Part shown: in pieces, positions 1 through 64,000 of the stretch
Layout of the letters: each line of letters begins with the position of its first letter
Numbering within the stretch: position 1 is the first letter of the stretch
Source of the DNA: Symbiodinium natans
Taxonomy: Eukaryota; Sar; Dinophyceae; Suessiales; Symbiodiniaceae
NCBI GenBank assembly: GCA_905221605.1
Contig: CAJNDS010001447.1
Coordinates: 504,216-568,215 of the forward strand
Length of the DNA: 64,000 nt
Direction of reading: 5' to 3'
Made by a program: the position numbers and the translations under genes
Notes under the pieces: model-generated
Databases searched by the model: none
The model's input: only the letters and a program-made list of their open reading frames with translations
Told to the model about the DNA's origin: nothing

Positions 1-326
1 TAGGGTTTAGGGTTTAGGGTTTAGGGTTTAGGGTTTAGGGTTTAGGGTTTCGGGTTTCGGGTTTAGGGTTTAGGGTTTAGGGCTCAGGGGTCTATACTTG
101 GAGGTTCAGGTTACATAGAACCCCAATTCCATCTGAACGTGTAAGCCCTCCGAAGCCTGTCAAGTAGCTTCGACGTAGACTTAGAATTCGGGTTATAAGT
201 ACCCATGAAAGTCGAAGTAGGGTTTAGGGTTCAGTGAGTTACTAACCCTAAACCCTAAACCCTAAACCCTAAACCCTAAACCCTAAACCCTAAGCCCTAA
301 ACCCTAAACCCTAAACCCTAAACCAG

Positions 327-405
327 ACATGTCGGCTTCCCAAATCGCTGTTTCGAGGTTGAAAGCGCGGCATGCGCAAGAGGCCATCTGGTCCACGGCG
401 CACTC
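327..405 (+). CDS. Orphan putative exon
   Basis: A GC-rich open stretch lies between a CCCTAAA array (243-325) and TTTAGGG-type sequence. It reads M-S-A-S-Q-I-A-V-S-R-L-K-A-R-H-A-Q-E-A-I and on to H-S (ATG at 329), with helical, Arg/Ala-rich composition. A consensus donor GATC|CTAAGAGTTTAGGG follows, so the exon would end at 405. No neighbouring exon could be joined in frame, and the product is unrecognised. It could be the first exon of a gene or an internal exon of one that starts left of the window. Confidence 0.3.
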
Positions 406-2561
406 GATCCTAAGAGTTTAGGGTTTAGGATTTTGGGTTTAAGGTTCGGGGTTTGGGGATTTGGGGTTTAGGGTTTAGGGTTCGGGGTTTTGGGGTTTTT
501 GGGTTTTGGGTTTGGGGTTTGGGGTTCAGGGTTTAGGGTTTGGGGTTTTGGGATTTTGGGTTTGGGGTTTTGGGATTTTGGGTTTGGGGGTTAGCAGCCA
601 GGTGCTTCAAGTAGGAGGGAGATATTGCTTGGCAGCGCCCTTGAAAGCAGAGATGCCCCTCAATGCAGCTAAGTAACCAGATTCGTTTAGGGTTCACGTT
701 TATGGCTTTCCGCGGACAAAACGCCCATAGATCTCCTTCAATGGAGCCCCATAAGGGATGGGTTCGTAGGCCCGAGTGCAGGAGCTTGAATAGTTACAGG
801 CAACATCCCCTTATGATTCAATCCCCATATGAACAGAATATACGCTACTCACTACTCCAGGTATAAACCCCATTATCTTCCCTCTCAGAGCATTTCGAGG
901 ATGATAGGGTGAAAAGCCGTGATCTTGAACTGCCTTCACGGATAAAACATGGTGCAATTCAATAAGGAAGACAACCCTCCATCAAAGACCCGACGCCCGA
1001 AATTGCTTAAGGGCTGCGGCGCCTGTGGACCAGAAGGCACATTAGCCGCCTCAAAGATTCTCACTCCTCCAAAGGAGGATCGGAGAACATCCCAAGAGTC
1101 TGTCTCGGATTGGGGGGGAACCTTAGAGGTTAGGGTAGAGTCAAAGGGTGAGGGTTGTGGATCTAAGTTCCCTACCAAAAACCCGAAACCCGAAACCCCA
1201 AACCCTATACCCTAAACCCCAAACCCTAAACCCTAAACCTTAAACCCTATACCTAAACCCCAAACCCTTACCCTGAATCCCGAAGATTGTCGGGCCAGGA
1301 GTACACACTTGCGTTTTTGGGGTGGTACCTGTCTCACCCAGCTTTCTCCTAGGGCGAAAGCTTGAAGCAGGAGGCAGATCTCGCAAAAGAAGCCCGAAAC
1401 CCTAAACCCTACATAAACCCTAAACCCCAAGCGACCTCTATAAGCTTGGAGTTTGAGGCCCAAGGGTTCCGGGTTTTGTTTCTTAGCGTTTGGGATTGAG
1501 GGTGCATCCCTCAACCCTAAACCCGAACCCCCAAGCCCCCTCACCCTAAACCCCAAACCCTAAACCCTAAACCCTAAGCCGCACTATAAACAAAAGGGAA
1601 CACAGCCGAAGAAAGCTACGCCTTGCAGGGCGCCTGGGGGTTTAGGGTTTAGGGTTGAGGGTTGAGGGTTTAGGGTTTAGGGTTTAGGGTTGGGGATTTA
1701 GGGTTTGGGGTTTTGCGTCCACACTTTTGAGCTTTTCGGGGTTTAGGGTTTCTTTGGGTTTTTGGGTTCACCTAGAATGTCTCAAGTCTCCAACTCTCTG
1801 CAAAGTGGAATCGCTTGGGCCTTCTGAATTCCCTGATTGCAGCATGGTTCAATGATAACGGACCCCCACAAAACTAGCTACATTAGATCCCCCCCCCAGG
1901 TAGGGTTTCGGCGGGTCAGGAAAGCGCGCACCGGAATGTCGGGTTCAATTCAGGTTTAGGGTTCAGGGTTTAGGTTCAGGTTAACTTTAGGGTCAGCGTG
2001 TTGTTAGCATTATGGGAGAGAGGGTTTAGGTCTATGTGGCGCCAAGCTGTCCAACATCGCCAAACTGCCAACAGAAGCTCAAGCAAAGCTGTGCATTCTA
2101 AAGCAGTGCATGCTAGGGCTCCTAGCATTTGTTTAAATAGAGTTCAGGGTTTCGGGCTTAAAGTTGGGCACCTATCTCCCTATGTCTCTGCAATCATGAC
2201 ATGTGGGGCTTGAGCCTACTGACGTCCAGGGCTTAACGGGTTTAAGGATCAGGTGTTTCTAAACTAAACTCAGACCCTAAACCCTAAACCCTAAACCCTA
2301 AACCCTAAACCGCTTTAGGGGTAAAGAGCCGCTAGCATTTCAGCACCCACGCGTCTGCAGTGGAGGCTGCAAGTCGGCATAGCTTAGCGAATGGCCCAAA
2401 AAACACAGCAAAAACCCAAAAAACAAAACCCTACAAGCCCTGAAAACCCAACAGCAACCTTAAAAACCCTATGAAGCCTAACAAACCCTAAACCCTAAAC
2501 CCTAAACCCTAACAAGGACTCATAATTACATAATTTCGGGATCAACCCCCAGATCCAGAGC
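406..2561. other. Non-coding, degenerate TTTAGGG/TTTGGGG sequence
   Basis: Degenerate G-rich telomere-like repeats fill 417-590 and 1639-1755. CCCTAAA-like repeats lie at 1190-1265, 1397-1430, 1510-1580 and 2275-2310. An island at 1590-1640 sits between CCCTAAA and TTTAGGG arrays and may be a short exon, but no frame is convincing. The other open frames here read through repeat or unique sequence without recognisable features. Confidence 0.5.
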
Positions 2562-5500
2562 ATGGCCTCTCGGAGCTCAGTGTGGCTGCGACTGGCCAGG
2601 CCCCACCGGGTGCGTGGAGGGCATTTGGGGGGTTTCAGGGCTTTAGAGTTTAGGGTTTAGGGTTTAGGGTTTAGGGTTTAGGGTTTAGGGTTTAGGGTTT
2701 AGTGTGAGGGTTTTAGAGGTTGTGGGACACTTAGGGTTTTTTAAGGGGTTTAGGGCTTTAGGCTTTAGGAATGTAGGGTGCAGGAATATAGGAGTTAGTA
2801 TAGGGGTTTCGTGTGGAGGGGTTTGGCTAAAATTAGGGTGAGGTGGGTTGAGTCATGTCTGCGTCTGTGTGTGACACGGAGCCATGAACAACCATCAGCA
2901 CGGCTAAGACCTCACAGAAACAGATTCCTAGACCTTACAAACTTTACAAACCCCAAACACAAAATAGCTTTCAAGCTGCAGATTCAGACCCGAAACTAGA
3001 GTGTAGGGTTCAGGACCACCTGCCGTACAATACCACGAAAGCTCCCATCCCCAATCCCTCAACGAGGAGCGGGGCCACAGATGTTGGTATCTTCCCAAGC
3101 CACCAGGCGCGGGGTTGCCCGTAAACCCTACCCCCTGCGCATCCCGAATAGGGTTAGGGCCAACGGTTAGGGTTTTTAGCAGCTTTCCCTGAACCCTAAA
3201 CCCTAAACCCGAAACCCTACATGCTACAGACTTCAGGGTGCTTGCTTTACATTAAGTTGAGGTTGGCGCCTTGGGTCTAGGGGCCGCAATTAGGATGTAG
3301 GGCTTGCAACCGTAAACCCACAACCCTGACCTTATATGGTTTAGGGTTTAGGGTTTAAGGTTCAGGGTTCAGGGTTCGGGGTTCAGGGTTTAGGGCGTTT
3401 AGGGTTTGGTTTAGGAGTTTCGGGTTCAGGGGTTCAGGGTTGAGGGGTGTAGGGTTTCGGGTGGAGGGCTCTAAGGTATTTAAGGTATTTATTCCCGGAG
3501 GTCATGCTGATGCTTGGCGGAGTCTCGGGCAATTTCTATCCTATAGGTTTGTGGTTCAGGTACTTGTCACCCCACTTGTAGGCCCGCTAAGTCGTCGATG
3601 TAGTACAGGCTATAAGTAGACTTAGAATTGGGGTTGTAAGTACCCTGAACCCTAAACCCTAAACCCTGAACCCTAAACCCTACACCATGAATCTCCAAGT
3701 CGGTTTGAGTTTTTAGGTTTAAGCATGAAGACCTATACCCAAGTTCTTCAAGGCCCGAGGGGTGAAGGATGCTAGGATTAACTCTTGTTCAGGCATATAT
3801 ATATATGTATATACATATTATATATATATATATGTATGTGTGTGTAAGTGAAAACAATGTGTGTGTATACATACATACATACATACATACATGCATGCAT
3901 GCATGCATGCATGCATGCATACATACATACATACATATATATATAATAGCCATCAAAGTTATTTATGCGTTGGCTTGTTTGGTTAGTTTCATCCTTATAT
4001 CTATAAATATCAATATACATATAAATATAAATGCAAATGTAAGTATAAATATAAACATATATATATGCACCTTGTTTACTTGTTGTTTACATATGTGTAC
4101 ATATATGTATATATGTATATATACATATTACCCCACCCCCCCTTACACCCTCCATGCACCGCCCTTGACACGCCCCTCACATGCCCCTTTAGAGTCCGGG
4201 GGACTGTGGCCGTGCACTTTTTGTTTTTTGTGTATATATGTGTATATATATATATATGATTTATTTGTTTACTTATTTCTTTATACACATAGTTCTACAA
4301 AGAGGGCACAGTATCCTGCACTTAACTTATCAGCGCTCGGGTTTAGCAGTTTGCCTCCAGCTGTTCTTCATACCATAGGAGCCTAGGGTTTGGGGTTTGG
4401 GGTTTAGGGTGTAGGGTGTTTTGGGTTTCGGGGTTAGTGTCTATCTAAGGGTACTTTCATGGGCCTGAATATGGTCCCTTACCTCCACTAACGGGTGCTG
4501 ATACTTGGGTTGTATGGGGGATTTCAAAATTATATTAGAGGCCCCAGTTTAAGGGCTTAGACAGCCAATGCGTTTAGGACGTAGGAACCTCGGGTCTAAT
4601 ACCCTGGAGGTTTTGAGGGCCACAGGACAGTAGGCTAGTAGCAGATGAGGACTGGTACTGGTTCTCTTTGTTTGGATCTCTGTGTACATCTGGCGTTCTG
4701 GGTCTACACTTGTCATGAGGGTCGGTGCATATGCACTTCATGAACTGTCAATTAGCTTCCTTGTCTTTCTTTTCAGCAAGCTGTGACTAGTTCTTGACTG
4801 GGGCTTTTGATAATGAGTTAGGTACCTTACATCCCCCGAAAGGGCTTATATAGGAAACCTAATTCCCAACGTCCCCACTAGGAACCACGAACCCTAAACC
4901 CTAAACCCTACACCCTACAGCTTAAACCCTAAACCCTAAACCCTAAACTCCAGCTCGGCACAGTTGGCACGACGAGCACCGGCACCGCTGGCACTGCATG
5001 GAAAGACGGATGAGGTGCGCCCCAGTTCGTTTAGGGTTTAGGGTTTAGGGTTTGGGGTTTAGGGTTTAGGGTTCGATTTTGGAATCCGGGTTGGGATGTT
5101 GCCCCTTATACTCACAGTCCTTAATAGGGATTCTACTAGGGGGGGGGGGGGGTACTATAATCCCTATGAAGGACTGTTAGTATGAGGGGGTACATCCCAA
5201 GGTTCAGGGTTGCATGTTTAGGGTTTAGGGTTTAGGGTTTAGGGTTTAGGGTTTAGGGTTTAGGGTTTAGGGTTTAGGGTTTAGGGTTTAGGGTTTAGGG
5301 TCTATAGCGACTGGGTCCTCGCACACTATGCGTGTGTAAACTTCGCGGCTGGCTGGCGATTGTCGGTGGCAAGGGACACTACATGCGCATCCGAAATGGG
5401 GGTTTTACGAAATTAAGGGACCCCTACTATAGACACCCAAATAGTCGGATTTTGTACCTATAGTAAGGACCCCAATACGGTACCCCCCCCCCCCCCCCCA

Positions 5501-8206
5501 ATTTCGGAAACCCCCCACGTGCGTATGCGAAATAAGTACAGGATGGCCAGCCTGCGAATGGAAGTCAGTCACCAAGCATTCAACTCAACTCAACCGCCAG
5601 GGTAACAGAGTCTGCTACGACGGAGCGAGAGGTTGCCGTTAGCACCTCCCTCAGTCACCAAGCATGGCCATGTGATGCAATCACTCCACCTAAAGCTTGG
5701 GAGACTCCCCCCTTATACTAACAGTCCTTAACAGGGTTTAGGGTTTAGGGTTTAGGGTTATAGTGCCCCCTGCTATAATCCCTATTAAGAGCTGTTCGTA
5801 TATGGTGGAACATCTCAACCTAGAGCTAAATCCCACACCCGAAGCCCTAAATCCTCTTCAGGTTGTTTTTACTATGTAGGCACATCTTAGGTTTCTGCAA
5901 CATACCCTAAACCCGAAACTTGGCCCCAAACCCTAAACCCCGTGCAAAACTAACCCTAAACCCTAAACCCTAAACCCTAAACCCTAAACCCTAAACCCTA
6001 AACCCTAAACCCTAAACCCTAAACCCTAAACCCCTCAGGGCCCTGCAACGTAGAGAGGTCGCGCTGTCCAAAGACGAAGCGCGGGAGCTGCAGCGCAAGA
6101 TTCGCTGGGAGGCCAGAGGCTTCTTAGGGTTTAGGTTTTAGGGTTTAGGTTTTAGGGTTTAGGGCTTAGGGTTTAGGATTCAGGGTTTAGGATTTAGGGG
6201 GGGACCCTCAACCCTAAAACCTAATCCCTACTTGCAAGCCAAACATGACACCTGCTCTGTTCCTGGCAGCTTGCTCTTCTTTTGGGGGGCACGAGGATGA
6301 CGGGATTTAAGATTTCGGGTTCAGGGTCTGTCGACTTCACTCCATTGCGAGCATGTTATGAGACAACCTGATCCAGAAAGCCTGACCACGAATATGCCTT
6401 TGCATTGCCACTGCAATTCACAAGCGCACATGCATGAAAAGCTACGTTAGCACGATGCACGCTATACAAGCACACGTACGTATATATATATATATACACA
6501 TATGCCATATATAGAATCTATATGTATACGCAGTCTCCACAGGACGAACACGCTATTGGCTCAATCCAGCAAAGTCGGCTCAACGTCCCAAACCCTACCA
6601 AACCCCAAACCCCAAACCCCAAACCCTAAACCCTACACTCTAAACCCTGAATCGCCCCTATCCGCGCCTTAGAACATCCTTAACGCTAAGCCCCAAGCCT
6701 TACATATAATGCACTAATGTATGTATATATATATTTTTTATTTATTTATATTTATATTTATATTTATATTCATATTTATATTTATAACAAATAAAATAAT
6801 CTATGTATATATATATATATCTTGACCCATAAGCCAAACGTCTGCAAAGCCTGAACTTACCACAGGCTAGAGCTCTTTAGAGCCAGAGGCCCTTTGCAGG
6901 AGTATGTCTGTCCACACCTACTCTATGCTCTCCGCACTCCTCAACTCGACCTTGAAAAACCGTAGGCTTAGGGTTTAGGGTTCAGGGTTTAGGGTTTAGG
7001 GTTTAGGGTTTAGGGATTATGGGGTTTAGGGATTATGGGGTTTAGGGTTCAGGGTTTAGGGTTTAGGGCTCCCCCACTCCCCAAGGCCGTCAACCCCCCC
7101 ACTCCCGTGTAGCAACCCTAAACCTCAGCCCCGAACCCTAAACTTTAAGCCCCAACCGCAAACCCTAAACCCAAACCGCAAACCCGAAACCCTCAACCCC
7201 AGACCCCAAACCCAAACCCCAAACCCCAAACCCCAAACCCTAAACCCTAAACCCCAAACCATGGTGAGCCAACCCCCGTCGACGCGGCGCAGGTGGCGGA
7301 TGAGGCGGAGCTCGCCGAGCTTGTCGGCAAGTCGCTCCCTCGCTTTGACGAGGCTTTTCAGGGACGTGGTTTAGTATATGATTCGGATGTTATATTGTAA
7401 TAGCAAATGATATTAAGGGTGTCACTCTCCTCGTTTTCGGATTGGAGGCTTTAGGGTTTCGGGCGCAGGGGCCCTAAACCGGAAGCAATGATGTCCCAAA
7501 CTTTAGGCTACAAAGCTGACCCTAAACCTGAAGACTGAGGCCGACACGGGGCCTAGCTAGGGTGTAGTAGGCTTTTGGATCCGAAACCTCTAAATTCTAA
7601 ACCCGAAGCCCTAAGCCAATCAGAGCTTATGAGGCTGAAAGGACCCCTCCTACACAGGGACTGGCAGCCCTCCCGGTGAGGGGTCTGAGGTCTTGTTGAC
7701 CTGGAAGCCTACATCCGCATGGCGCCCGAAACAGATCCCTCCCTTCATGGGATCCTCCATTGGACCGCTAAGCTTGTACCCTTACTACATCCCCTTGGGA
7801 ATTATTTTTTATTTTTGTTAAAATAAAACCCAAGAGGATATTAAACATATTATTTTTATTAAGGTTCTAAGGAGAGTATAGCTTAAGTTTGGGCCATCCG
7901 AGAGTAGGGGTACCTTATTTGGGTCTTTATTAGAAAGGAAACCTACTACAGGGTTCCGTTATTTTCCGTATACTCCCATATTTGGAGTATATATTAAGGG
8001 AACCTCCTATAGGGGTGGCATCCTTACGGGCCGGGCCCCTCACTGCTGCAAAGCGTCGTTGCGCGAAACTGATGCTGTTTGGCTCAGCCTTCAGGACCCT
8101 AAACCCTAAACCCTAAACCCTAAACCCTAAACCCTAAACCCTAAACCCTAAACCCTGAACCCTGAACCCTGAACCCTGAAGCCCTAAGCCATGAAACCCG
8201 AGGTAA
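2562..8206 (+). CDS. Spliced gene for a small protein with a mitochondrial-type N-terminus (tentative, 123 aa)
   Basis: Seven exons join in one frame: 2562-2620, 4954-5014, 6058-6111, 7293-7362, 7690-7772, 8054-8094 and 8203-8206 (stop). The start MASRSSVWLRLARPHRVRGG is rich in Arg and Ser with no acidic residue, as in mitochondrial targeting sequences. The middle, around ALSKDEARELQRKIRWEVAD, is a charged amphipathic helix, followed by EAYIRMAPETDPSLHGILHW. Donors are GCAT, GTGC, GCCA and GACG; most acceptors are AG|GNNN. Exons 3-5 join convincingly. The second exon's acceptor (AG|C), the 8054 junction and the four-base final exon are weak. I do not recognise the family. It ends about 260 bp before the TatD start. 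Confidence 0.45.
3551..3700. mobile_element. Family F hairpin element with a telomere array inside its right inverted repeat
   Basis: The left arm GGTTCAGGTACTTG and the right part GTAAGTACCCTGAAC match the family F inverted repeat (compare 44180-44307). The right arm is split. After CCCTGAAC it continues as about five CCCTAAA-type units and only then resumes as ATCTCCAAGT, the expected end of the repeat. Confidence 0.55.
3790..4290. repeat. AT-rich microsatellite block (TATA, ACAT, GCAT units)
   Basis: Short tandem units of TA, TACA and TGCA dominate, for example (ATAC)n then (ATGC)n at 3866-3935. Open frames on both strands here encode only Tyr/Ile/His/Met-rich repeats and are not real genes. 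A GC-richer stretch at 4130-4220 interrupts it. Confidence 0.8.
5091..5200. mobile_element. Family E hairpin element
   Basis: The ends are TTGGGATGTT and GTACATCCCAA. Internal arms, CTTATACTCACAGTCCTTAATAG and its near-complement later on, meet at a G-run loop. The same element forms nitrite reductase intron 2 (16689-16815). Confidence 0.75.
5218..5301 (+). repeat. TTTAGGG array (about 12 units)
   Basis: Near-perfect heptamers, G-rich strand on +, interstitial. Confidence 0.95.
5396..5517. mobile_element. Family D element
   Basis: The ends TGGGGGTTTTACGAAAT and AATTTCGGAAACCCCCCA form an imperfect inverted repeat. The core (TAGACACCCAAATAGTCGG, then GGACCCCAATACGGTACC) recurs at 21353, 23212, 28148, 28471 and 36797. 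A poly-C run lies near the right end. Confidence 0.7.
5697..5822. mobile_element. Family E hairpin with a telomere array at its centre
   Basis: The arms CTTATACTAACAGTCCTTAA and the complementary right arm are those of family E. The centre, where other copies have AATAGGGATTCTAG, is replaced by about three TTTAGGG units (5736-5759). Confidence 0.7.
5950..6032 (-). repeat. CCCTAAA array (about 12 units)
   Basis: Perfect heptamers, C-rich strand on +, at the 3' end of an intron. Confidence 0.95.
6112..7292. other. Intron 3 of the 2562-8206 gene
   Basis: It opens GCCAGAGGCTTC then degenerate TTTAGGG (6124-6200). The middle has an AT-rich stretch (6478-6500, 6718-6830) and TTTAGGG/CCCCAAACC repeats (6967-7068, 7100-7260). 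Confidence 0.45.
7773..8053. other. Intron 5 of the 2562-8206 gene, AT-rich
   Basis: Unusually AT-rich for this window (7800-7860). Imperfect self-complementary stretches resemble the hairpin elements. No telomere array. Confidence 0.35.
8098..8180 (-). repeat. CCCTAAA/CCCTGAA array
   Basis: About nine CCCTAAA units followed by CCCTGAA variants, directly after the putative exon ending at 8094. Confidence 0.9.
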
Positions 8207-8252
8207 GTCTGCCCCGATGATTAAGGCTACTTATAAGGGATAGTGAAGCGTT

Positions 8253-8313
8253 TCATGGGAACCCAGGGGTGGTAGTATGGGGGGGTAGTAGGGAACCCAT
8301 GACAGACCCTGTA
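8253..8313. mobile_element. Short family J inverted repeat
   Basis: TCATGGGAACCC at the left pairs with the complementary end GGGAACCCATGA, around GTAGTATGGGGGGGTAGTAG. The ends match the larger hairpin at 14738-14894. Confidence 0.55.
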
Positions 8314-8465
8314 GGGAGAGGCCCCCGAAGTCTAAATAGAGCTCTGGGGGCCTGGTGGCCTGGAAGCATGGTAACTTGAAGTCACTTGCCCCCTAAAACC
8401 CCAAACCCTAAACCCTGAACTCTAAACCTCAATCCCAGTACTGGTACCCAGCTTCTCTTGCCGCC

Positions 8466-11400
8466 ATGCGGCGGGGAGTGCGCTGGGCCTTGATGGCGTT
8501 GTGCGCGCTTCTTGGCGCTCCGCTTTCGCCCAGGGCATTTGGGCTCAGGGTTCTCATAGGTTTAGGGTTTAGGGTTTAGGGTTTAGGGTTTAGGGTTTAG
8601 GGTTTAGGGTTTAGGGTTTAGGGTTTAGGGTTTAGGGTTTAGGGTTTAGGGTTTAGGGTTTAGGGAATGACATGGTTTAGGGCTTAGATACCTTCTAGGG
8701 CAAGGCTTCATGGGGCATATTAATGTTCAGCACCCCAAGTTGCCTTGTTGTGGCTCCAATTCCCCAAAAAACCCATTGTCAGACAAGGGCTCAATTTCCC
8801 CTAAGCCAAAGACTCGAAGCCCTAAACCCTGGGGGAACCTTGAGGATCTATTCCCGATATTTCCCAGTAGACCCGACATCCAATAAACCCGATGCCGGAT
8901 CTGCTTCTCGCGGTTTTCAAGGTGCGTACCCCAAACCCCGAGTTAGAGGAGAGCCGGGGCAGACCTGGCCCAAGTCAGATCCATCTAGTCTAGGGTTTGG
9001 GGGTTTTGAGTTCAGGGTTTAGACTTCAGGGTTTGGGGTTTAGAGTTTTGGGTGCAGGGTTAAAAGCTCGCAGTCAGGACATAAGAGCCAACCCACGCGT
9101 GTGTAAGTTACAAAAGGACCCCGAATAGGCCCCTGTTCCCATCTTTTGGGTTTAAGTTCCCTTATTTTAAACCAAAAAGGGCCTGTTTGTTCCAAGGTGT
9201 TTCGTGGGTCACCCTAAACCCATAAACCCTAAAACCCTGAATCCCTAAACCCTAAAACCCTACACCCTAAACCCTAAAACCGTCAACCCTAAGCACTAAA
9301 CCCTAAAACCCTGAACCCTAAAACCCTGAACCCTAAAACCCTGAACCCTAACACCCTACACCCTAAACCCTAAAACCCTGAACCCTAAAACCCTAAACCC
9401 TCTTGGGCCAAGGCTCCTGACCAGACCGGCCCTCCGCACCTTCGCCTGCGCACGAGCTGCCTTCGGCAGAAGGCGACAGAGAGAGGTTGGGGCCGTTTAG
9501 GGTTTAGGGTTTAGGGTTTGGGGTTTAGGGTTTAGGGTTTGGGGTTTAGGCTTTGGGGTTTAGGCTTTGGGGTTTAGGATTTTGGGGTTTAGGTGCCTTG
9601 GGGTGTTTGGGGTATGGGCCCGTTTAGGGTTTGGGGTTTAGGATTCTGGGGTTTAGGTGTTTAGGTCTTGGGGTTTGGGGGTTTAGGGTTTGGGGTTTGG
9701 GTTTTAGGGTTTGGGGTTTGGTGTTTAGGATTTTGGGGTTTAGGTGTTCGGGGTATGGGCCCGTTTAAGGTTTGGGGTCTAGGATTTGGGGTTTAGGTGT
9801 TTAGGTCTTGGGGTTTAGGTGTTTGGGGTATGGGCCCGTTTAGGGTTTGGGGTTCAGGATTTTGGGTTTAGGTGTTTAGGTCTTGGGGTTTGGGGGTTTA
9901 GGGTTTGAGGTTTGGGTTTTGGGTTTGGGGTTGTGGTGTTCAGGTGTTTGAGGTTTAGGGTTTGGGGTTCAGGTGTTTAGGGTTTGGTACTTGGGGGTTC
10001 AGGGTTTGGGGTTTATGCGAGAGATCATTGCAGGTTAGGTGTTTAAGGTTTGGGGTTTAGGGTATGAGGTTTAGGGTTTGGGATTTGGGGTTTTGGTTTT
10101 TTTTGCTATCAGGGTGGCGGCAAAGAACGGACTCTATTTTTCGCAGCTTGCTATAGCCGACTGAGGTCTGTTTCTGAGTTTCAATATTCTGACGGGCCTG
10201 AAGGCTGGGGTTGCTTTGGGTAGTTTAGCCCGAAACCCTAAGCCCTAGCCCCGACCAATACCCCATTCTTAAAAAAGGGGCCGGAATAATTACGAGCTGT
10301 ATTCCCGTATGGCCATTCCCATATGGCCCTTGATAAATGTACTATAATCACCCCTGGCCCAAAACCCTGTTCTAAACTATTGAGGCCCCCCTATCCTAAG
10401 TACTAGGGCCCCTACACCACGAGGCCAGAAGCCGCCGCAGGAAGCAAACCTACAGAGCCCCGCAAGCGCAGCCTCAGCGGCAGATACAAGGACGGATTTC
10501 CAGGGGTCGAATGTTTTTGTTCTTTTTTATTTCTATTTTTTTTTGGGGGGGGAGAGAGAGAGGGGTTCAGGGGTTTATAATCTTTTACAAATATGGGGTT
10601 TTATAGGGTTGTTTTAGAGTTTTAAAGGGTTCAGAGGGTTGATAGGGTTGTAGGTTTGATAGGGTTTTGATAGGGGTGTATCGGGTTGATAGGGTTTAGG
10701 GTGTATAGGTTGTATAAGATAGGGTTGACAGGGTTGATAGGGTTGATAGGGTTGATAGGGTTGATGGTGTTTATAGGAGTTTATGCGAGTTTTTGGTTTT
10801 GGAAGGTTTACAGGGTTTATAGGGTTTGTCGGGTTTGGGGGTTTAGAGTGGTTCTAGGGCTTTTTTGGGGTTTTGTAAAGGTTTAGGGTGGCAAGGGTTT
10901 GTGTTGTCAGAAGTGTATAGGGGGGGGGGGGGTGCGTGGGGAGAGGTGAGTTGTATATACATATTTATTTATATATGGGCTGCGGGTACTGGTTCTAAGC
11001 ACCGCGCTGCCCATGCTACTAGATGCAATTTGGACTCCTCATCTCGCAATGCAAGAGACATATAGCCCACGTCAGGCCCTTAAAAATCTAACCCTAAACC
11101 CTATTTAAACCCCAAACCTGAATCCCTAGACCCTAAGCCCTAAGCCCTAAACCCTACAACCCGAAACCCTAAACTCTACACCCTAGACTCTACACCCTAA
11201 GCCCTAAACCCTAACCCCTAAACCCTAAACCCTAAACCCTAAACCCTAAACCCTAAACCCTAAACCCCAAACCCTAGGTAGGGTGTAGGTTCTAAAGCTC
11301 CGGCCTTCGAAGCGGCTCTGTGAGGAGAAGCTGCGGCCTCGGGAGGATGCTGCCGATGGCAAGGCGGCATCCATGTGAAGTTTTAGGGGTTTAGGGTTTA

Positions 11401-14400
11401 GGGTAGGGTTTAGGGTTTAGGGTTTAGGGTTTCGGGTTTAGGGTTTAGGGTTTAGGGTTAAGAGTTTTTAGGGCTGATCAACAGAGGGTTCGCGGTCTTC
11501 CTCATTCATGCTTTATCGCCCACCATGTTAGAACTCAGAAAGGGCCACAAAATTCTGAGGAACGTCCATGAAAAGGGTGCCTGGGCTGTCTCTCAAGTCT
11601 TGTCTCTGGAACAGATCAAGATTCATCCCGCCAGCTTCTTGTATCAAGCGCACGAGACCATTCCCCCATCCTTGGGGGTGAAATAAGGGATACATGAACC
11701 CTGAATTCCGGGCTTGTTCATAGTTCAAAGGGCATAGGCGGCGTGCGCCTGAGTAGCAGCAGCCATGGGAGAACCTGGCCCCGAATCTGGCCTTTGGCTG
11801 ACCAAAGGTGGCTTGGAGGCATGGTGGCTCATGGAGTGCAACATTGAGCTCGCGAAGCAAGGCTTCTTCAAGCAGATCCAGAACGGCTTAGACTGCGAGC
11901 TGGCAGAAGCAAAGTATCTCGACTTCGATGTAGCCAAGCGAATGGATGGTGGCTTCCCAGGAGACAATGTGAAGCGGTCCATCAAGGAGTTCAACATGCT
12001 GCTCGGAATGACGATGGGCATCCAGCGCCACCTCTACATGTTCCATGTTGGCAACAGCAAGTTTGCTCCCGAGAGGGCCATGAGTGAAACCAAAGTTGCT
12101 ATTCAGCAAGTCCTTGATACCCTCGGTAGCCACTGGAGGCGGGCTTTAGCAAACAACTTGCAGAGAGACCAGGGCCTCGAGCTCCTCGAGAGGCTTGCAG
12201 GAATCCAGGAGCACGTCGCAGGCGAAGGCTGTTCTTTCCATTACCTACCAGCTAGCCGAAAGGCCAAACGCTGCCGAGCGACGCCCAACGGCTCTTGAAA
12301 GCCCGTGCGCCTAAACCCTAAACCCTAAACCAGGTCTGAGTGCAACACGATGGAGGGGAAGAACGCATCGTGTGAAAATGCGAGTACCGGGTTTCTGGCG
12401 TTGAGATTGTAAGGTCCAGGCCCTGAATACCCTACCTAAAGGCTCCTACGTAGTATCTTTTCGGGGTAATATACTAGAATCCCCTATAACTAAGCCAAAA
12501 AGGAACTACATTGGAGCCTTCAGGTAAGCCCCAAGCCCTACAGGGTTATGGATTTACGCCAGAACGAAATGAGCGAGTCAACCCTAGAGCTCTTTTGAGG
12601 AACCTCGAGGCCCTAGGGGCCCTGGATGCAAAGTTTTTCAAGGATGAGCATCCGCAGAATGAACCCTATCAAGGACCCTAATGTAGGGGCCTCAACGGCT
12701 AGAACAATCAGGGTTTTGGGGGTTTTTATCGTATGTGTATAAAGGGACCGGGGCCTTAATAGTTTGAATAGGGTTTTGGGGGTTCTTAATAGTGCATTTA
12801 TAAAAAAAGGGACCCTAAGGGAAAAAATATTGGTACACAATTCCAACTCCTATATTACGCGCACGCCAGGCGTTCATTGACACGCACTGTCACCTGGATA
12901 TGATCCTCCCGCGGCTCTCCAAGCAAAGCCAGAGCGTGTTCCGGATGCAATCACAGCTCGAGAAACTTCGGTGTTAAACCCTAAACCCTAAACCCTAAAC
13001 CCTGAACCCTAACCCCTGAACCCTGGGCCCTGAACCCTGAACCCTGAGCCCAAAACCCGGGCAGTTTAAGAGGCTGCTGCCATGAAGATACGTCGGAGCT
13101 GCATGTTTGCCAGGGCTTGGTATGCTGCCTGCAGACAGCTTGCGGAGTAGGATGCTCAACTCTCCAATCATCTAAGGGTACGTAGTTTTATGGGCCCTTA
13201 CCTTCTTCCAAAGGTTCTGAAGTATGGGCCCTTCATTTGAGGGTACTAAACGAAGGGGTCCCTCCTTTTAAGGGCCCATATGAAGGGACCATGTGACTAC
13301 CCTTAGAAATCGGGACCCCCCCAATGCGCAGCTGCTACGCCTATTCAAAGCAGAGGCGGGCCTTGACCATGCGAAACTCGCGCGCCTGGAGCCACCAAAA
13401 CCTCGCTCCCGGAGTCTTGTAGCTAAGCCTGAAACTCTGGTAGAACCGAAGCCCCGTTCAGTCCTACGACCGGAGTCGCACACCCCCAAACCCTGAAACC
13501 CAACCTGGCGTTCCCCAAAGAGCCCAATATACCCCATAATTACGGAACATACCTTTAATCATATCGTAAGGTTCCCTATAAATATTACATGAAATTCCTT
13601 CATGAAGGGGTATTGGGCTCCCTAAACCCTAAGCCCTAAGCCCTAAACCCTAAACCCTAATTTAGGGCTCTCTGGGTCACCCTTAAGCGCCGACAGAAGG
13701 ATGCCGCGCGGGCGAAGGCGAAGGGCCAAGAGCCGCCACCCCGGATGGACGCCGACTTCGAGGCTTAGGGCTTTAGGGCTTTAGGGCTTTAGGGCTTTAG
13801 GGCTTTAGGGCTTTGGGGTTTGGGGTTTGGGGTTTAGGGTTTAGGGTTTAGGGGCGGGATCAGAACCCAAGGAGCCCAATGCCCCTTACTTAAGGACCTA
13901 AGGAATATACTTTCCACATAATTTAAGGTGTATTCCTTAATTAAGGGGTGTAAGGGATATACCCTAGTTCATATTCAGGAATCCCCATGTAGATCAAGGC
14001 ATGTTCCTTTTGGGCTCTCTGGGAACCCCAGAGCCACCCATTGTCGGCTTAGCAGGTACCTGTAGACTCTACAGACCAAGAGGAGACTCTGCAGCAACGA
14101 CTTTGGGGCCCAGGTTATGTAGTAATCCCTTTTAAGGCGGGTTTAGGGTTTAGGGTTTAGGGTTTAGGGTTTAGGGTTCAGGGTTCAGGGTTTAGGGTCC
14201 AGGGTTTAGGGTTTAGGGTTTAGGGTTGCGCCCAGAGACGTGTAAATGGAAGAGTTCGGAAAGCGGTTCAAGGTTGAGGGGCTGTGTATGGACCTCATAT
14301 TGACCTAGGATGCCCAGTTGTGCCCTTATTATCTTTTTGCGGGGTTTCGGATTCCTTGTACACCTGTTTAAGCAACAAAGGGACGCCCTGTGTAACCCCA

Positions 14401-16965
14401 GGTTACTGGGCAACCTAGTGGCCTCAACCATCGAAGTATGGACTCAAACGGAAACCCTAAACCCTAAACCCTAAACCTTAAACCCTAAACCCTAAACCCT
14501 AAACCCCTCTGAAGCCCGAACCTTAAGTTGCCGAAGGAGTGGCGAAAGACACTTGATGGGCCTGAGAAAGACTTCGAGGGCTGCGTGAACATCGGCCACT
14601 TAGCTGCGAGGTTTCCCTACCAGGGAGTCTGTCGACCTTATTAGGTGGGGCGTATAGGCCTAGAGTTTAGGGTTTAGGGTCCAGAGCTTAGAGGGTTTTA
14701 CACGGTTTGTGGGGTTTACAGGGCTTAGGAATGTTTTATCATGGGTTCCCCTACTACCCCCCTCTATACTACCCCCCTAAGTTCCCCCCTTAAATAACCT
14801 TAATTAGGCAAAATTCTCCCAAAATAGCCTTAAATTATGGGGGGAACCTAGGGGGGGGGGGTAGTATAGAGGGGGGTAGTAGGGGAGCCCATGATTTTAG
14901 GGCCTCTATGATGTTGTTAAGTCTGTTGGTTGACCATCAGGCCTTGTTTCTAATCGCCGAACAGCCGGCTCACAGGTTGGACCTTCTTAGTGTTTAGGGT
15001 TTAGGGTTTAGGGTTTAGGGTTTAGGGGCTGAGTTGTTTCAGTTATTTAGGGTTTAGGGTTTGGGGTTTAAGGAGTCAATGCTGGGGTGACTGGAGTCGT
15101 AAACGCTCGACCCTCGACCCTTTCTTCCCCCCACCCTGAGCCCTAAACCCCAAACCCACGTAGGGCCCTCAGAGTCACCGTTTGCTCCTTGGATCTCGGA
15201 CGCCTGTAGTCCGCGGCTCTCCAACTTGGCGCCTGAGCTGCCTCTTACAAGTCCCAGAGGGCGCATGGTTTAGGGTTTAGGGTTTGGGGTTTGGGGTTTG
15301 GGGTTTGGGGTTTTTACAGACTTTTGGTCCACACCTCTCCCAAAGCGGCGTTCTGCCTGGAGCGCTCTCCTGAACGCCCACTTGGCCTCCAAGTACTCCT
15401 GAACCCTCTAGACACTCCAAACCCAATCCCTAAACCCTAAATCCCTAACCCTGGACCCTAAACCCTAAACCTTCCTGGCCATTCCTGGTGGGTTTGGTGC
15501 TCGAAAAATGGTTTGCAGCAGATAAAGACTGCAGCTATCCTACTTGCAACCTATCACCCATGAACCGCCAAGTAGGTTGCAGCGCGGCAACGCTGGATGC
15601 AGCAGCGTCCTTCTTGAAGCACGAGAAGGCGGACGATGGGTTTGTTGTTGTTTAAGTGAATACCTGAAGCCCCAAGGTATGTGAAGCAATAGCACCTTTG
15701 TTATTGGTTTTGGGGCTTTGCTGTTGCCTACTTTGGAGGGCTTAGGTATACCCACAACGGGGCGAAGTTGCTCGCGTTTGGGCAGCTGTGCCCACGGAGT
15801 GGATTGGGTTCACGTTTACATGCACCAGTCTGCACCTTGAAGCCCATTCAACAACCAACCACCAACCACCACTCACCCAACATAGGGATCGCAATACCAC
15901 ACACTGCCGTACACAACTCCAGAGGCTACACCGTCACTACACCAAGCGCTGCGACCAGTCGAGTCTTGCATGTAGGCATTTGAAAGCTGCAGTAGACGGA
16001 CAGCGTCATGCTCCACCGCAGCGATTTTGTTCCAGAGGGGTGTGAGCAAAGATCAGATATTCCGTTGCGCCTAGAGTCGTCCTGCTGCAGTGAAAGGACT
16101 GTCAGCCATGGCAGGCAAGCATGTTGTTGTGATTGGCCACGGCCCCATCGGCCACGCCTTCATTGAGAAGCTTGCTGAGAGGGAGGCCGGATTCACAATC
16201 ACCGTGCTTTGTGAGGAGCCGCGTCCAGCATACAATCGCGTCATGCTGACACAGTACTTCCTGGACCGAGATGCCGACAAGCATGACCAGATGAAGTTGT
16301 CCTACTGGAGCGAAGAGGACTTGAAGAGTAAGAACGTGAAGCTTGTCTACGGCCGCGCAACCAGCATCGACCGTGACAGCAAGTCGGTCGCATATTCCAA
16401 AGTCAGCCACGGCGGAAGCTCTGCCGATGCAGAGGCAGATTCCGTACCTTACATCGCCTTTAGTTGAACTTTAAACTTTTTGGGCTTCCTTATTTAGTAG
16501 GAATATTAAAGGTTAACCTTTTTCCCCTTGGTTTATTGGAGAAGTAAGGTACAGTACGACGTCCTCGTGCTTTGCACCGGCAGCTTCTGCTTTGTTCCTC
16601 CAACTCCCGGCTTCGTCTTGCCGGAGAAGAAGAACCCACAGTGGCCGGATGACCCTGCCTCCCGCCCGGAAGGCGTCTTCGTGTACAGGACTTGGGGGAT
16701 GTACCCCCCCCCCCCGTACATTAACAGTCCTTAAGAGGGATTGTTATAGTAGGGAGGTACTATAATTCCGTTTATAAGGAACTGTTCGTAGAAGGGGGAG
16801 CATCCCAGAATTCAGGACCATCGAGGATCTTGAGGCTCTCATCGCGGCAGCAAAGAATTCCAAGCGCGCGGCCGTGATCGGAGGCGGCCTCTTGGGCCTC
16901 GAGGCAGCGAAAGCCGTGTTTGATCTCGAGATGGAAAGCCACGTAGCTTGGGAGCCCAGTGGTAC

Positions 16966-17003
<38 letters not shown>

Positions 17004-20000
17004 CCCTTATAAAGTTTATCAGATGCATACTGGGCTACCCTAAACCCTAAACCCTAAACCCTAAACCCTAAACCCTAAACCCTAAACCCTAAACCCTAAA
17101 CCCTAAACCCTAAACCCTAAACCCTAAACCCTAAGCCAAGGTCGTGGAGATGGCCCCCTACTTGATGCCCACGCAGCTGAACGAGGAAGCGGGCCGGGCC
17201 CTGGAGCGGAAGATCAGCAACTCGGATGCCCCAGTTTAGGGTTTAGGGTTTAGGTTTCAGGGTTTCAGGGTTTCAGGGTTTCAGGGTTTCAGGGTTTCAG
17301 GGTTTCAGGGTTTCAGGGTTTCAGGGTTTCAGGGTTTTAGGGTGTTAGGGTTTTAGGGTTTAGGGTTTAGGGCCTTATTTCCCTTTTGGGGGGGTGGTTT
17401 GGGTTACCTTCTTAGACCCCGTTCAATGCAAAACAAGGTGCATCCTTCTTTAAGCCTATAATCCTACAGGTTACCGGGAAACCGAGGCAATCTCGGCATC
17501 CATGTGCACAGCGGAGCGAAGATTCAGGAGGCTGTGCTGGAAAATGGCAAGGTCAAGGGCCTAAAGTTCATTCCGCATGGCCAAACCGAGCCTACCGTCT
17601 TGGACGTGGACATGGTTGCTGGGTCGGCCCTTAGTTGGGACATTTTTTATTTACCCTTCTATTGGGTTCAAAAAACCCTGAACCCGAAACCATGTCCACC
17701 CTCTGAAATTTGGTTTAGGGGGGTCAGGTCATACATTAGGAACATGTAACCCTAAACCCTAAACCCGCATTACCCTAAGCCCTAAGCTCTAAGCCCGAAA
17801 CCCTAAACCCTAAACCCTAAACCCTAAACCCTAAACCCTAGCCATGTCAGAAGCATTTATCAGGGGCCAACCCTAGGTTGTCGTCTCCTGCGGCGTGCGC
17901 CCCCGCGACGAGTTGGCCCGGGGGTGCGGCTTGGAAGTCGGAGGCCGAGGAGGCGTCAAGGTCGACACAAGCCTGCGCCTTCGCCTGAAATTGGGGGGTT
18001 TAGGGTTTAGGGTTTAGGGTTTAGGGTTTAGGGTTTAGGGTGTAAGGTTTAGGCGGGTTTAGGGTAAAATGAGACCCGAATTCCGAACAAGGATACATGA
18101 CCACATGGTCAGTCCTCTAATTTGTGGTCCCTTTTTGGGTACCCTATAGATATTCGGGGCCCGTCAAAAGGTCCCATGCTTTAGTGTTTAACGACCCCAT
18201 AATTGGGGTCATATCCTATACTGCTTACTATAGTCCTTAATTATTCGGGTATATGAATCGGAAACCCTTTTACAGGTTCTCAGAATTTCTCTTCGGGTAT
18301 ATGAACCACAAGTTCTTTTCGGGCTGCTTTTGGTCTCCCTAAACACAAAACCCTAAACCACAACCGGAAACCCCAAACCCTAAACCCTAAACCATAAACC
18401 CCAAAACCTAAACCCTAAACCCGAAACCCTTTTCGGGCTCCTGTGATCTCCGAGGTGCTCTTCGGATCCGAGCATCTACGCCCTGGGCGAGGTTGCGTCG
18501 ATCCTTGGGTCGCGCACCATACAGGCTATCTATAGAATCCCTAGAAGAGGGTTCAGGGTTTAGAGTTTAGGGTTTAGGGTTTATAGGGTTTATAGGGTAT
18601 CTAGGGTTTATAGGGTTTATAGGGTTTATGGGGTTTATAGGGTTTATAGGGTTTATAGGGTTTATAGGGTTTATAGGGCTAGGGCTAGGGTTCCAGGGTC
18701 TATGAGCCCTAAGCCCCTTTTTTGAGGGGCTCTTATGTTGGTCCCCGCAAGGATTGGGGGCGTCTTCTGCTACGGCCTCTGGGCGCCCATGGGTACCCTT
18801 TTCTCTGGAACCCTAAACCCTAAACCCTAAACCCTAAACCCTAAACCCTAAACCCTAAACCCTAAACCCTAAACCCTAAACCCTAAACCCTAAACCCTAA
18901 ACCCTAAACCCTAAACCCTAAACCCTAAACCCAACAGAGGGTGCCCTTATTAGAATATGGTTCCTGGGCTACCAAGGCCTTTGGGCGCCCGGAGTTGACC
19001 AGGCAGAGGCGCTGGTGAAGAACCTCGTCGAGGGCGCGGGCAGCGCTAGCCACTTGGTAGGGTTTAGGGTTTAGGGTTTAGGGTTTAGGGTTTAGGGTTT
19101 AGGGTTTAGGGTTTAGGGTTTAGGGTTTAGGGTTTAGGGTTTTGAGGGTTTAGAGTTTAGAGTTTAGGGTTCAACGAGCCCTTAAGACCACTTGAATTGA
19201 GGAATAGGCCATAATCTATGTAGGGATCCTTTCTATGATTGAAGGCATATTCCTTACTTAAGGGGTATTGGGCTCTTTGGGTAGTGCTCTGTTGGAATTT
19301 GTGCTGGTCCAACACCAAAGGGTACCCTTGTTGCAAGACATAAATAACCCTAACCCCCCAAACCCCACATCCTAAACCCTAATCCCTAAACCCTAAACCC
19401 TAAACCCTAAACCCTAAACCCTAGACCCTAAACCCTAAACCCTAAACCCCCAACCCAAGGCTACGAGAAGAGCGACTTGAGCACAAAGCTGAAGCTCCTG
19501 GGAGTCGACGTGGCTTCCTTCGGTGCCTTGGTAGCCCAGTGTGGGGTGCCCTTCTGTGCCCCCTTCTTGGGGGTTTAGGGTTTAGGGTTTAGGGTTCAGG
19601 GTTTAGCGTTTAGGGTTTAGGGTTTTCCTTAACAGGGATTCTAGTGCCCCTGATTAGAACCCCCATGAAGCAAGGCCTTTTCCATTAGCCGTAGCCACCC
19701 CCCCCCCCCCCCACCGCCCTCAAAGAGAAGAAAACAACAAAAAAACACAACACAACGTATAGACAGTCAGGGTAATACATGGTTGCTGGGCTTCCTAGGC
19801 TCTGACGAGAGCTTCTGGTTCAAGCGCAAGTTCGATGGCAAGGACCCCGAAGTCCTGAACGTGGAGTGCAGCAGCGCCGTGGATGGCTCCTACCGCCGGC
19901 TGTGTTTCAGCAAGGACGGCCAGAAGCTGGTGGGCGGCGTCCTCGTTGGCGATGCCAAGGATTACCCAAAGCTGCTGCAGCTTTGTCATTGTTGGGTAGC

Positions 20001-22151
20001 ATTTTGCATTTTTTAAGGGTACTGAAACCCAATAAGGAATCAACATTCAAACTTTGAATATTATCCCAACAATGAACTAGGCAGCTCTGCAAAAAGGGCG
20101 ACCTCGGTGGCTCCGACCCCGAGAGCCTGGCCTTCCGCCGGCCTCCGCCCGGCCAAGGAGCAGTGGCCAATGACGGCGGAGATGGCACGGGCATTGCGGA
20201 GGACGACGTCATCTGCACGTGCCTGAACGTTACCAAGGGCGAGGTGGTGAAAGCCATCAAGGAGAAGGACTGCACGACTGTGCCGCAGATCAAGAAGTGC
20301 ACAAAAGCCGGCACAGGCTGCGGCGGCTGCTGCACTCCAGTGGGCGAGGTTCCAAAGGTTCTATCAGCGACGCTGAAGGCATTGGGCAAGGAGGTCAAGG
20401 CTGGCATCAGTGATTGCTTTCCATACACCCGCCAAGAGCTTTTCAACATCTTCCGCGTCAAGGAGATTAAGACCTTTGAGGAAGCCGTTGAGAAGGTTGC
20501 CGTGGGTGGCAACGGCAGCGAGGTGGACAAGCCGGTCATCGCCTCAATCCTGGCCAACATTTGGAATGACAACGTGCTGACAGGCAACCGTGATCAAATT
20601 CAGGATACCAACGACCGCTTCTTGGCCAACATCCAGAAAACAGGCACCTACTCTGTTATCCCTCGATGCGCCGGTGGCGACATCACGCCCGATGAGCTGA
20701 TTGCCATTGGCACCACCGCCAAGAAGTACGGCCTTTGGACCAAGGTCACAGGTGCCCAGCGCCTCGGCATGTACGGGGCCCCGGTGCATGAGCTGCCCTC
20801 CATCTTCAGGGACCTCGTGGACGCTGGCTTGGAGTCTGGCCACGCCTACGGCAAGGCCCTGCGCACAGTCAAGAGCTGCGTGGGAAGCACATGGTGCCGA
20901 TATGGACAGCAGGACTCCGTGAGCATGGCCTGCACTCTGGAGAACCGCTTCTCGGGCTTGCCCCTGATTCCCCCTTTTTGGTGTTTATTCAAGGTATAAA
21001 GTAACCAACCCAAGAAGAAAAGGGTACCCTTAAAGCTTCTGATGATATGGTCGCTGGGCTACCAAGGCTACAAGGGCCTGCGTGCACCTCACAAGATCAA
21101 GATGGCCGTGTCTGGCTGCCTTCGCGAATGCGCCGAGGCACAGGGCAAGGACGTAGGCTGCATCGCCACCAACAGCGGCTACTAGGTAGGACCTTGGGAT
21201 GTTTAATGTTATAGTAGGATCCCCTTGTAGTAAGGACCCCAATCAGGGCACCCCCAATATCACTAGCCTACAGCGGCTACTAGGCAGGACCTTGGGATGT
21301 TTCATGTTTATGGTTGCGCTTAATTGTTGGGCTTTTTCTTGAAGATACAGACTGGGGGTTTACGAAAATAGGTAGGGGACCGCAAATATAGACCCCCAAA
21401 GAGTAGGATCCCCTTGTAATGAGGACCCCAATAAGGTACCCCGAATATCGTAAAGCCCCAGATGGTTAAGAGCATTTTCCAAACCCTAAACCCTAAACCC
21501 TAAACCCTAAACCCTAAACCCTAAACCCTAAACCCTAAACCCTAAACCCTAAACCCTAAACCCTAAACCCTAAACCCTAAACCTAACCCTAAACCCTAAA
21601 CCCTAAACCCTAAACCCTAAACCCTAAACCCTAAACCCTAAACCCTAAACCCTAAACCCTAAACCCTAAACCCTAAACCCGAACCCACCATGTTCAGTCG
21701 GGTTTTGCAAGGGCCAACCGAGGCTACAACCTCTACCTTTGCGGTAATGGGGGAGCCAAGCCTCGACATGCGCAGCTCCTTGCATCCTCCATCGATGAGG
21801 AGACGTGCCTGAAGTACATCGATCCTAGGCAGGACCTTGGGAGATTTTTTCTGTTGTTAAACCTCAGTTCTCTTCATTCTAGCTAAGTTCTCTGACTTCT
21901 TGGGTTTGAGAGGAGGAAGTTCTCTTCATTCTTGCTAAGGTTCTCTTACTTCTTGGGGATTTTAGGAGGAAGATCTCCAAGAATTTCGTTTCAGAGGGGT
22001 TGGAACATCGATCGACCGAGGATCGGTTTCTCATGTTTTACTGCAGCACGGCCAAGCACCTTCAACGCACAGCACCATGGCTCGAAGAGCTCCCTGGTGG
22101 AATTGATTCTTGGTAGCCCAGTGGTACATTTTTTTTTTGTTTTTTTTTTTT

Positions 22152-22182
<31 letters not shown>

Positions 22183-25100
22183 GGCGGGTTAGGGTTTAGG
22201 GTTTAGGGTTTAGGGTTTAGGGTTTAGGGTTGAGGGTTGAGGGTTGAGGGTTTAGGGTTTGGGGGGGGGTTCAAGGTTCCCATGTAAAGTAGCCACACCA
22301 AAAAAGGGTGGCCTTGATACAAGATGGTTGCTGGGCTACCGAGGATTACTTGAGGAAGGTCATCGTGGACGACTGCCTTGGCATTTGCACAGACCTCGAA
22401 GGGCTCATGCAGCGCAACGTGGCTGCATACAAATGCGAGTGGAAGGAGGTGGTCTACGACGAGGAGCTGCAGAAGAAGTTCACTCAGTTCGCCAACACCG
22501 CGGAGACCCTGGACACCGAGCAGGTGGAGTACGTGAACATGCGGAAGCAGCGACACCCAGCCACCTACGACCTCCCGGACATCAAGGGAGAGGCGCTTTT
22601 CTCCAAGGAGAAGGCTTCCGACAGCTGGGAGTGGTACCCTGCAGGCAAGGCGAAGGACTTCCCTGCCTGCAGTGGTCTCGCAATGAAGCATGGTGATGCG
22701 GAGGTCGCCGTCTTCAACCTGTCTCACCGCAAAGCTGAATCAGAGAGGTGGTTCGCAACCCAGAACCTGTGTCCCTCCAAGCAGGTGCGGGTGCTCTCCC
22801 GCGGTCTAGTAGGCGAGCCCGCGAGCGGCGCTATCACCATTGCTGATCCGGTGTACAAGACAGTCTATGACCTGAGACTTGGTAGCCCCGTGGTGCCCTT
22901 TTCCCATTTTTTTGGTTCAAGGTTCCCTATTCATAAAAAGTAACAACTCCAAACAAAAAGGGTGCCCTTATTAGAATGTGTTTATTAAAAAGTAACAATC
23001 CCCGCAAAAAAAAGGTGCCCTTATTAGAATGTGTTTACTGGGCTACCAAGGAGAACTGGGCAGGGCATCACCAGCCCGGATCTCAACCTCTCCACGTTCC
23101 CGACGCGCGTGACGGCAGACGGCACGGTGGAGGTGAAGCTGCCTTTGCCGGAGGAGTACCTTGGGGCTGTCATATACCCTATACTGCGACAATCCCTTTT
23201 GGGCTATGTGGCGGTTTACCCTAGTATAGATCCCAAATAGTAGGAGATCCCCTTAGAATACCGACCTCAAGAAGGTACCCCGAATATCGTAAGCCCCCAC
23301 AAGAACCATAAACCCTCGAAAGTTCATTTGGCCCTTAAACCCTAAACCCTAAACCCTATAACCCTATAACCCTATAACCCTATAACCCTATTACCCTATT
23401 ACCCTACTAACCCTACAACCCTAAACCCAAGGTATGCCAAGGCACTCCAGGCGGCGGCCCGCAAGGCGGTCGAGGAGTCCGGCGTGAAGGCTGCTAAGGT
23501 CATGGGCAACTCGGTAGGCCCTTGGGACATTTCGTAACCCTAAGCTCTAAACCCGAAACCCTAAACCCTATTTTCCCTATTTTGGGTTTAAGAGGATCAT
23601 GTTTAGGAATGTTTTTTTTTTTCCCCCCCCCCGCCCCCCCTTGCTGGGTTTCAGAGGATCATAATTTAGGAATATGTTTCAGAGGGTTTCAAGAGCCATC
23701 CTAGGCAAGTCAAAGCCCTTCGACGCCAACGGCAAGCACATCGCCTTGGACTGGTAGGGCCCTAAACCCTAAACCCCAAAAACTCTAGAATGCAACGCGC
23801 GAGCTGCAGGCAACACTATTTACCGACTGTCCTTGATACCCCATGGGCTTGATTTTCCAAGTCCTGCAGGCTCGCTTTCAGAAACGGCTCAGATGAAGTC
23901 TGATCGACAGTTGTCAACAGTTGTTCTCACCCCGCATCACGCCCAGAGTCAATCTATACGATTTGTGTGGTGATGTTGTAGATGTTTCTCGTACCATCAG
24001 AGGATGAGTAATGTTTAGGAGCGCAATAACAAGCTTCAGAAATGTTAGACTGGCTTGGCAACCCCGAGAGATCGTTCCATGATCCGCTTTTGTTGCAGCA
24101 TCCAGTGCGGAGCATAGATGGATGCTTAAAGCACCGCTTGTCTGGCACGTTGTCCGATGAGGGGAGGGCTCGAGTGGAACTCAGCCCTTCACCTTTTCTA
24201 CGAGCAGCTTGTCAGCTCACGTGTTATTCCACAGCAAGAGGCGCGCCAAAGTGCAAAGTGTGCAATGCTGCACAGGTTGGCGGCTGTTCTTCCGTAGTCC
24301 CTATACACCTTGAACCCTACTCCCCGAATATCCGAGCCGGAAATGAAAGAAAGATGGCTACTGTAGTCGGTGGTTGTGGACGCCGCCACAAATGCTAAGA
24401 CCAGGTTTGCAAAATGCAAGTTGGAAGCCGAAAGCTTCGCGTTGAAGCTGGATTGGAGACGCTGAAGTGGTTCGCCCCTGAATCCTCAAAACCATGAATG
24501 CCGAATCGCTGAACCCTAAGCCTAAACTCTGAAGAAAACAGGTCTATGGTGCATTCGGCATTCACCCGCTCCGTGCCGAGCAGTGGAGCGAGGAAGTGGA
24601 GGAGCAGCCGGGTAGATGCCAAGATGCTTAAATGTATGGAACTATCACCCGTAAGCCCGAACTTCTATGGATAGTTGTCGAGCACAACGGAAGGATTCGC
24701 GAGGAGTGCTCGCAGCTACTTCGCATGCTTAAGATTACGTCGCTGTGTCAAGGGAGAATGGTGCAGAGTATGGCTGAACATAACGCGGCGGTGGCAGTGA
24801 GTCAGGCTTGGGGCAGCGAAACAGGTTTTGTGAGCAGTATCAGGTTTCGTTCTTGACGTCTTACATTCTGAGTCCCCTAAGACATCTTCTGCTGGTGCAT
24901 ATATTTTTCTGCCGTCGTTCGACATATGTGTTAGACAGTGTTGTTTTAAGTTTCAGGGCACCCGAACGCAGCTACGCCTTTTTTGCTAAGCTTTCCAGAA
25001 ATTCAAATCCGAAGTCAGCCCCAAACAAACTCCAAAGCTCAGAACTTTCAACCCTACACCCTAATCCGCCGACGGATGAGGGTTTAGGGTTTAGGGTTTG

Positions 25101-25549
25101 GGGTTTGGGGTTTGGGGTGTGGGGTTTAGGGTTTAGGGTTTAGGGTTTTGGGTCGCGTGTTGCAAAGGAGAAGATAGTCGACATGATGTCCCTGGACAAA
25201 GTGGTCGCCTGGGGCGAATGTGGTTTGGACTACTTCGCGCCTTGGCGGGCCGCGAGGGGTTAGGGTTTAGGGTTTATGGTTTAGGGTTTAGGATTGTGGG
25301 CCCCTTATATGTCAAGCTTATATGAGGGACCTGGTGCTTTGATCTGTCATTCCCGATTCAGAACAGTATGAAAGGTAAAGCGCTTCTCTGCACACCTATC
25401 CTTTCGGTACAGCAGCTTTGAGAAGTTTAGGGTTTGCAAGATACCAGGTGTTGCTCCTAAACCCTAAACCCTGCCGCTTAAACCCTGAACTCTACACCTC
25501 TAAACCCCGCACCCTAAACCCTAAACCCCACAGGGTAAGGGTTTTGGGT

Positions 25550-25621
<72 letters not shown>

Positions 25622-28600
25622 TGCCCCGACCCTGCCCCTTCCACCCATCCCTCACCCCTCATTCCCCCCTAGCTCCGCGAGCGAAACCCTCACAAACCCT
25701 GAGGCCCAGCCCTATGGGGGTTAGGATTCAGAGGGTGTGGAGTTCAGGGAGGGTCGGTTGAGGGGTTGAGGGGTTGAGGCTTGGGTTTCTGTGTAACCCC
25801 AAACCCTATCAGCCCGTTGGCCCTCAGGACAAGCAGACACGCGGACAGATACAGGACGCTGAGTTGTTTGTTTGCTCGTATAACCCTGAACCCTAAACCC
25901 TAAACCCTAAACCCTAAACCCTAAACCCTAAACCCTAAACCCTAAACCCTAAACCCTAAACCCTAAACCCTAACCCGTAAGAGAGGGGGCTCCGAAAGGG
26001 GAAGAGGCAGCATCTGAAACCCTAGGAAGGGCGACGGAATATCAGGCACACATTTTGCTACATACCCCCGTTGGTTCGACACAACCCTGTACCCTAAACA
26101 TCCCTAAACCCTAAACCCTAAACCCTAAACCCTAATTCCCAGGCCCTAAACCCCCTCCCTGAAGAGTTGTCGGTGTGAAGGGCTTATGGTTCAGAGACGT
26201 CTGGGCTCAGAGCATGAAGCTGCATGCAGCCTTGCGAAGCTCCAGCTGGTTTAGGGTTTAGGGTTTAGGGTTTAGGGTTTAGGGTTCAGGGTTCCCTAAG
26301 TAAGCCCTCAACCCAATCTTCGAAACATGCAAGACGTGTTCGCGGCAAGAACCTTGCTAGAGGATGTTCAACTAAGACCCCCAGCTTCCGTTATAGCGTT
26401 TAGGGTTTAGGGTTTCGGGTTTAGGGTACCCTACTTTTCCCTGGCTTGCCCCCAGCCAAAGCTGGTTTGCAATCTCCTCCAAGCCATGTTCCTCTGGACG
26501 CAGCCCCAAACCCTAAACCCTCAATCCTAACCCCTATAAGCACTAAGCCCTATAAGCCCTCTAAGTCCTATAAGCCCTGTAAGCCATAAACCCTTAAACC
26601 CTAAACCCTAAACCCTAAACCCTAAACCCTAAACCCTAAACCCTAAACCCTAAACCCTAAACCCTAAACCCTAAACCCTAAACCTTAACCCCGAAAAGCC
26701 CTAAACCCAAGCCCAAGCCCTCCAACCCCCCCCCGGAGAGCCTTAAACCCTACACCCTAAACCCTAAACCCTAAACCCTAAACCCTAAACCCTAAACCCT
26801 AAACCCAGGCCCTAGACTCCAACCCCCCGGAGAGGACATGGCAGCTCGGGAGCTGCAGCGCAAGGTCTTCGCGCGGCAGATCGACCTGGCGGCGCCCTGG
26901 TGTCCGAAGGGTTGAGGGAACCCTAAAACCCTAAACCCCTAAACCCCTAAACCCTAAACCCTAAACCCTAAACCCTAAACCCTAAACCCTAAACCCTAAA
27001 CCCTAAACCCTAACTTACAGGTCCAGGGGTAGGGCTTCGGGTTCGGAGGCTTCGGGGCCTCTTAGGGTAGGGACTTTCGGCATGCGATGGTCTATATGAG
27101 GACTGCTGCAGATCACTTGTGAGACAGCCTCAGCTCTTAATTGTCTAGGGTTTAGGGTTTAGGGTTTAGGGTTTAGGGTCTAGGGTTTAGGGTTTAGGGT
27201 TTAGGGTTTAGGGGAGCGAGCGTTAGAAATAGCAAACGAAGAAATATACAGTAGACGGGATAGAGAAAGGCCCGAGGTAAGCCATTATAGAGTTCAGGGT
27301 GCAGGACTTAGGGTGGTAGAGTTGATTGGGCTCTTTGACTTTTTAGAGTGTCGGGTTTAGTTTTTTTTTTGTTTTGGCTTTTAAAGGGTTTTTGTGTTTT
27401 AGGGTTATAGGGTTTAGAGACCTTCACGTTCATTTTGTTTAGGGTTTGTAAAATTCTAAACCCTAAGCCCTGAACCCTACACCCTAAACCCTAAACCCTA
27501 AACCCTAAACCCTAAACCCTTCACGTTCATTTTGTTTAGGGTTTGTTAAAGGGTTCTGGGTTTGGCGGTTTTAGGCTTCAACCCAGGGATGAGCACTGGG
27601 GGGGCCTCACAGGAGCGCGGGGGCGGGTGCCTTGTGGCGCTGGAATAAAAGGATCCTGATGGGTTTAGGGTTTAGGATTTAGGGTTTAAGGTTTAGGGTT
27701 TAGGGTTTAGGGTTTAGGGTTTAGGGTTTAGCGAACCCCTAAACAGGGAACCCCAAGAATACAGTAGAATAGAAAGGGAGCATAAGGACCCTGGTAGGTA
27801 TATTCCTGTCATGCTCCTGCTATCGTTCTCGGGGTCCCCTGTTGAAAAAATTAGGGATTCCATTCAAGTCCCTTCATGGAACTTGGTAGCACAGTGGTAC
27901 CCTTTACCTTTTTTTGGTTCTGGGTTCCCCATAAAATAACCAACCCCAAAAAGGGTGCCCTTATTATAATCTGGTTACTGGGCTACCAAGGGAAGATTCA
28001 TGCCAATGTGGGGGTTGTTCTAGTCAAGGCATTCGTTGTACCCGGCCATTGAATTTCGGTTCTCCATCATGTAAGAGGATTTGCATTGCAGACCTTTCGA
28101 CAGATCCCCCATGCAAGGGGTCATTTTCTGTTTCTGTTCGAATTGGCATTTGGGGATGTACGAAAATAGGGGAACCCCTATATAGATCCCCAAGCCCCAA
28201 TAAGGTACTGTACCCCTAATTTCGGAAACCCAATTTCGGTTCATACAAGACCCTAGACCCTAAACCCTAAACTCTCAACCCTAAACCCTAAACCTTGAGT
28301 CACTGCTGAGGTATCCCTGAACAAGCCGCTGGTGGTCCACACGCGCTTTGCAGAGGAGGCGCCTTGCGCTGTGACCGTGGGGAAGCTTTACGCGATCATC
28401 CTGACACCCTTCCCTGAAAGAGAAGGAGGGTTTAGGGTTTAGGGTTTCGGGGTTTAGGGTTTAGGGCTTTCGAAAATTTCGAAAATAGGGGACCCCTAAA
28501 ATAGGCCTCTAATAGTAGGATTCCCTTACAACATGGACGCCAAGAAGGTACCCTTAATCTCAGAAGCCCCCAATCAAGTCGTAGCCTATGATCTTCAGCG

Positions 28601-31600
28601 GCGTGTCGGCTCATTCTGACGAGTCGATTTTGTGATTCTTGAGTTTCCTTAACACAACTTAGTTGCCTTCCTGTGGGTCATAATATGGCTAGGATGCCCA
28701 GTAGTAGCCAGATTTATGTTTTGGGGGGTTTGGGTTCCCTTATAGTATAAGCCCATTTAAGCAAAAAGGACACACTTTTTAATCCTAGGTTGCTGGGCAA
28801 CCTAGATGGTTGTAGCTTACCAAGCTTCTTCTGGGTTTTCTGACACCCTATAGGCAACCTGCAGAGAAGTAGTTTCCGGGTCAGGGTTCCGGAGCTGGGT
28901 TCAGGGTTTAGTACCCTAAACCCTAAACCCTAAACCCTAAACCCTAAACCCTAAACCCTAAACCCTAAACCCTAAACCCTAAACCCTAAACCCTAAACCC
29001 TATAAACCCTAAACCCTAAACCCTGTGCTGACCAACCCTAAACCTTAAACCCTCAACCCCGACACTCCGATACACCGCCTTCCCGAAGCCCTCAGAGGCT
29101 CCGAGGCTCGAATGCTTTAGGGTACTAAACCCCTAAACCCTAAACCCCGAACCCTAAACCCTAAACCCTAAACCCTATAGTATCTAAAGATACCAGGACA
29201 CTTTAGAATTGCTGGACGAGCATCTTCCTGAAGACCACCCCGTGCTTCGGAGCAGATCCAGCTGGGTTTTAGGGTTTAGGATACGGGGGGGATTCCTTAA
29301 ATGAGGGTCCCTTTTGGAGTTACTTTTATAAGGCATTATAAGGCGGGAGTCTTTGGGCGCGTCCCGTGAGAAGCTGCGCGACTAGTGAAAGCTAGAACAT
29401 GCGATGCTAAATCCTACAACCCTAAACCCTAAGCCCTAAACCCTAAACCCTAAACCCCAAACCCTAAACCCTAAACCCTAAACCCTAAACCCTAAACCCT
29501 AAACCCTAAACCCTACTCCCAACCTTTCAAGCCCTCAGCTCTACATCTCCTTGGGGTTTGCGGCTTTTGTGTTTCGGGCCTTCGGGTTTAGGGTTTGGGA
29601 TGAGGGTTTGGGGTTAGGGTTTAGGGTTTAGGGTTTAGGGTTTAGGGTTTAGGGTTTACGGGTTCTGCGCCCAAGACATGCGGGCTTGCGATTGGGGATA
29701 TAAAGGTTGCCATTTGAGCCTGCGTTGAGCCGGCGGGGATGGTTTGAGAAGCATCTATATATTTTCCAGGACCGGGAGTAGGCCCTTTTTTCCATTTTTT
29801 AGGGTTGGGGTTCCCTCAAAATCCCCTTAAAAACCCAAAAAGGGTACCCTTTTTATTCCTAGGCTGCTCCCGGGTCTAGTTTTCGATGCTTGGGTGATTG
29901 AGTGGCCACAGAGATGCAGCTATTGGGGCTGGAGTTGGAGGTTCATGGTACTTATGAACCAATTCGAAGTGTACTTCTAACCCACGTATCAGCCCCTTAA
30001 AGGGCCCTAGTATGGTTATGCTTGAGATATAAGTACAGTTCTGATTGGGTTAACAAGTACCCTGAACCTCCAAGTATACATTTCAATAGCATGCCGGTGA
30101 CTTCGAGCACGGGAGCCTGCCTAAACCACCGATTGGAGTAGTGGCCCCTGTCGTACGTAGAGCTGTAAGGGCCCAACACAGAGGGATACAAGCCGCATTC
30201 CCGAGGTCACAAGTTAGCACCCTCAACCCTAGCCCTAAACCCTAAACCCTAAACCCCAAACCCCAAACCCCAAACCCTAAACCCCAAACCCTAAACCCTA
30301 AACCCTAAACCCCAAACCCTATACCCTAAACCCCGACTTGTTGGAGTCGAACCCCAGGTGCACGTTCACTGCTTTACCAGCTCACTGGGCTTGGCGTCAA
30401 GCCTCCTCGAGCGCTTCCCGGCACCTGGAGTCGCAAGCTTCTTTTTTTGTTTTTATTTGTTTATTTATTCAATTATTTTATTTATTTATTTATTATTATT
30501 TTTTTTTTTTTTTTGGGGGGGGGGGGTGGGGGGGTTTGGGTTTAAGGTTTAGGGTTTAGGGTTTGGGGTTTGGGGTTTGGGGTTTCGGGCTTAGAGGTTC
30601 AGGGTTTAGGGTTTAGGGGCTAGGGTTCAGTGCTTTCGGTGGTTCAAGGTGTCTTTCAGGTTTTTGCTTTGGGGCTTTAACACCTTTGTGTGTGTGTGTG
30701 TGCTCAGCCGTAGGGCTTTCAGGTCAAGGGTTGGGGGGCTGCACTTCGGGGTTGGGGATTTTTGGGCTTTTGGGCTTGGGTGGATCTCAACCAGGGACTT
30801 GCAGTACGGGAGGCTTTTGGGGGATCGAGGGTTTGGTTCAAGGGTTGGGTTGTTGGGGCAGTTGGTGCTTTGGGGGTCCGCTGTTCTCTAGACTGGAGCA
30901 GGGCTGGCCTCAAGGTATTTCCTAGGCAGGATAAGGGGGGGCCCTTAAACAGGGAGCCCTTCTGAACCCTTTTCTGGCTTACTGAAACAGGGACCTTATT
31001 GAGAGGGTCTGTAGCCCCAAGGGTCCCGCTAATCCTATCCCCTGGTATTTAGGCGGGCCGGTCTACAATAATTATGAGCCCTTGTTTGGTGAGGTGTGGT
31101 TTTGGGTTCAGGGTTTTCGGCAAATGGGAATATCTTATATGAACTTTGGGACTGCATTTAGGGTTTATAGGGTTCAGGTGGAAGAGTGAGGTGTATGTTG
31201 CCAAGCTGCCGACCTCCCATTCTCCCAACAATCGGAGACCTCTACAAGTAGGAGTTGGACAGTTGACAAGAGTTGGAGCCCAGACCCATGGAGCAGTTTC
31301 CAGGTATGTCTTGTCTTTTCTCTCTTTGGGGGTAAGAGAGGGTCCTTTGCAGGAACATTCCGAGGCAGGCCCCTGGAACATATTGTATTTCCCCTAATTG
31401 TGTTTCAGAGCATCATCTTCAGGAGTATTGTTCAGAGGGTTTTAAGCGCCGTCGTGTAGTTCCTTTCTGGGCTAGTATTTGGGGCTTAGGAGGTTTAGGA
31501 GTTTAGGTGTTTAGCGTTTACGGTTTAGAGAACCCATGGTACTGTCCATAGGAGCCCCCAAAACCCTGAATCCTAAACCCTCCCTAAACCCTACGCCGAA

Positions 31601-34600
31601 CGAACTCTTCAGGCGCTTCGGATCGGGTTCACCGGGGCCAGGTCCCCAAACACTGGGGGTTTAGGGTTTAGGGTTTGGGGTTCGGGTTTTGGGTTTCGGG
31701 TGTAGGGTTTAGGGTTTAGGGTTTAGGGATTCTCTAGACTCGGGTCCCTTTTTGAGGTTGCTATGCTAAGGCGGCCCCGTTTTCTTCAGGGTAGCCCAAA
31801 AAGGGATCCTAATTTTGAGAACTGACCATATCAGCGCCCAGAGGCTGCTTTCTTACTTTGGGCCAGGGTTTGGAAATTTCCTTGTCATAGTGGGATAACA
31901 TTTTACATTTTTGAGGGTACTTAAACTCAATAAGAATAAAATTTTAAATTTTTATTACTATCCCAACTATGAACCAGATTTGGGGTTTGTAGTTTAGGAG
32001 GGTTTGGGGTTTTAGGACTTTGGGGTTTAGGGTCCAGCATGCCCTGATGCGAAAGCGTCTGACATCCATAGTTCTCTAAATCATAGTCAGTTTTTTTTTT
32101 TTTTGTTTGTGTGTGTGTGTGTTTTTTTTTGGGGGGGGGGGGAGGGTATCAACCCGGCTTCCCAAATCCCGGCACCCTAAATCCCTACCTCAACTCGTCC
32201 CCAAAAACCCCTGAAGCCCTAAACCTTGCATAAACTACCCCCAAAGAAGTTCCCCTTAAAGGCCCTGTATCCTAAATCCTATACCCTACTCCAGGCATTG
32301 AATCCTAAACCCTAAACCCTATACCCTAAACCCTAAACCCTAAACCCTAAACCCTAAACCCTAAACCCTAAACCCTAAACCCTAAACTGCAATAATCCCC
32401 CAATCCCTTCGCCCAGGTTATCACCTTCAAGAACGCCCCTGAAGTGCAGGAGCACGAGCCAAGGGGCTCGCACACATTCAGGGTTTAGGGTGTTACGGTT
32501 TAGGGTTTTACCCTAAACGCCAAGCCCTAAACCCTAGACCCCTCCCTTGATTCCTGCTTACCAAATATGAAGAAGAAACTAGACCCGGGCAGCATTCTGC
32601 ACACATCTTTACTTGGTCGGCGCCCTCTGAGATTGCACACCTATATGCTAGGATGCTCTCTGCAGGGACTACACACAAAAGGAAATAGAGCATTTAATTT
32701 TCACCCTTTTTGATTCTCGGGGTTTTTAGACAGACTGCCCTAAACCCTATAAGCCCTAGTACAGACTCACAGATTCAAGGCACAGACTCTCTCAACCCTT
32801 CAACCAGAGACGTTGCCTTTTGTGGATGGGGTACGAAACGTCAGTGCTAAACCCTGGACCCTGACCAAGGAGACCCTCAACCTAAATCCCGAACCCTACG
32901 CGCAGGAGGTCGTGCGCAATGTGCCGCTGGACCGGATCCTGTTGGAGACGGACGGTCCATACATGGCGCCAGGTTCCCACATGGATATCTGAGCAGCGGA
33001 GGCTTGAGGGCTTGGGGTCCTGACCCCTACACCCGGATGCCCGAAGTTCCACCCCTTTACCCTTTACCCTAAACCCTAAACCCTAAACCCTAAACCCTAA
33101 ACCCTAAAGCCACAAACCCTAAAACCCTGGCCCTCCCAGGCACCTCCTTGAACGCCCTGAATCTTGGGATTAGCAAGTTCAGTCGGTTGCCGCAATCCTT
33201 AACATACCTCACCGCCGTGAAAATCGCACCCGAATCTCAACAAAGCTTGATGTGCAGGCCTGGATGAGATGCTTCATTTCAACGCTGTTGACGAATGCCT
33301 GTTGTTGAGGTCGTTCTTGCGGATAAATCGGTTTTTGCAACTTGCTATATACTTAGCGTCATGTTCTTTGTGTCTGGGCCTCATGCCCAATTGCCAGCCA
33401 AGGCACGGCTTAGGGTTAGCTTAAAGAGTTTCCAAGTTGAAGGGTCGAAGGGTTTCAAGGGCTTTTGGGGTTCCAGGGGTTGTGGTGCTTTAGGGAATAC
33501 GAGCCACGCCTTCAAGTCAAGACCCCCCAACCCCAAAGAACTTTTTACCCGAGCGCCAGCCAAGGCACGCTTGCGCACAGTTTTTAGGGTCAACCCTTGA
33601 CCCTGTACCCTAAACCCTAAACCCTAAACCCTTAACCTTCCTGAGCCTTGAAAGGGCTTAAGGGTTCAAGCATTTGGGTGTGCCTCGCACGGTGGGTTTT
33701 AGGGTTTAGGGTTTGGCTCGAGAGTTGAGAGCTTAGAGTTTTAGGGTTTTCGGTTTAGGCGCTTGGCCTGCTCCGCTACATGTGGACTGCCCAAGGCCAG
33801 AGCCATTTCGGGGGCGCATCGCCCATCCAGGCGATGGCCAAGAATTTGGGGTTTAGGGCCTAGGGCTTGGGGTTTAGGGGGTCTTTGATGTAACCGCCGT
33901 TCCGGTTAGGGCTTTGGGTTCAGGGCTTTGAACGTCTTTGGGCTAGAGCTTTCCGAAGGTCTTCTTTCACACCGGGCGGCAACAGGCTTCTTCTGTTTGA
34001 CTCGCTTCTTGCTCAGGAGACTATAAGTAACTACCCCACGACTGGATTGTCGGGCATGTCGGACGAGCTTGGGGTTTCATGATACCTGTCAAACGTACCT
34101 GCACTCAGTAGTAAATACCCTATACTTCCTAAACCCTAAACCCTAAACCAGTATCCTTTGCCCCATTTCAACCCCAAACCCATAAAACATCGGTACCTGA
34201 AGAGAGGACGTCGTCCTCAGACTCAAGGACAGTACAAATCTGCGGACTTAGGGTTTAGGGTTTAGGGTTTAGGGTTTAGGGTTTAGGGTTTAGGGTTTGG
34301 GGCCGGTGCCGGTGCCTACCTCGTGAGGAAGATTCTCTCAGAATTCTATTTAAGGAGCCGATGGCTTGAGTTCATCTTGCTTATTGAGGGGTGGTTAAAG
34401 GCCAGGGTTTAGGGTTTAGGGTTTAGGGTTTAGGGTTCAGGGTTTAGGGTTTTCTGAACCTTAAGCTTCAAACCCCAAACTTGGGGTGGGGGCTTGCGGT
34501 TGAGAGCTTGAATGTTAGGCATGGAACAACTATAAACCCCGAACCCATCAAACAACCGTAAACCCTAAACATCCCTAAGCCCTAGGCCCTATACCGCCTA

Positions 34601-35471
34601 TACCCTAAACCCTAAACCCGAAACCCGAAACCCGAAGCCCAACGCCTGCAGGCCACGTGGCGTACGTGGCCGACGCGGTTGCACGGCTCAAGGCCCTCCC
34701 GCGCGAGGAGGTGCTCCGGGTCTGCAGGCAGCCGTCCGGCCGAACTAGAAGTTGATTCGGAGTTTAGGGTTTAGGGTTTAATTAGGGTGTAGGGTTTAGG
34801 GTTTAGGGTTTAGGGTTTTGACTCTATAGACCCTAAACCCTGAAAGCTTGCAAGGGCTGCAGGGTTGCAGTTCACTGGAGTCCGCACGCTCTTCATAATC
34901 ATGCACCCAGTACTTTGACTCCCTTCCTTATTATCAGAGATCTGCAGTATTAATCGTTAGAGCTCATTCGAAAGATGAACAACCCCCAGGCAACATTTCA
35001 TCAGCGAACAATGCAATTCCTTCGACTTGTCACCTAGTTACGTGGTATTATTGGCCTACCATAAGTTTACAAATTGTTCGTGAGCTCCCTCAAAAACCGT
35101 CCCAAGGAAGATACAAATAAACCAAACCCTCAAGCCCTAAACCTTAGCCCTAACACCCGAAAGCCCGAATTCTGGGTCATTGTGGAAAATTACTTTACTT
35201 TCATATGAGTACTTCAACCAAATAAGGAACAGTTCTGATCATCTTTACTAGTGCCCCAACAATGGTGCAGAATTGGGTTCTCTAGGCAAAATATATATAT
35301 ATGTATATATATACACATTAATTTATTTATTCAGGCCCTGAATTCCCTCATTCCCTGCCAAGAACCAGGGGGGGAATTGGGTTACGCAAGCCCCCCACAT
35401 CGTGTGCAGCTCCATCTCCAGCAAGCCAGCGGGAGAAGCCCAGGAACACCCGAAGCACCTACGGGATCTGA
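8466..35471 (+). CDS. tatD-like: TatD-family metal-dependent hydrolase, 19 exons, 347 aa
   Basis: Exons: 8466-8534, 9413-9478, 11325-11363, 12870-12959, 13700-13759, 14537-14594, 15576-15643, 24542-24598, 25168-25236, 26835-26891, 28311-28355, 29197-29241, 30358-30420, 31613-31636, 32417-32449, 32906-32967, 33796-33830, 34652-34727, 35444-35471. They total 1,044 nt and stay in frame. TatD proteins are TIM-barrel metal-dependent nucleases or hydrolases. Family motifs fall in order: FIDTHCHLD (H64, H66 metal ligands), YGAFGIHP (151-159), GECGLDYF (E186), PLVVHTR (H221), VHVHCFTSS (H245), RIGFTG then VITFKNA, LLETDGPY (D297), PFRGRIAHPGHV and the C-terminal CRNTRSTYGI. Residues 1-23 contain a hydrophobic segment (WALMALCALLGAPL) after MRRGVR, suggesting a secretory or plastid-type signal; exons 1-3 are less certain than the rest. 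The exon 9/10 junction could hide a missing short exon. Donors are 10 GC, 6 GA and 2 GT. The nitrite reductase gene sits in intron 7. Confidence 0.88.
8535..9412. other. TatD intron 1
   Basis: GCAT donor. TTTAGGG array 8561-8665, unique sequence, a diverged family G element (9113-9208), then CCCTAAA/CCCTAAAA repeats (9212-9400) 12 bp before the acceptor GGGCCAAG. Confidence 0.7.
8561..8665 (+). repeat. TTTAGGG array (about 15 units)
   Basis: Perfect heptamers starting 26 bp inside TatD intron 1. Confidence 0.95.
9479..11324. other. TatD intron 2: minisatellite and TTGATAGGG repeats
   Basis: TTTAGGG gives way to TTTGGGG/TTTAGGTG variants (9495-10085). Within it a longer unit containing GGGTATGGGCCCGTTTA recurs near 9600, 9750 and 9825. 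Unique sequence 10090-10570. GGGTTGATA/GGGTTTATA degenerate repeats 10590-10870. CCCTAAA arrays 11090-11275. The donor GAGA equals the first bases of the next exon (GAGA). Confidence 0.6.
11364..12869. other. TatD intron 3, containing a putative nested gene
   Basis: GCGG donor against GCGT at the next exon. TTTAGGG 11391-11460, the ORFs described separately (11525-12298), CCCTAAA 12310-12330, and a hairpin-like element around 12420-12530. Confidence 0.6.
11525..12298 (+). CDS. Putative nested gene of unknown function (53-aa and 177-aa open frames)
   Basis: Two open frames lie in a row on + inside TatD intron 3. The first (11525-11686) starts CACCATG and reads MLELRKGHKILRNVHEKGAW and on, ending GVK. 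The second (11765-12298) starts GCAGCCATGG, a strong eukaryotic start context with an in-frame TGA 15 bp upstream, and gives 177 residues. The second has even helical composition (for example VKRSIKEFNMLLGMTMGIQRH and RALANNLQRDQGLELLERLA) and a basic C-terminus ASRKAKRCRATPNGS. They are in different frames; they may be two exons of one gene, or the first may be chance. The 534-bp uninterrupted frame contrasts with the fragmented host gene and suggests an intron-poor or recent insertion. No family recognised. Confidence 0.45.
13171..13310. mobile_element. Family K hairpin element
   Basis: Left end CTAAGGGTACGTAG and right end GACTACCCTTAG are inverted. Inner arms with TATGGGCCCTT and AAGGGCCCATA also pair. 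A partial relative with the right arm is at 52125-52168. Confidence 0.65.
13524..13622. mobile_element. Family I hairpin element
   Basis: The ends AGAGCCCAATATACCCC and GGGGTATTGGGCTC are inverted, and the centre is AT-rich. Related copies are at 13867-13985 and inside nitrite reductase intron 9 (19190-19275). Confidence 0.65.
13867..13985. mobile_element. Family I hairpin element
   Basis: GGAGCCCAATGCCCCTTACTT at the left. The interior pairs around TTAAGGTGTATTCC. The right end is less well preserved than in the 13524 copy. Confidence 0.5.
14303..14418. mobile_element. Introner-like element with CCTAGG ends
   Basis: CTAGGATGCCCAGTTGTGCCC at the left, GGTTACTGGGCAACCTAG at the right, same plan as family A with diverged ends. 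Close relative at 28688-28812. Confidence 0.65.
14595..15575. other. TatD intron 6
   Basis: GCCA|CTTAGC start. Holds the family J hairpin (14738-14894), TTTAGGG (14990-15065, 15268-15312) and CCCTAAA (15420-15473). Confidence 0.65.
14738..14894. mobile_element. Family J long inverted repeat
   Basis: TCATGGGTTCCCCTACTACC followed by CCCCTCTATACTACCCCCC on the left. The right half is the near-exact reverse complement, ending GGGGAGCCCATGA. Arms are about 45 bp with an AT-rich loop. Confidence 0.8.
16108..23757 (+). CDS. nirBD: Fused NAD(P)H nitrite reductase NirB-NirD, 19 exons, 1,071 aa
   Basis: Reduces nitrite to ammonium with NAD(P)H in nitrate assimilation. Exons: 16108-16443, 16549-16688, 16816-16942, 17141-17216, 17487-17614, 17877-17974, 18455-18499, 18752-18774, 18977-19048, 19460-19522, 19799-19976, 20081-20955, 21067-21177, 21723-21820, 22021-22104, 22344-22873, 23051-23155, 23432-23505, 23705-23757; 3,216 nt in frame. 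FAD motif GHGPIG (10-15), NAD(P) motif GGGLLG (180-185), BFD-like [2Fe-2S] cysteines C474/C476/C509/C512, sirohaem-4Fe-4S cysteines C695/C701 (CVGSTWC) and C738/C742 (CLREC), then a NirD Rieske-fold domain (about 912-1030) without cluster ligands, as is usual for NirD. C-terminus SKPFDANGKHIALDW. The start is TCAGCCATGG with an in-frame TAG at 16072. No targeting peptide is seen, so probably cytosolic. Length fits the fused bacterial and fungal type. It contains 18 introns and is nested in TatD intron 7. Confidence 0.97.
16444..16548 (+). mobile_element. nirBD intron 1 (105 bp, GT-AG)
   Basis: GTAC|CTTAC...GTAAG|GTAC: exact 4-bp duplication and a 5-bp perfect inverted end. No telomere repeat. 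Confidence 0.9.
16689..16815 (+). mobile_element. nirBD intron 2 (127 bp, GA-AG), family E element
   Basis: GACT donor against GACC. The intron is a family E hairpin: TTGGGGGATGTACCCC ... GGGGGAGCATCCCAGAA with inner arms AACAGTCCTTAAGAGG and complement. Confidence 0.9.
16943..17140 (+). mobile_element. nirBD intron 3 (198 bp, GT-AG), family A introner with a telomere array at its right end
   Basis: GTAG|CTTGGGAGCCCAGTGG start and GTCG after the acceptor. A run of about 35 T precedes CATACTGGGCTACC, the normal right inverted repeat. It then continues as about 14 CCCTAAA units before a terminal CCAAG. The array therefore lies within the last bases of the element. Confidence 0.9.
17037..17133 (-). 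repeat. CCCTAAA array (about 14 units)
   Basis: Perfect heptamers inside nirBD intron 3. Confidence 0.95.
17217..17486 (+). mobile_element. nirBD intron 4 (270 bp, GC-AG)
   Basis: GCAA repeated exactly at the acceptor side (the duplication extends imperfectly to GCAACTCGG/GCAATCTCGG). The 5' part is TTTAGGG, then a uniform TTTCAGGG 8-mer array (17251-17335). Confidence 0.85.
17251..17335 (+). repeat. TTTCAGGG octamer array (about 10 units)
   Basis: A homogeneous one-base-longer variant of the telomere heptamer. Confidence 0.9.
17615..17876 (+). mobile_element. nirBD intron 5 (262 bp, GT-AG), family L
   Basis: GTTG|CTGGGTCGGCCCTTAGTTGG ... GGGGCCAACCCTAG|GTTG: exact duplication and an imperfect 20-bp inverted repeat. 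CCCTAAA array 17747-17840 inside. Confidence 0.9.
17975..18454 (+). mobile_element. nirBD intron 6 (480 bp, GC-AG)
   Basis: GCGC donor against GTGC. TTTAGGG 17997-18062 near the 5' end, an AT-richer hairpin-like middle, CCCTAAA 18366-18425 near the 3' end. Confidence 0.85.
18500..18751 (+). mobile_element. nirBD intron 7 (252 bp, GA-AG)
   Basis: GATC|CTTGGGTCGCGCACCATA ... TATGTTGGTCCCCGCAAG|GATT, an imperfect inverted repeat. The middle is a TTTATAGGG 9-mer array (18580-18675). Confidence 0.85.
18775..18976 (+). mobile_element. nirBD intron 8 (202 bp, GC-AG), family A with a central array
   Basis: GCCT repeated exactly. The left end CTGGGCGCCCATGGGTACCC is a family A variant; the right end is GGTGCCCTTATTAGAATATG then CTGGGCTACCAAG. 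CCCTAAA (18811-18932, about 17 units) fills the centre. Confidence 0.9.
19049..19459 (+). mobile_element. nirBD intron 9 (411 bp, GC-AG), inverted telomere arrays
   Basis: GCCA|CTTGGTAGGGTTTAGGG: the inverted end runs straight into TTTAGGG (19055-19140). The 3' end has CCCTAAA (19372-19450) then CCAACCCAAG|GCTA. A family I hairpin lies between (19190-19275). Confidence 0.9.
19523..19798 (+). mobile_element. nirBD intron 10 (276 bp, GT-AG), family A with insertions
   Basis: GTGC|CTTGGTAGCCCAGTGTGG at the left; TGGTTGCTGGGCTTCCTAG|GCTC at the right. TTTAGGG (19572-19625), part of a family E hairpin and a poly-C run lie inside. Confidence 0.85.
19977..20080 (+). mobile_element. nirBD intron 11 (104 bp, GC-AG), family C
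   Basis: GCAG|CTTTGTCATTGTTGGGTAG ... TATCCCAACAATGAACTAG|GCAG, exact duplication. The interior has GGGTACTGAAACCCAATAAGG. Other copies: 31881-31977, 46984-47084 and an inverted one near 45737-45840. Confidence 0.92.
20956..21066 (+). mobile_element. nirBD intron 12 (111 bp, GC-AG), family A
   Basis: GCTT donor, GCTA after the acceptor. The right end ATGGTCGCTGGGCTACCAAG is typical family A; the left end is diverged. No telomere repeat. Confidence 0.85.
21353..21461. mobile_element. Family D element inside nirBD intron 13
   Basis: CTGGGGGTTTACGAAAATAGG at the left, CGAATATCGTAAAGCCCCAG at the right; core TAGACCCCCAAAGAGTAGG shared with 36797-36900. Confidence 0.75.
21482..21680 (-). repeat. 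CCCTAAA array (about 28 units)
   Basis: One of the longest arrays. One unit is shortened (CCTAA near 21582), so it is not perfectly uniform. Confidence 0.95.
21821..22020 (+). mobile_element. nirBD intron 14 (200 bp, GA-AG), family L
   Basis: GATC|CTAGGCAGGACCTTGGGAG ... CGATCGACCGAG|GATC, exact duplication. Contains two copies of a segment with TTCTCTTCATTCT and TGCTAAG/AGCTAAG. Confidence 0.88.
22105..22343 (+). mobile_element. nirBD intron 15 (239 bp, GA-AG), family A with a T-run/G-run
   Basis: GATT|CTTGGTAGCCCAGTGGTAC ... GGTTGCTGGGCTACCGAG|GATT, exact duplication. Inside, a T-run passes directly into a G-run (22129-22183), followed by TTTAGGG (22190-22255). Confidence 0.92.
22874..23050 (+). 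mobile_element. nirBD intron 16 (177 bp, GA-AG), family A
   Basis: GAGA|CTTGGTAGCCCCGTGG ... TTTACTGGGCTACCAAG|GAGA, exact duplication. The 3' part is tandemly repeated: GGGTGCCCTTATTAGAATG occurs twice. No telomere array; the clean family A reference copy. Confidence 0.93.
23156..23431 (+). mobile_element. nirBD intron 17 (276 bp, GT-AG)
   Basis: GTAC|CTTGGGGCTG ... CTAAACCCAAG|GTAT. Contains a family D fragment (23212-23300) and a CCCTAAA/CCCTATAA array (23335-23425). Confidence 0.85.
23506..23704 (+). mobile_element. nirBD intron 18 (199 bp, GC-AG), family L
   Basis: GCAA|CTCGGTAGGCCCTTGGGAC ... GAGCCATCCTAG|GCAA, exact duplication. A T-run/C-run lies in the middle. The phrase TTTCAGAG-GATCAT is repeated. 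Confidence 0.88.
24042..24398 (+). CDS. Doubtful open frame after nirBD
   Basis: 118 codons starting MLDWLGNPERSFHDPLLLQH, inside TatD intron 7 with no exon-island flanks and no recognised family. Length is compatible with chance. Listed only because it is the longest frame between nirBD and TatD exon 8. Confidence 0.12.
   Translation: MLDWLGNPERSFHDPLLLQHPVRSIDGCLKHRLSGTLSDEGRARVELSPSPFLRAACQLTCYSTARGAPKCKVCNAAQVGGCSSVVPIHLEPYSPNIRAGNERKMATVVGGCGRRHKC
24599..25167. other. TatD intron 8
   Basis: GAGG donor against GAGA. Mostly unique sequence, then TTTAGGG/TTTGGGG (25077-25145) near the 3' end, the opposite of the usual polarity. Confidence 0.6.
25237..26834. other. TatD intron 9 with a 70-nt poly-C
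   Basis: TTTAGGG (25258-25295), poly-C (25551-25620), CCCTAAA (25882-25975, 26100-26135, 26590-26690, 26745-26808), TTTAGGG (26250-26290). Several CCCTAAA/TTTAGGG switches suggest stacked insertions or a missed exon near 26160-26250. Confidence 0.55.
25551..25620 (-). repeat. Poly-C tract (about 70 nt)
   Basis: Uninterrupted C run; true length is uncertain because such runs are hard to sequence. Confidence 0.85.
27882..27990 (+). mobile_element. Free-standing family A introner inside a TatD intron
   Basis: CTTGGTAGCACAGTGGTACCC ... GGTTACTGGGCTACCAAG, 109 bp, flanked by an exact GGAA/GGAA duplication. It sits in intron 10, not at an exon border. Confidence 0.9.
28148..28231. mobile_element. 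Family D element
   Basis: TTTGGGGATGTACGAAAATAG ... CTAATTTCGGAAACCC with the family core. Confidence 0.65.
28471..28572. mobile_element. Family D element
   Basis: CGAAAATAGGGGACCCCTAA at the left and TTAATCTCAGAAGCCCCC at the right, a diverged copy. Confidence 0.6.
28688..28812. mobile_element. Introner-like element with CTAGG ends
   Basis: CTAGGATGCCCAGTAGTAGCC ... GGTTGCTGGGCAACCTAG; intermediate between families A and G. Confidence 0.65.
29767..29879. mobile_element. Family G element
   Basis: CCAGGACCGGGAGTAGGCCC ... CTAGGCTGCTCCCGGGTCTAG; same core (GGGTACCCTTTTTATTCCTAG) as 52298-52409. Confidence 0.75.
29934..30076. mobile_element. Family F hairpin element
   Basis: GTTGGAGGTTCATGGTACTTA ... 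AACAAGTACCCTGAACCTCC then AAG; long inverted arms with inner TAAGTAC pairs. Confidence 0.75.
30421..31612. other. TatD intron 13
   Basis: T-rich then G-run block (30440-30536), TTTAGGG/TTTGGGG (30545-30630), a G-rich stretch of unique sequence to 31560, and a short CCCTAAA before the acceptor CTCTTCAG|GCGC. Long + frames in 30649-30925 are low-complexity Gly/Trp/Leu readings of G-rich repeats. Confidence 0.6.
31637..32416. other. TatD intron 14
   Basis: TTTAGGG 31660-31725, a family C element, a T-run/G-run (32091-32141) and CCCTAAA 32300-32388 before CGCCCAG|GTTA. Confidence 0.65.
31881..31977. mobile_element. Family C element
   Basis: CTTGTCATAGTGGGATAAC ... CTATCCCAACTATGAACCAG, with GAGGGTACTTAAACTCAATAAG inside; homologous to nirBD intron 11. 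Flanked by ATTTC and ATTTG. Confidence 0.8.
32450..32905. other. TatD intron 15
   Basis: GAGC donor against GAGG. No long array, only scattered CCCTAAA-like words. One of the least telomere-rich introns of the gene. Confidence 0.6.
32968..33795. other. TatD intron 16
   Basis: GCCA duplicated exactly. CCCTAAA 33059-33110 near the 5' side (reverse of the usual polarity), and a 200-bp block bounded by two copies of GCCAGCCAAGGCACG (33400, 33558). Confidence 0.65.
33831..34651. other. TatD intron 17
   Basis: GCGA donor against GCCA. TTTAGGG 34249-34300 and 34406-34452; CCCTAAA/CCCGAAA 34590-34640 just before the acceptor. Confidence 0.65.
34728..35443. other. TatD intron 18
   Basis: GCAG donor, GAAC after the acceptor. 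TTTAGGG/TTAATTAGGG 34763-34816 near the 5' end, unique sequence, a TATATA stretch at 35289-35325. Confidence 0.6.
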
Positions 35472-35944
35472 GCTCGGGTGAGAGAAAGTGAGGCCTTCTA
35501 GGGGTTTTAACCACTTCTAGGGGTTTTAACATGGGTTTCGTGCTTGTAGGGTTTCAGGTTTTTGGGTTTAAGGGTTTTTGGGTGTCAGGGTTTTATAGGG
35601 TTTAGTGCTTATAGGGTTTCAGGTTTTTTTGTTCTAGGGTTCAAGGTTTCAGGTGTTGAGGGTGTTAAAGGGTTTGAGGGCTTTAAAGGGTTTTAGGGTC
35701 TTAGTGGGTTTTAGGGTTTCAAGGTTTTGGGTTCTGGGGCCCTGAAACCCACAAACCCGAAGCCCGAAAGGATGCAGCGTCGCGCAGGTTCACCGGGCGC
35801 CAAGATGTGAAGCTGGGGGGGGCACATGAACCTTGAGTCTGGGGTTTAGGGTTTAGGGTTTACAGTCTAGGGTTGGGGGTTTAAGGTTTGGGGTTTAGGG
35901 TACTGCACCTGGCCCACAAACCTGTTGGGCTTCTCTTAGCCCCC
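35472..35944. other. Intergenic G-rich repeats
   Basis: After the TatD stop, a duplicated CTTCTAGGGGTTTTAAC (35497-35530) and degenerate GGGTTTCAGG/GGGTTTTA repeats to 35735, then TTTAGGG at 35842-35900. No gene seen. Confidence 0.5.
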
Positions 35945-36677
35945 ATGGCAGGGGGCATGCCAGGCAACTCTCTGACGAATATGCCGCCTTGAGCCCTAAA
36001 CCCTAAACCATAAAGCCCTAATCGTGGACTCACGGTTCTTAAAACACCGGGGGATAGGGTGTCGTTGTAGGTCACTGGGGTTTAGGTCGTAGGGTGTAGG
36101 ATTTAGGGCTGCTGTTTTGGGAATTTGTTGACTATAGCGGCGCTAGTGCCGGCAGTGTCTGCTGGCATTGAAGTAGGGTTTGCGACTTGGATGGTTTGGG
36201 CTTGCCTCTTTTGGCGCCGAATGAACCTGAGCGATGAAGACTTCGTCGGTTTAGGGTTTAGGGTTTATAGGGTTTATAGGGTTTATAGGGTTTATAGGGT
36301 TTATAGGGTTTATAGGGTTTATAGGGTTTATAGGGTTTATAGGGTTTATAGGGTTTATAGGGTTTATAGGGCTTATAGGGCTTATAGGGTTTATAGGGTT
36401 TATAGGGTTTATAGGGTTTAGGGGTTAGGGTTTAGGGTTAAATGTTCCGTTGCTGGGGTGCTTGCTGGCTCCAGGTTTGTTTCTGCGGGTTCGCAGGAGT
36501 CGTCCGGGAATATCTGCTACAAGCTTGGTAATTATCTTTAGAGCGCGTCTCTGCTATGACTATGGGAAGCTGGTGCAAGATGAAAGTCCCAAGAACTACC
36601 ATCCGAATCCCTGCCCGCCTAGACGCACATACGATGCTCCTAAGAAAGGAAAACTGCGAGGTTTCCGGCGGGCATAG
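35945..36677 (+). CDS. Putative small single-pass membrane protein (2-3 exons)
   Basis: A possible first exon starts ATG 35945 (MAGGMPGNSLTNMPP, CCCCATGG context) and runs into CCTTGAG plus CCCTAAA. A second island (about 36179-36246) reads GFATWMVWACLFWRRMNLSD and EDFV, a hydrophobic helix with a basic flank, followed by TTTAGGG-type repeats. The last exon (about 36541-36677) reads RLCYDYGKLVQDESPKNYHP, NPCPPRRTYDAPKKGKLRGF and RRA, then TAG. The architecture (short, one membrane segment, basic tail) is like small mitochondrial complex subunits, but I do not recognise the family. Exon boundaries are tentative; an alternative frame of the last exon is also open. Confidence 0.35.
36247..36440 (+). 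repeat. TTTATAGGG nonamer array (about 20 units)
   Basis: Homogeneous 9-mer variant with two GCTTATAGG units. Because the unit is a multiple of three it yields a spurious VYRVYR open frame. Confidence 0.95.
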
Positions 36678-36695
36678 GTATACCTTTTTGAGAAG

Positions 36696-36785
36696 CCTGG
36701 TAGCCCGCCAGTGGTACCCTTTTCCCCTATTTTGGGGTTCTGGGTTCCCTTACAAAGTAGCCACCCCCCCCAAAAAGTTACCCAT
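36696..36785. mobile_element. Truncated family A introner
   Basis: CCTGGTAGCCCGCCAGTGGTA to CAAAAAGTTACCC; the right inverted repeat is missing and a family D element follows directly. Confidence 0.65.
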
Positions 36786-36796
36786 GTCACAATATA

Positions 36797-36900
36797 GGGG
36801 GGGGGTTACGAAAATACCGGACCCCAAAGTAGACCCCCCCAAATTGTAGGATTCCCCTAGAATCAGGACCCCATAAGGTACCCTAATTTCGGAAACCACC
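36797..36900. mobile_element. Family D element
   Basis: GGGGGGGTTACGAAAATACCG ... CTAATTTCGGAAACCACC; the best-preserved copy. Confidence 0.75.
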
Positions 36901-36985
36901 ATATGGCCTAAACCCCAAACCCTAAACCCTAAACCCTAAACCCTAAACCCTAAACCCTAAACCTGGGCTAGTCAAGCTCGGAGCT

Positions 36986-39900
36986 ATGAGCCGAGCTTGT
37001 TCAGAGGCGGGTTTAGGGTTTAGGGTTTCGGGTTTAGGGTTTAGGGATGTTTAGGGTTTAGGGTTTAGGGTTTAGGGCCGGCGACAGCTTGGCGTTGTCG
37101 GGTCTGGGGTTCAGTCTTCGTTGTTTAGGGTCCTAGAGTCATCTGCCCCCGCATGATATGGTATTATGTAGTTATAACGTTTCCCCCCCCCCCCCCCCCC
37201 CCCGCGCGTCCGAACTGACACTGGGCTTGGAAGCCTAAGCCCTAAACCCTAAACTACGTAACCCTAAACAGTATACAAGCCCTAAACCCTAAACCCTAAA
37301 CCTCAAGCTCAGCCCTGACCTGTCCGTCCTTACACCTAATCCACCTGCACACAAACCTGCTCCCTAGATTAACCTCGAGACCCCTTTAAGAACAAGGACA
37401 TGCCCTTGGTTCTTAACCCTAAACCCCAAACCCTAAACCCTAAACCCTAAACCCTAAACCCTAAACCCTAAACCCTAAACCCTAAACCCTAAACCCTAAA
37501 CCCTAAACCCTAAACCCACACCTTACACCTTAAGCCGGGCGCCTCTGCTGTCCTGCGATTTTCCGCGCTCGGCTGCGAAGTCGAGTGCGCATCCCATGTG
37601 GAGAAAAGTGGGGAGTCCTAAACCCTAAACCCTAAACCCTAAACCCTAAACCCTAACCCCAAAAAGGGTACCCCTGTTTTCGGAAGCACCCATATGATAG
37701 CACGTCCAAGTGTGCTATATTAAGAAAGGTTTGTAGCGGAGTCGGAGCAGTGAAGAGAGTTAGGGCATCAGGTACCTTCTACTCCCCGGCGCAACCCTTC
37801 AAGAGATTATGTAGGGTTCGCAGAATACTTAGGATTATCGTCTTTCGGGGTACGGAACCCTTCAAAGAAGGAAAACAAATTCCTAAACCCTAAACCCTAA
37901 CCCTAAACCCTAAACCCTAAACCCTAAACCCCCAAACAGACTCCCCTTAGACGCGTGGGGGCAGGGCCACGCGGTCACCTGCTTCGAGCGCCTCGCAGCC
38001 TTCGGCGCCGATCTCTCCGCCAGTCTGAAGCTTGGGGCTTCTAGGGTTTAGGGTTTAGGGTTTAGGGTTTAGGGTTTATAGGGTGTTTAGGGTTTGGGGT
38101 TTAGGGTTTGGGGTTTAGGGTTTGGGTTTAGGGTTTGGGTTTAGGGTTTAGGGTTTCGGGTTTAGAGTTTCGGGTGTAGGGTTTAGGGTTTAGGTTTGGG
38201 TTTTGGGGTTTCGGGTTTCGGGTTTCGGGTTTAGGATTTATATAAGGTTTACGGTTTCGGGTTTAGGGTTTCGGGTTTAGGGTATAGGGTTCAGGGATTG
38301 ATTAGCGTTTCGGGTTCAGGGTTTACGGTTCAGGGTTGAGGGTTTCGGGTTCAGGGTTTCAGGTTCAGGGTTTCGGGTTTAGGGTTTCTGGTTTCGGGAT
38401 TAGGGTTTAGGGTTTTGGGTTTTGGGTTTTAGGCTTCAGGGTTTCGGGATTAGGGGTTTAGGGCTTAGGGTTTAGGGTTTCGGGTTTCGGTTTAGGGTTT
38501 GGTCCAGGGTTTCGGGTTTAGGTTTCAGGGTTTAGGGTTTCGGGGTTAGGGGTATAGGGCATAGTGCTTCTCGGGTTTAGGGTTTAGGGCTTTTCGGGGT
38601 CAGGGTGTACGACACCTGGCCTTTGCTGTTGGCAGTCCTCCCCCCAAAAAGAGACTGAGGTCACCTCCTAGGCTGTATGAACAGGGATTTTCCGAGCACC
38701 GGTCACACCGCCTCACACACGGCACGTTGCTTTTCGAGAGTGCAACCTTGGTCGTGGCCTTCCTACAGGCTCAGGCGACCCGGGTCTATTTCGGACATTA
38801 GGTCCAACTCCCTCCCCCCATCCTATTTCAGCACCCTCAACCTACAATCCCTATTTCCTAGACCCCAAACCCTAAACCCCCCTAAACGCTAACACTCGAT
38901 TGTTACTTTTGGGGGGGAGGAAGGGGTTGGAGGAGAAGCCCTGAACCCTGAACCCTAAACCCTAAACCCTAGACCCTAAACCCCAAACCCTAAACCCTAA
39001 ACCCTAAACCTAAAACCCTAAACCCTAAACCCTAAACCCTAAACCCTAAACCCTAAACCCTAAACCCTAAACCCTAAACCCTAAACCCTAAACCTAAACC
39101 CTAAACCCTAAACCCTAAACCCAAACACTGGAGACTCCACCGCGCTGGCGAAGGTCCGGCGCCGGAGCTTCGGGAGCTGATGCAGTTGATGCAGCAGCAG
39201 ATGGGTGATCTGGACAGGGTTTGGGGTTTAGGGTTTAGGGTTTAGGGTTTAGGGTTTAGGGTTTAGGGTTTAGGGTTTAGGGTTTAGGGTTTAGGGTTTA
39301 GGGGGTGTAGGGCTCAGGGTTTCGGACGGGATGGTCGACCGTGTGTGTTTTGAGGTCCTGCATGGTCACTCACCGAAACCAGCACAGATGTTTTTAGTTA
39401 TAGCTTCTGCATGGGCATATCTCTTCCAAGAACTTAAACCCTAAACCCTAAACCGTGAAACATTCGAGGAACACTTACAACCCTAACCTCATGAATCCAA
39501 AAATGCCACAGATGGAATTGGAAAACCGTTCTACAATTCCCAGGCCCATCTTTGACCCTCTGCAACCCCTAAACCCTAAACTCTTTACAGTGCCCTTATG
39601 TACAGGGTTACGGCTCTGGTAGTTAGGGATTTTCCAGTAGCGTTTAGGGACCTAAATGCACCCCAAAGTAGCAACTGACTCCCGTCTTAATAGCCCAAAA
39701 GACCAAAAGAGACCCCATAGAACTGGTCTAAACCTTAAACCCTAAATCCTATAACCCTAAGCCCTAAATCCTTGAGTCCTCCCGAAACACTGCGCCGGCT
39801 CCAGGATGCATCGACAGTTGCCCGGCTGGGCACCGTGGCGGCTGCGCTGAAGGCTCCAGCCCTGCGGCCCGGCAACGACAAGAAAAGACCAGAAGCCCAA

Positions 39901-42118
39901 AACCCTAAACCCTAAACCCTAAACCCTAAACCCTAAACCCTCTCTACCTATGTATATTTAAACTGTAATGGGGCTCTGCTCCCGGTCTGGTCGTTTAGGA
40001 TTTAGGATTTAGGATTCAGGATTTAGGATTTAGGGTTCAGGGGCCTCTCTGGCGCCTGGGCCTCTCCTTTAGGGTTCAGGATTCAGGATTCAGGATTGAG
40101 GACGTAGGATTTAGGATTTAGGGTTGCCCTCGATCTGCTGTCTACTTGGGAGAATTTCAAGAATGACTTTCACGTATTTAATGTTTCAATCAGAGTGCAC
40201 TAGTTGTAACTTGGAGTCAGACGCCCGTTTGTATCCGGGGCAATCTCATGGCCTATGCAAGTCTAGCCAGGGGGAATTACAAGGAGGATGATAACCTCCG
40301 AGATAACCAGTCAGCAAGTCCCGCTAAGCCCGAGACCCTAAACCCCTACCCGTGACCGTCAGCCCTGTGATGCTGCCGAGGATGCAAGCCACAGCAGAGG
40401 AAGTGCCTCGCTAATGGTCTGAGGGCTGGGATCAGGGGGATCAAGGTTGAGACAATGAGGTCTTCGGGATTATGGACAGGAGTATCGCTCCAGTTGCAGT
40501 GAGCCAAGATGTCTCACTAACCAGTCTCGCTAACCTTTGAGTGGGAATTGGGCTTGGGTCTACCGAGTTCAATGCCAACGACTTAGGGTTTGTAGGGTTC
40601 AGGGTTTACCGTTGAGGCTCTGCTGTGATATGGCACAGAAGCTGCGAAGGTGGGATTCCGACTAGCTTCACGAAAGCTTCCTGAAATGCGAGCAGCCATG
40701 GCCCGATTTTAAAAGGCCAACACTTTCATACCACCCCGCGCCGTCTCAGGCGGCACAACCACCCTAACCTATTCTGTTTAGGGCTTAGGCCGGTCCCCAT
40801 GGAACGCCAGGCCAGTTCCAGTCCAGGGGTATCAGGGTAATAACCGTGCCGGAACCGCTGGGGAGGTGGTGGGGCTTAATCCCTCCCACTAAAGACGGCC
40901 TAGGCCTTGAGTTTAGGGTTTAGGGTTGAGTCTAATGTTTGGGGCACTCGGGATTCAAGGTTTGCTCCTGACGGCTATGGCTTGCGGCATCTCCTGACAG
41001 CGCATGGAAGCACGTGTGAACCCCCAAGCCCTATCAGAAGTTTCGAGGCTTCAAGTGGCATGCAGAACAAGGACTGTTTTGAGTAGGGTCCCCAAACCCG
41101 AAACCCCGATTAGACACGCCTAAGCCTGACAGCCCTAAGCCTTAACCTTGAAAACATGCTGAACCCCTAAACCCAAAACCCTAAACCCCAAACCCCAAAC
41201 CCTAAACCCCAAACCCTAAACCCCAAACCCTAAACCCCAAACCCTAAACCCTAAACCCTGAACCCTAAACCCTAACCTCCTCGGCACCGAGCCATCCCAT
41301 TCAGCCTTGCCCTCAGCTTTGCCCTGGGCTCAACCCTTTGGGGACATCTTCAAGAGCCCTGCGCCCGAGCTCCCTGAAGCTCCAACCCCTGTCATTTTGG
41401 TAAAGGGTTTAGGGTTTAGGCTTTAGGGTTTAGGGTTTAGGGTTTAGGGTTCAGGGTTACATGACATCAGTAGAGTGTAGGGGCCCAAAGTTTCGAGGTC
41501 CAAGGGCTTTGGGCTTTCAGGCCTTGGGTTTCCGAGTTTCCGGTTTGGGGGTACGTGGGCCGTCCAGAGGCCGCCCGGAGGCCGTCGGATTTCGGCAACC
41601 AAGAGGCCGTGGACGCAGTACACCCGAAGCCCTCAACCAGGATGGGCTATTAGGCCTTAAAGTCCCCATAAGGAACCCTATAAAGGGCCTTTTAAGGGAT
41701 TTATAGGGTCTAACAGTGTAATCGCGCATCCTGGAATGTTCGTTCTGGGCATAGTTTAGGCTACGCGTTAGGAATGCCGAGTTAGGGGTATGCCGTGAAG
41801 AGCAATCCTGTAAACGCCCCCTCTTGCTAAACCCCTCCCAAGTGACCAATATCCTTTGAGGGTTAGTAGAAGGTCCCTACTGTAGGGGTTTAATGGGGTA
41901 TGTCGGGTTAAGACTTGATCATGCACGCCAACGACGTTCATTGGTTACACTGTGTTATGCATTGCTTGTGGCTCATTATTTCTGCTGCAAAGCCGAAACC
42001 CTAAACCCTAAACCTGAAACCTTAAACCCTAAACGAGGCTGCGATGATCGCGCGGGCATTGGCGCTGTCGCAGCACAGCTCAGCCGTAGCTTCACTGGTA
42101 GAAGGCCAGTGGGGTGAC
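36986..42118 (+). CDS. 5' part of an unrecognised gene (7 frame-consistent exons)
   Basis: Exons 36986-37006 (ATG), 37535-37612, 37965-38022, 39154-39206, 39805-39891, 41292-41390 and 42038 to about 42118 stay in one frame. Each lies between a CCCTAAA array and TTTAGGG or CCCTAAA. The product starts MSRACSE and includes CFERLAAFGADLSASP, APELRELMQLMQQQMGD, STVARLGTVAAALKAP, a Pro-rich segment with PWAQPFGDIFKSPAPELPEA, and AAMIARALALSQHSSAV. Donor/next-exon pairs GTCT/GTCC and GATC/GATG support the third and fourth introns; the second and third exon starts are weaker. Helical, Ala/Leu-rich segments suggest a repeat protein. It may continue into the OPR-like exons downstream, but the join from 42118 to 50048 was not found. 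Confidence 0.42.
37183..37203 (-). repeat. Poly-C run
   Basis: About 21 C in otherwise unique intron sequence. Confidence 0.8.
37434..37515 (-). repeat. CCCTAAA array (about 11 units)
   Basis: Directly upstream of the exon at 37535. Confidence 0.95.
38042..38610 (+). repeat. Long degenerate TTTAGGG/TTTCGGG array
   Basis: About 570 bp of heptamer-like units with frequent substitutions (TTTCGGG, TTTGGGG, TTCAGGG). The most decayed large array, following the exon at 37965-38022. Confidence 0.85.
38941..39122 (-). repeat. CCCTAAA array (about 25 units)
   Basis: Mostly perfect, two units shortened to CCTAAA. Ends 31 bp before the exon at 39154. Confidence 0.95.
39219..39303 (+). repeat. TTTAGGG array (about 12 units)
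   Basis: Follows the exon 39154-39206 by 12 bp; together with the preceding array it brackets the exon as an inverted pair. Confidence 0.95.
39892..41291. other. Intron with TTTAGGA/TTCAGGA repeats and unique sequence
   Basis: Opens GAAG then CCCTAAA (39901-39940), a TTTAGGA/TTCAGGA variant array (39995-40125), about 1 kb of unique sequence with no recognisable frame, and CCCTAAA/CCCCAAA (41166-41275). Confidence 0.5.
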
Positions 42119-44060
42119 TCAGAAAGACCGGCGGTGGGCTTTAGGGTTTAGGGTTTAGGGTTCGACACAACGGCCCTTCTTAAGCAATGGGTGAGTATTG
42201 CCTGTTGGCTCTGCCGTTTGTGTAAGATTCTGAACAACATCATTTAGAGAGCAAGCCCAACGAAGAACGACCCACCACCCCCCCCCCCCCCCCTAACCCT
42301 AAACCCTAAACCCTAAACCCTAAACCCTAAACCCTAAACCCTAAACCCTAAACCCTAAACCCTAAACCCTAAACCCTGAACCCTGAACCCTAAACCCTAA
42401 ACCCTAAACCCTAAACCCCTCCCCCCCGTTTGGGGTGGCTGTGTAGTAAGGATGGTCGCGCCGTCGTTTACTGGCTGTGTTTTAAGGATGGTCGCGCCGC
42501 GGTCATCTGAGTCGATCTGAAGCCTCAACCCAAAACCCAAAACCCCAATCACGGGCTGCTTGCGGCGCGTACTATCCTTGCGACCTCAAACCGTTTTTCG
42601 GGTTTAGGGTTTAGGGTTACAGCCCTAAATAAACCCCAAACAACCACGCTTGTGCCGGCAAACCATTAAACTCAAAAGGCCCTCAATCAGTGCAGCTTGC
42701 AGGCCCAAGCTCCCCGGCGTTTTCCAAAGCCTATACCTCCCTGTAGTCACCTTTTACCCCATTTGATTCGCTTCGGGGTTCCCTTTTATGAAGTACCCAA
42801 CCTAAAAAGGTTATAGTTATCCTCATTTTCAGATGGTTTCTGGGCCACGTGAATCCTAAAAGGGCTCAAATCTGAAATGGCTGGCTCAGAGATCTTAACA
42901 GGGGATCATAGGTAAATGAGCCAAATTTCCCCAAGGCAGGGAAGTCTCAAGCCCTAATCCAAAGCCTTACTTAAAACGGCTCAACGGCCTTGCAAGCTAG
43001 TTCTAACTGGGGCTATATGGCAACTGCTGCTTCTTGCCTCGGGATTTTAGCATGCATGGATGCACAATCCGGACTTCTGAGCTTTCGCACCGCTGTACCC
43101 TGAAGATATTCACGATAACAGGAGGGTTTGCGGACTAGATTCACGCCATCCGGTGCCCTGCCCGTTTTCTGTCTGCGCGTGCCTTTTTCTGGCTACGAAT
43201 CACACATCCCGAGGCCACAGACTATCAACGCCAAATCCGCACCAGCTCCGCCGGCCCGCCCAACATCACAATGTATTTTTCAACACCTCATGGTAGCGCG
43301 CTATGTTTTTTTAACGCCGAATACTTGACCAAGGGTAAAGAAGTGCAGGAGGATCAGATAATTGGCAGGGGTTGAGGCTTGGTGTTTTTTCCAAGTTCCT
43401 ACTATGGCATGGTCATCACGCCTGCGATGCTTCACGTTAGTCCACACGAAACCAGCGATAGTAGGAAGGGCTTTGCAAAAGCTTATATACTTGGAGGTTC
43501 AGGTACTTACTAACCCAATGATAACTGTACGTATTACCGTACGTATAACCCCCTTGCAGCCATTTTAGGATTTTAGGGCACTTAAGGGACTTTGAGAAGG
43601 GTTTAGAGGTCGGCAGGTGCGGGCCTTTTTGTGGTTCAGGGTTTAGACGCCTTGCTAACATGACTCAGTCATGGTGGAGTTGGCCAATCTTTAGGGTGTA
43701 GGTTTTTTGGCGTCAGGCGAGTGATGTGTAGTTTTACTACTCCCCAAACCATGCAGCCCTTACTTAACCCCAGGTCCGCACTTTGAAACAAACTCGCTCC
43801 TTCCTCCCCGAACTCGCTCCTTCCTCCCACGCCTTAATACTCCTGAGTCTTGATAAGGTAAACCCTAAACCCTCACCCTAAACACTAATTGGGGTTTTAA
43901 CAACTAAGACTCCCCTCGCTTACACTTGGAGCTTCATGTGGCACTTAGACTTACACTTTAATTATAGATGTACTTCAAAATCACTTAGAAGCCCCTTAAG
44001 TTCCCCCAACATATGTTTAGAACTAGTGCCCTGAACCCTAATCCCTAATCCCTAACCCTA
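42119..44060. other. Mostly unassigned sequence
   Basis: TTTAGGG (42139-42162), poly-C (42278-42293), CCCTAAA (42295-42416), a 36-bp tandem duplication containing AAGGATGGTCGCGCCG (42437-42505), a diverged family A element (42735-42845), unique sequence and a half family F arm (43488-43570). The copy AACTCGCTCCTTCCTCCC is duplicated at 43791-43829. No exon could be supported. Confidence 0.4.
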
Positions 44061-44070
44061 AACCCCAAGT

Positions 44071-44163
44071 AGCAGCCTAGCACGAGGTGCTGTGCCCCGG
44101 GCGAACGCGCTTGGAGCCCGTGCATTGGCGCCTCGGCGACTTTCCGAGACTGGCGCAACGTCC
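44071..44163 (+). CDS. Possible exon island
   Basis: GC-rich, bounded by CCCTAA on both sides. All three frames are nearly open, so the reading is uncertain: one gives CPGRTRLEPVHWRLGDFPRL, another AVPRANALGARALAPRRLSE. Confidence 0.2.
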
Positions 44164-44179
44164 TAAACCCTAGAAGCTA

Positions 44180-44307
44180 CTTGGAGGTTCATGGTACTTA
44201 TTACCCAAGTATAACTGTACTTATAACCATATTAGGGCAGTTAAGGGGCTTATAAGTGGGGTATAAGTACAGTTATACTTGGTTAACAGGCACCCTGAAC
44301 CTCCAAG
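44180..44307. mobile_element. Family F hairpin element, best copy
   Basis: CTTGGAGGTTCATGGTACTTA ... ACAGGCACCCTGAACCTCC then AAG. The arms contain ATAACTGTACTTATAACC and its complement. TA flanks both ends. Confidence 0.85.
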
Positions 44308-44689
44308 TAGGACCCAGAGTGGGCCCATGTTCCCGTTTTTTAGGGCTAAGGGTTTTTTGTTTAGGGTTTAGGGTTTAGGGTTCACAAGTCCAAGCATTCA
44401 CTAGTCAAGCAGCTTGTCAAGCGTTGGAAAAAAACCCACCCACCCAAGAAACTTGAGAAAATATAAAGTTCACTCAATACTTTCCCGGTAGGCTTAAAGC
44501 TCAAAGTCCAATTGGTCCAAAACCCGAAATCTAAGGTCCACAATAGACCCCACTCCCTATGCCCCAAATCCTAAACCCTATGCCCCAAACCCCAAGAGTC
44601 CTAAACCCTATGTCCCAAATCCCATGCCCCAAATCCTACAGCCCTAAACTCTATGCCCCAAAGGGGGTCAGGGTTTAGGCCCCCTCCCC

Positions 44690-44925
44690 CCCCCCCGGGT
44701 GGAAAAAACCGTTTGCCGACGAAGGGCGCCAGGGTTTAGAGCCCCCCGAGGAACAAAACCATTTGCCGACGAAGGGCGTCAGGGTTTACGGGCCCCCCCG
44801 GGGAGAAAAAAAAAAAACATTTGCGGACGAAGGGTGTCAGGGTTTAGGGGCCTCCCGGGGAAAAAAAACCATTTTGCCGACGAAGGGTGTCGGGGTTTAG
44901 GGCCCCTGCCCCCAGGACCTTAAAC
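44690..44925 (+). repeat. Minisatellite, four units of about 60 bp
   Basis: The unit contains TTTGCCGACGAAGGG, CAGGGTTTAG and a C-run/G-run. Four copies with A-run length differences, and a fifth partial copy at 45048-45085. Each unit embeds one telomere-like word. Confidence 0.85.
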
Positions 44926-45149
44926 AGGAGCCCCTGTGGGGGGGACCCCAAGATTCGGGAAAAATGGCTCGATTCCCAATTCGTTTCAAATAGAATTTAT
45001 ATAGCGATCATGACCCTCAGAAATTTTTTAGATTCTGGGTCCGGGCAGAAAAAAAACACATGCCGACGAAGCCCATTAGGGTTTAGATATACATAGTAAG
45101 AGAGGGTTTAGGGTTTAGGGTTTAGGGTTTAGGGTTTAGGGTTTAGGAC

Positions 45150-45263
45150 GAGGACCCCGAGGTGGGCCCGTATTGCCTTTTTGTTGAGGTTTTTGGTTCC
45201 CTTTTCAGCCCGTTCAAACCAAAAAGGGCGCCCTTTCTATTTTTAGGTTCCTCCTGGGTCTCA
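45150..45263. mobile_element. Family G element
   Basis: GACCCCGAGGTGGGCCCGTA ... AGGTTCCTCCTGGGTC with the family core AAAAAGGGCGCCCTTTCTAT. Confidence 0.6.
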
Positions 45264-45736
45264 TAAAGGGCTCCAGGGCTTAGGGTCAGACCTTCGTGCT
45301 TGCAAGTTTATGGCGGGTCTGGGGCTTCGAGCTTTAAGTTTAGGGCTAAGAGCATGTGCAGGGTGGTTTAGGGTTTAGGGTTTAGGGTTTGGCAAAGGTC
45401 CTGAGATCGGAAGTCTGAAAGGATCCGCATTTTGAAGCCTCTCTCAGGTCCTTGAAGATGCTGCTTGCGACAGAAGAGAAGCACAGCCTAAAAAAGGGTG
45501 CCCTTCTTGGCTTAAAGGGGCTTCAAAAATGTATAAGGGAACCTAAGCCCTAAAAGAAACAAATAAGGTCCCACCTCTGGGTCCCAACCCTAAACCCTAA
45601 ACCCTAAACCCTAAGCGTGTAATTCAAAGTGTTTGGACCCTCGAAACCCTGGACCCCCACAACCCTGGATCACTGACCAGATCGCGAGGTCACAATCCTG
45701 AAAGCCGATACGTCAACCTCCAGCCACACACCAGAA

Positions 45737-45840
45737 CTATTTCATGGCTGGGATAGTATTAAAAATTTAGATTTTATTTATGTTCCTTATTGGCTTTAAG
45801 TATTTTGAAAATGTAAAATGTTTCCCAACTATGACAGAGA
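45737..45840 (-). mobile_element. Family C element, reverse orientation
   Basis: TTTCATGGCTGGGATAG ... TTTCCCAACTATGACAG; the interior CCTTATTGGCTTTAAGTA is the reverse complement of the family motif. Confidence 0.75.
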
Positions 45841-46619
45841 GAATGGGCTACTGTGCCCTATGTTGTGATCATTGTGTTGTTACTATACGATTGTTTTATC
45901 ACGCAGGGCGGGTCACAGTCTAAACTAAACACCTCACAAAGCTTGCTGGGCAAGTCCTGCAGCCTCGCTTTTCCTCTGTTGTTTGCTGGATATGAACCAG
46001 GCTTCTTCTTTTGGTTTTTGGTGGGTGTATTTGCAGGGTTCCTGATGAATATTGCTGAGTCTGACAGTGATCACACAAGCCCAAGCATCGCCGCACCCGC
46101 GTGGAGGGGCGGAGCGGGGGGGGGGGGGGGGGGGGGTGGTCATTGTGAGAGTCATCGCAGTCCAAGCTCCACACCAGGCCCCAAGACCATGACCGTAGCA
46201 CCCTAAATGCCTAAACACATTCAGCCCGAAACCCTAGAACCAACCCACAACCACTTGGAGGGGGTGGCAAGCCAAGGGGCAAACCTACTCCCCCCAAAAA
46301 CCCCAAACCCCTTAAACTAAACCCCCAAAAACAACACCAGACCACACAGAGGGGGTGGGGGAGGGGCGCAAGGGGGGGTACCCTTTCTTTCGGGCAAAAA
46401 GAACTGGCCACCTACGACCGCTTCCAACCCTCCCCACCCCCACAAGGCCCTCAAGATCTTCCCCAAACCCTAAACCCCTTAATGCTCGAAACCCTAAGAC
46501 CCAAATCCTCGAAACCGTACACCCTAAACCCATAGACATCCTAACCCCCTACACCCTAAACCCTAAACCCTAAATCCTAAACCCTAAACCTCGAAACCCT
46601 AGCCTTCCTTTCATGCAAG

Positions 46620-46685
46620 GTCCGACTGGCCTGGGCCGGAGCTGCTGTGAGGCTTCCAGGCCTGGAATCCCTCCCGATGAGTTGA
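46620..46685 (+). CDS. Possible exon island
   Basis: After ATGCAAG, an open stretch V-R-L-A-W-A-G-A-A-V-R-L-P-G-L-E-S-L-P-M-S. TTTAGGGG repeats follow from 46688. Frame not confirmed by a neighbour. Confidence 0.22.
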   Translation, partial: VRLAWAGAAVRLPGLESLPMS

Positions 46686-46830
46686 GGGTTTAGGGGTTTA
46701 CGGGTTTAGGGGTTTAGGGGTTTAGGGGTTTAGGGGTTTAGGGGTTTAGGGGTTTAGGGGTTTAGGGGTTTAGGGGTTTAGGGGTTTAGGGGTTTAGGGG
46801 TTTAGGGGTTTAGGGGTTTAGGGGTTAGGG
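46686..46830 (+). repeat. TTTAGGGG octamer array (about 18 units)
   Basis: Homogeneous variant of the telomere heptamer with one extra G. Confidence 0.95.
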
Positions 46831-46983
46831 TTATGCTCGAGAGCTCTTGTGGCCATCGATGCGCATGCAGGCTTCTTTCCTTCCCGACGGCAAAACTGCT
46901 CTCTGTGCCCTTCACAGAAACCCTCAAACCGAACTATCAAACCCCGACACCGCGACTCCAAGAACCAAGGCTTCTAACCGTAC

Positions 46984-47084
46984 ACTTTGTCATAGTTGGG
47001 TAGCATTTTTTCATTTTTCAGGGTACTTAAACCCAATAAGGAGTATAGATTTAAATTTTTAATATTTTCCCAACCATGAACTAG
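46984..47084 (+). mobile_element. Family C element
   Basis: CTTTGTCATAGTTGGGTAGC ... TTCCCAACCATGAACTAG; about 100 bp and very close to nirBD intron 11. Confidence 0.85.
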
Positions 47085-47224
47085 TTAAAGACCAAACCCA
47101 CCCCAAGACCCGAAAGCCCTGAAGCTTCACCTAAAGTTTCCAGGGGGTTTTGGATTTTGGGTTCAGGGGTTTAGGGGTTAGGGGTTAGGGTTTAGGGTTT
47201 AGGGTCTAGGGTTTAGGGTTTAGG

Positions 47225-48069
47225 GTGCCCCTAGCTGACACCCTAGAACCGACATCCCCCTTCCCGGAACACACGCTTCTTGCGGCCGGCTTAGGGCACG
47301 GCAATGTCTTGCCATGCTCTCTTCCCGAACCTTACATACAGGTTTAGGGTGCAAGGCTCAGACCCTTGAACCCTAAACGCTATGGCCCTGAGTGCCCTAA
47401 TGTCGGAACCTAAACCCCTTTAAACCCGAAAGCCTCTAAACCCCTCAACGCTAAACCCGACACCGGAACAATTGCCGAGCCAAAAGACCCTCAACAACCA
47501 ACCTGACGAGGTCCTAGGGTTTAGGGCTTAAGGAATGAGAGAATTCGATGCCTCAGATCACTGCTTCTTTGCGAGAGTAGATGTGGGGCAAGGGCTTCCC
47601 TAATGCCCTTTCAAGAACCAGGAAGAAGCCTTGAAGAACCCTAGGCCATTTTCCGGGCCATGAGGTCCCTGAGATGCAAAGCCTTAAAGCCCTCCACTTC
47701 TTTCCCAGGCTGCTCCACTCCACACCCTGAACCCTAAACCCTAAACTCTCAATCCTACGCCCTGAGCCACAAAGCCTACAAGACTCCCACATGGTCCCTG
47801 AACACGGTCCTTTACCTTTCTTTGGGGTTTGTGAAGTATGGGCCCCTAAACCCCTAAAGCCCTAAGCCCTAAACCCCAAACCCTAACCCCTAAACCCTAA
47901 ACCCTTCTCATGGCCGACTAAGGGCCCTGGTAACTACCCTCAGCCCTAAACCCTAAACCCTAAACCCTAAACCCTAAACCCTAAACCCTAAACCCTAAAC
48001 CCTAAACCCTAAACCCTAAACCCTAAACCCTAAACCCTAAACCCTAAACCCTCCTCCGAATGCCCTCAG
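47225..48069. other. Non-coding stretch with CCCTAAA arrays
   Basis: Unique sequence with scattered CCCTAAA-like words, then CCCTAAA 47860-47905 and 47945-48051 (about 15 units). Confidence 0.5.
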
Positions 48070-48137
48070 GGACCGAACTGGACCCCATCCTCGACGAGGC
48101 CGCGACGCGAGCGGAGCGGCTGCAACCGAAGGCGGGC
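48070..48137 (+). CDS. Exon island
   Basis: CCCTCAG|GGACC start and GATG|TGTGGGGG donor. It reads TELDPILDEAATRAERLQPK then AG, a charged helix. CCCTAAA array to the left, TTTAGGG to the right. 68 nt, phase 1 in and phase 0 out. Confidence 0.4.
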
Positions 48138-48317
48138 GATGTGTGGGGGTTCAGGGTTTGGGGTTTAGGGTTTCGGGTTTCGGGTTTAGGGTTGAGTGTT
48201 TAGGGTTTAAAGGGTTTAGAGTTTAGGGTTTAGGGTTTAGGGACAGGGTTTGCATACTAGTTGAGTGTTCAGGGTTCAGGGTTTGCAAAAGGGTCAGGGC
48301 TTCGGCTAAGGCATGAC

Positions 48318-48427
48318 AACCCTAAACCCTAAACCCTAAACCCTAAACCCTAAACCCTAAACCCTAAACCCTAAACCCTAAACCCTAAACCCTAAACCCT
48401 AAACCCTAAACCCTAAACCCTAAACCC
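48318..48427 (-). repeat. CCCTAAA array (about 15 units)
   Basis: Perfect heptamers between short degenerate TTTAGGG tracts. Confidence 0.95.
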
Positions 48428-48713
48428 TCACTTTTAAGCAGGTAAGTCCAGGGAGGGTTTAGGGTTTAGGGGTTAAGGGCTTAGGGTTTAGGGTTCAGGG
48501 TTTAGGGTTTAGGGACCTTCCAGCAAAAGGATCTGGCTTTTATGGTGCTTAAGGGGGACTGGAGGTGTGGAGTTCTGTGAATCCCCATATTATGTTTCCG
48601 GTAATTACCATATGCCTTTAATGGAACTGCGTGCCTATATCTACCCTAAACCCTAAACCCTAAAGGCTAAACGCTAAACGCTAAACCCTAAACGCTAAAC
48701 CCTAACAACTTAG

Positions 48714-48776
48714 AGACGTCAGTCGGCCACGACTTCGTTTGGGTGCCGCAAGACTGGCCTATCATCCAATGACCTC
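48714..48776 (+). CDS. Possible exon island
   Basis: After ACTTAGAG the frame D-V-S-R-P-R-L-R-L-G-A-A-R-L-A-Y-H-P-M-T is open, followed by TTTAGGG. Boundaries uncertain. Confidence 0.25.
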
Positions 48777-48799
48777 GGACCAAATGTGTTTAGGGTTTA

Positions 48800-49560
48800 G
48801 TAATGGTCTTGGTTTGGGTTATAGGGTTTAGGTTTTCTAAGGCTGTTGGAAGTAGAGTTTTGGAGCTTCCGGAGGGTAAGAAAACTCACGGCCTGGGGCT
48901 TATCTTGCACTGCTTGAGGCTGTTGTCAAGTTCTTGGCAGCATGGGCTGGAAAGCCAATGTCCGAGACGTTAACAGAGTTTTGTTAGTTTTACTTGATCT
49001 ATTCCTGCTAGAAAAATCAATCTTTGCTCCTCCCCTCGCCCAAAAACATCAACTTTGCCAAGGCGGGAAAGGAGGGGCGGGGTGGGGAGGGGGTGTTGGG
49101 AGGCGGGGGGGGGGGGGGGGGGGTGAGGGGGGGGGGGGGGGGGCAGGTGAGGGGGGGGGGGGGGGGGGGCAGGTGAGGGGGGTGGGGGGGACGATTCTTC
49201 CGTTTCTCCGGTCGGAGGTGTAGGGACCTTTACGGAAGCTTAGGGAACCTTAGGGAACAGTGGGGAGGTTACATACCTTTCTTGAAACCCCCCCTCCCTT
49301 AAGAACCCCATAACTTGAGGTTGTTGTCTGCTTCTTTCGGCCTCCCAAAGTCGAAGGTTTCGGTTTGCACTTGTTTTTGGTTTTACGGGTTTAGGGGTTT
49401 AGGGGTTTAGGGGTTTAGGGGTTTAGGGGTTTAGGGGTTTAGGGGTTTAGGGGTTTAGGGGTTTAGGGGTTTAGGGGTTTAGGGTTTAGGGTTTAGGATT
49501 TATAGGGTTTAGGTCTGATGGCGTGCGTCTTGAGCCTAAACGCGCTAAGCCCGAAACTCT
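48800..49560. other. G-run rich intron with a TTTAGGGG array
   Basis: Long G-runs at 49098-49190 produce a spurious Gly-rich frame. A TTTAGGGG octamer array fills 49387-49482. Confidence 0.6.
49387..49482 (+). repeat. TTTAGGGG octamer array (about 12 units)
   Basis: Second homogeneous octamer array, same variant as 46686-46830. Confidence 0.95.
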
Positions 49561-49570
49561 GGAGACCTGA

Positions 49571-49655
49571 AGTCACCCAGCCGGTTCACCCGGCGAATCC
49601 TGTCAACGAGTGCAAGGCGGAGCCTGAGAAACACTTGGTTTTGGGCCCCCAGCAA
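49571..49655 (+). CDS. Possible exon island
   Basis: Open frame EVTQPVHPANPVNECKAEPE then KHLVLGP, bounded left by TTTAGGG-rich and right by CCCCAAACCCTAAACC sequence, so the flanks do not fit the usual rule. Confidence 0.2.
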
Positions 49656-49719
49656 CAATGGCGCGTTTGCGGGGGCCCATAAAACCCCAAACCCTAAACC
49701 CTCTGTTAGAGGCCCTACA

Positions 49720-49820
49720 TTGGGATGTTCATCCTTATACTAACAGTCCTTAATCGAAATTCTAGTATCCCGACTAAAACCCTGATCAAGGACTGTCAGT
49801 CTAAGGGGGAACATCCCAAG
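49720..49820. mobile_element. Family E hairpin element
   Basis: TTGGGATGTTCATCCTTATAC ... GTCTAAGGGGGAACATCCCAAG with the AACAGTCCTTAAT arm. Confidence 0.75.
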
Positions 49821-49825
49821 CCAAA

Positions 49826-50025
49826 CTTGGAGGTTCATGGTACTTATTAACCAATTGTAACTGTACTTATAACCCACTCATAAGCCCCTTAAGTGCCCCA
49901 ATATGGTTATAAGTACAGCTTTAAGTACGGTTATCATTGGGTTAGCAAGTGCCCTAAACCCTAAACCCTAAACCCTAACCCTAAACCCTAAACCCTAAAC
50001 CCTAAACCCTAAACCCTGTGTTAGA
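49826..50025. mobile_element. Family F element whose right end is replaced by CCCTAAA
   Basis: CTTGGAGGTTCATGGTACTTA at the left as in 44180. The right arm stops at GCAAGTGCCC and continues as a CCCTAAA array (49951-50015), where other copies have CCCTGAACCTCCAAG. Confidence 0.65.
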
Positions 50026-50047
50026 GACCCTAGACATCTGCCGAGAG

Positions 50048-50100
50048 GCCATGGCCAATCTGCTTTGGGCCATGGCAGCCCTCAGGAGGCGAGCGCAAAC
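50048..50100 (+). CDS. Exon with an OPR/RAP-like helical repeat
   Basis: CCGAGAG|GCCA start; it reads AMANLLWAMAALRRRAQTP. The A-N-x-x-W-A-x-A-x-L signature resembles helical repeats of OPR and RAP-type organelle RNA-binding proteins. CCCTAAA array on the left. Right boundary uncertain (a GAGT donor near 50101 is one choice). Confidence 0.45.
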
Positions 50101-50699
50101 TCCTGGAGTTTGTCGCACCCTAAACCCTACGCCACAGACCCTGCTAGGGTTCGGGGTTTAGGGTTTAGGGTTTTAGGGTTTTAGGGTTTAGGGTTTAGGG
50201 TTAGTGTTTATAGGGTTTTACGAACCCTAATCCCTACTGCACAAGCCTGAGCCCTCTTAACATTGCACGCTGTCTATGGTTTCTGGGCTCAGGTTGCTCG
50301 GTTTTTTGAGTTTTGTTTTTGCTGAATGTTCGGCCTCTTGCCTCACACTGTAGCTTGTTTAGGGTTTAGGGTTAAGGGTTTAGGGTTTAGGGTTTAGGGT
50401 TTAGGGTTTAGGGTGGGCTCAGACGAGGAGAAGAGATGCCGCCATGCTCTCCTTGCTACCGCACGTGGTGGATCGGCGAGGGCCCGAGTCTTCACTTCAG
50501 TAGCTTGCAGGGGCTTTTGGGTTTCGGAGTCATCGAGGTGCCCCGAAGCCTAACTCTTAAACCTTATGAGCCCGAAACCCCTACACTCAACCCTTCGCCC
50601 TAAACCCTAAGACCCTAAGACCCTAAGACCCTAAGACCCGAAGACCTAAACCCTAAACCCTAAACCCTGAACCCTAAACCCTGCAAACCCTTTCAAAAG

Positions 50700-50778
50700 G
50701 TGCCGGAGCCTGGCGCCGCAGGGCCTGGCAAACTCCCTTTGGGCCTTGGCAGCGCTACGACCACGAGCCGCCGGAGGA
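50700..50778 (+). CDS. Exon with an OPR/RAP-like helical repeat
   Basis: AAAAG|GTGC start, GCGG|CTTTGGGG donor. It reads RSLAPQGLANSLWALAALRP then RAAGG, a textbook x-x-L-A-N-S-L-W-A-L-A-A-L unit. Same strand as the 50048 exon, so probably one gene. Such proteins bind organellar transcripts; here that is inference from one motif. Confidence 0.55.
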
Positions 50779-50845
50779 GCGGCTTTGGGGGGGGGGTAAG
50801 GCAGTTTAGGGGTTTAGGGTTTAGGGGTTTAGGGTTTAGGGTTTA

Positions 50846-51480
50846 GGTTTTTTTTGTTTTTTTAGGGAGGGGTGGGGGGTGGGGGGGGGGGGGTGGGGGG
50901 TGGCTTTGGGGCAGGTTTTTTTTTCTTGTGTTTGTTTACTACTATTATCTCTTTCTTGGGTTTGTTTGTTTTTTTAAAGGGGGGGGGGCTTTAGAGGCGT
51001 TATAGGGTGTTTTAGGGTTTTCTGGGGCTTTTGTAGGGTGTTAGAAGGGGGTTTTGAAGGGGTTTTCCGATGGAAGTTTGGGGGCTTCTAGCGGTTTTCG
51101 GGTTTTGAGGGAGTTTTGAGGGAGTTCAGGTTGCAGGGTTTTGAAGGGGCTTGAGTTTGAGCAGTTTGAGTTGTTTGACGGAGTTTAGGAGCTCTGAATA
51201 TGAGGGTTCAGGATTTGAGGGTTTGAGGGTTCAGGGCTTGAGGGGCTAGGGGTTGGGGCTTAGAGGTTTCAAGGCTTGCGGGTGTTTTGGAGTTTCCTTT
51301 GTGTCGGGGTGGGAGGGGGGGAACAGAGAGGGAGATGCCTATGGCATCGGGTGTTTTGGCGTAGGGCTTGGGGTTATGAACGCAAAAGCAAAACAACATC
51401 TTCTCGGGACTGCAAGGACAGTCAAGTAGGGGGTTTTATGGTACAGGGTTGACCCGATCATCCCCAGCTCGTTCCTTGTG
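50846..51480. other. G-rich intron sequence
   Basis: A T-run then G-runs (50846-50900), a second T-run/G-run (50965-50988), then degenerate GGGTTTTG/GAGGGTTT repeats. No exon supported. Confidence 0.5.
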
Positions 51481-51951
51481 CAAAAGGGTTCCCATCAGAC
51501 CAGTGCCTGGGGAGAATCACTTTTGACCTACAGGCTTTTGTTGTGTGTGTGTGGGTTGGGATTTCAAAGTACTCGTACCCATACAGTAAACCCCAATCTC
51601 CACGTACACACCGAGGCCCCAAACCTCATCAAGCTCCATTCAGAGGCCGTAAAACGGATCTTGAACCAGTGGAGGTCACTAGCCGGTTATAGGGCTTATA
51701 AGGAGCCTAGAGTTGGGTATGTCATTGTTTTTACTATTGATTTTCAAGAGGGCTTCACCAGGCTTAGGCTTTCTGTCGTTTCTCTCGGGCGCTCGCCACT
51801 CACGTCACTCTTGCCGCATGGTAACCGAATTCAGATAGAGGGATGCCGAGACACCCGTAGGGGGGCATGCCTTTGACCCTAAACCCCAAACCCTAAACCC
51901 TAAACCCTAAACCCTAAACTGCCCGTAGAACTATGCCTAAAGCACCGACCG

Positions 51952-52010
51952 ACAGGAGAGGGCTTTGCACCTCCTGGATGGCTTGAAGAGGATGCAGTGC
52001 GCGCTGCTTA
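51952..52010 (+). CDS. Possible exon island
   Basis: After GACAGGAG the frame A-L-H-L-L-D-G-L-K-R-M-Q-C-A-L-L-S-A-R is open. CCCTAAA lies on the left (51880-51918), TTTAGGG on the right. Confidence 0.28.
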
Positions 52011-52247
52011 GTGCCAGGGGGGGCTTTCGGGTTTAGGGTTTGGGGTTTGGGGTTTAGGATGTAGGGTTTAGGGTTTAGGATTCAGGGTTTAGGGTTTATT
52101 GTTTAATATACGGGGTATGGGGACGCCGTTTTTAGGGCCCATATAGAGGGGACCATGTGACTACCCCAAGAAGAATGGGTCTTGGGGCTTCGGGCTTTGG
52201 GTTTCGAGCCTCTGCCAGATTGCGCGCCCAGCTTTACGTACTCAGGT

Positions 52248-52450
52248 TGGGATGTTCACCCTTATACGAACAGTCCATAATAGCCCTACTACAATCCCTA
52301 GGACCCGGAGTAGGCCCTTATTTCCTTCTTTTGGGGTTGGGGTTCCCTTATAATCCCCTTAAAACCACAAAAGGTACCCTTTTTAGTCCTAGGTTACTCC
52401 TGGGTCTAGATCCCTCTTCAGAACTGTCTGTCTAAGGGGGAACATCTCAA
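52248..52450. mobile_element. Family E hairpin carrying a nested family G element
   Basis: The outer ends TTGGGATGTTCACCCTTATAC and AAGGGGGAACATCTCAA are family E, interrupted between its arms by the family G element at 52298-52409. Confidence 0.8.
52298..52409. mobile_element. Family G element nested in family E
   Basis: CTAGGACCCGGAGTAGGCCC ... AGGTTACTCCTGGGTCTAG flanked by an exact ATCC/ATCC duplication. Confidence 0.88.
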
Positions 52451-52789
52451 TACTCAGTCTTTGCAGCTACTGGCCGGTTGCTTGGCCAGTAGCGTCTCGA
52501 GCCCTGAACCCTGAGCTTAAGAATGTTTACAGGGGTCCAGTACATGTGAGTGTTTCCAAGACAAGTAGTCCTCGTCAGGGGGGTTGAGAGTTTGAAATGG
52601 CTTCCACTTACGAGGAGCCAATTTTTGTGCTACGTTTGAAACAAACAACCTCCAGCTACCAGAATAGCAGCCTTGGGGGGCTTCCGATGATAATAATATA
52701 ATTGGCGGCCCTTTGCAAGGGGCCTTAAAAAAAGGATTCGAGTAGTCGGGTGCTAGATCAGGGGTACCCCTGCTTTGGGAAACGTGCTC

Positions 52790-53200
52790 GTTTAATTTGC
52801 CCGCGAGTGAATGCAGTAAGAAAAAGAGTGAACAGAGTGAGCGCAGTAAAAGCCCTTTTAATATTCTTTCATTGGGCTTTTACATAGAGAACGTATTGAA
52901 CGAACTAAGAAGAGAACAAATATTACGAAGAGAATGAACTGAATTAATTTATGAACGAAGCGAATTAATGAGCAAAGTGCATTAAATTCAAAACCGAAAG
53001 AACGAAGGAAACAAATATTATCGCCGCTCACTAGTTTTCTATTATGCCGCGGGAATATTATTAGTGTGTGTCCAAAACCCCCTTAATAATAGTGTAAACG
53101 TGGGGTTTTGGGGGTTCGTTCGCTTCTCTCTCTCACGTATTATACGATTACGGGGCAGTGAAAAGATCTTTATAAGCCCCACCAATTAGTATTCTCTTTC
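52790..53200. other. AT-rich island of foreign composition
   Basis: Clearly more AT-rich than its surroundings, without telomere repeats. Recurrent words such as GAACGAA, GAGCGAA-like and AATTAAT occur. No open frame. It could derive from an organelle or plasmid-like sequence, or be an old element. Confidence 0.4.
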
Positions 53201-53699
53201 CGTATGTGGAACTTTTGCTCTGGGGGTCTGGCAAGCCTCAAGCTTTTCCCGCCAGGCGGATTGCCTGGCAACCCCCCAGCCTGTCTTTCACAACAGCCCA
53301 CACTGAAGTCGTGTAGGCACTGTTTTAAACATGTACTTCAGTGTTGGGGCTGCGTTCGGTGTTTTAGGGGTTGGGTTCGGGGTTTTGTTTGGGGTGTTAG
53401 GGGGGGGAGTGGGTGCTATACAACCCTCAACCCTAATTCAACCCTAAACCCTAAACCCCAAACCCTAAGAGATCTAAGAGCCCTAACCCTAAGCCCTCGC
53501 CCTCTGCTCAAATCCATGGGCCCACAGTCCCTGGATCACCGCCCCCCCCCCCCCAGGCTGCGGCCCACATTGCAGGCAGCTTGGCAAGCCAACCATCCCA
53601 TTTGGTGAGGGGAGTTAGGGGTTTAGGGTTTAGGGTTTCGGGTCCTAAACCCTAAACCCTAAACCCTAAACCCTAAACCCTAAACAAAAGCCTTTGCCA

Positions 53700-53860
53700 T
53701 CCGATTAGGGGGATTCCGGGTTTCGGACATTTGGGGATTCAGGGGGAATTAGCGGATTCAGGGTTTAGGGAATTTGGGGGATTTAGGGAATTTAGGGGAT
53801 TTAGGGAATTTAGGGGATTTAGGGAATGTAGGGTTCAGGGTATTTAGGGCATTTAGGGGT
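53700..53860 (+). repeat. GGGAATTTAGGGGATTTA tandem repeats
   Basis: Degenerate 18-mer units, an expanded relative of the TTTAGGG pattern. Confidence 0.7.
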
Positions 53861-54137
53861 CTTGGGGCTTAGGCAAGTTTACAAACTCTTTGTAGGTTTT
53901 GGGGTGAACGAGGTACCTGATAGCCCGTATGTAACCCTTTTAAGGATTATGTCGGGTACTTAATCTTCTGAGCCATGGCAGCCCAAGCCCAAACACCAAA
54001 CCCTAGAAACCAAAAACCCGAAGCTCAAGCCCTCAAAAGCCCCAAATCAAAACCAAAACCCAAAAACCCAGTAGACACTGAAACCTAAAACCCCTAAACC
54101 CAAACCTAACACCCCTAAAACCCAAAACCCAAAACAG

Positions 54138-54215
54138 GCATGCGGAGATCGACGGCTTTAATGCAGAGGAGCTCGCAGGGTTGGTGGCCCCAGAAACCAC
54201 GGTTGTCTTCAGGGG
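54138..54215 (+). CDS. Exon island, OPR-like
   Basis: AAAACAG|GCAT start; reads HAEIDGFNAEELAGLVAPET, similar to the x-x-F-x-x-x-E-L-A-x-L pattern of OPR/RAP repeats. TTTAGGG follows at 54226. 3' boundary uncertain. Confidence 0.4.
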
Positions 54216-54225
54216 CTGGGTTTAG

Positions 54226-56108
54226 GGTTTAGGGTTTGAATTAGGGTTAGGGTTTAGGGTTTAGGGTGAGGGTTTAGGGTTTAGGGTTTAGGGTTTAAGG
54301 TTTAGGGTTCAGGGTTCAGGGTTTAGGGTTTAAGGTTTAGGGTTAGGGTTTCAGGTAGGGTCTGGTGTTTGGGGTTTAGGATAGGAATTTGGGTTTCAGG
54401 ATTTTGGATAGAGGGTTTATATGGTTTAGGGTGGGTAGGACGGTTTCAAGATGGTGCTATGTGCAGTTTAGAGCTTGTAGTGTATTTGTGGGGTTTGCAA
54501 AGGTGGGGTTCTAAGGTTTTGGGCAAGAAGAAGAACAGTCCGAACTCAGAACATCACGATGCCGGAGCTTTCTTGTTTGCTTTACTGTAGGAGTGCCCTC
54601 AGCTCTAAACACCTCCCAAAACCTGTCCCAAAGGCTGGCGCGAGCGGCCAGGACCTCGGGAAAGGGCGCGCCGTTAGCTCCTTGAAGCTTGCGGGAGTGT
54701 TTGTTTACAATGAGCGTACAGGAGTTTTTGTACAACCTTCTAGTTGTGGAGAGCAAATAGGACTGGAGGGCCTTAGTCCCGCGGGAGGGACGGCGGCCAT
54801 TCCTTTGGCGTCGGCGATGCCTTGTATGTCGTGAGGAGGGGTGGGGGGTGGAGGGGGGCGGGGGTACCCCCCCTGGACCTCCCTTCAAATGTTTGGTTCC
54901 TGCCATCTGCGGGGGCGTAGCTTTCGTCCGCCCGGCTTCTCAAGTACAAACCCTATTCTTTAAGCCCTTCGAAGCCCCCCAACCACGAAAAACCTTATTA
55001 AACCCTTCGAAGTCCCTTGGAACCCCCTGCCTCAAACCCAGAAAGCACAAGCAACCCAGGCTTCCACTTTCGCTGCCGCCCGCACCCGCGGTGAGGGGTT
55101 CGAGCCCCTCGCCACGGCGCGGTGCTGGCCGGGGGTGCCGGACAACACAAACTGCCTGGAACTGGTTCTTCAAGTTGAGGTCCCCCTAAACCCTAAACCC
55201 TAAACCCTAAACCCCAAACCCTAACCCCCCCCCCCCAAAAAAAAAAAAAAGGGCAGTTCTCTAAGTTATGGTCCCTTTTGGAAGTCCTGCTTTGTAAGGT
55301 GGCCCGCTACTGTACTGTGGACCCAAAAAACGGGAGCCTCGTTTAAAGAACTACGGATACGTAGTTCACTTTTTTGGTGCCGACGTGTACTCCATGTCCC
55401 TTATACTCTTGTTAGGTAGAAGCAACGGAACCACGAGTGTTTCAGAGTTGGGGTTGATTTTTGGGCTTGCTGCTTCGAGGGGATATTTCGACTAGGCCGA
55501 GGCTGTCCAGGGCTTGTTGTCAAAATGAATGGCCAATGGGACGTAGCAGCTTGTGCGCTCTGACCCTCAGCAGATATGCACAGCACAAGTCCCTCAGGAA
55601 TTTGATGGTAAACCCTAGCTACCCTCAAGGCAAATTGCCTGAGATGTCCTTTTGAAGCTGTCCGCTTTTCCCAATTCTGATCGTGGACCATCCCCATTCC
55701 ACCAACGACAGCTTTTAATGAAGGCCACGCAGGAAACCCAGCCCTAAACCCTGAACCCTAAGCCCTAAGCCCTATAAACCCTCAGCTTCATAGGGTTTAG
55801 GTTTAGGGTTCAGGGTTGTAGAGTGCGGGCCCTGAGTCACCCTAAAAGAAAGCCTGAACTCCGTGATGCTGTTGGGCTTGTCAAGTCAACAGCTAGGCAA
55901 GATAACGACATCCGCTTGGGCACCCTGAGCCCTGAACCCTAAACCCTCAAACCCTAAAGCCTGAAGCCCTATAAACCCTAAACCCTAAACCCTAAACCCT
56001 AAACCCTAAACCCTAAACCCTAAACCCTAAACCCTAAACCCTAAACCCTAAACCCTAAACCCTAAACCCTAAACCCTAAACCCTAAACCAACCTTCAGTC
56101 GATGCAAG
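54226..56108. other. Intron or intergenic region
   Basis: TTTAGGG with TTAGGG and TTAAGG variants (54226-54360), unique sequence with overlapping frames on both strands that lack recognisable features, CCCTAAA (55185-55225), then CCCTAAA 55974-56092 (about 17 units). Confidence 0.5.
55974..56092 (-). repeat. CCCTAAA array (about 17 units)
   Basis: Perfect heptamers ending 16 bp before the exon at 56109. Confidence 0.95.
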
Positions 56109-56192
56109 GCCACCAAATCGCGGGATCGCTTGGCGTCCCTGGAGCCCCGCCAATTGGGGCGTCTTCTGGGAGTCGCACTTGCCGAGTCTTCG
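56109..56192 (+). CDS. Exon island, helical
   Basis: GATGCAAG|GCCA start; reads ATKSRDRLASLEPRQLGRLL then GVALAESS. A G-run and TTTAGGG follow. The L-x-P-x-x-L-x-x-L pattern is compatible with the OPR-like gene. Confidence 0.4.
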
Positions 56193-57000
56193 TGGGGGGG
56201 GGGGGGGGGGGGGTTAGGGTTTAGGGTTGTTTGTAGTCTGTTCGAATAAGGACCTCAATAAGATTCCCTAAACCCTCAACCCTAAACCCTAAACCCTAAA
56301 CCCTAAACCCTAAACCTTACACCCTAAACCCCAAACCCCAAACCCAAATTTTGGAAACGGGCACCGGTCGGCCCAGTCAGGCCAACACACCTGAAACGCT
56401 GCAGGCGCCCGAAAGCCTAAACCCCCAAACTCGGCGCTAAACCCAAAAACGTGAACTCATAATGAATTGGGGTCCTTATTATAAGGGACTCCTACTATTT
56501 GGGGGGTCCAAATTAAGGGGCCCCTTACTAGCGTAAGACCCCACATCTCTTCAATGAATTGTGTCCCGCTGGATGCTTCGAGGTTAGGCTTGTTCCGAGG
56601 ACCAGTTTAGGGTTTAGGGGTTAGGGGTTAGGGCTTAAGGGTTAGGGTGTATAGGGTTTAGAGATCTCAGCATTTTGGTTTTGGACCCTAGACCCTACGA
56701 CCGAAACGTCAGCAATTCAGAATGGTGCTTTGGCGTGCCAGCAGTAGGTTTTGGTCTGGTGGGTTTTTTGGCAGCCTGCACCCTAAACACCTAACCCCTA
56801 AGCCCTATACCTACAACCCGAAACTTTAGATGTGGGTTGGGACGTTTTGAATTTGCTTTGCACGGTTCAGGGCCACCGAGGGTGCGAGTCTTCGAGGGTT
56901 GCGATTGGGGTTGAGGTTGCGGCCCACCTGGATGGGCCGCTGTTCCTAGGGTTTAGGGTTTAGGGTTTAGGGTTTAATTAGGGTTTAGGATCCTAGCGTA

Positions 57001-57100
57001 GGCTCTTCTTCCCTTCTTTTAGGGTTCAGGCTCCCTTGTAAGCCCCTTTAAACCAAAAAGGCCACCCTTTTTAGTCCCAGGTTTACTCCTGTGTCTGGCT
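57001..57100. mobile_element. Family G element
   Basis: CCTAGCGTAGGCTCTTCTTCC ... TCCCAGGTTTACTCCTGTGTC with AAAAAGGCCACCCTTTTTAG inside. Confidence 0.65.
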
Positions 57101-58033
57101 GTGTATGGTTAGTGTAGGCACCCTAAATTCCTAAACCGAAAGGTCAGAGTTTCGGCTCATTTTTTGGGCATGGTGCCCTTTGGGGCTGGTCATGTCCGCC
57201 TTTTCGCTGTCATGGAAGATTGTGCGATAGCAGAAACGACCGCAAGGGTTTAGGGTTTAGGGTTTAGGGTTTAGGGTTTAGGGTTTGACATGGCTCTGGA
57301 CATCCCTAGATCCCGAAACCCTAAACGCCAAGCCCCCGATAGGGTACACCATAGTTAGGAGACCTCCCCTGGACCCTACACCCTGAAGCCCTGAAGCCCA
57401 ATCTTGCGAGGCGTCACCGGCAGAGGGCCTTTAAGGTTTAGGGTGTTATGGTAATTAGGGCTTAGGCTTAGGGTTTTGGGGTTTACAGTAGGGTTTAGTC
57501 GTGATGCCTGGGCAACGCAACACGGCAGGCTCAATCGTAACAAGATGAAACAATCCTGTGCTCAGCATGGGGCTCTTCATGGCAGATGTGACAACCACAG
57601 CCAGCGTGTGCACGCACACTTGCCAGAGCCCAGCATGTTTTGGGGTTCATGCTTGGAGCGCAACCTTGAACGTGAGCTTCGGACGGAAGCAGCCCTACAT
57701 CCATGGTACCTCTTCCGACACCCGACGATTTGCAGAGGGTTTGTGCCATGGACGGGCGGCAGGAAGACTTTTCCTTCGGCGACTGGCTAGGCAGGATGGA
57801 GGGCCCGAAGATTTGGACCCCACAATGTCGTAGTTTCAGAGGCAAAGGTGCAAAGAGCAGGGATCCTCATCTTTCTACCCTATAGCTGCTACATTCCGTG
57901 TTCTTTATTTTCCGGAGGGGCGCCCGCGCCTAAGTCCCCATACCCCACTATACCCATACTGCGGGGGGGGGGGGGGGCTCCAGGCCAGGGCTGAAAGGAC
58001 AAGACATGGACCTCAGGGTTTACAGGGTTGAAG

Positions 58034-58137
58034 TTGGGATGTTCCCCCTTGTATACTAACAGTCCTCAATCAAAAACAGACTAGGGGGTACTAGAATCCC
58101 TATGAACGGCTGCCAGTGTTAGGGGGAACGTTCCAAG
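58034..58137. mobile_element. Family E hairpin element
   Basis: TTGGGATGTTCCCCCTTGTAT ... TAGGGGGAACGTTCCAAGG. Confidence 0.75.
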
Positions 58138-59167
58138 GTTTACGGTTTCCTTTTGCAGCAGGAAGCCTCAGACCCTGAACTAAACATGCATGTTGAGCAC
58201 ACCAGCGGTTTAGGGTTTAGGGTTTGGGGTTTAGGGTTTAGGATTTAAAGATGGAAAGGCCAGGCGTGTAGTCTAGGATATCTGTCAGCCACTGTCGCTC
58301 TAGGTCGCTCTGGGCGTGAAAAAACACCGGCAAGACAAGCTTTTGCAGCCCGCCCAAAGGCAGCTTTCGAGCCTTCTTGTACTGGACGCTGGTCTAAACG
58401 CTGGCCTAAACCCTAAACCTTACACCCTAAACCCCAAACCCTAAACCCTAAACCCTAAACCCTAAACTAAACCCTAAAGCCCTAAGACCAGGCAATGGGT
58501 CCTTCTGTCAAGTCGTCCTGTGCACCGACACAAGGACATCGAAAAAGCCGCATGGACTGCAGATGATCCCCCTGGTTTAGGTTTTAGGGTTTAGGGTTTA
58601 GGGTTTAGGGTTTAGGATTTGGGGTTTAGGGTTTAGGGATTGAGGGAATGAGGGCCCTATGTAATCCCTTAACTGTGTGTGTGTATATATATAGGGCCCT
58701 CATTCCCTCATTCCCTACTGAGAACCAGCCAGTGATAGAGTCGGGCACTGACTTGTTCAAGAAAACGAAGTTTAGGGTTTAGGGTTTGGGCTTTCGGGTT
58801 TAGGGTTTAGGGTTTAGGGTTTAGGGTATATAATATGGCACATCGTACCCTCATCTACGTAACTGAATACTCAGAGCCCACCGTAGGTTCAGGAGGCTGT
58901 TAGGATTTGGCTTTCAGCACTAGGCTGGGATGCCCGTTGCTTCTCGGTGTACCAACCCCTACACACAAAAGTGCTCGAACCTTTAGCAAGGTATGCCGCC
59001 AAGCAGGTGCCCAAGCGAGGCGGGAATGAGACGGTGTGTCTGCGCTGAGGGGTTGGGCTTAGCCGCTTTAGCCTCTTCGGACCATCCCCCACTGTCTCTC
59101 AGGTCTGGGGCTTCATGTCAGGTGGGTACCTAAACCCTAAACCCTAGACCCTAAACCCTAAATCCTA

Positions 59168-59168
<1 letters not shown>

Positions 59169-59217
<49 letters not shown>
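59169..59217 (-). repeat. Poly-C tract (about 49 nt)
   Basis: Uninterrupted C run directly after CCCTAAATCCTAAAC. Confidence 0.85.
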
Positions 59218-59220
<3 letters not shown>

Positions 59221-59603
59221 ATTGAGCCCTGACATCGCCCTGCGCCCCCGCTCTTCCTAGGAACGCCAATGGGCATGCAAGTGTGTGTTGAGCTTCGGGT
59301 TGGATGCCCTTATAGGGCTTCTAAGCGGTTTTGAGTCTAGGGGCTCTATATTCAGGGTGTTCACCTCTTGTTGTTCTTGAGATATGTGTTCTTGCCTTTT
59401 CTTCTGGTTGTTTTATTGCGCTGTTGCTAGTCCTATCATCATGCTGCATATCGTTGTTGTTTTGGTAAGCATGATGACTAAAGCCATTGTGTTGGGGATG
59501 TGGGCCGCTAAACCAGCCACCACGTCCTATCCCCTAAACCCTAAACCCTAATTAAACCCTAAACCCTAGACCCTAAACCCTAGACCCTAAACCCCTCTCG
59601 CAG

Positions 59604-60523
59604 GCACTGGCGTGGACCAAGCGGTGGTCATGGAAGCGCACTGCCTCCGGAAATTGGAGCGGGGCTTAGGGCCCTGACGCAGTGGGGTGTTCTTGTTCCA
59701 AGCTGAGGGTTGATCTACATGATTTTTTCTTGTACCTTCTTTGTGTATCCGAAACCCTGAAACCCTAAAGCCATTACCCTAGTCCATAAGATAAGGAATA
59801 CACCACAATGAGATCTCCAGCGGCGCCTGCAAAGTGGATGAACACTAATTAGGGGCCAATCCCACGTGTTCGCGTTTTAGATGGGGATATCATCAGGTTT
59901 CTACTTTCCTCTGATATTCCCTGCTATGTCCGACTAACCCTATTCGCCCGAAGTCCGCTCAAGTCCGATCTCAACTGCATCCTTTCATCAGTAAGCCTTG
60001 AAACCGACATCCCAATGCCCAATTAACCCGAAATCCCTATCCAAGGCTTGGGGTTCTATAATTTTTTTACTCCATGCCCTAAACCGCAATCCCAGGAACT
60101 TCTGTGAGAATATACGTGCTGACTAAGGTTGAGGGTTCAGCATCAGGGTTTAGGGTGCGGTGTACTGGCAGCTTTCCTACCCTATGATCAGCTTGGGGGG
60201 CTCGTCGACCACTTGAAATCTGCGGGCCCAAAGAACATCCACATCCTGATGCCCAACTCTTCCAGGAGACCGCTGTAACCAGTGCAATAGGTATCCGAAG
60301 GTCCAAAACCCCTTCACGTCCCAGTTCGTGCTAAGCCCTAAACCCTAAACCCCAAACCCTAAACCCTAAACCCTAAACCCTAAACCCTAAACCCTAAACC
60401 CTAAACCCTAAACCCTAAACCCTAAACCCTAAACCCTGTGCCACCTTGCAGGAGGCCTCCCCTTGGGTAGTCACGCTCTTCTGCGACTTCGACAACTCGG
60501 CAGAGTGGACTGGAAACTTGCAC
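59604..60523 (+). CDS. Two joined exons of an unrecognised gene, possibly continuing the OPR-like gene
   Basis: Exons 59604-59663 and 60455-60523 join in frame. The donor GCTT (59664) nearly repeats as GCCT at the next exon. The product reads TGVDQAVVMEAHCLRKLERG then LPLGSHALLRLRQLGRVDWK. The helix SHALLRLRQLGRVDWKLA suits a helical-repeat protein. The intron holds unique sequence and CCCTAAA (60341-60437). A third exon, 62095-62153, may follow (next entry). Confidence 0.42.
60355..60437 (-). repeat. CCCTAAA array (about 12 units)
   Basis: Ends 17 bp before the exon at 60455. Confidence 0.95.
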
Positions 60524-62094
60524 GCCCTGGGGTTTAGGGAGTTTAGGGTTTAGGGTTCAGGGTTAGGGTTTAGGGTGTTTAGACGGGTTTAGGGTGTTTA
60601 GGGTGTCTAGGGTGTTTAAGGTGTCTAAGGTGTTTTTGGTGGTTTTGGGTGTTTATGGTGTTTAGTGTTTAGGGTTCAGGTTCAGGGCTGTTGGATGTCG
60701 CGCTCGTGGCGCAGGTATTAGGTGTATGCAGGGCTCACAGCGAGTGGTCTTGCAATGTTCAGGGCCGCAGAGGAGTAAGGGTTTCGTCAGGATTCTCTCT
60801 GCTTCAAGGTCTAAGCTGCAAGAAGGCGGCCTTCGTACTAAACCCCGAAACCGTCTCTTGGCGGGAGTCCCCTGATTCTTGAAACCGCCAAATAAACGAG
60901 TTCAGGTTTTGGGGTTCAGGGTTAGGGTCTAGGGGTTAGTGGTTTAGGATATAGGGTTCGGGGTTTAGGGCTTGTTTAGGGTCAGGGTTTGTAGGGTTTG
61001 GGGCTTAGGGTTTATTTGTTTGGCGTGGGGTACCGAACGTTATGGGAAGATAAGGAATTAGGAACGCTCCAAGAAGGAGCAACAATGACGGGTCTTGCTG
61101 AAGCCTCTACCCGAAACCCGGAACCCCAAACTTTAAACCTTAAGCCCTGTAAACCCTAAACCCTGTAGGCATCCTGAAGTAGACAGAATTGTTGAAACAA
61201 CCAAAAAGCACCGTCTCGAAAACGATAGAGAGAATATTTCCCAGGTTCCCAAAACGATAGATGGAATATTTCCCAGGGGCCAAGATAAGTACCCAGACGT
61301 GGCTGCTGAGAGAAGTGGGACGGGATTCTACCTATGGTGGTGTTGTTCCTCCACTCCCTCAACAGTCCTTGGAAGCACAAAAGCACACCAAACCGCCCGT
61401 AAGAGGCTTTGGAAGCAATTTAGAGGACAAAGGCACGCCAAGAGACGAGAGGCCCCAAGAAGCCACCCTCAGAAGACGCGAGGGCCAAGAAACCAAGACG
61501 CCAAGAGGCCCCCTCAAACGGGCGCCCAAAAAGCCGTCTTAAACATGATCCCGCAATTAGTCTATTTATGGTTCCAAATATTCTATGTATGGTTCCCCAA
61601 GAATGCGGGAAAAAAACTCAAATCCCCGAAGCCCAAATTCTATCTATAAAAAAATGACTTGAACCCCAAATCCTTCAGCATAACATACTGGAAGTCTGTC
61701 GGCTGCCAAAGAAGTCACTGGTCCCCAAGTGCCGAAACCCTGTCTTTAAAACCCTTGCGCCTCTTTTCAGAGGCTCCCTGTTTGGACTGTTTGGACTCTT
61801 TTGAGGGCCGGGAAGGGTAGTCAGTTCTTGAGGGTAAACCATGCCTAGACAGGGAAGTCTAGCAGAACCTGCCCCAGCCAAAAGCCCGTCCTAAACCCTA
61901 AACCCTAAACCCTAAACCCTAAACCCTAAACCCTAAACCCTAAACCCTAAACCCTAAACCCTACACCCTACACCCTACACCCTACACCCTAAACCCTAAA
62001 CCCTAAACCCTAAACCCTAAACCCTAAACCCTAAACCCTAAACCCTAAACCCTAAACCTAGACCCTAAATCCTAAACCCTCCCCCACATCCCAG
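60524..62094. other. Intron
   Basis: GCCC|TGGGG start, TTTAGGG and GTGTTTAGG/GTGTCTAGG variants (60534-60690), unique sequence containing a 32-bp tandem duplication with ACGATAGA and GAATATTTCCCAGG (61219-61276), and CCCTAAA/CCCTACA arrays 61890-62085. Confidence 0.5.
61890..62060 (-). repeat. CCCTAAA array with a CCCTACA patch
   Basis: CCCTAAA units interrupted by five CCCTACA units (61960-61990), showing local spread of a variant. Confidence 0.9.
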
Positions 62095-62153
62095 GAGTGC
62101 TTGAGTGGTGTGAAGGTGGTGAGCTGCTCCTCGAAAGCATATCGAAGGGGAAG
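62095..62153 (+). CDS. Exon island
   Basis: CATCCCAG|GAGT start, AAG|GTATCAG donor. Reads VLEWCEGGELLLESISKGK, which joins in frame to the 60523 exon end (...LA|R then VLEW). A second frame is also open. Confidence 0.38.
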
Positions 62154-62228
62154 GTATCAGTTGAAGCAAGAATCCGACTCTCCACCCTAAACCCTGAACC
62201 CTAAACCCTAATCCCTAATCCCTGGACC

Positions 62229-62513
62229 CTGGACCCTAAACCCTAAACCCTAAACCCTAAACCCTAAACCCTAAACCCTAAACCCTAAACCCTAAACCCT
62301 AAACCCTAAACCCTAAACCCTAAACCCTAAACCCTAAACCCTAAACCCTAAACCCTAAACCCTAAACCTAACCCTAAACCCTAAACCCTAAACCCTAAAC
62401 CCTAAACCCTAAACCCTAAACCCTAAACCCTAAACCCTAAACCCTAAACCCTAAACCCTAAACCCTAAACCCTAAACCCTAAACCCTAAACCCTAAACCC
62501 TAAACCCTAACCC
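62229..62513 (-). repeat. Longest CCCTAAA array (about 40 units)
   Basis: About 285 bp, nearly perfect with one shortened unit at 62367. Interstitial: unique sequence and exon islands lie on both sides. Confidence 0.97.
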
Positions 62514-62759
62514 ACCCTCCTGGCGATGTCTGCACCAAGAACCCCTCATGTCCTCAAATCGGATTGAAAAAGTTCCTCCCCGAGACCCCAAACCCTATGT
62601 AGGGTTTGGGGCTGAGGATTTAGGGTTTAGGGTTTTGGGTTTTGAGGGTTTCGGGAACCACGGTACACCCCAAACCCTAGATAGTTGCTTCCGCCTCCTA
62701 CAGCAGTGTTCAGGTGCGCTGGTGCGGTGTCGTGCTTGAAGATTTTTTTCAGATTCTCA

Positions 62760-62947
62760 TTCGCGCGAGGGGCCCTCAATGCTAAACCCTCAACCCTAAA
62801 CCCCTAAGCCCCTAAACCCTAAGCCCAAAGCCCCTAGACCCTAAGCCCCAAACCTAAACCGTAAACCCTAAACCCTAAATCCTAAGCCCTAAGCCCTAAG
62901 CCCTAAACCCTAAACCCTAAACCCTAAACCCTAAACCCTAAACCCTG
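62760..62947 (-). repeat. Degenerate CCCTAAA/CCCTAAG array
   Basis: CCCCTAAG, CCCTAAG and CCCTAAA units become more regular to the right, ending 34 bp before the next island. Confidence 0.85.
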
Positions 62948-62981
62948 CCGTCCCTTGACTACTTTGAGTCCGAGGTGGGAG

Positions 62982-63048
62982 GAGATCAAGCACTGCGGTT
63001 GCCTGGCCGAGGGTGAGATGGCATGGTTTGCGTCCCAGGCCGGAAACA
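62982..63048 (+). CDS. Possible exon island
   Basis: GTGGGAG|GAGA start; reads EIKHCGCLAEGEMAWFASQA then GNN. CCCTAAA lies left, TTTAGGG right (63068-63104). Confidence 0.33.
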
Positions 63049-63149
63049 ACGGAATGGGGGCTTCAGGTTTAGGGTTTAGGGTTTAGGGTTTAGGGTTTAG
63101 GGTTGGGATTCAAAGTTTAGGGTTCAGGGTTCCGGGCTCTACATCCTAC

Positions 63150-63660
63150 GCCCGCGAGCCCACCCGCAGACGCCTCGGCCCAAAACCCAAAACCTGGCGG
63201 AAGCTGAACCCTAAAGGCGCGGGGCAACGTGGGCTACCGCAGCTTCTCCCCACAATCAACATCCCAAAAGGGGTGTCAGGGTTTGCGAGGTTTTGAAGCC
63301 CCAAGAAAAGCGGGGTCTGGAATGACTTTTAAGAAGGGGCCAGTACTCGTGGATGCTACTGGCCTCCGAGCTGTGGAACGAGCGACCTGGGTTGGCTTGC
63401 GCCATCGAGGTCGAGAGGCTTAATGGACTGCTTCTGACGCCTCCTCAAGTACGGCTACGGACCCTAGCCCCGCTAAACTCCATTGAGCTGGCCTGGCGTA
63501 CCATCCGTAACGGAAGAAGAGCTTTGGAAGTAGGCAATTGACTTGAGCCTAAATTCCGAAAAAGGAACAGGTTAGCTTTGCTGCCTTGGACGGCGTGGGT
63601 GGGAAAAAGGTGTTAGATGGCCGTCCCTTCGCACCTCACGAAGCTTCGAGCCTCTTCTGC
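63150..63660. other. Unique sequence with a possible open frame
   Basis: No arrays. A frame at 63353-63541 ends in a plausible helical stretch (ELAWRTIRNGRRALEVGN) but has no splice or island support. Confidence 0.25.
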
Positions 63661-63843
63661 ATCCTAACCTTCACAGCATCTGCGCCATATAGCCGCAAAC
63701 CCTAAACCCTAAGCCCCAAACCCAAAACCCTCTAACCCTAAACCTTAAGCCCTAAGCTCCAAACCCTAAACCCGAGCCCCAGGCCTTACGCCCTAAACCT
63801 TCAGCCTAAGCCCTAAACCCATCCTGGTAGTTAGCTGTTTCAG

Positions 63844-63918
63844 ATGGTGGAAGCACTGGCAGCGGTTCACGAACCTCGGCTGCAAGACGCGCTCAGCTGC
63901 ACCAAAGGCCTACTTGAA
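63844..63918 (+). CDS. Exon island at the right edge
   Basis: GTTTCAG|ATGG start; reads MVEALAAVHEPRLQDALSCT then KGLLE, with a GTGA donor and TTTAGGG-like sequence after. Degenerate CCCTAAA (63700-63820) precedes. Frame relation to the 62982 island is unknown. Confidence 0.35.
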
Positions 63919-64000
63919 GTGAGCGTTTCGTGTTTAGGGGCGGGGTTTAGGGTGTAGGGTCGGGCTCTAGTGTAGTTTGCTTCAGGGCTTTCCGTTGTTT

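Follow-up and report, generated by a model that had tools for sequence, protein, structure and literature searches.

The systems closest to the introns described here are introners, on the one hand, and telomere-type repeats at internal sites, on the other. Introner family 1 of Symbiodinium microadriaticum has a 4-bp target site duplication, terminal inverted repeats and its own 3′ splice site, and introners of this species take the 5′ splice site from the duplication, with GC and GA donors counted (Gozashti et al., 2022, PMC9860276). Dinoflagellate introners are also the subject of Roy et al. (2023), as cited in PMC11453091. In Amoebophrya, introner elements have inverted repeats at the intron ends and short direct repeats over the boundaries, and a hairpin was proposed to join the exon ends (Farhat et al., 2021, PMC7789003). 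Mammalian short interstitial telomeric sequences are internal arrays of telomere units with in-register starts, some of them in introns, the intron share (31 % in human) fitting random insertion (PMC7215372), and plant genes contain short telomere motifs, the telo boxes, which reach their highest frequency in 5′ UTRs and are also more frequent in the first two introns (PMC3022908). The telomere unit of dinoflagellates is TTTAGGG (PMC11453091).

The stretch analyzed here, of 64,000 nt (hereafter the window), is dinoflagellate nuclear DNA carrying a Symbiodinium-like nirBD gene. Several of its introns share with the introners of S. microadriaticum the 4-bp duplications, the inverted ends, the carried 3′ splice site and a 5′ splice site supplied by the duplication, a match in kind that need not extend to the family, and with those of Amoebophrya the inverted repeats at intron ends and the short direct repeats over the boundaries. 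They differ in that their arms contain telomere-type arrays with a biased orientation, which are not mentioned for S. microadriaticum in the main text of PMC9860276, where "telomer" has 0 occurrences; in the available text of PMC7789003, the telomere motifs of Amoebophrya are at the ends of three scaffolds and not in introns. As in mammals, the arrays are internal, with in-register starts and some of them in introns, but here they flank short islands in pairs, and the repeat occurs in great numbers, with 1.18 million overlapping 21-mer matches per strand in 759 Mb. Plant telo boxes likewise lie inside genes, but they are short and differ in this from long exon-flanking arrays. Among the matches listed in a literature search, with most subscription papers outside its scope, there was no open full-text report of telomere arrays in dinoflagellate introns; this absence from the open literature is a lead on novelty and no proof of it.

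Throughout, a T array consists of TTTAGGG and a C array of CCCTAAA; the arrays counted in the window have three or more exact units, separated by no more than 40 nt. The features of the window are collected in Table 1. The best match of the spliced nirBD query was a dinoflagellate protein (P0001), 81 % identical along the full length of the query; for nasB of Symbiodinium sp. CCMP2456, the identity was 80 % over 59 % of the query. The gene contains the Pfam domains Rieske_2, Fer2_BFD, NIR_SIR and Pyr_redox_2, and is followed by a TatD gene. A Pfam search with one frame of 39001-54000 gave zero matches, and an Rfam search at gathering thresholds gave 0 matches.

Table 1. Coordinates of the genes, introns and repeat-bearing features of the window (a slash in sequence motifs of the text marks a junction)
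Feature	Coordinates	Strand	Remarks
nirBD (nitrite reductase NirB+NirD fusion)	16096..23754	+	19 exons, 18 introns; tblastn of P0001
nirBD intron 3	16943..17140	+	C array only; splice points by eye
nirBD intron 6	17976..18455	+	T array 17996-18053 at donor end, C array 18337-18430 at acceptor end; ends approximate, taken from homology blocks
nirBD intron 8, introner-like	18789..18990	+	C array of ca. 17 units; ends approximate
nirBD intron 9	19049..19459	+	T array 19058-19171 at donor, C array 19346-19449 at acceptor; ends CTTGGTAGGG...CCCAAG; splice points by eye
nirBD intron 10	19523..19798	+	CTTGGTAGCCCAG...TTCTTGGGGG(TTTAGGG)n, T array only; splice points by eye
nirBD intron 15, introner copy	22105..22343	+	Duplication GATT; splice points by eye
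nirBD intron 16, array-free introner	22874..23050	+	Duplication GAGA; splice points by eye
Weak TatD piece	25165-25236		E 0.06
TatD-like piece	26829-26894		By eye only
Array-free introner copy	27878..27994	+	Duplication GGAA; left arm CCTTTTTTTGGTT, right arm AACCAACCCCAAAAAGGG
TatD-like piece	28299-28378		By eye only
TatD exon	32900..32971	+	PF01026, E 3e-7
TatD-like piece	34648-34740		By eye only
Array-flanked island	38939..39303	+	C array, coding-like island about 39135-39215, T array

Inverted ends are present in many of the 18 nirBD introns. The introner-type ends read CTTGGTAGCCCAG...CTGGGCTACCAAG; the elements have 4-bp target duplications and bring an AG of their own to the 3′ end. These terminal inverted repeats had 11 matches in the window with up to two mismatches, versus 1.4 expected. 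Target site duplications, read by eye, were GATT (intron 15), GAGA (intron 16), GTAC (intron 1), GGAA (27878) and GTAT (locus L048), those of other introns being shorter or unclear. The splice sites are situated at or near the element ends and the frame is restored, the exons joining in frame in the comparison with P0001; read by eye from the sequence, the nirBD acceptors appear to be of the CCAAG/G type. The elements have many genomic copies, with hundreds of arm matches and with copies in loci L036 and L048. By eye, introner anatomy was recognized in nirBD introns 1, 3, 10, 12, 13, 15 and 16, in 27878-27994, and in L036 and L048. The array-free copies (introns 12 and 16, 27878-27994, and L048) approach CTTGGTAGCCCAGTGGTACCC...TTTTTTTGGTTC...AACCAACCCCAAAAAGGGTGCCCTTATTAGAAT.TGGTTACTGGGCTACCAAG/G; GAGA, GTAT and GGAA are examples of their 4-bp duplications. 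The inner arms of the introner-type elements are roughly mirrored (5′ arm TTTTTTTGG(G), 3′ arm CCAACCCCAAAAA), and the inner seeds are imperfect inverted copies; in intron 16, part of the right arm is doubled as a 53-base tandem. Introner arms were recognizable in introns 3, 8, 10, 15 and possibly 9 among the 12 array-bearing introns of nirBD. A set of 17 viral contigs with telomere repeats was dropped, none of them having introner ends.

The window contains 126 arrays (58 T and 68 C), that is, tandem telomere units at internal sites as in interstitial telomeric sequences, and some variant arrays have units of 8 and 9 bases. T and C arrays alternate above chance (82 runs versus 63.6 expected, z 3.3), with z ranging from 0.4 to 3.3 across five array definitions. 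Gaps from a C array to the following T array were tighter (median 121.5 nt, 32/40 below 200 nt) than those from T to C (median 447 nt, 11/41 below 200 nt; Mann-Whitney p 6e-7). The same spacing was found in 18 other 10-kb stretches, chosen by contig number (L039 having 7500 of its 10000 letters as N), plus locus L018: the C-to-T median was 136 nt, with 32/39 below 200 nt and a peak at 100-200 nt (28/39 gaps), and the T-to-C median was 361 nt, with 12/35 below 200 nt. In the whole assembly searched (759.4 Mb, 2543 contigs), (TTTAGGG)3 had 1,185,204 forward and 1,184,385 reverse overlapping 21-mer matches, versus 41 and 33 for the control read backwards. CCCTAAA followed at 85-115 nt by TTTAGGG gave 107,320 matches and the opposite order 41,057, a ratio of 2.6, these being overlapping matches and not exon numbers; the read-backwards control was 0 for both orders. 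A random orientation of the arrays, which the initial annotation had named as the result that would speak against it, was therefore not seen genome-wide in this count, made by spacing and not by annotated exons.

The initial annotation claimed a fixed polarity, with T arrays facing the donor and C arrays the acceptor of the introns. As reference we took 60 exon calls, of which 19 are nirBD exons and 41 are coding-like islands, and compared with them 125 of the 126 arrays, leaving out those that overlap an exon call. Within 60 nt of an exon call, 41/52 arrays were oriented as claimed (p 4e-5), with 25 C versus 4 T on the acceptor side (p 1e-4) and 16 T versus 7 C on the donor side (p 0.09), the difference between both sides not being significant (p 0.18). 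At 60-150 nt, 5/9 arrays agreed, and beyond 150 nt from exon calls the bias was absent (29/64). With nirBD masked, 33/43 arrays within 60 nt still agreed, and when the placement of islands was randomized in 300 runs the agreement within 150 nt was 0.385 ± 0.105, with a largest value of 0.65, versus 37/50 observed. In the 18 nirBD introns alone, 13 intron halves agreed and 5 disagreed (p 0.096); introns 6 and 9 have a T array facing the donor and a C array facing the acceptor, just as annotated. The polarity is a real bias near exons but not a rule, and "fixed" is too strong a word for it. The strand of the gene should not matter, because the arrangement C-exon-T is identical on both strands. 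No minus-strand gene was confirmed among the loci examined; kinase-like exons seen by eye on the minus strand of L034 were discarded as evidence, with zero Pfam matches and with lectins at the top of a Protein Data Bank search (E 0.09), ahead of a kinase at E 0.33. A genome search for the kinase family gave 133 matches, many of the best ones being long open frames that are poor for intron flanks, and the flanks of 8 of them contained one C array beside an acceptor (L045) and one array-free introner (L048), yielding no polarity count.

Whether the islands between C and T arrays are exons was examined in nirBD and beyond it. In nirBD, exons 4, 6, 7, 9 and 10 are each preceded by a C array and followed by a T array, which makes 5/17 internal exons (Fisher p 0.035). 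Outside nirBD, 17/27 C-to-T islands of 60 to 260 nt in the window reached the threshold of a coding score, whereas of the matched pieces of T-to-C gaps 6.6 % did so on average, and at most 22 %, in 500 draws; this codon score was trained on nirBD alone and partly reflects composition, both strands scoring alike. In the 18 other regions plus L018 the test was weak (12/32, or 38 %, versus 22 % on average and at most 47 %), and 7/32 islands passed a shuffle test. The clear case put forward in the initial annotation indeed has a C array (38939-39126) and a T array (39216-39303) with 89 nt between them; the island is coding-like, but no homologue making it an exon was found. We have shown exon flanking for one gene, and flanking of exons by arrays is likely for much of the window; that most islands are exons genome-wide is not claimed, the coding test being weak outside the window.

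Several arrays lie within introner arms. In intron 15, the T array is situated in the left arm, where it separates the poly-T from GGTTCAAGG, and extends into the 3′ half (alignment A1), so that this intron differs from the array-free copies by an array at the T7/GG point; L036 is a second such case, its left arm carrying a T array at TTTTTTTGGG. In intron 10, the T array follows TTCTTGG. Conversely, the C array of intron 3 is within the right inverted repeat (CTGGGCTACC-array-CCAAG), and that of intron 8 directly precedes AACAGAGGGTGCCC of the right arm (AACAGAGGGTGCCCTTATTAGAA...CTGGGCTACCAAG); this last array also fills the 5′ half of the intron, a half that counts against polarity. Genome-wide, left arms contained T arrays in 110 cases and C arrays in 29 (p 3e-12), and right arms C arrays in 70 and T arrays in 38 (p 0.003), as counted with exact patterns, one match per arm and one strand of the assembly (left forward, right reverse); the read-backwards control was 0 for all four counts, and another exact right-arm pattern matched intron 8 only. 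Among the left-arm T cases (first 100 of 378 rows, by eye), many read ..CCCTTTTTTTGG(TTTAGGG)n or similar, and many of the left-arm C cases (77 rows, by eye) read ..TTTACCC(TAAACCC)n or ..GGTTCCC(TAAACCC)n, the C arrays of left arms (29 arms, one strand) occurring at CCCT seeds. Judged by eye, arrays tend to begin at points where the arm already shares the register of the repeat. Right arms (70:38) are less strongly biased than arrays on the acceptor side near exons (25:4; Fisher p 0.04).

The initial annotation also proposed that the arrays extend the inverted ends into a long stem bringing together the two splice sites of an intron, and a role of this kind, with arrays kept for their UUUAGGG/CCCUAAA stems, was considered. 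Arrays do occur just inside introns with inverted ends, and introns 9 and 6, folded alone, are far more stable than their shuffles (z -16.2 and -8.7, respectively), the former in a long stem starting CUUGG:CCAAG. As a general mechanism the proposal fared poorly: a 5′ half with a T array and a 3′ half with a C array coincide in 2/12 array-bearing nirBD introns (2/18 overall), the number predicted by independence (Fisher p 1.0). Moreover, in the one longer stretch folded, of 945 nt from exon 8 to exon 10, exon 9 is spanned by pairing between the C array of intron 8 and the T array of intron 9, and exon 10 by pairing between the C array of intron 9 and the T array of intron 10. Because C-to-T gaps are shorter than T-to-C gaps, the nearest complementary partner of an array is usually across an exon. 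The chance-level co-occurrence and the pairing across exons do not favor the intron-stem mechanism, which appears very improbable. The same fold leaves exons 9 and 10 in loops, and together with the spacing peak of other regions and the flanking of 5/17 nirBD internal exons would fit a model in which arrays promote exon looping, by hairpin exon definition or by back-splicing to circular RNA. If so, tens of thousands of exons would be framed by complementary arrays ca. 120 nt apart, each exon forming the loop of a hairpin with a (CCCUAAA)n:(UUUAGGG)n stem; this could make the arrays an exon-definition device or a driver of back-splicing, and telomere sequence spread by introners would have been recruited into splicing genome-wide. 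Both the looping model and this genome-wide extension of it strike us as long shots: a passive outcome of polarity gives the same arrangement, the array-rich stretch of nirBD could by itself yield the co-occurrence, and long hairpins around exons are expected to hurt splicing.

As to the origin of the polarity, we tentatively propose that the introner arms are its source, with selection at splice sites added, a reading that we regard as quite possible while stopping short of calling it probable. Arrays would arise at a short stretch of the arm in register with the repeat, by slippage or at a break, through the action of telomerase or of telomeric DNA, and would then expand and decay. Since the arms are inverted copies, T arrays would come to lie near the donor and C arrays near the acceptor, on either gene strand; selection at splice sites may then sharpen the polarity, because TTTAG/GG would readily serve as a false acceptor, whereas C-rich repeats do no harm at such a site. 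The arrays are probably without a dedicated function. The independence of T and C arrays within an intron, as expected if each arm acts alone, and the local character of the bias, absent beyond 150 nt from exons, argue for the arms. The acceptor bias exceeds that of the right arms, and the arms alone are therefore insufficient, the removal of T arrays before acceptors probably adding to their effect. Exact arm patterns recognize no more than a few hundred arrays, whereas overlapping C..T matches exceed 100,000, and for most arrays this origin is thus an extrapolation. The C arrays of left arms, the imperfect inversion of the inner seeds and the right-arm pattern confined to intron 8 also weigh against it. 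Splicing selection might also act alone, with arrays arising in both orientations, T arrays close before acceptors being purged because they create false 3′ splice sites, and G-rich repeats being tolerated or helpful near donors, as C-rich ones would be near acceptors. The confinement of the bias to ca. 60 nt from exon ends agrees with this, as do its greater strength at acceptors than at donors (not a significant difference, as noted) and its excess over the right arms. We nevertheless consider it unlikely, for the donor side leans likewise although C arrays should be harmless there, and a G-rich left half with a C-rich right half was found only in intron 11 among the 6 array-free nirBD introns. 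The excess of T in left arms is explicable by arm sequence without recourse to splicing, though arm copies may lie in genes, which makes splicing selection on the copies possible.

Two-ended healing by telomerase, in which a break in an intron is capped with TTTAGGG on both 3′ ends and rejoined to give exon-TTTAGGG...CCCTAAA-exon, would account for the repeat being exactly the dinoflagellate telomere unit (PMC11453091) and for the arrangement C-exon-T, which is the one that a capped fragment would show. In addition, many arrays begin in register, at GG or CCCT, and in-register starts are reported for the interstitial telomeres inserted at breaks in mammals (PMC7215372). Rejoined caps should be head to head, yet T-to-C gaps below 50 nt are rare (1/41 in the window and 1/35 in the other regions), the medians of these gaps being those of several hundred nucleotides given above; in addition, most array-bearing nirBD introns have one orientation only, and the 8- and 9-base variant units point to ordinary tandem expansion. 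Head-to-head telomere fusion was accordingly rejected as the main route, and we judge two-ended healing to be distinctly improbable.

Introners are a leading explanation for bursts of intron gain, and arms overgrown by polar telomere repeats link intron gain, the spread of telomere sequence and the constraints on splice sites. How interstitial telomere repeats start, at in-register seeds, can now be tested, as can whether complementary arrays around exons alter splicing or yield circular RNA. In such algae, the intronic repeats may swamp telomere probes, telomere reads and TERRA assays.

Arrays made of variant 8- and 9-base units (GTTTCAGG, TAGGGTTTA and AACCCTAT) occur at three places in the nirBD introns: those of introns 4 and 7 lie in the 5′ part and are G-rich, and that of intron 17 lies in the 3′ part and is C-rich. 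Read by eye, the splice donor is GC, not GT, in introns 9 and 12, and GA, not GT, in introns 15 and 16. Such non-GT donors are described for dinoflagellates in PMC11453091.

Upstream of nirBD there is a coding-like stretch reading FIDTHCHLD, a motif resembling the start of TatD; the remainder of TatD lies downstream, and this stretch is perhaps part of a second TatD-like gene. Elsewhere in the assembly (G000), kinase-family matches form a tandem series, several spaced by ca. 1.6 kb, and a separate kinase-family locus (L045) carries a long CCCTAAA array a little upstream of an apparent CCCCCAG acceptor.

Coordinates of features in the window and in the assembly
Feature	Location
FIDTHCHLD stretch	12858-12962
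Variant-unit array	17234-17372
Variant-unit array	18575-18678
Variant-unit array	23338-23428
71-C run	25551-25621
Kinase-family tandem series	G000:C1019:16657-35637
L045	G000:C1970:362603-363547

The sequence (CCCTAAA)3CCC is present in 17 contigs of the viral collection (L001-L017), none of which contained the introner-end patterns sought.

The S. natans genome is a mosaic in telomere-array content: among 18 other 10-kb stretches (L026-L043), seven lack telomere arrays, with a G+C content of 0.49 to 0.585, and six contain at least 12 each.
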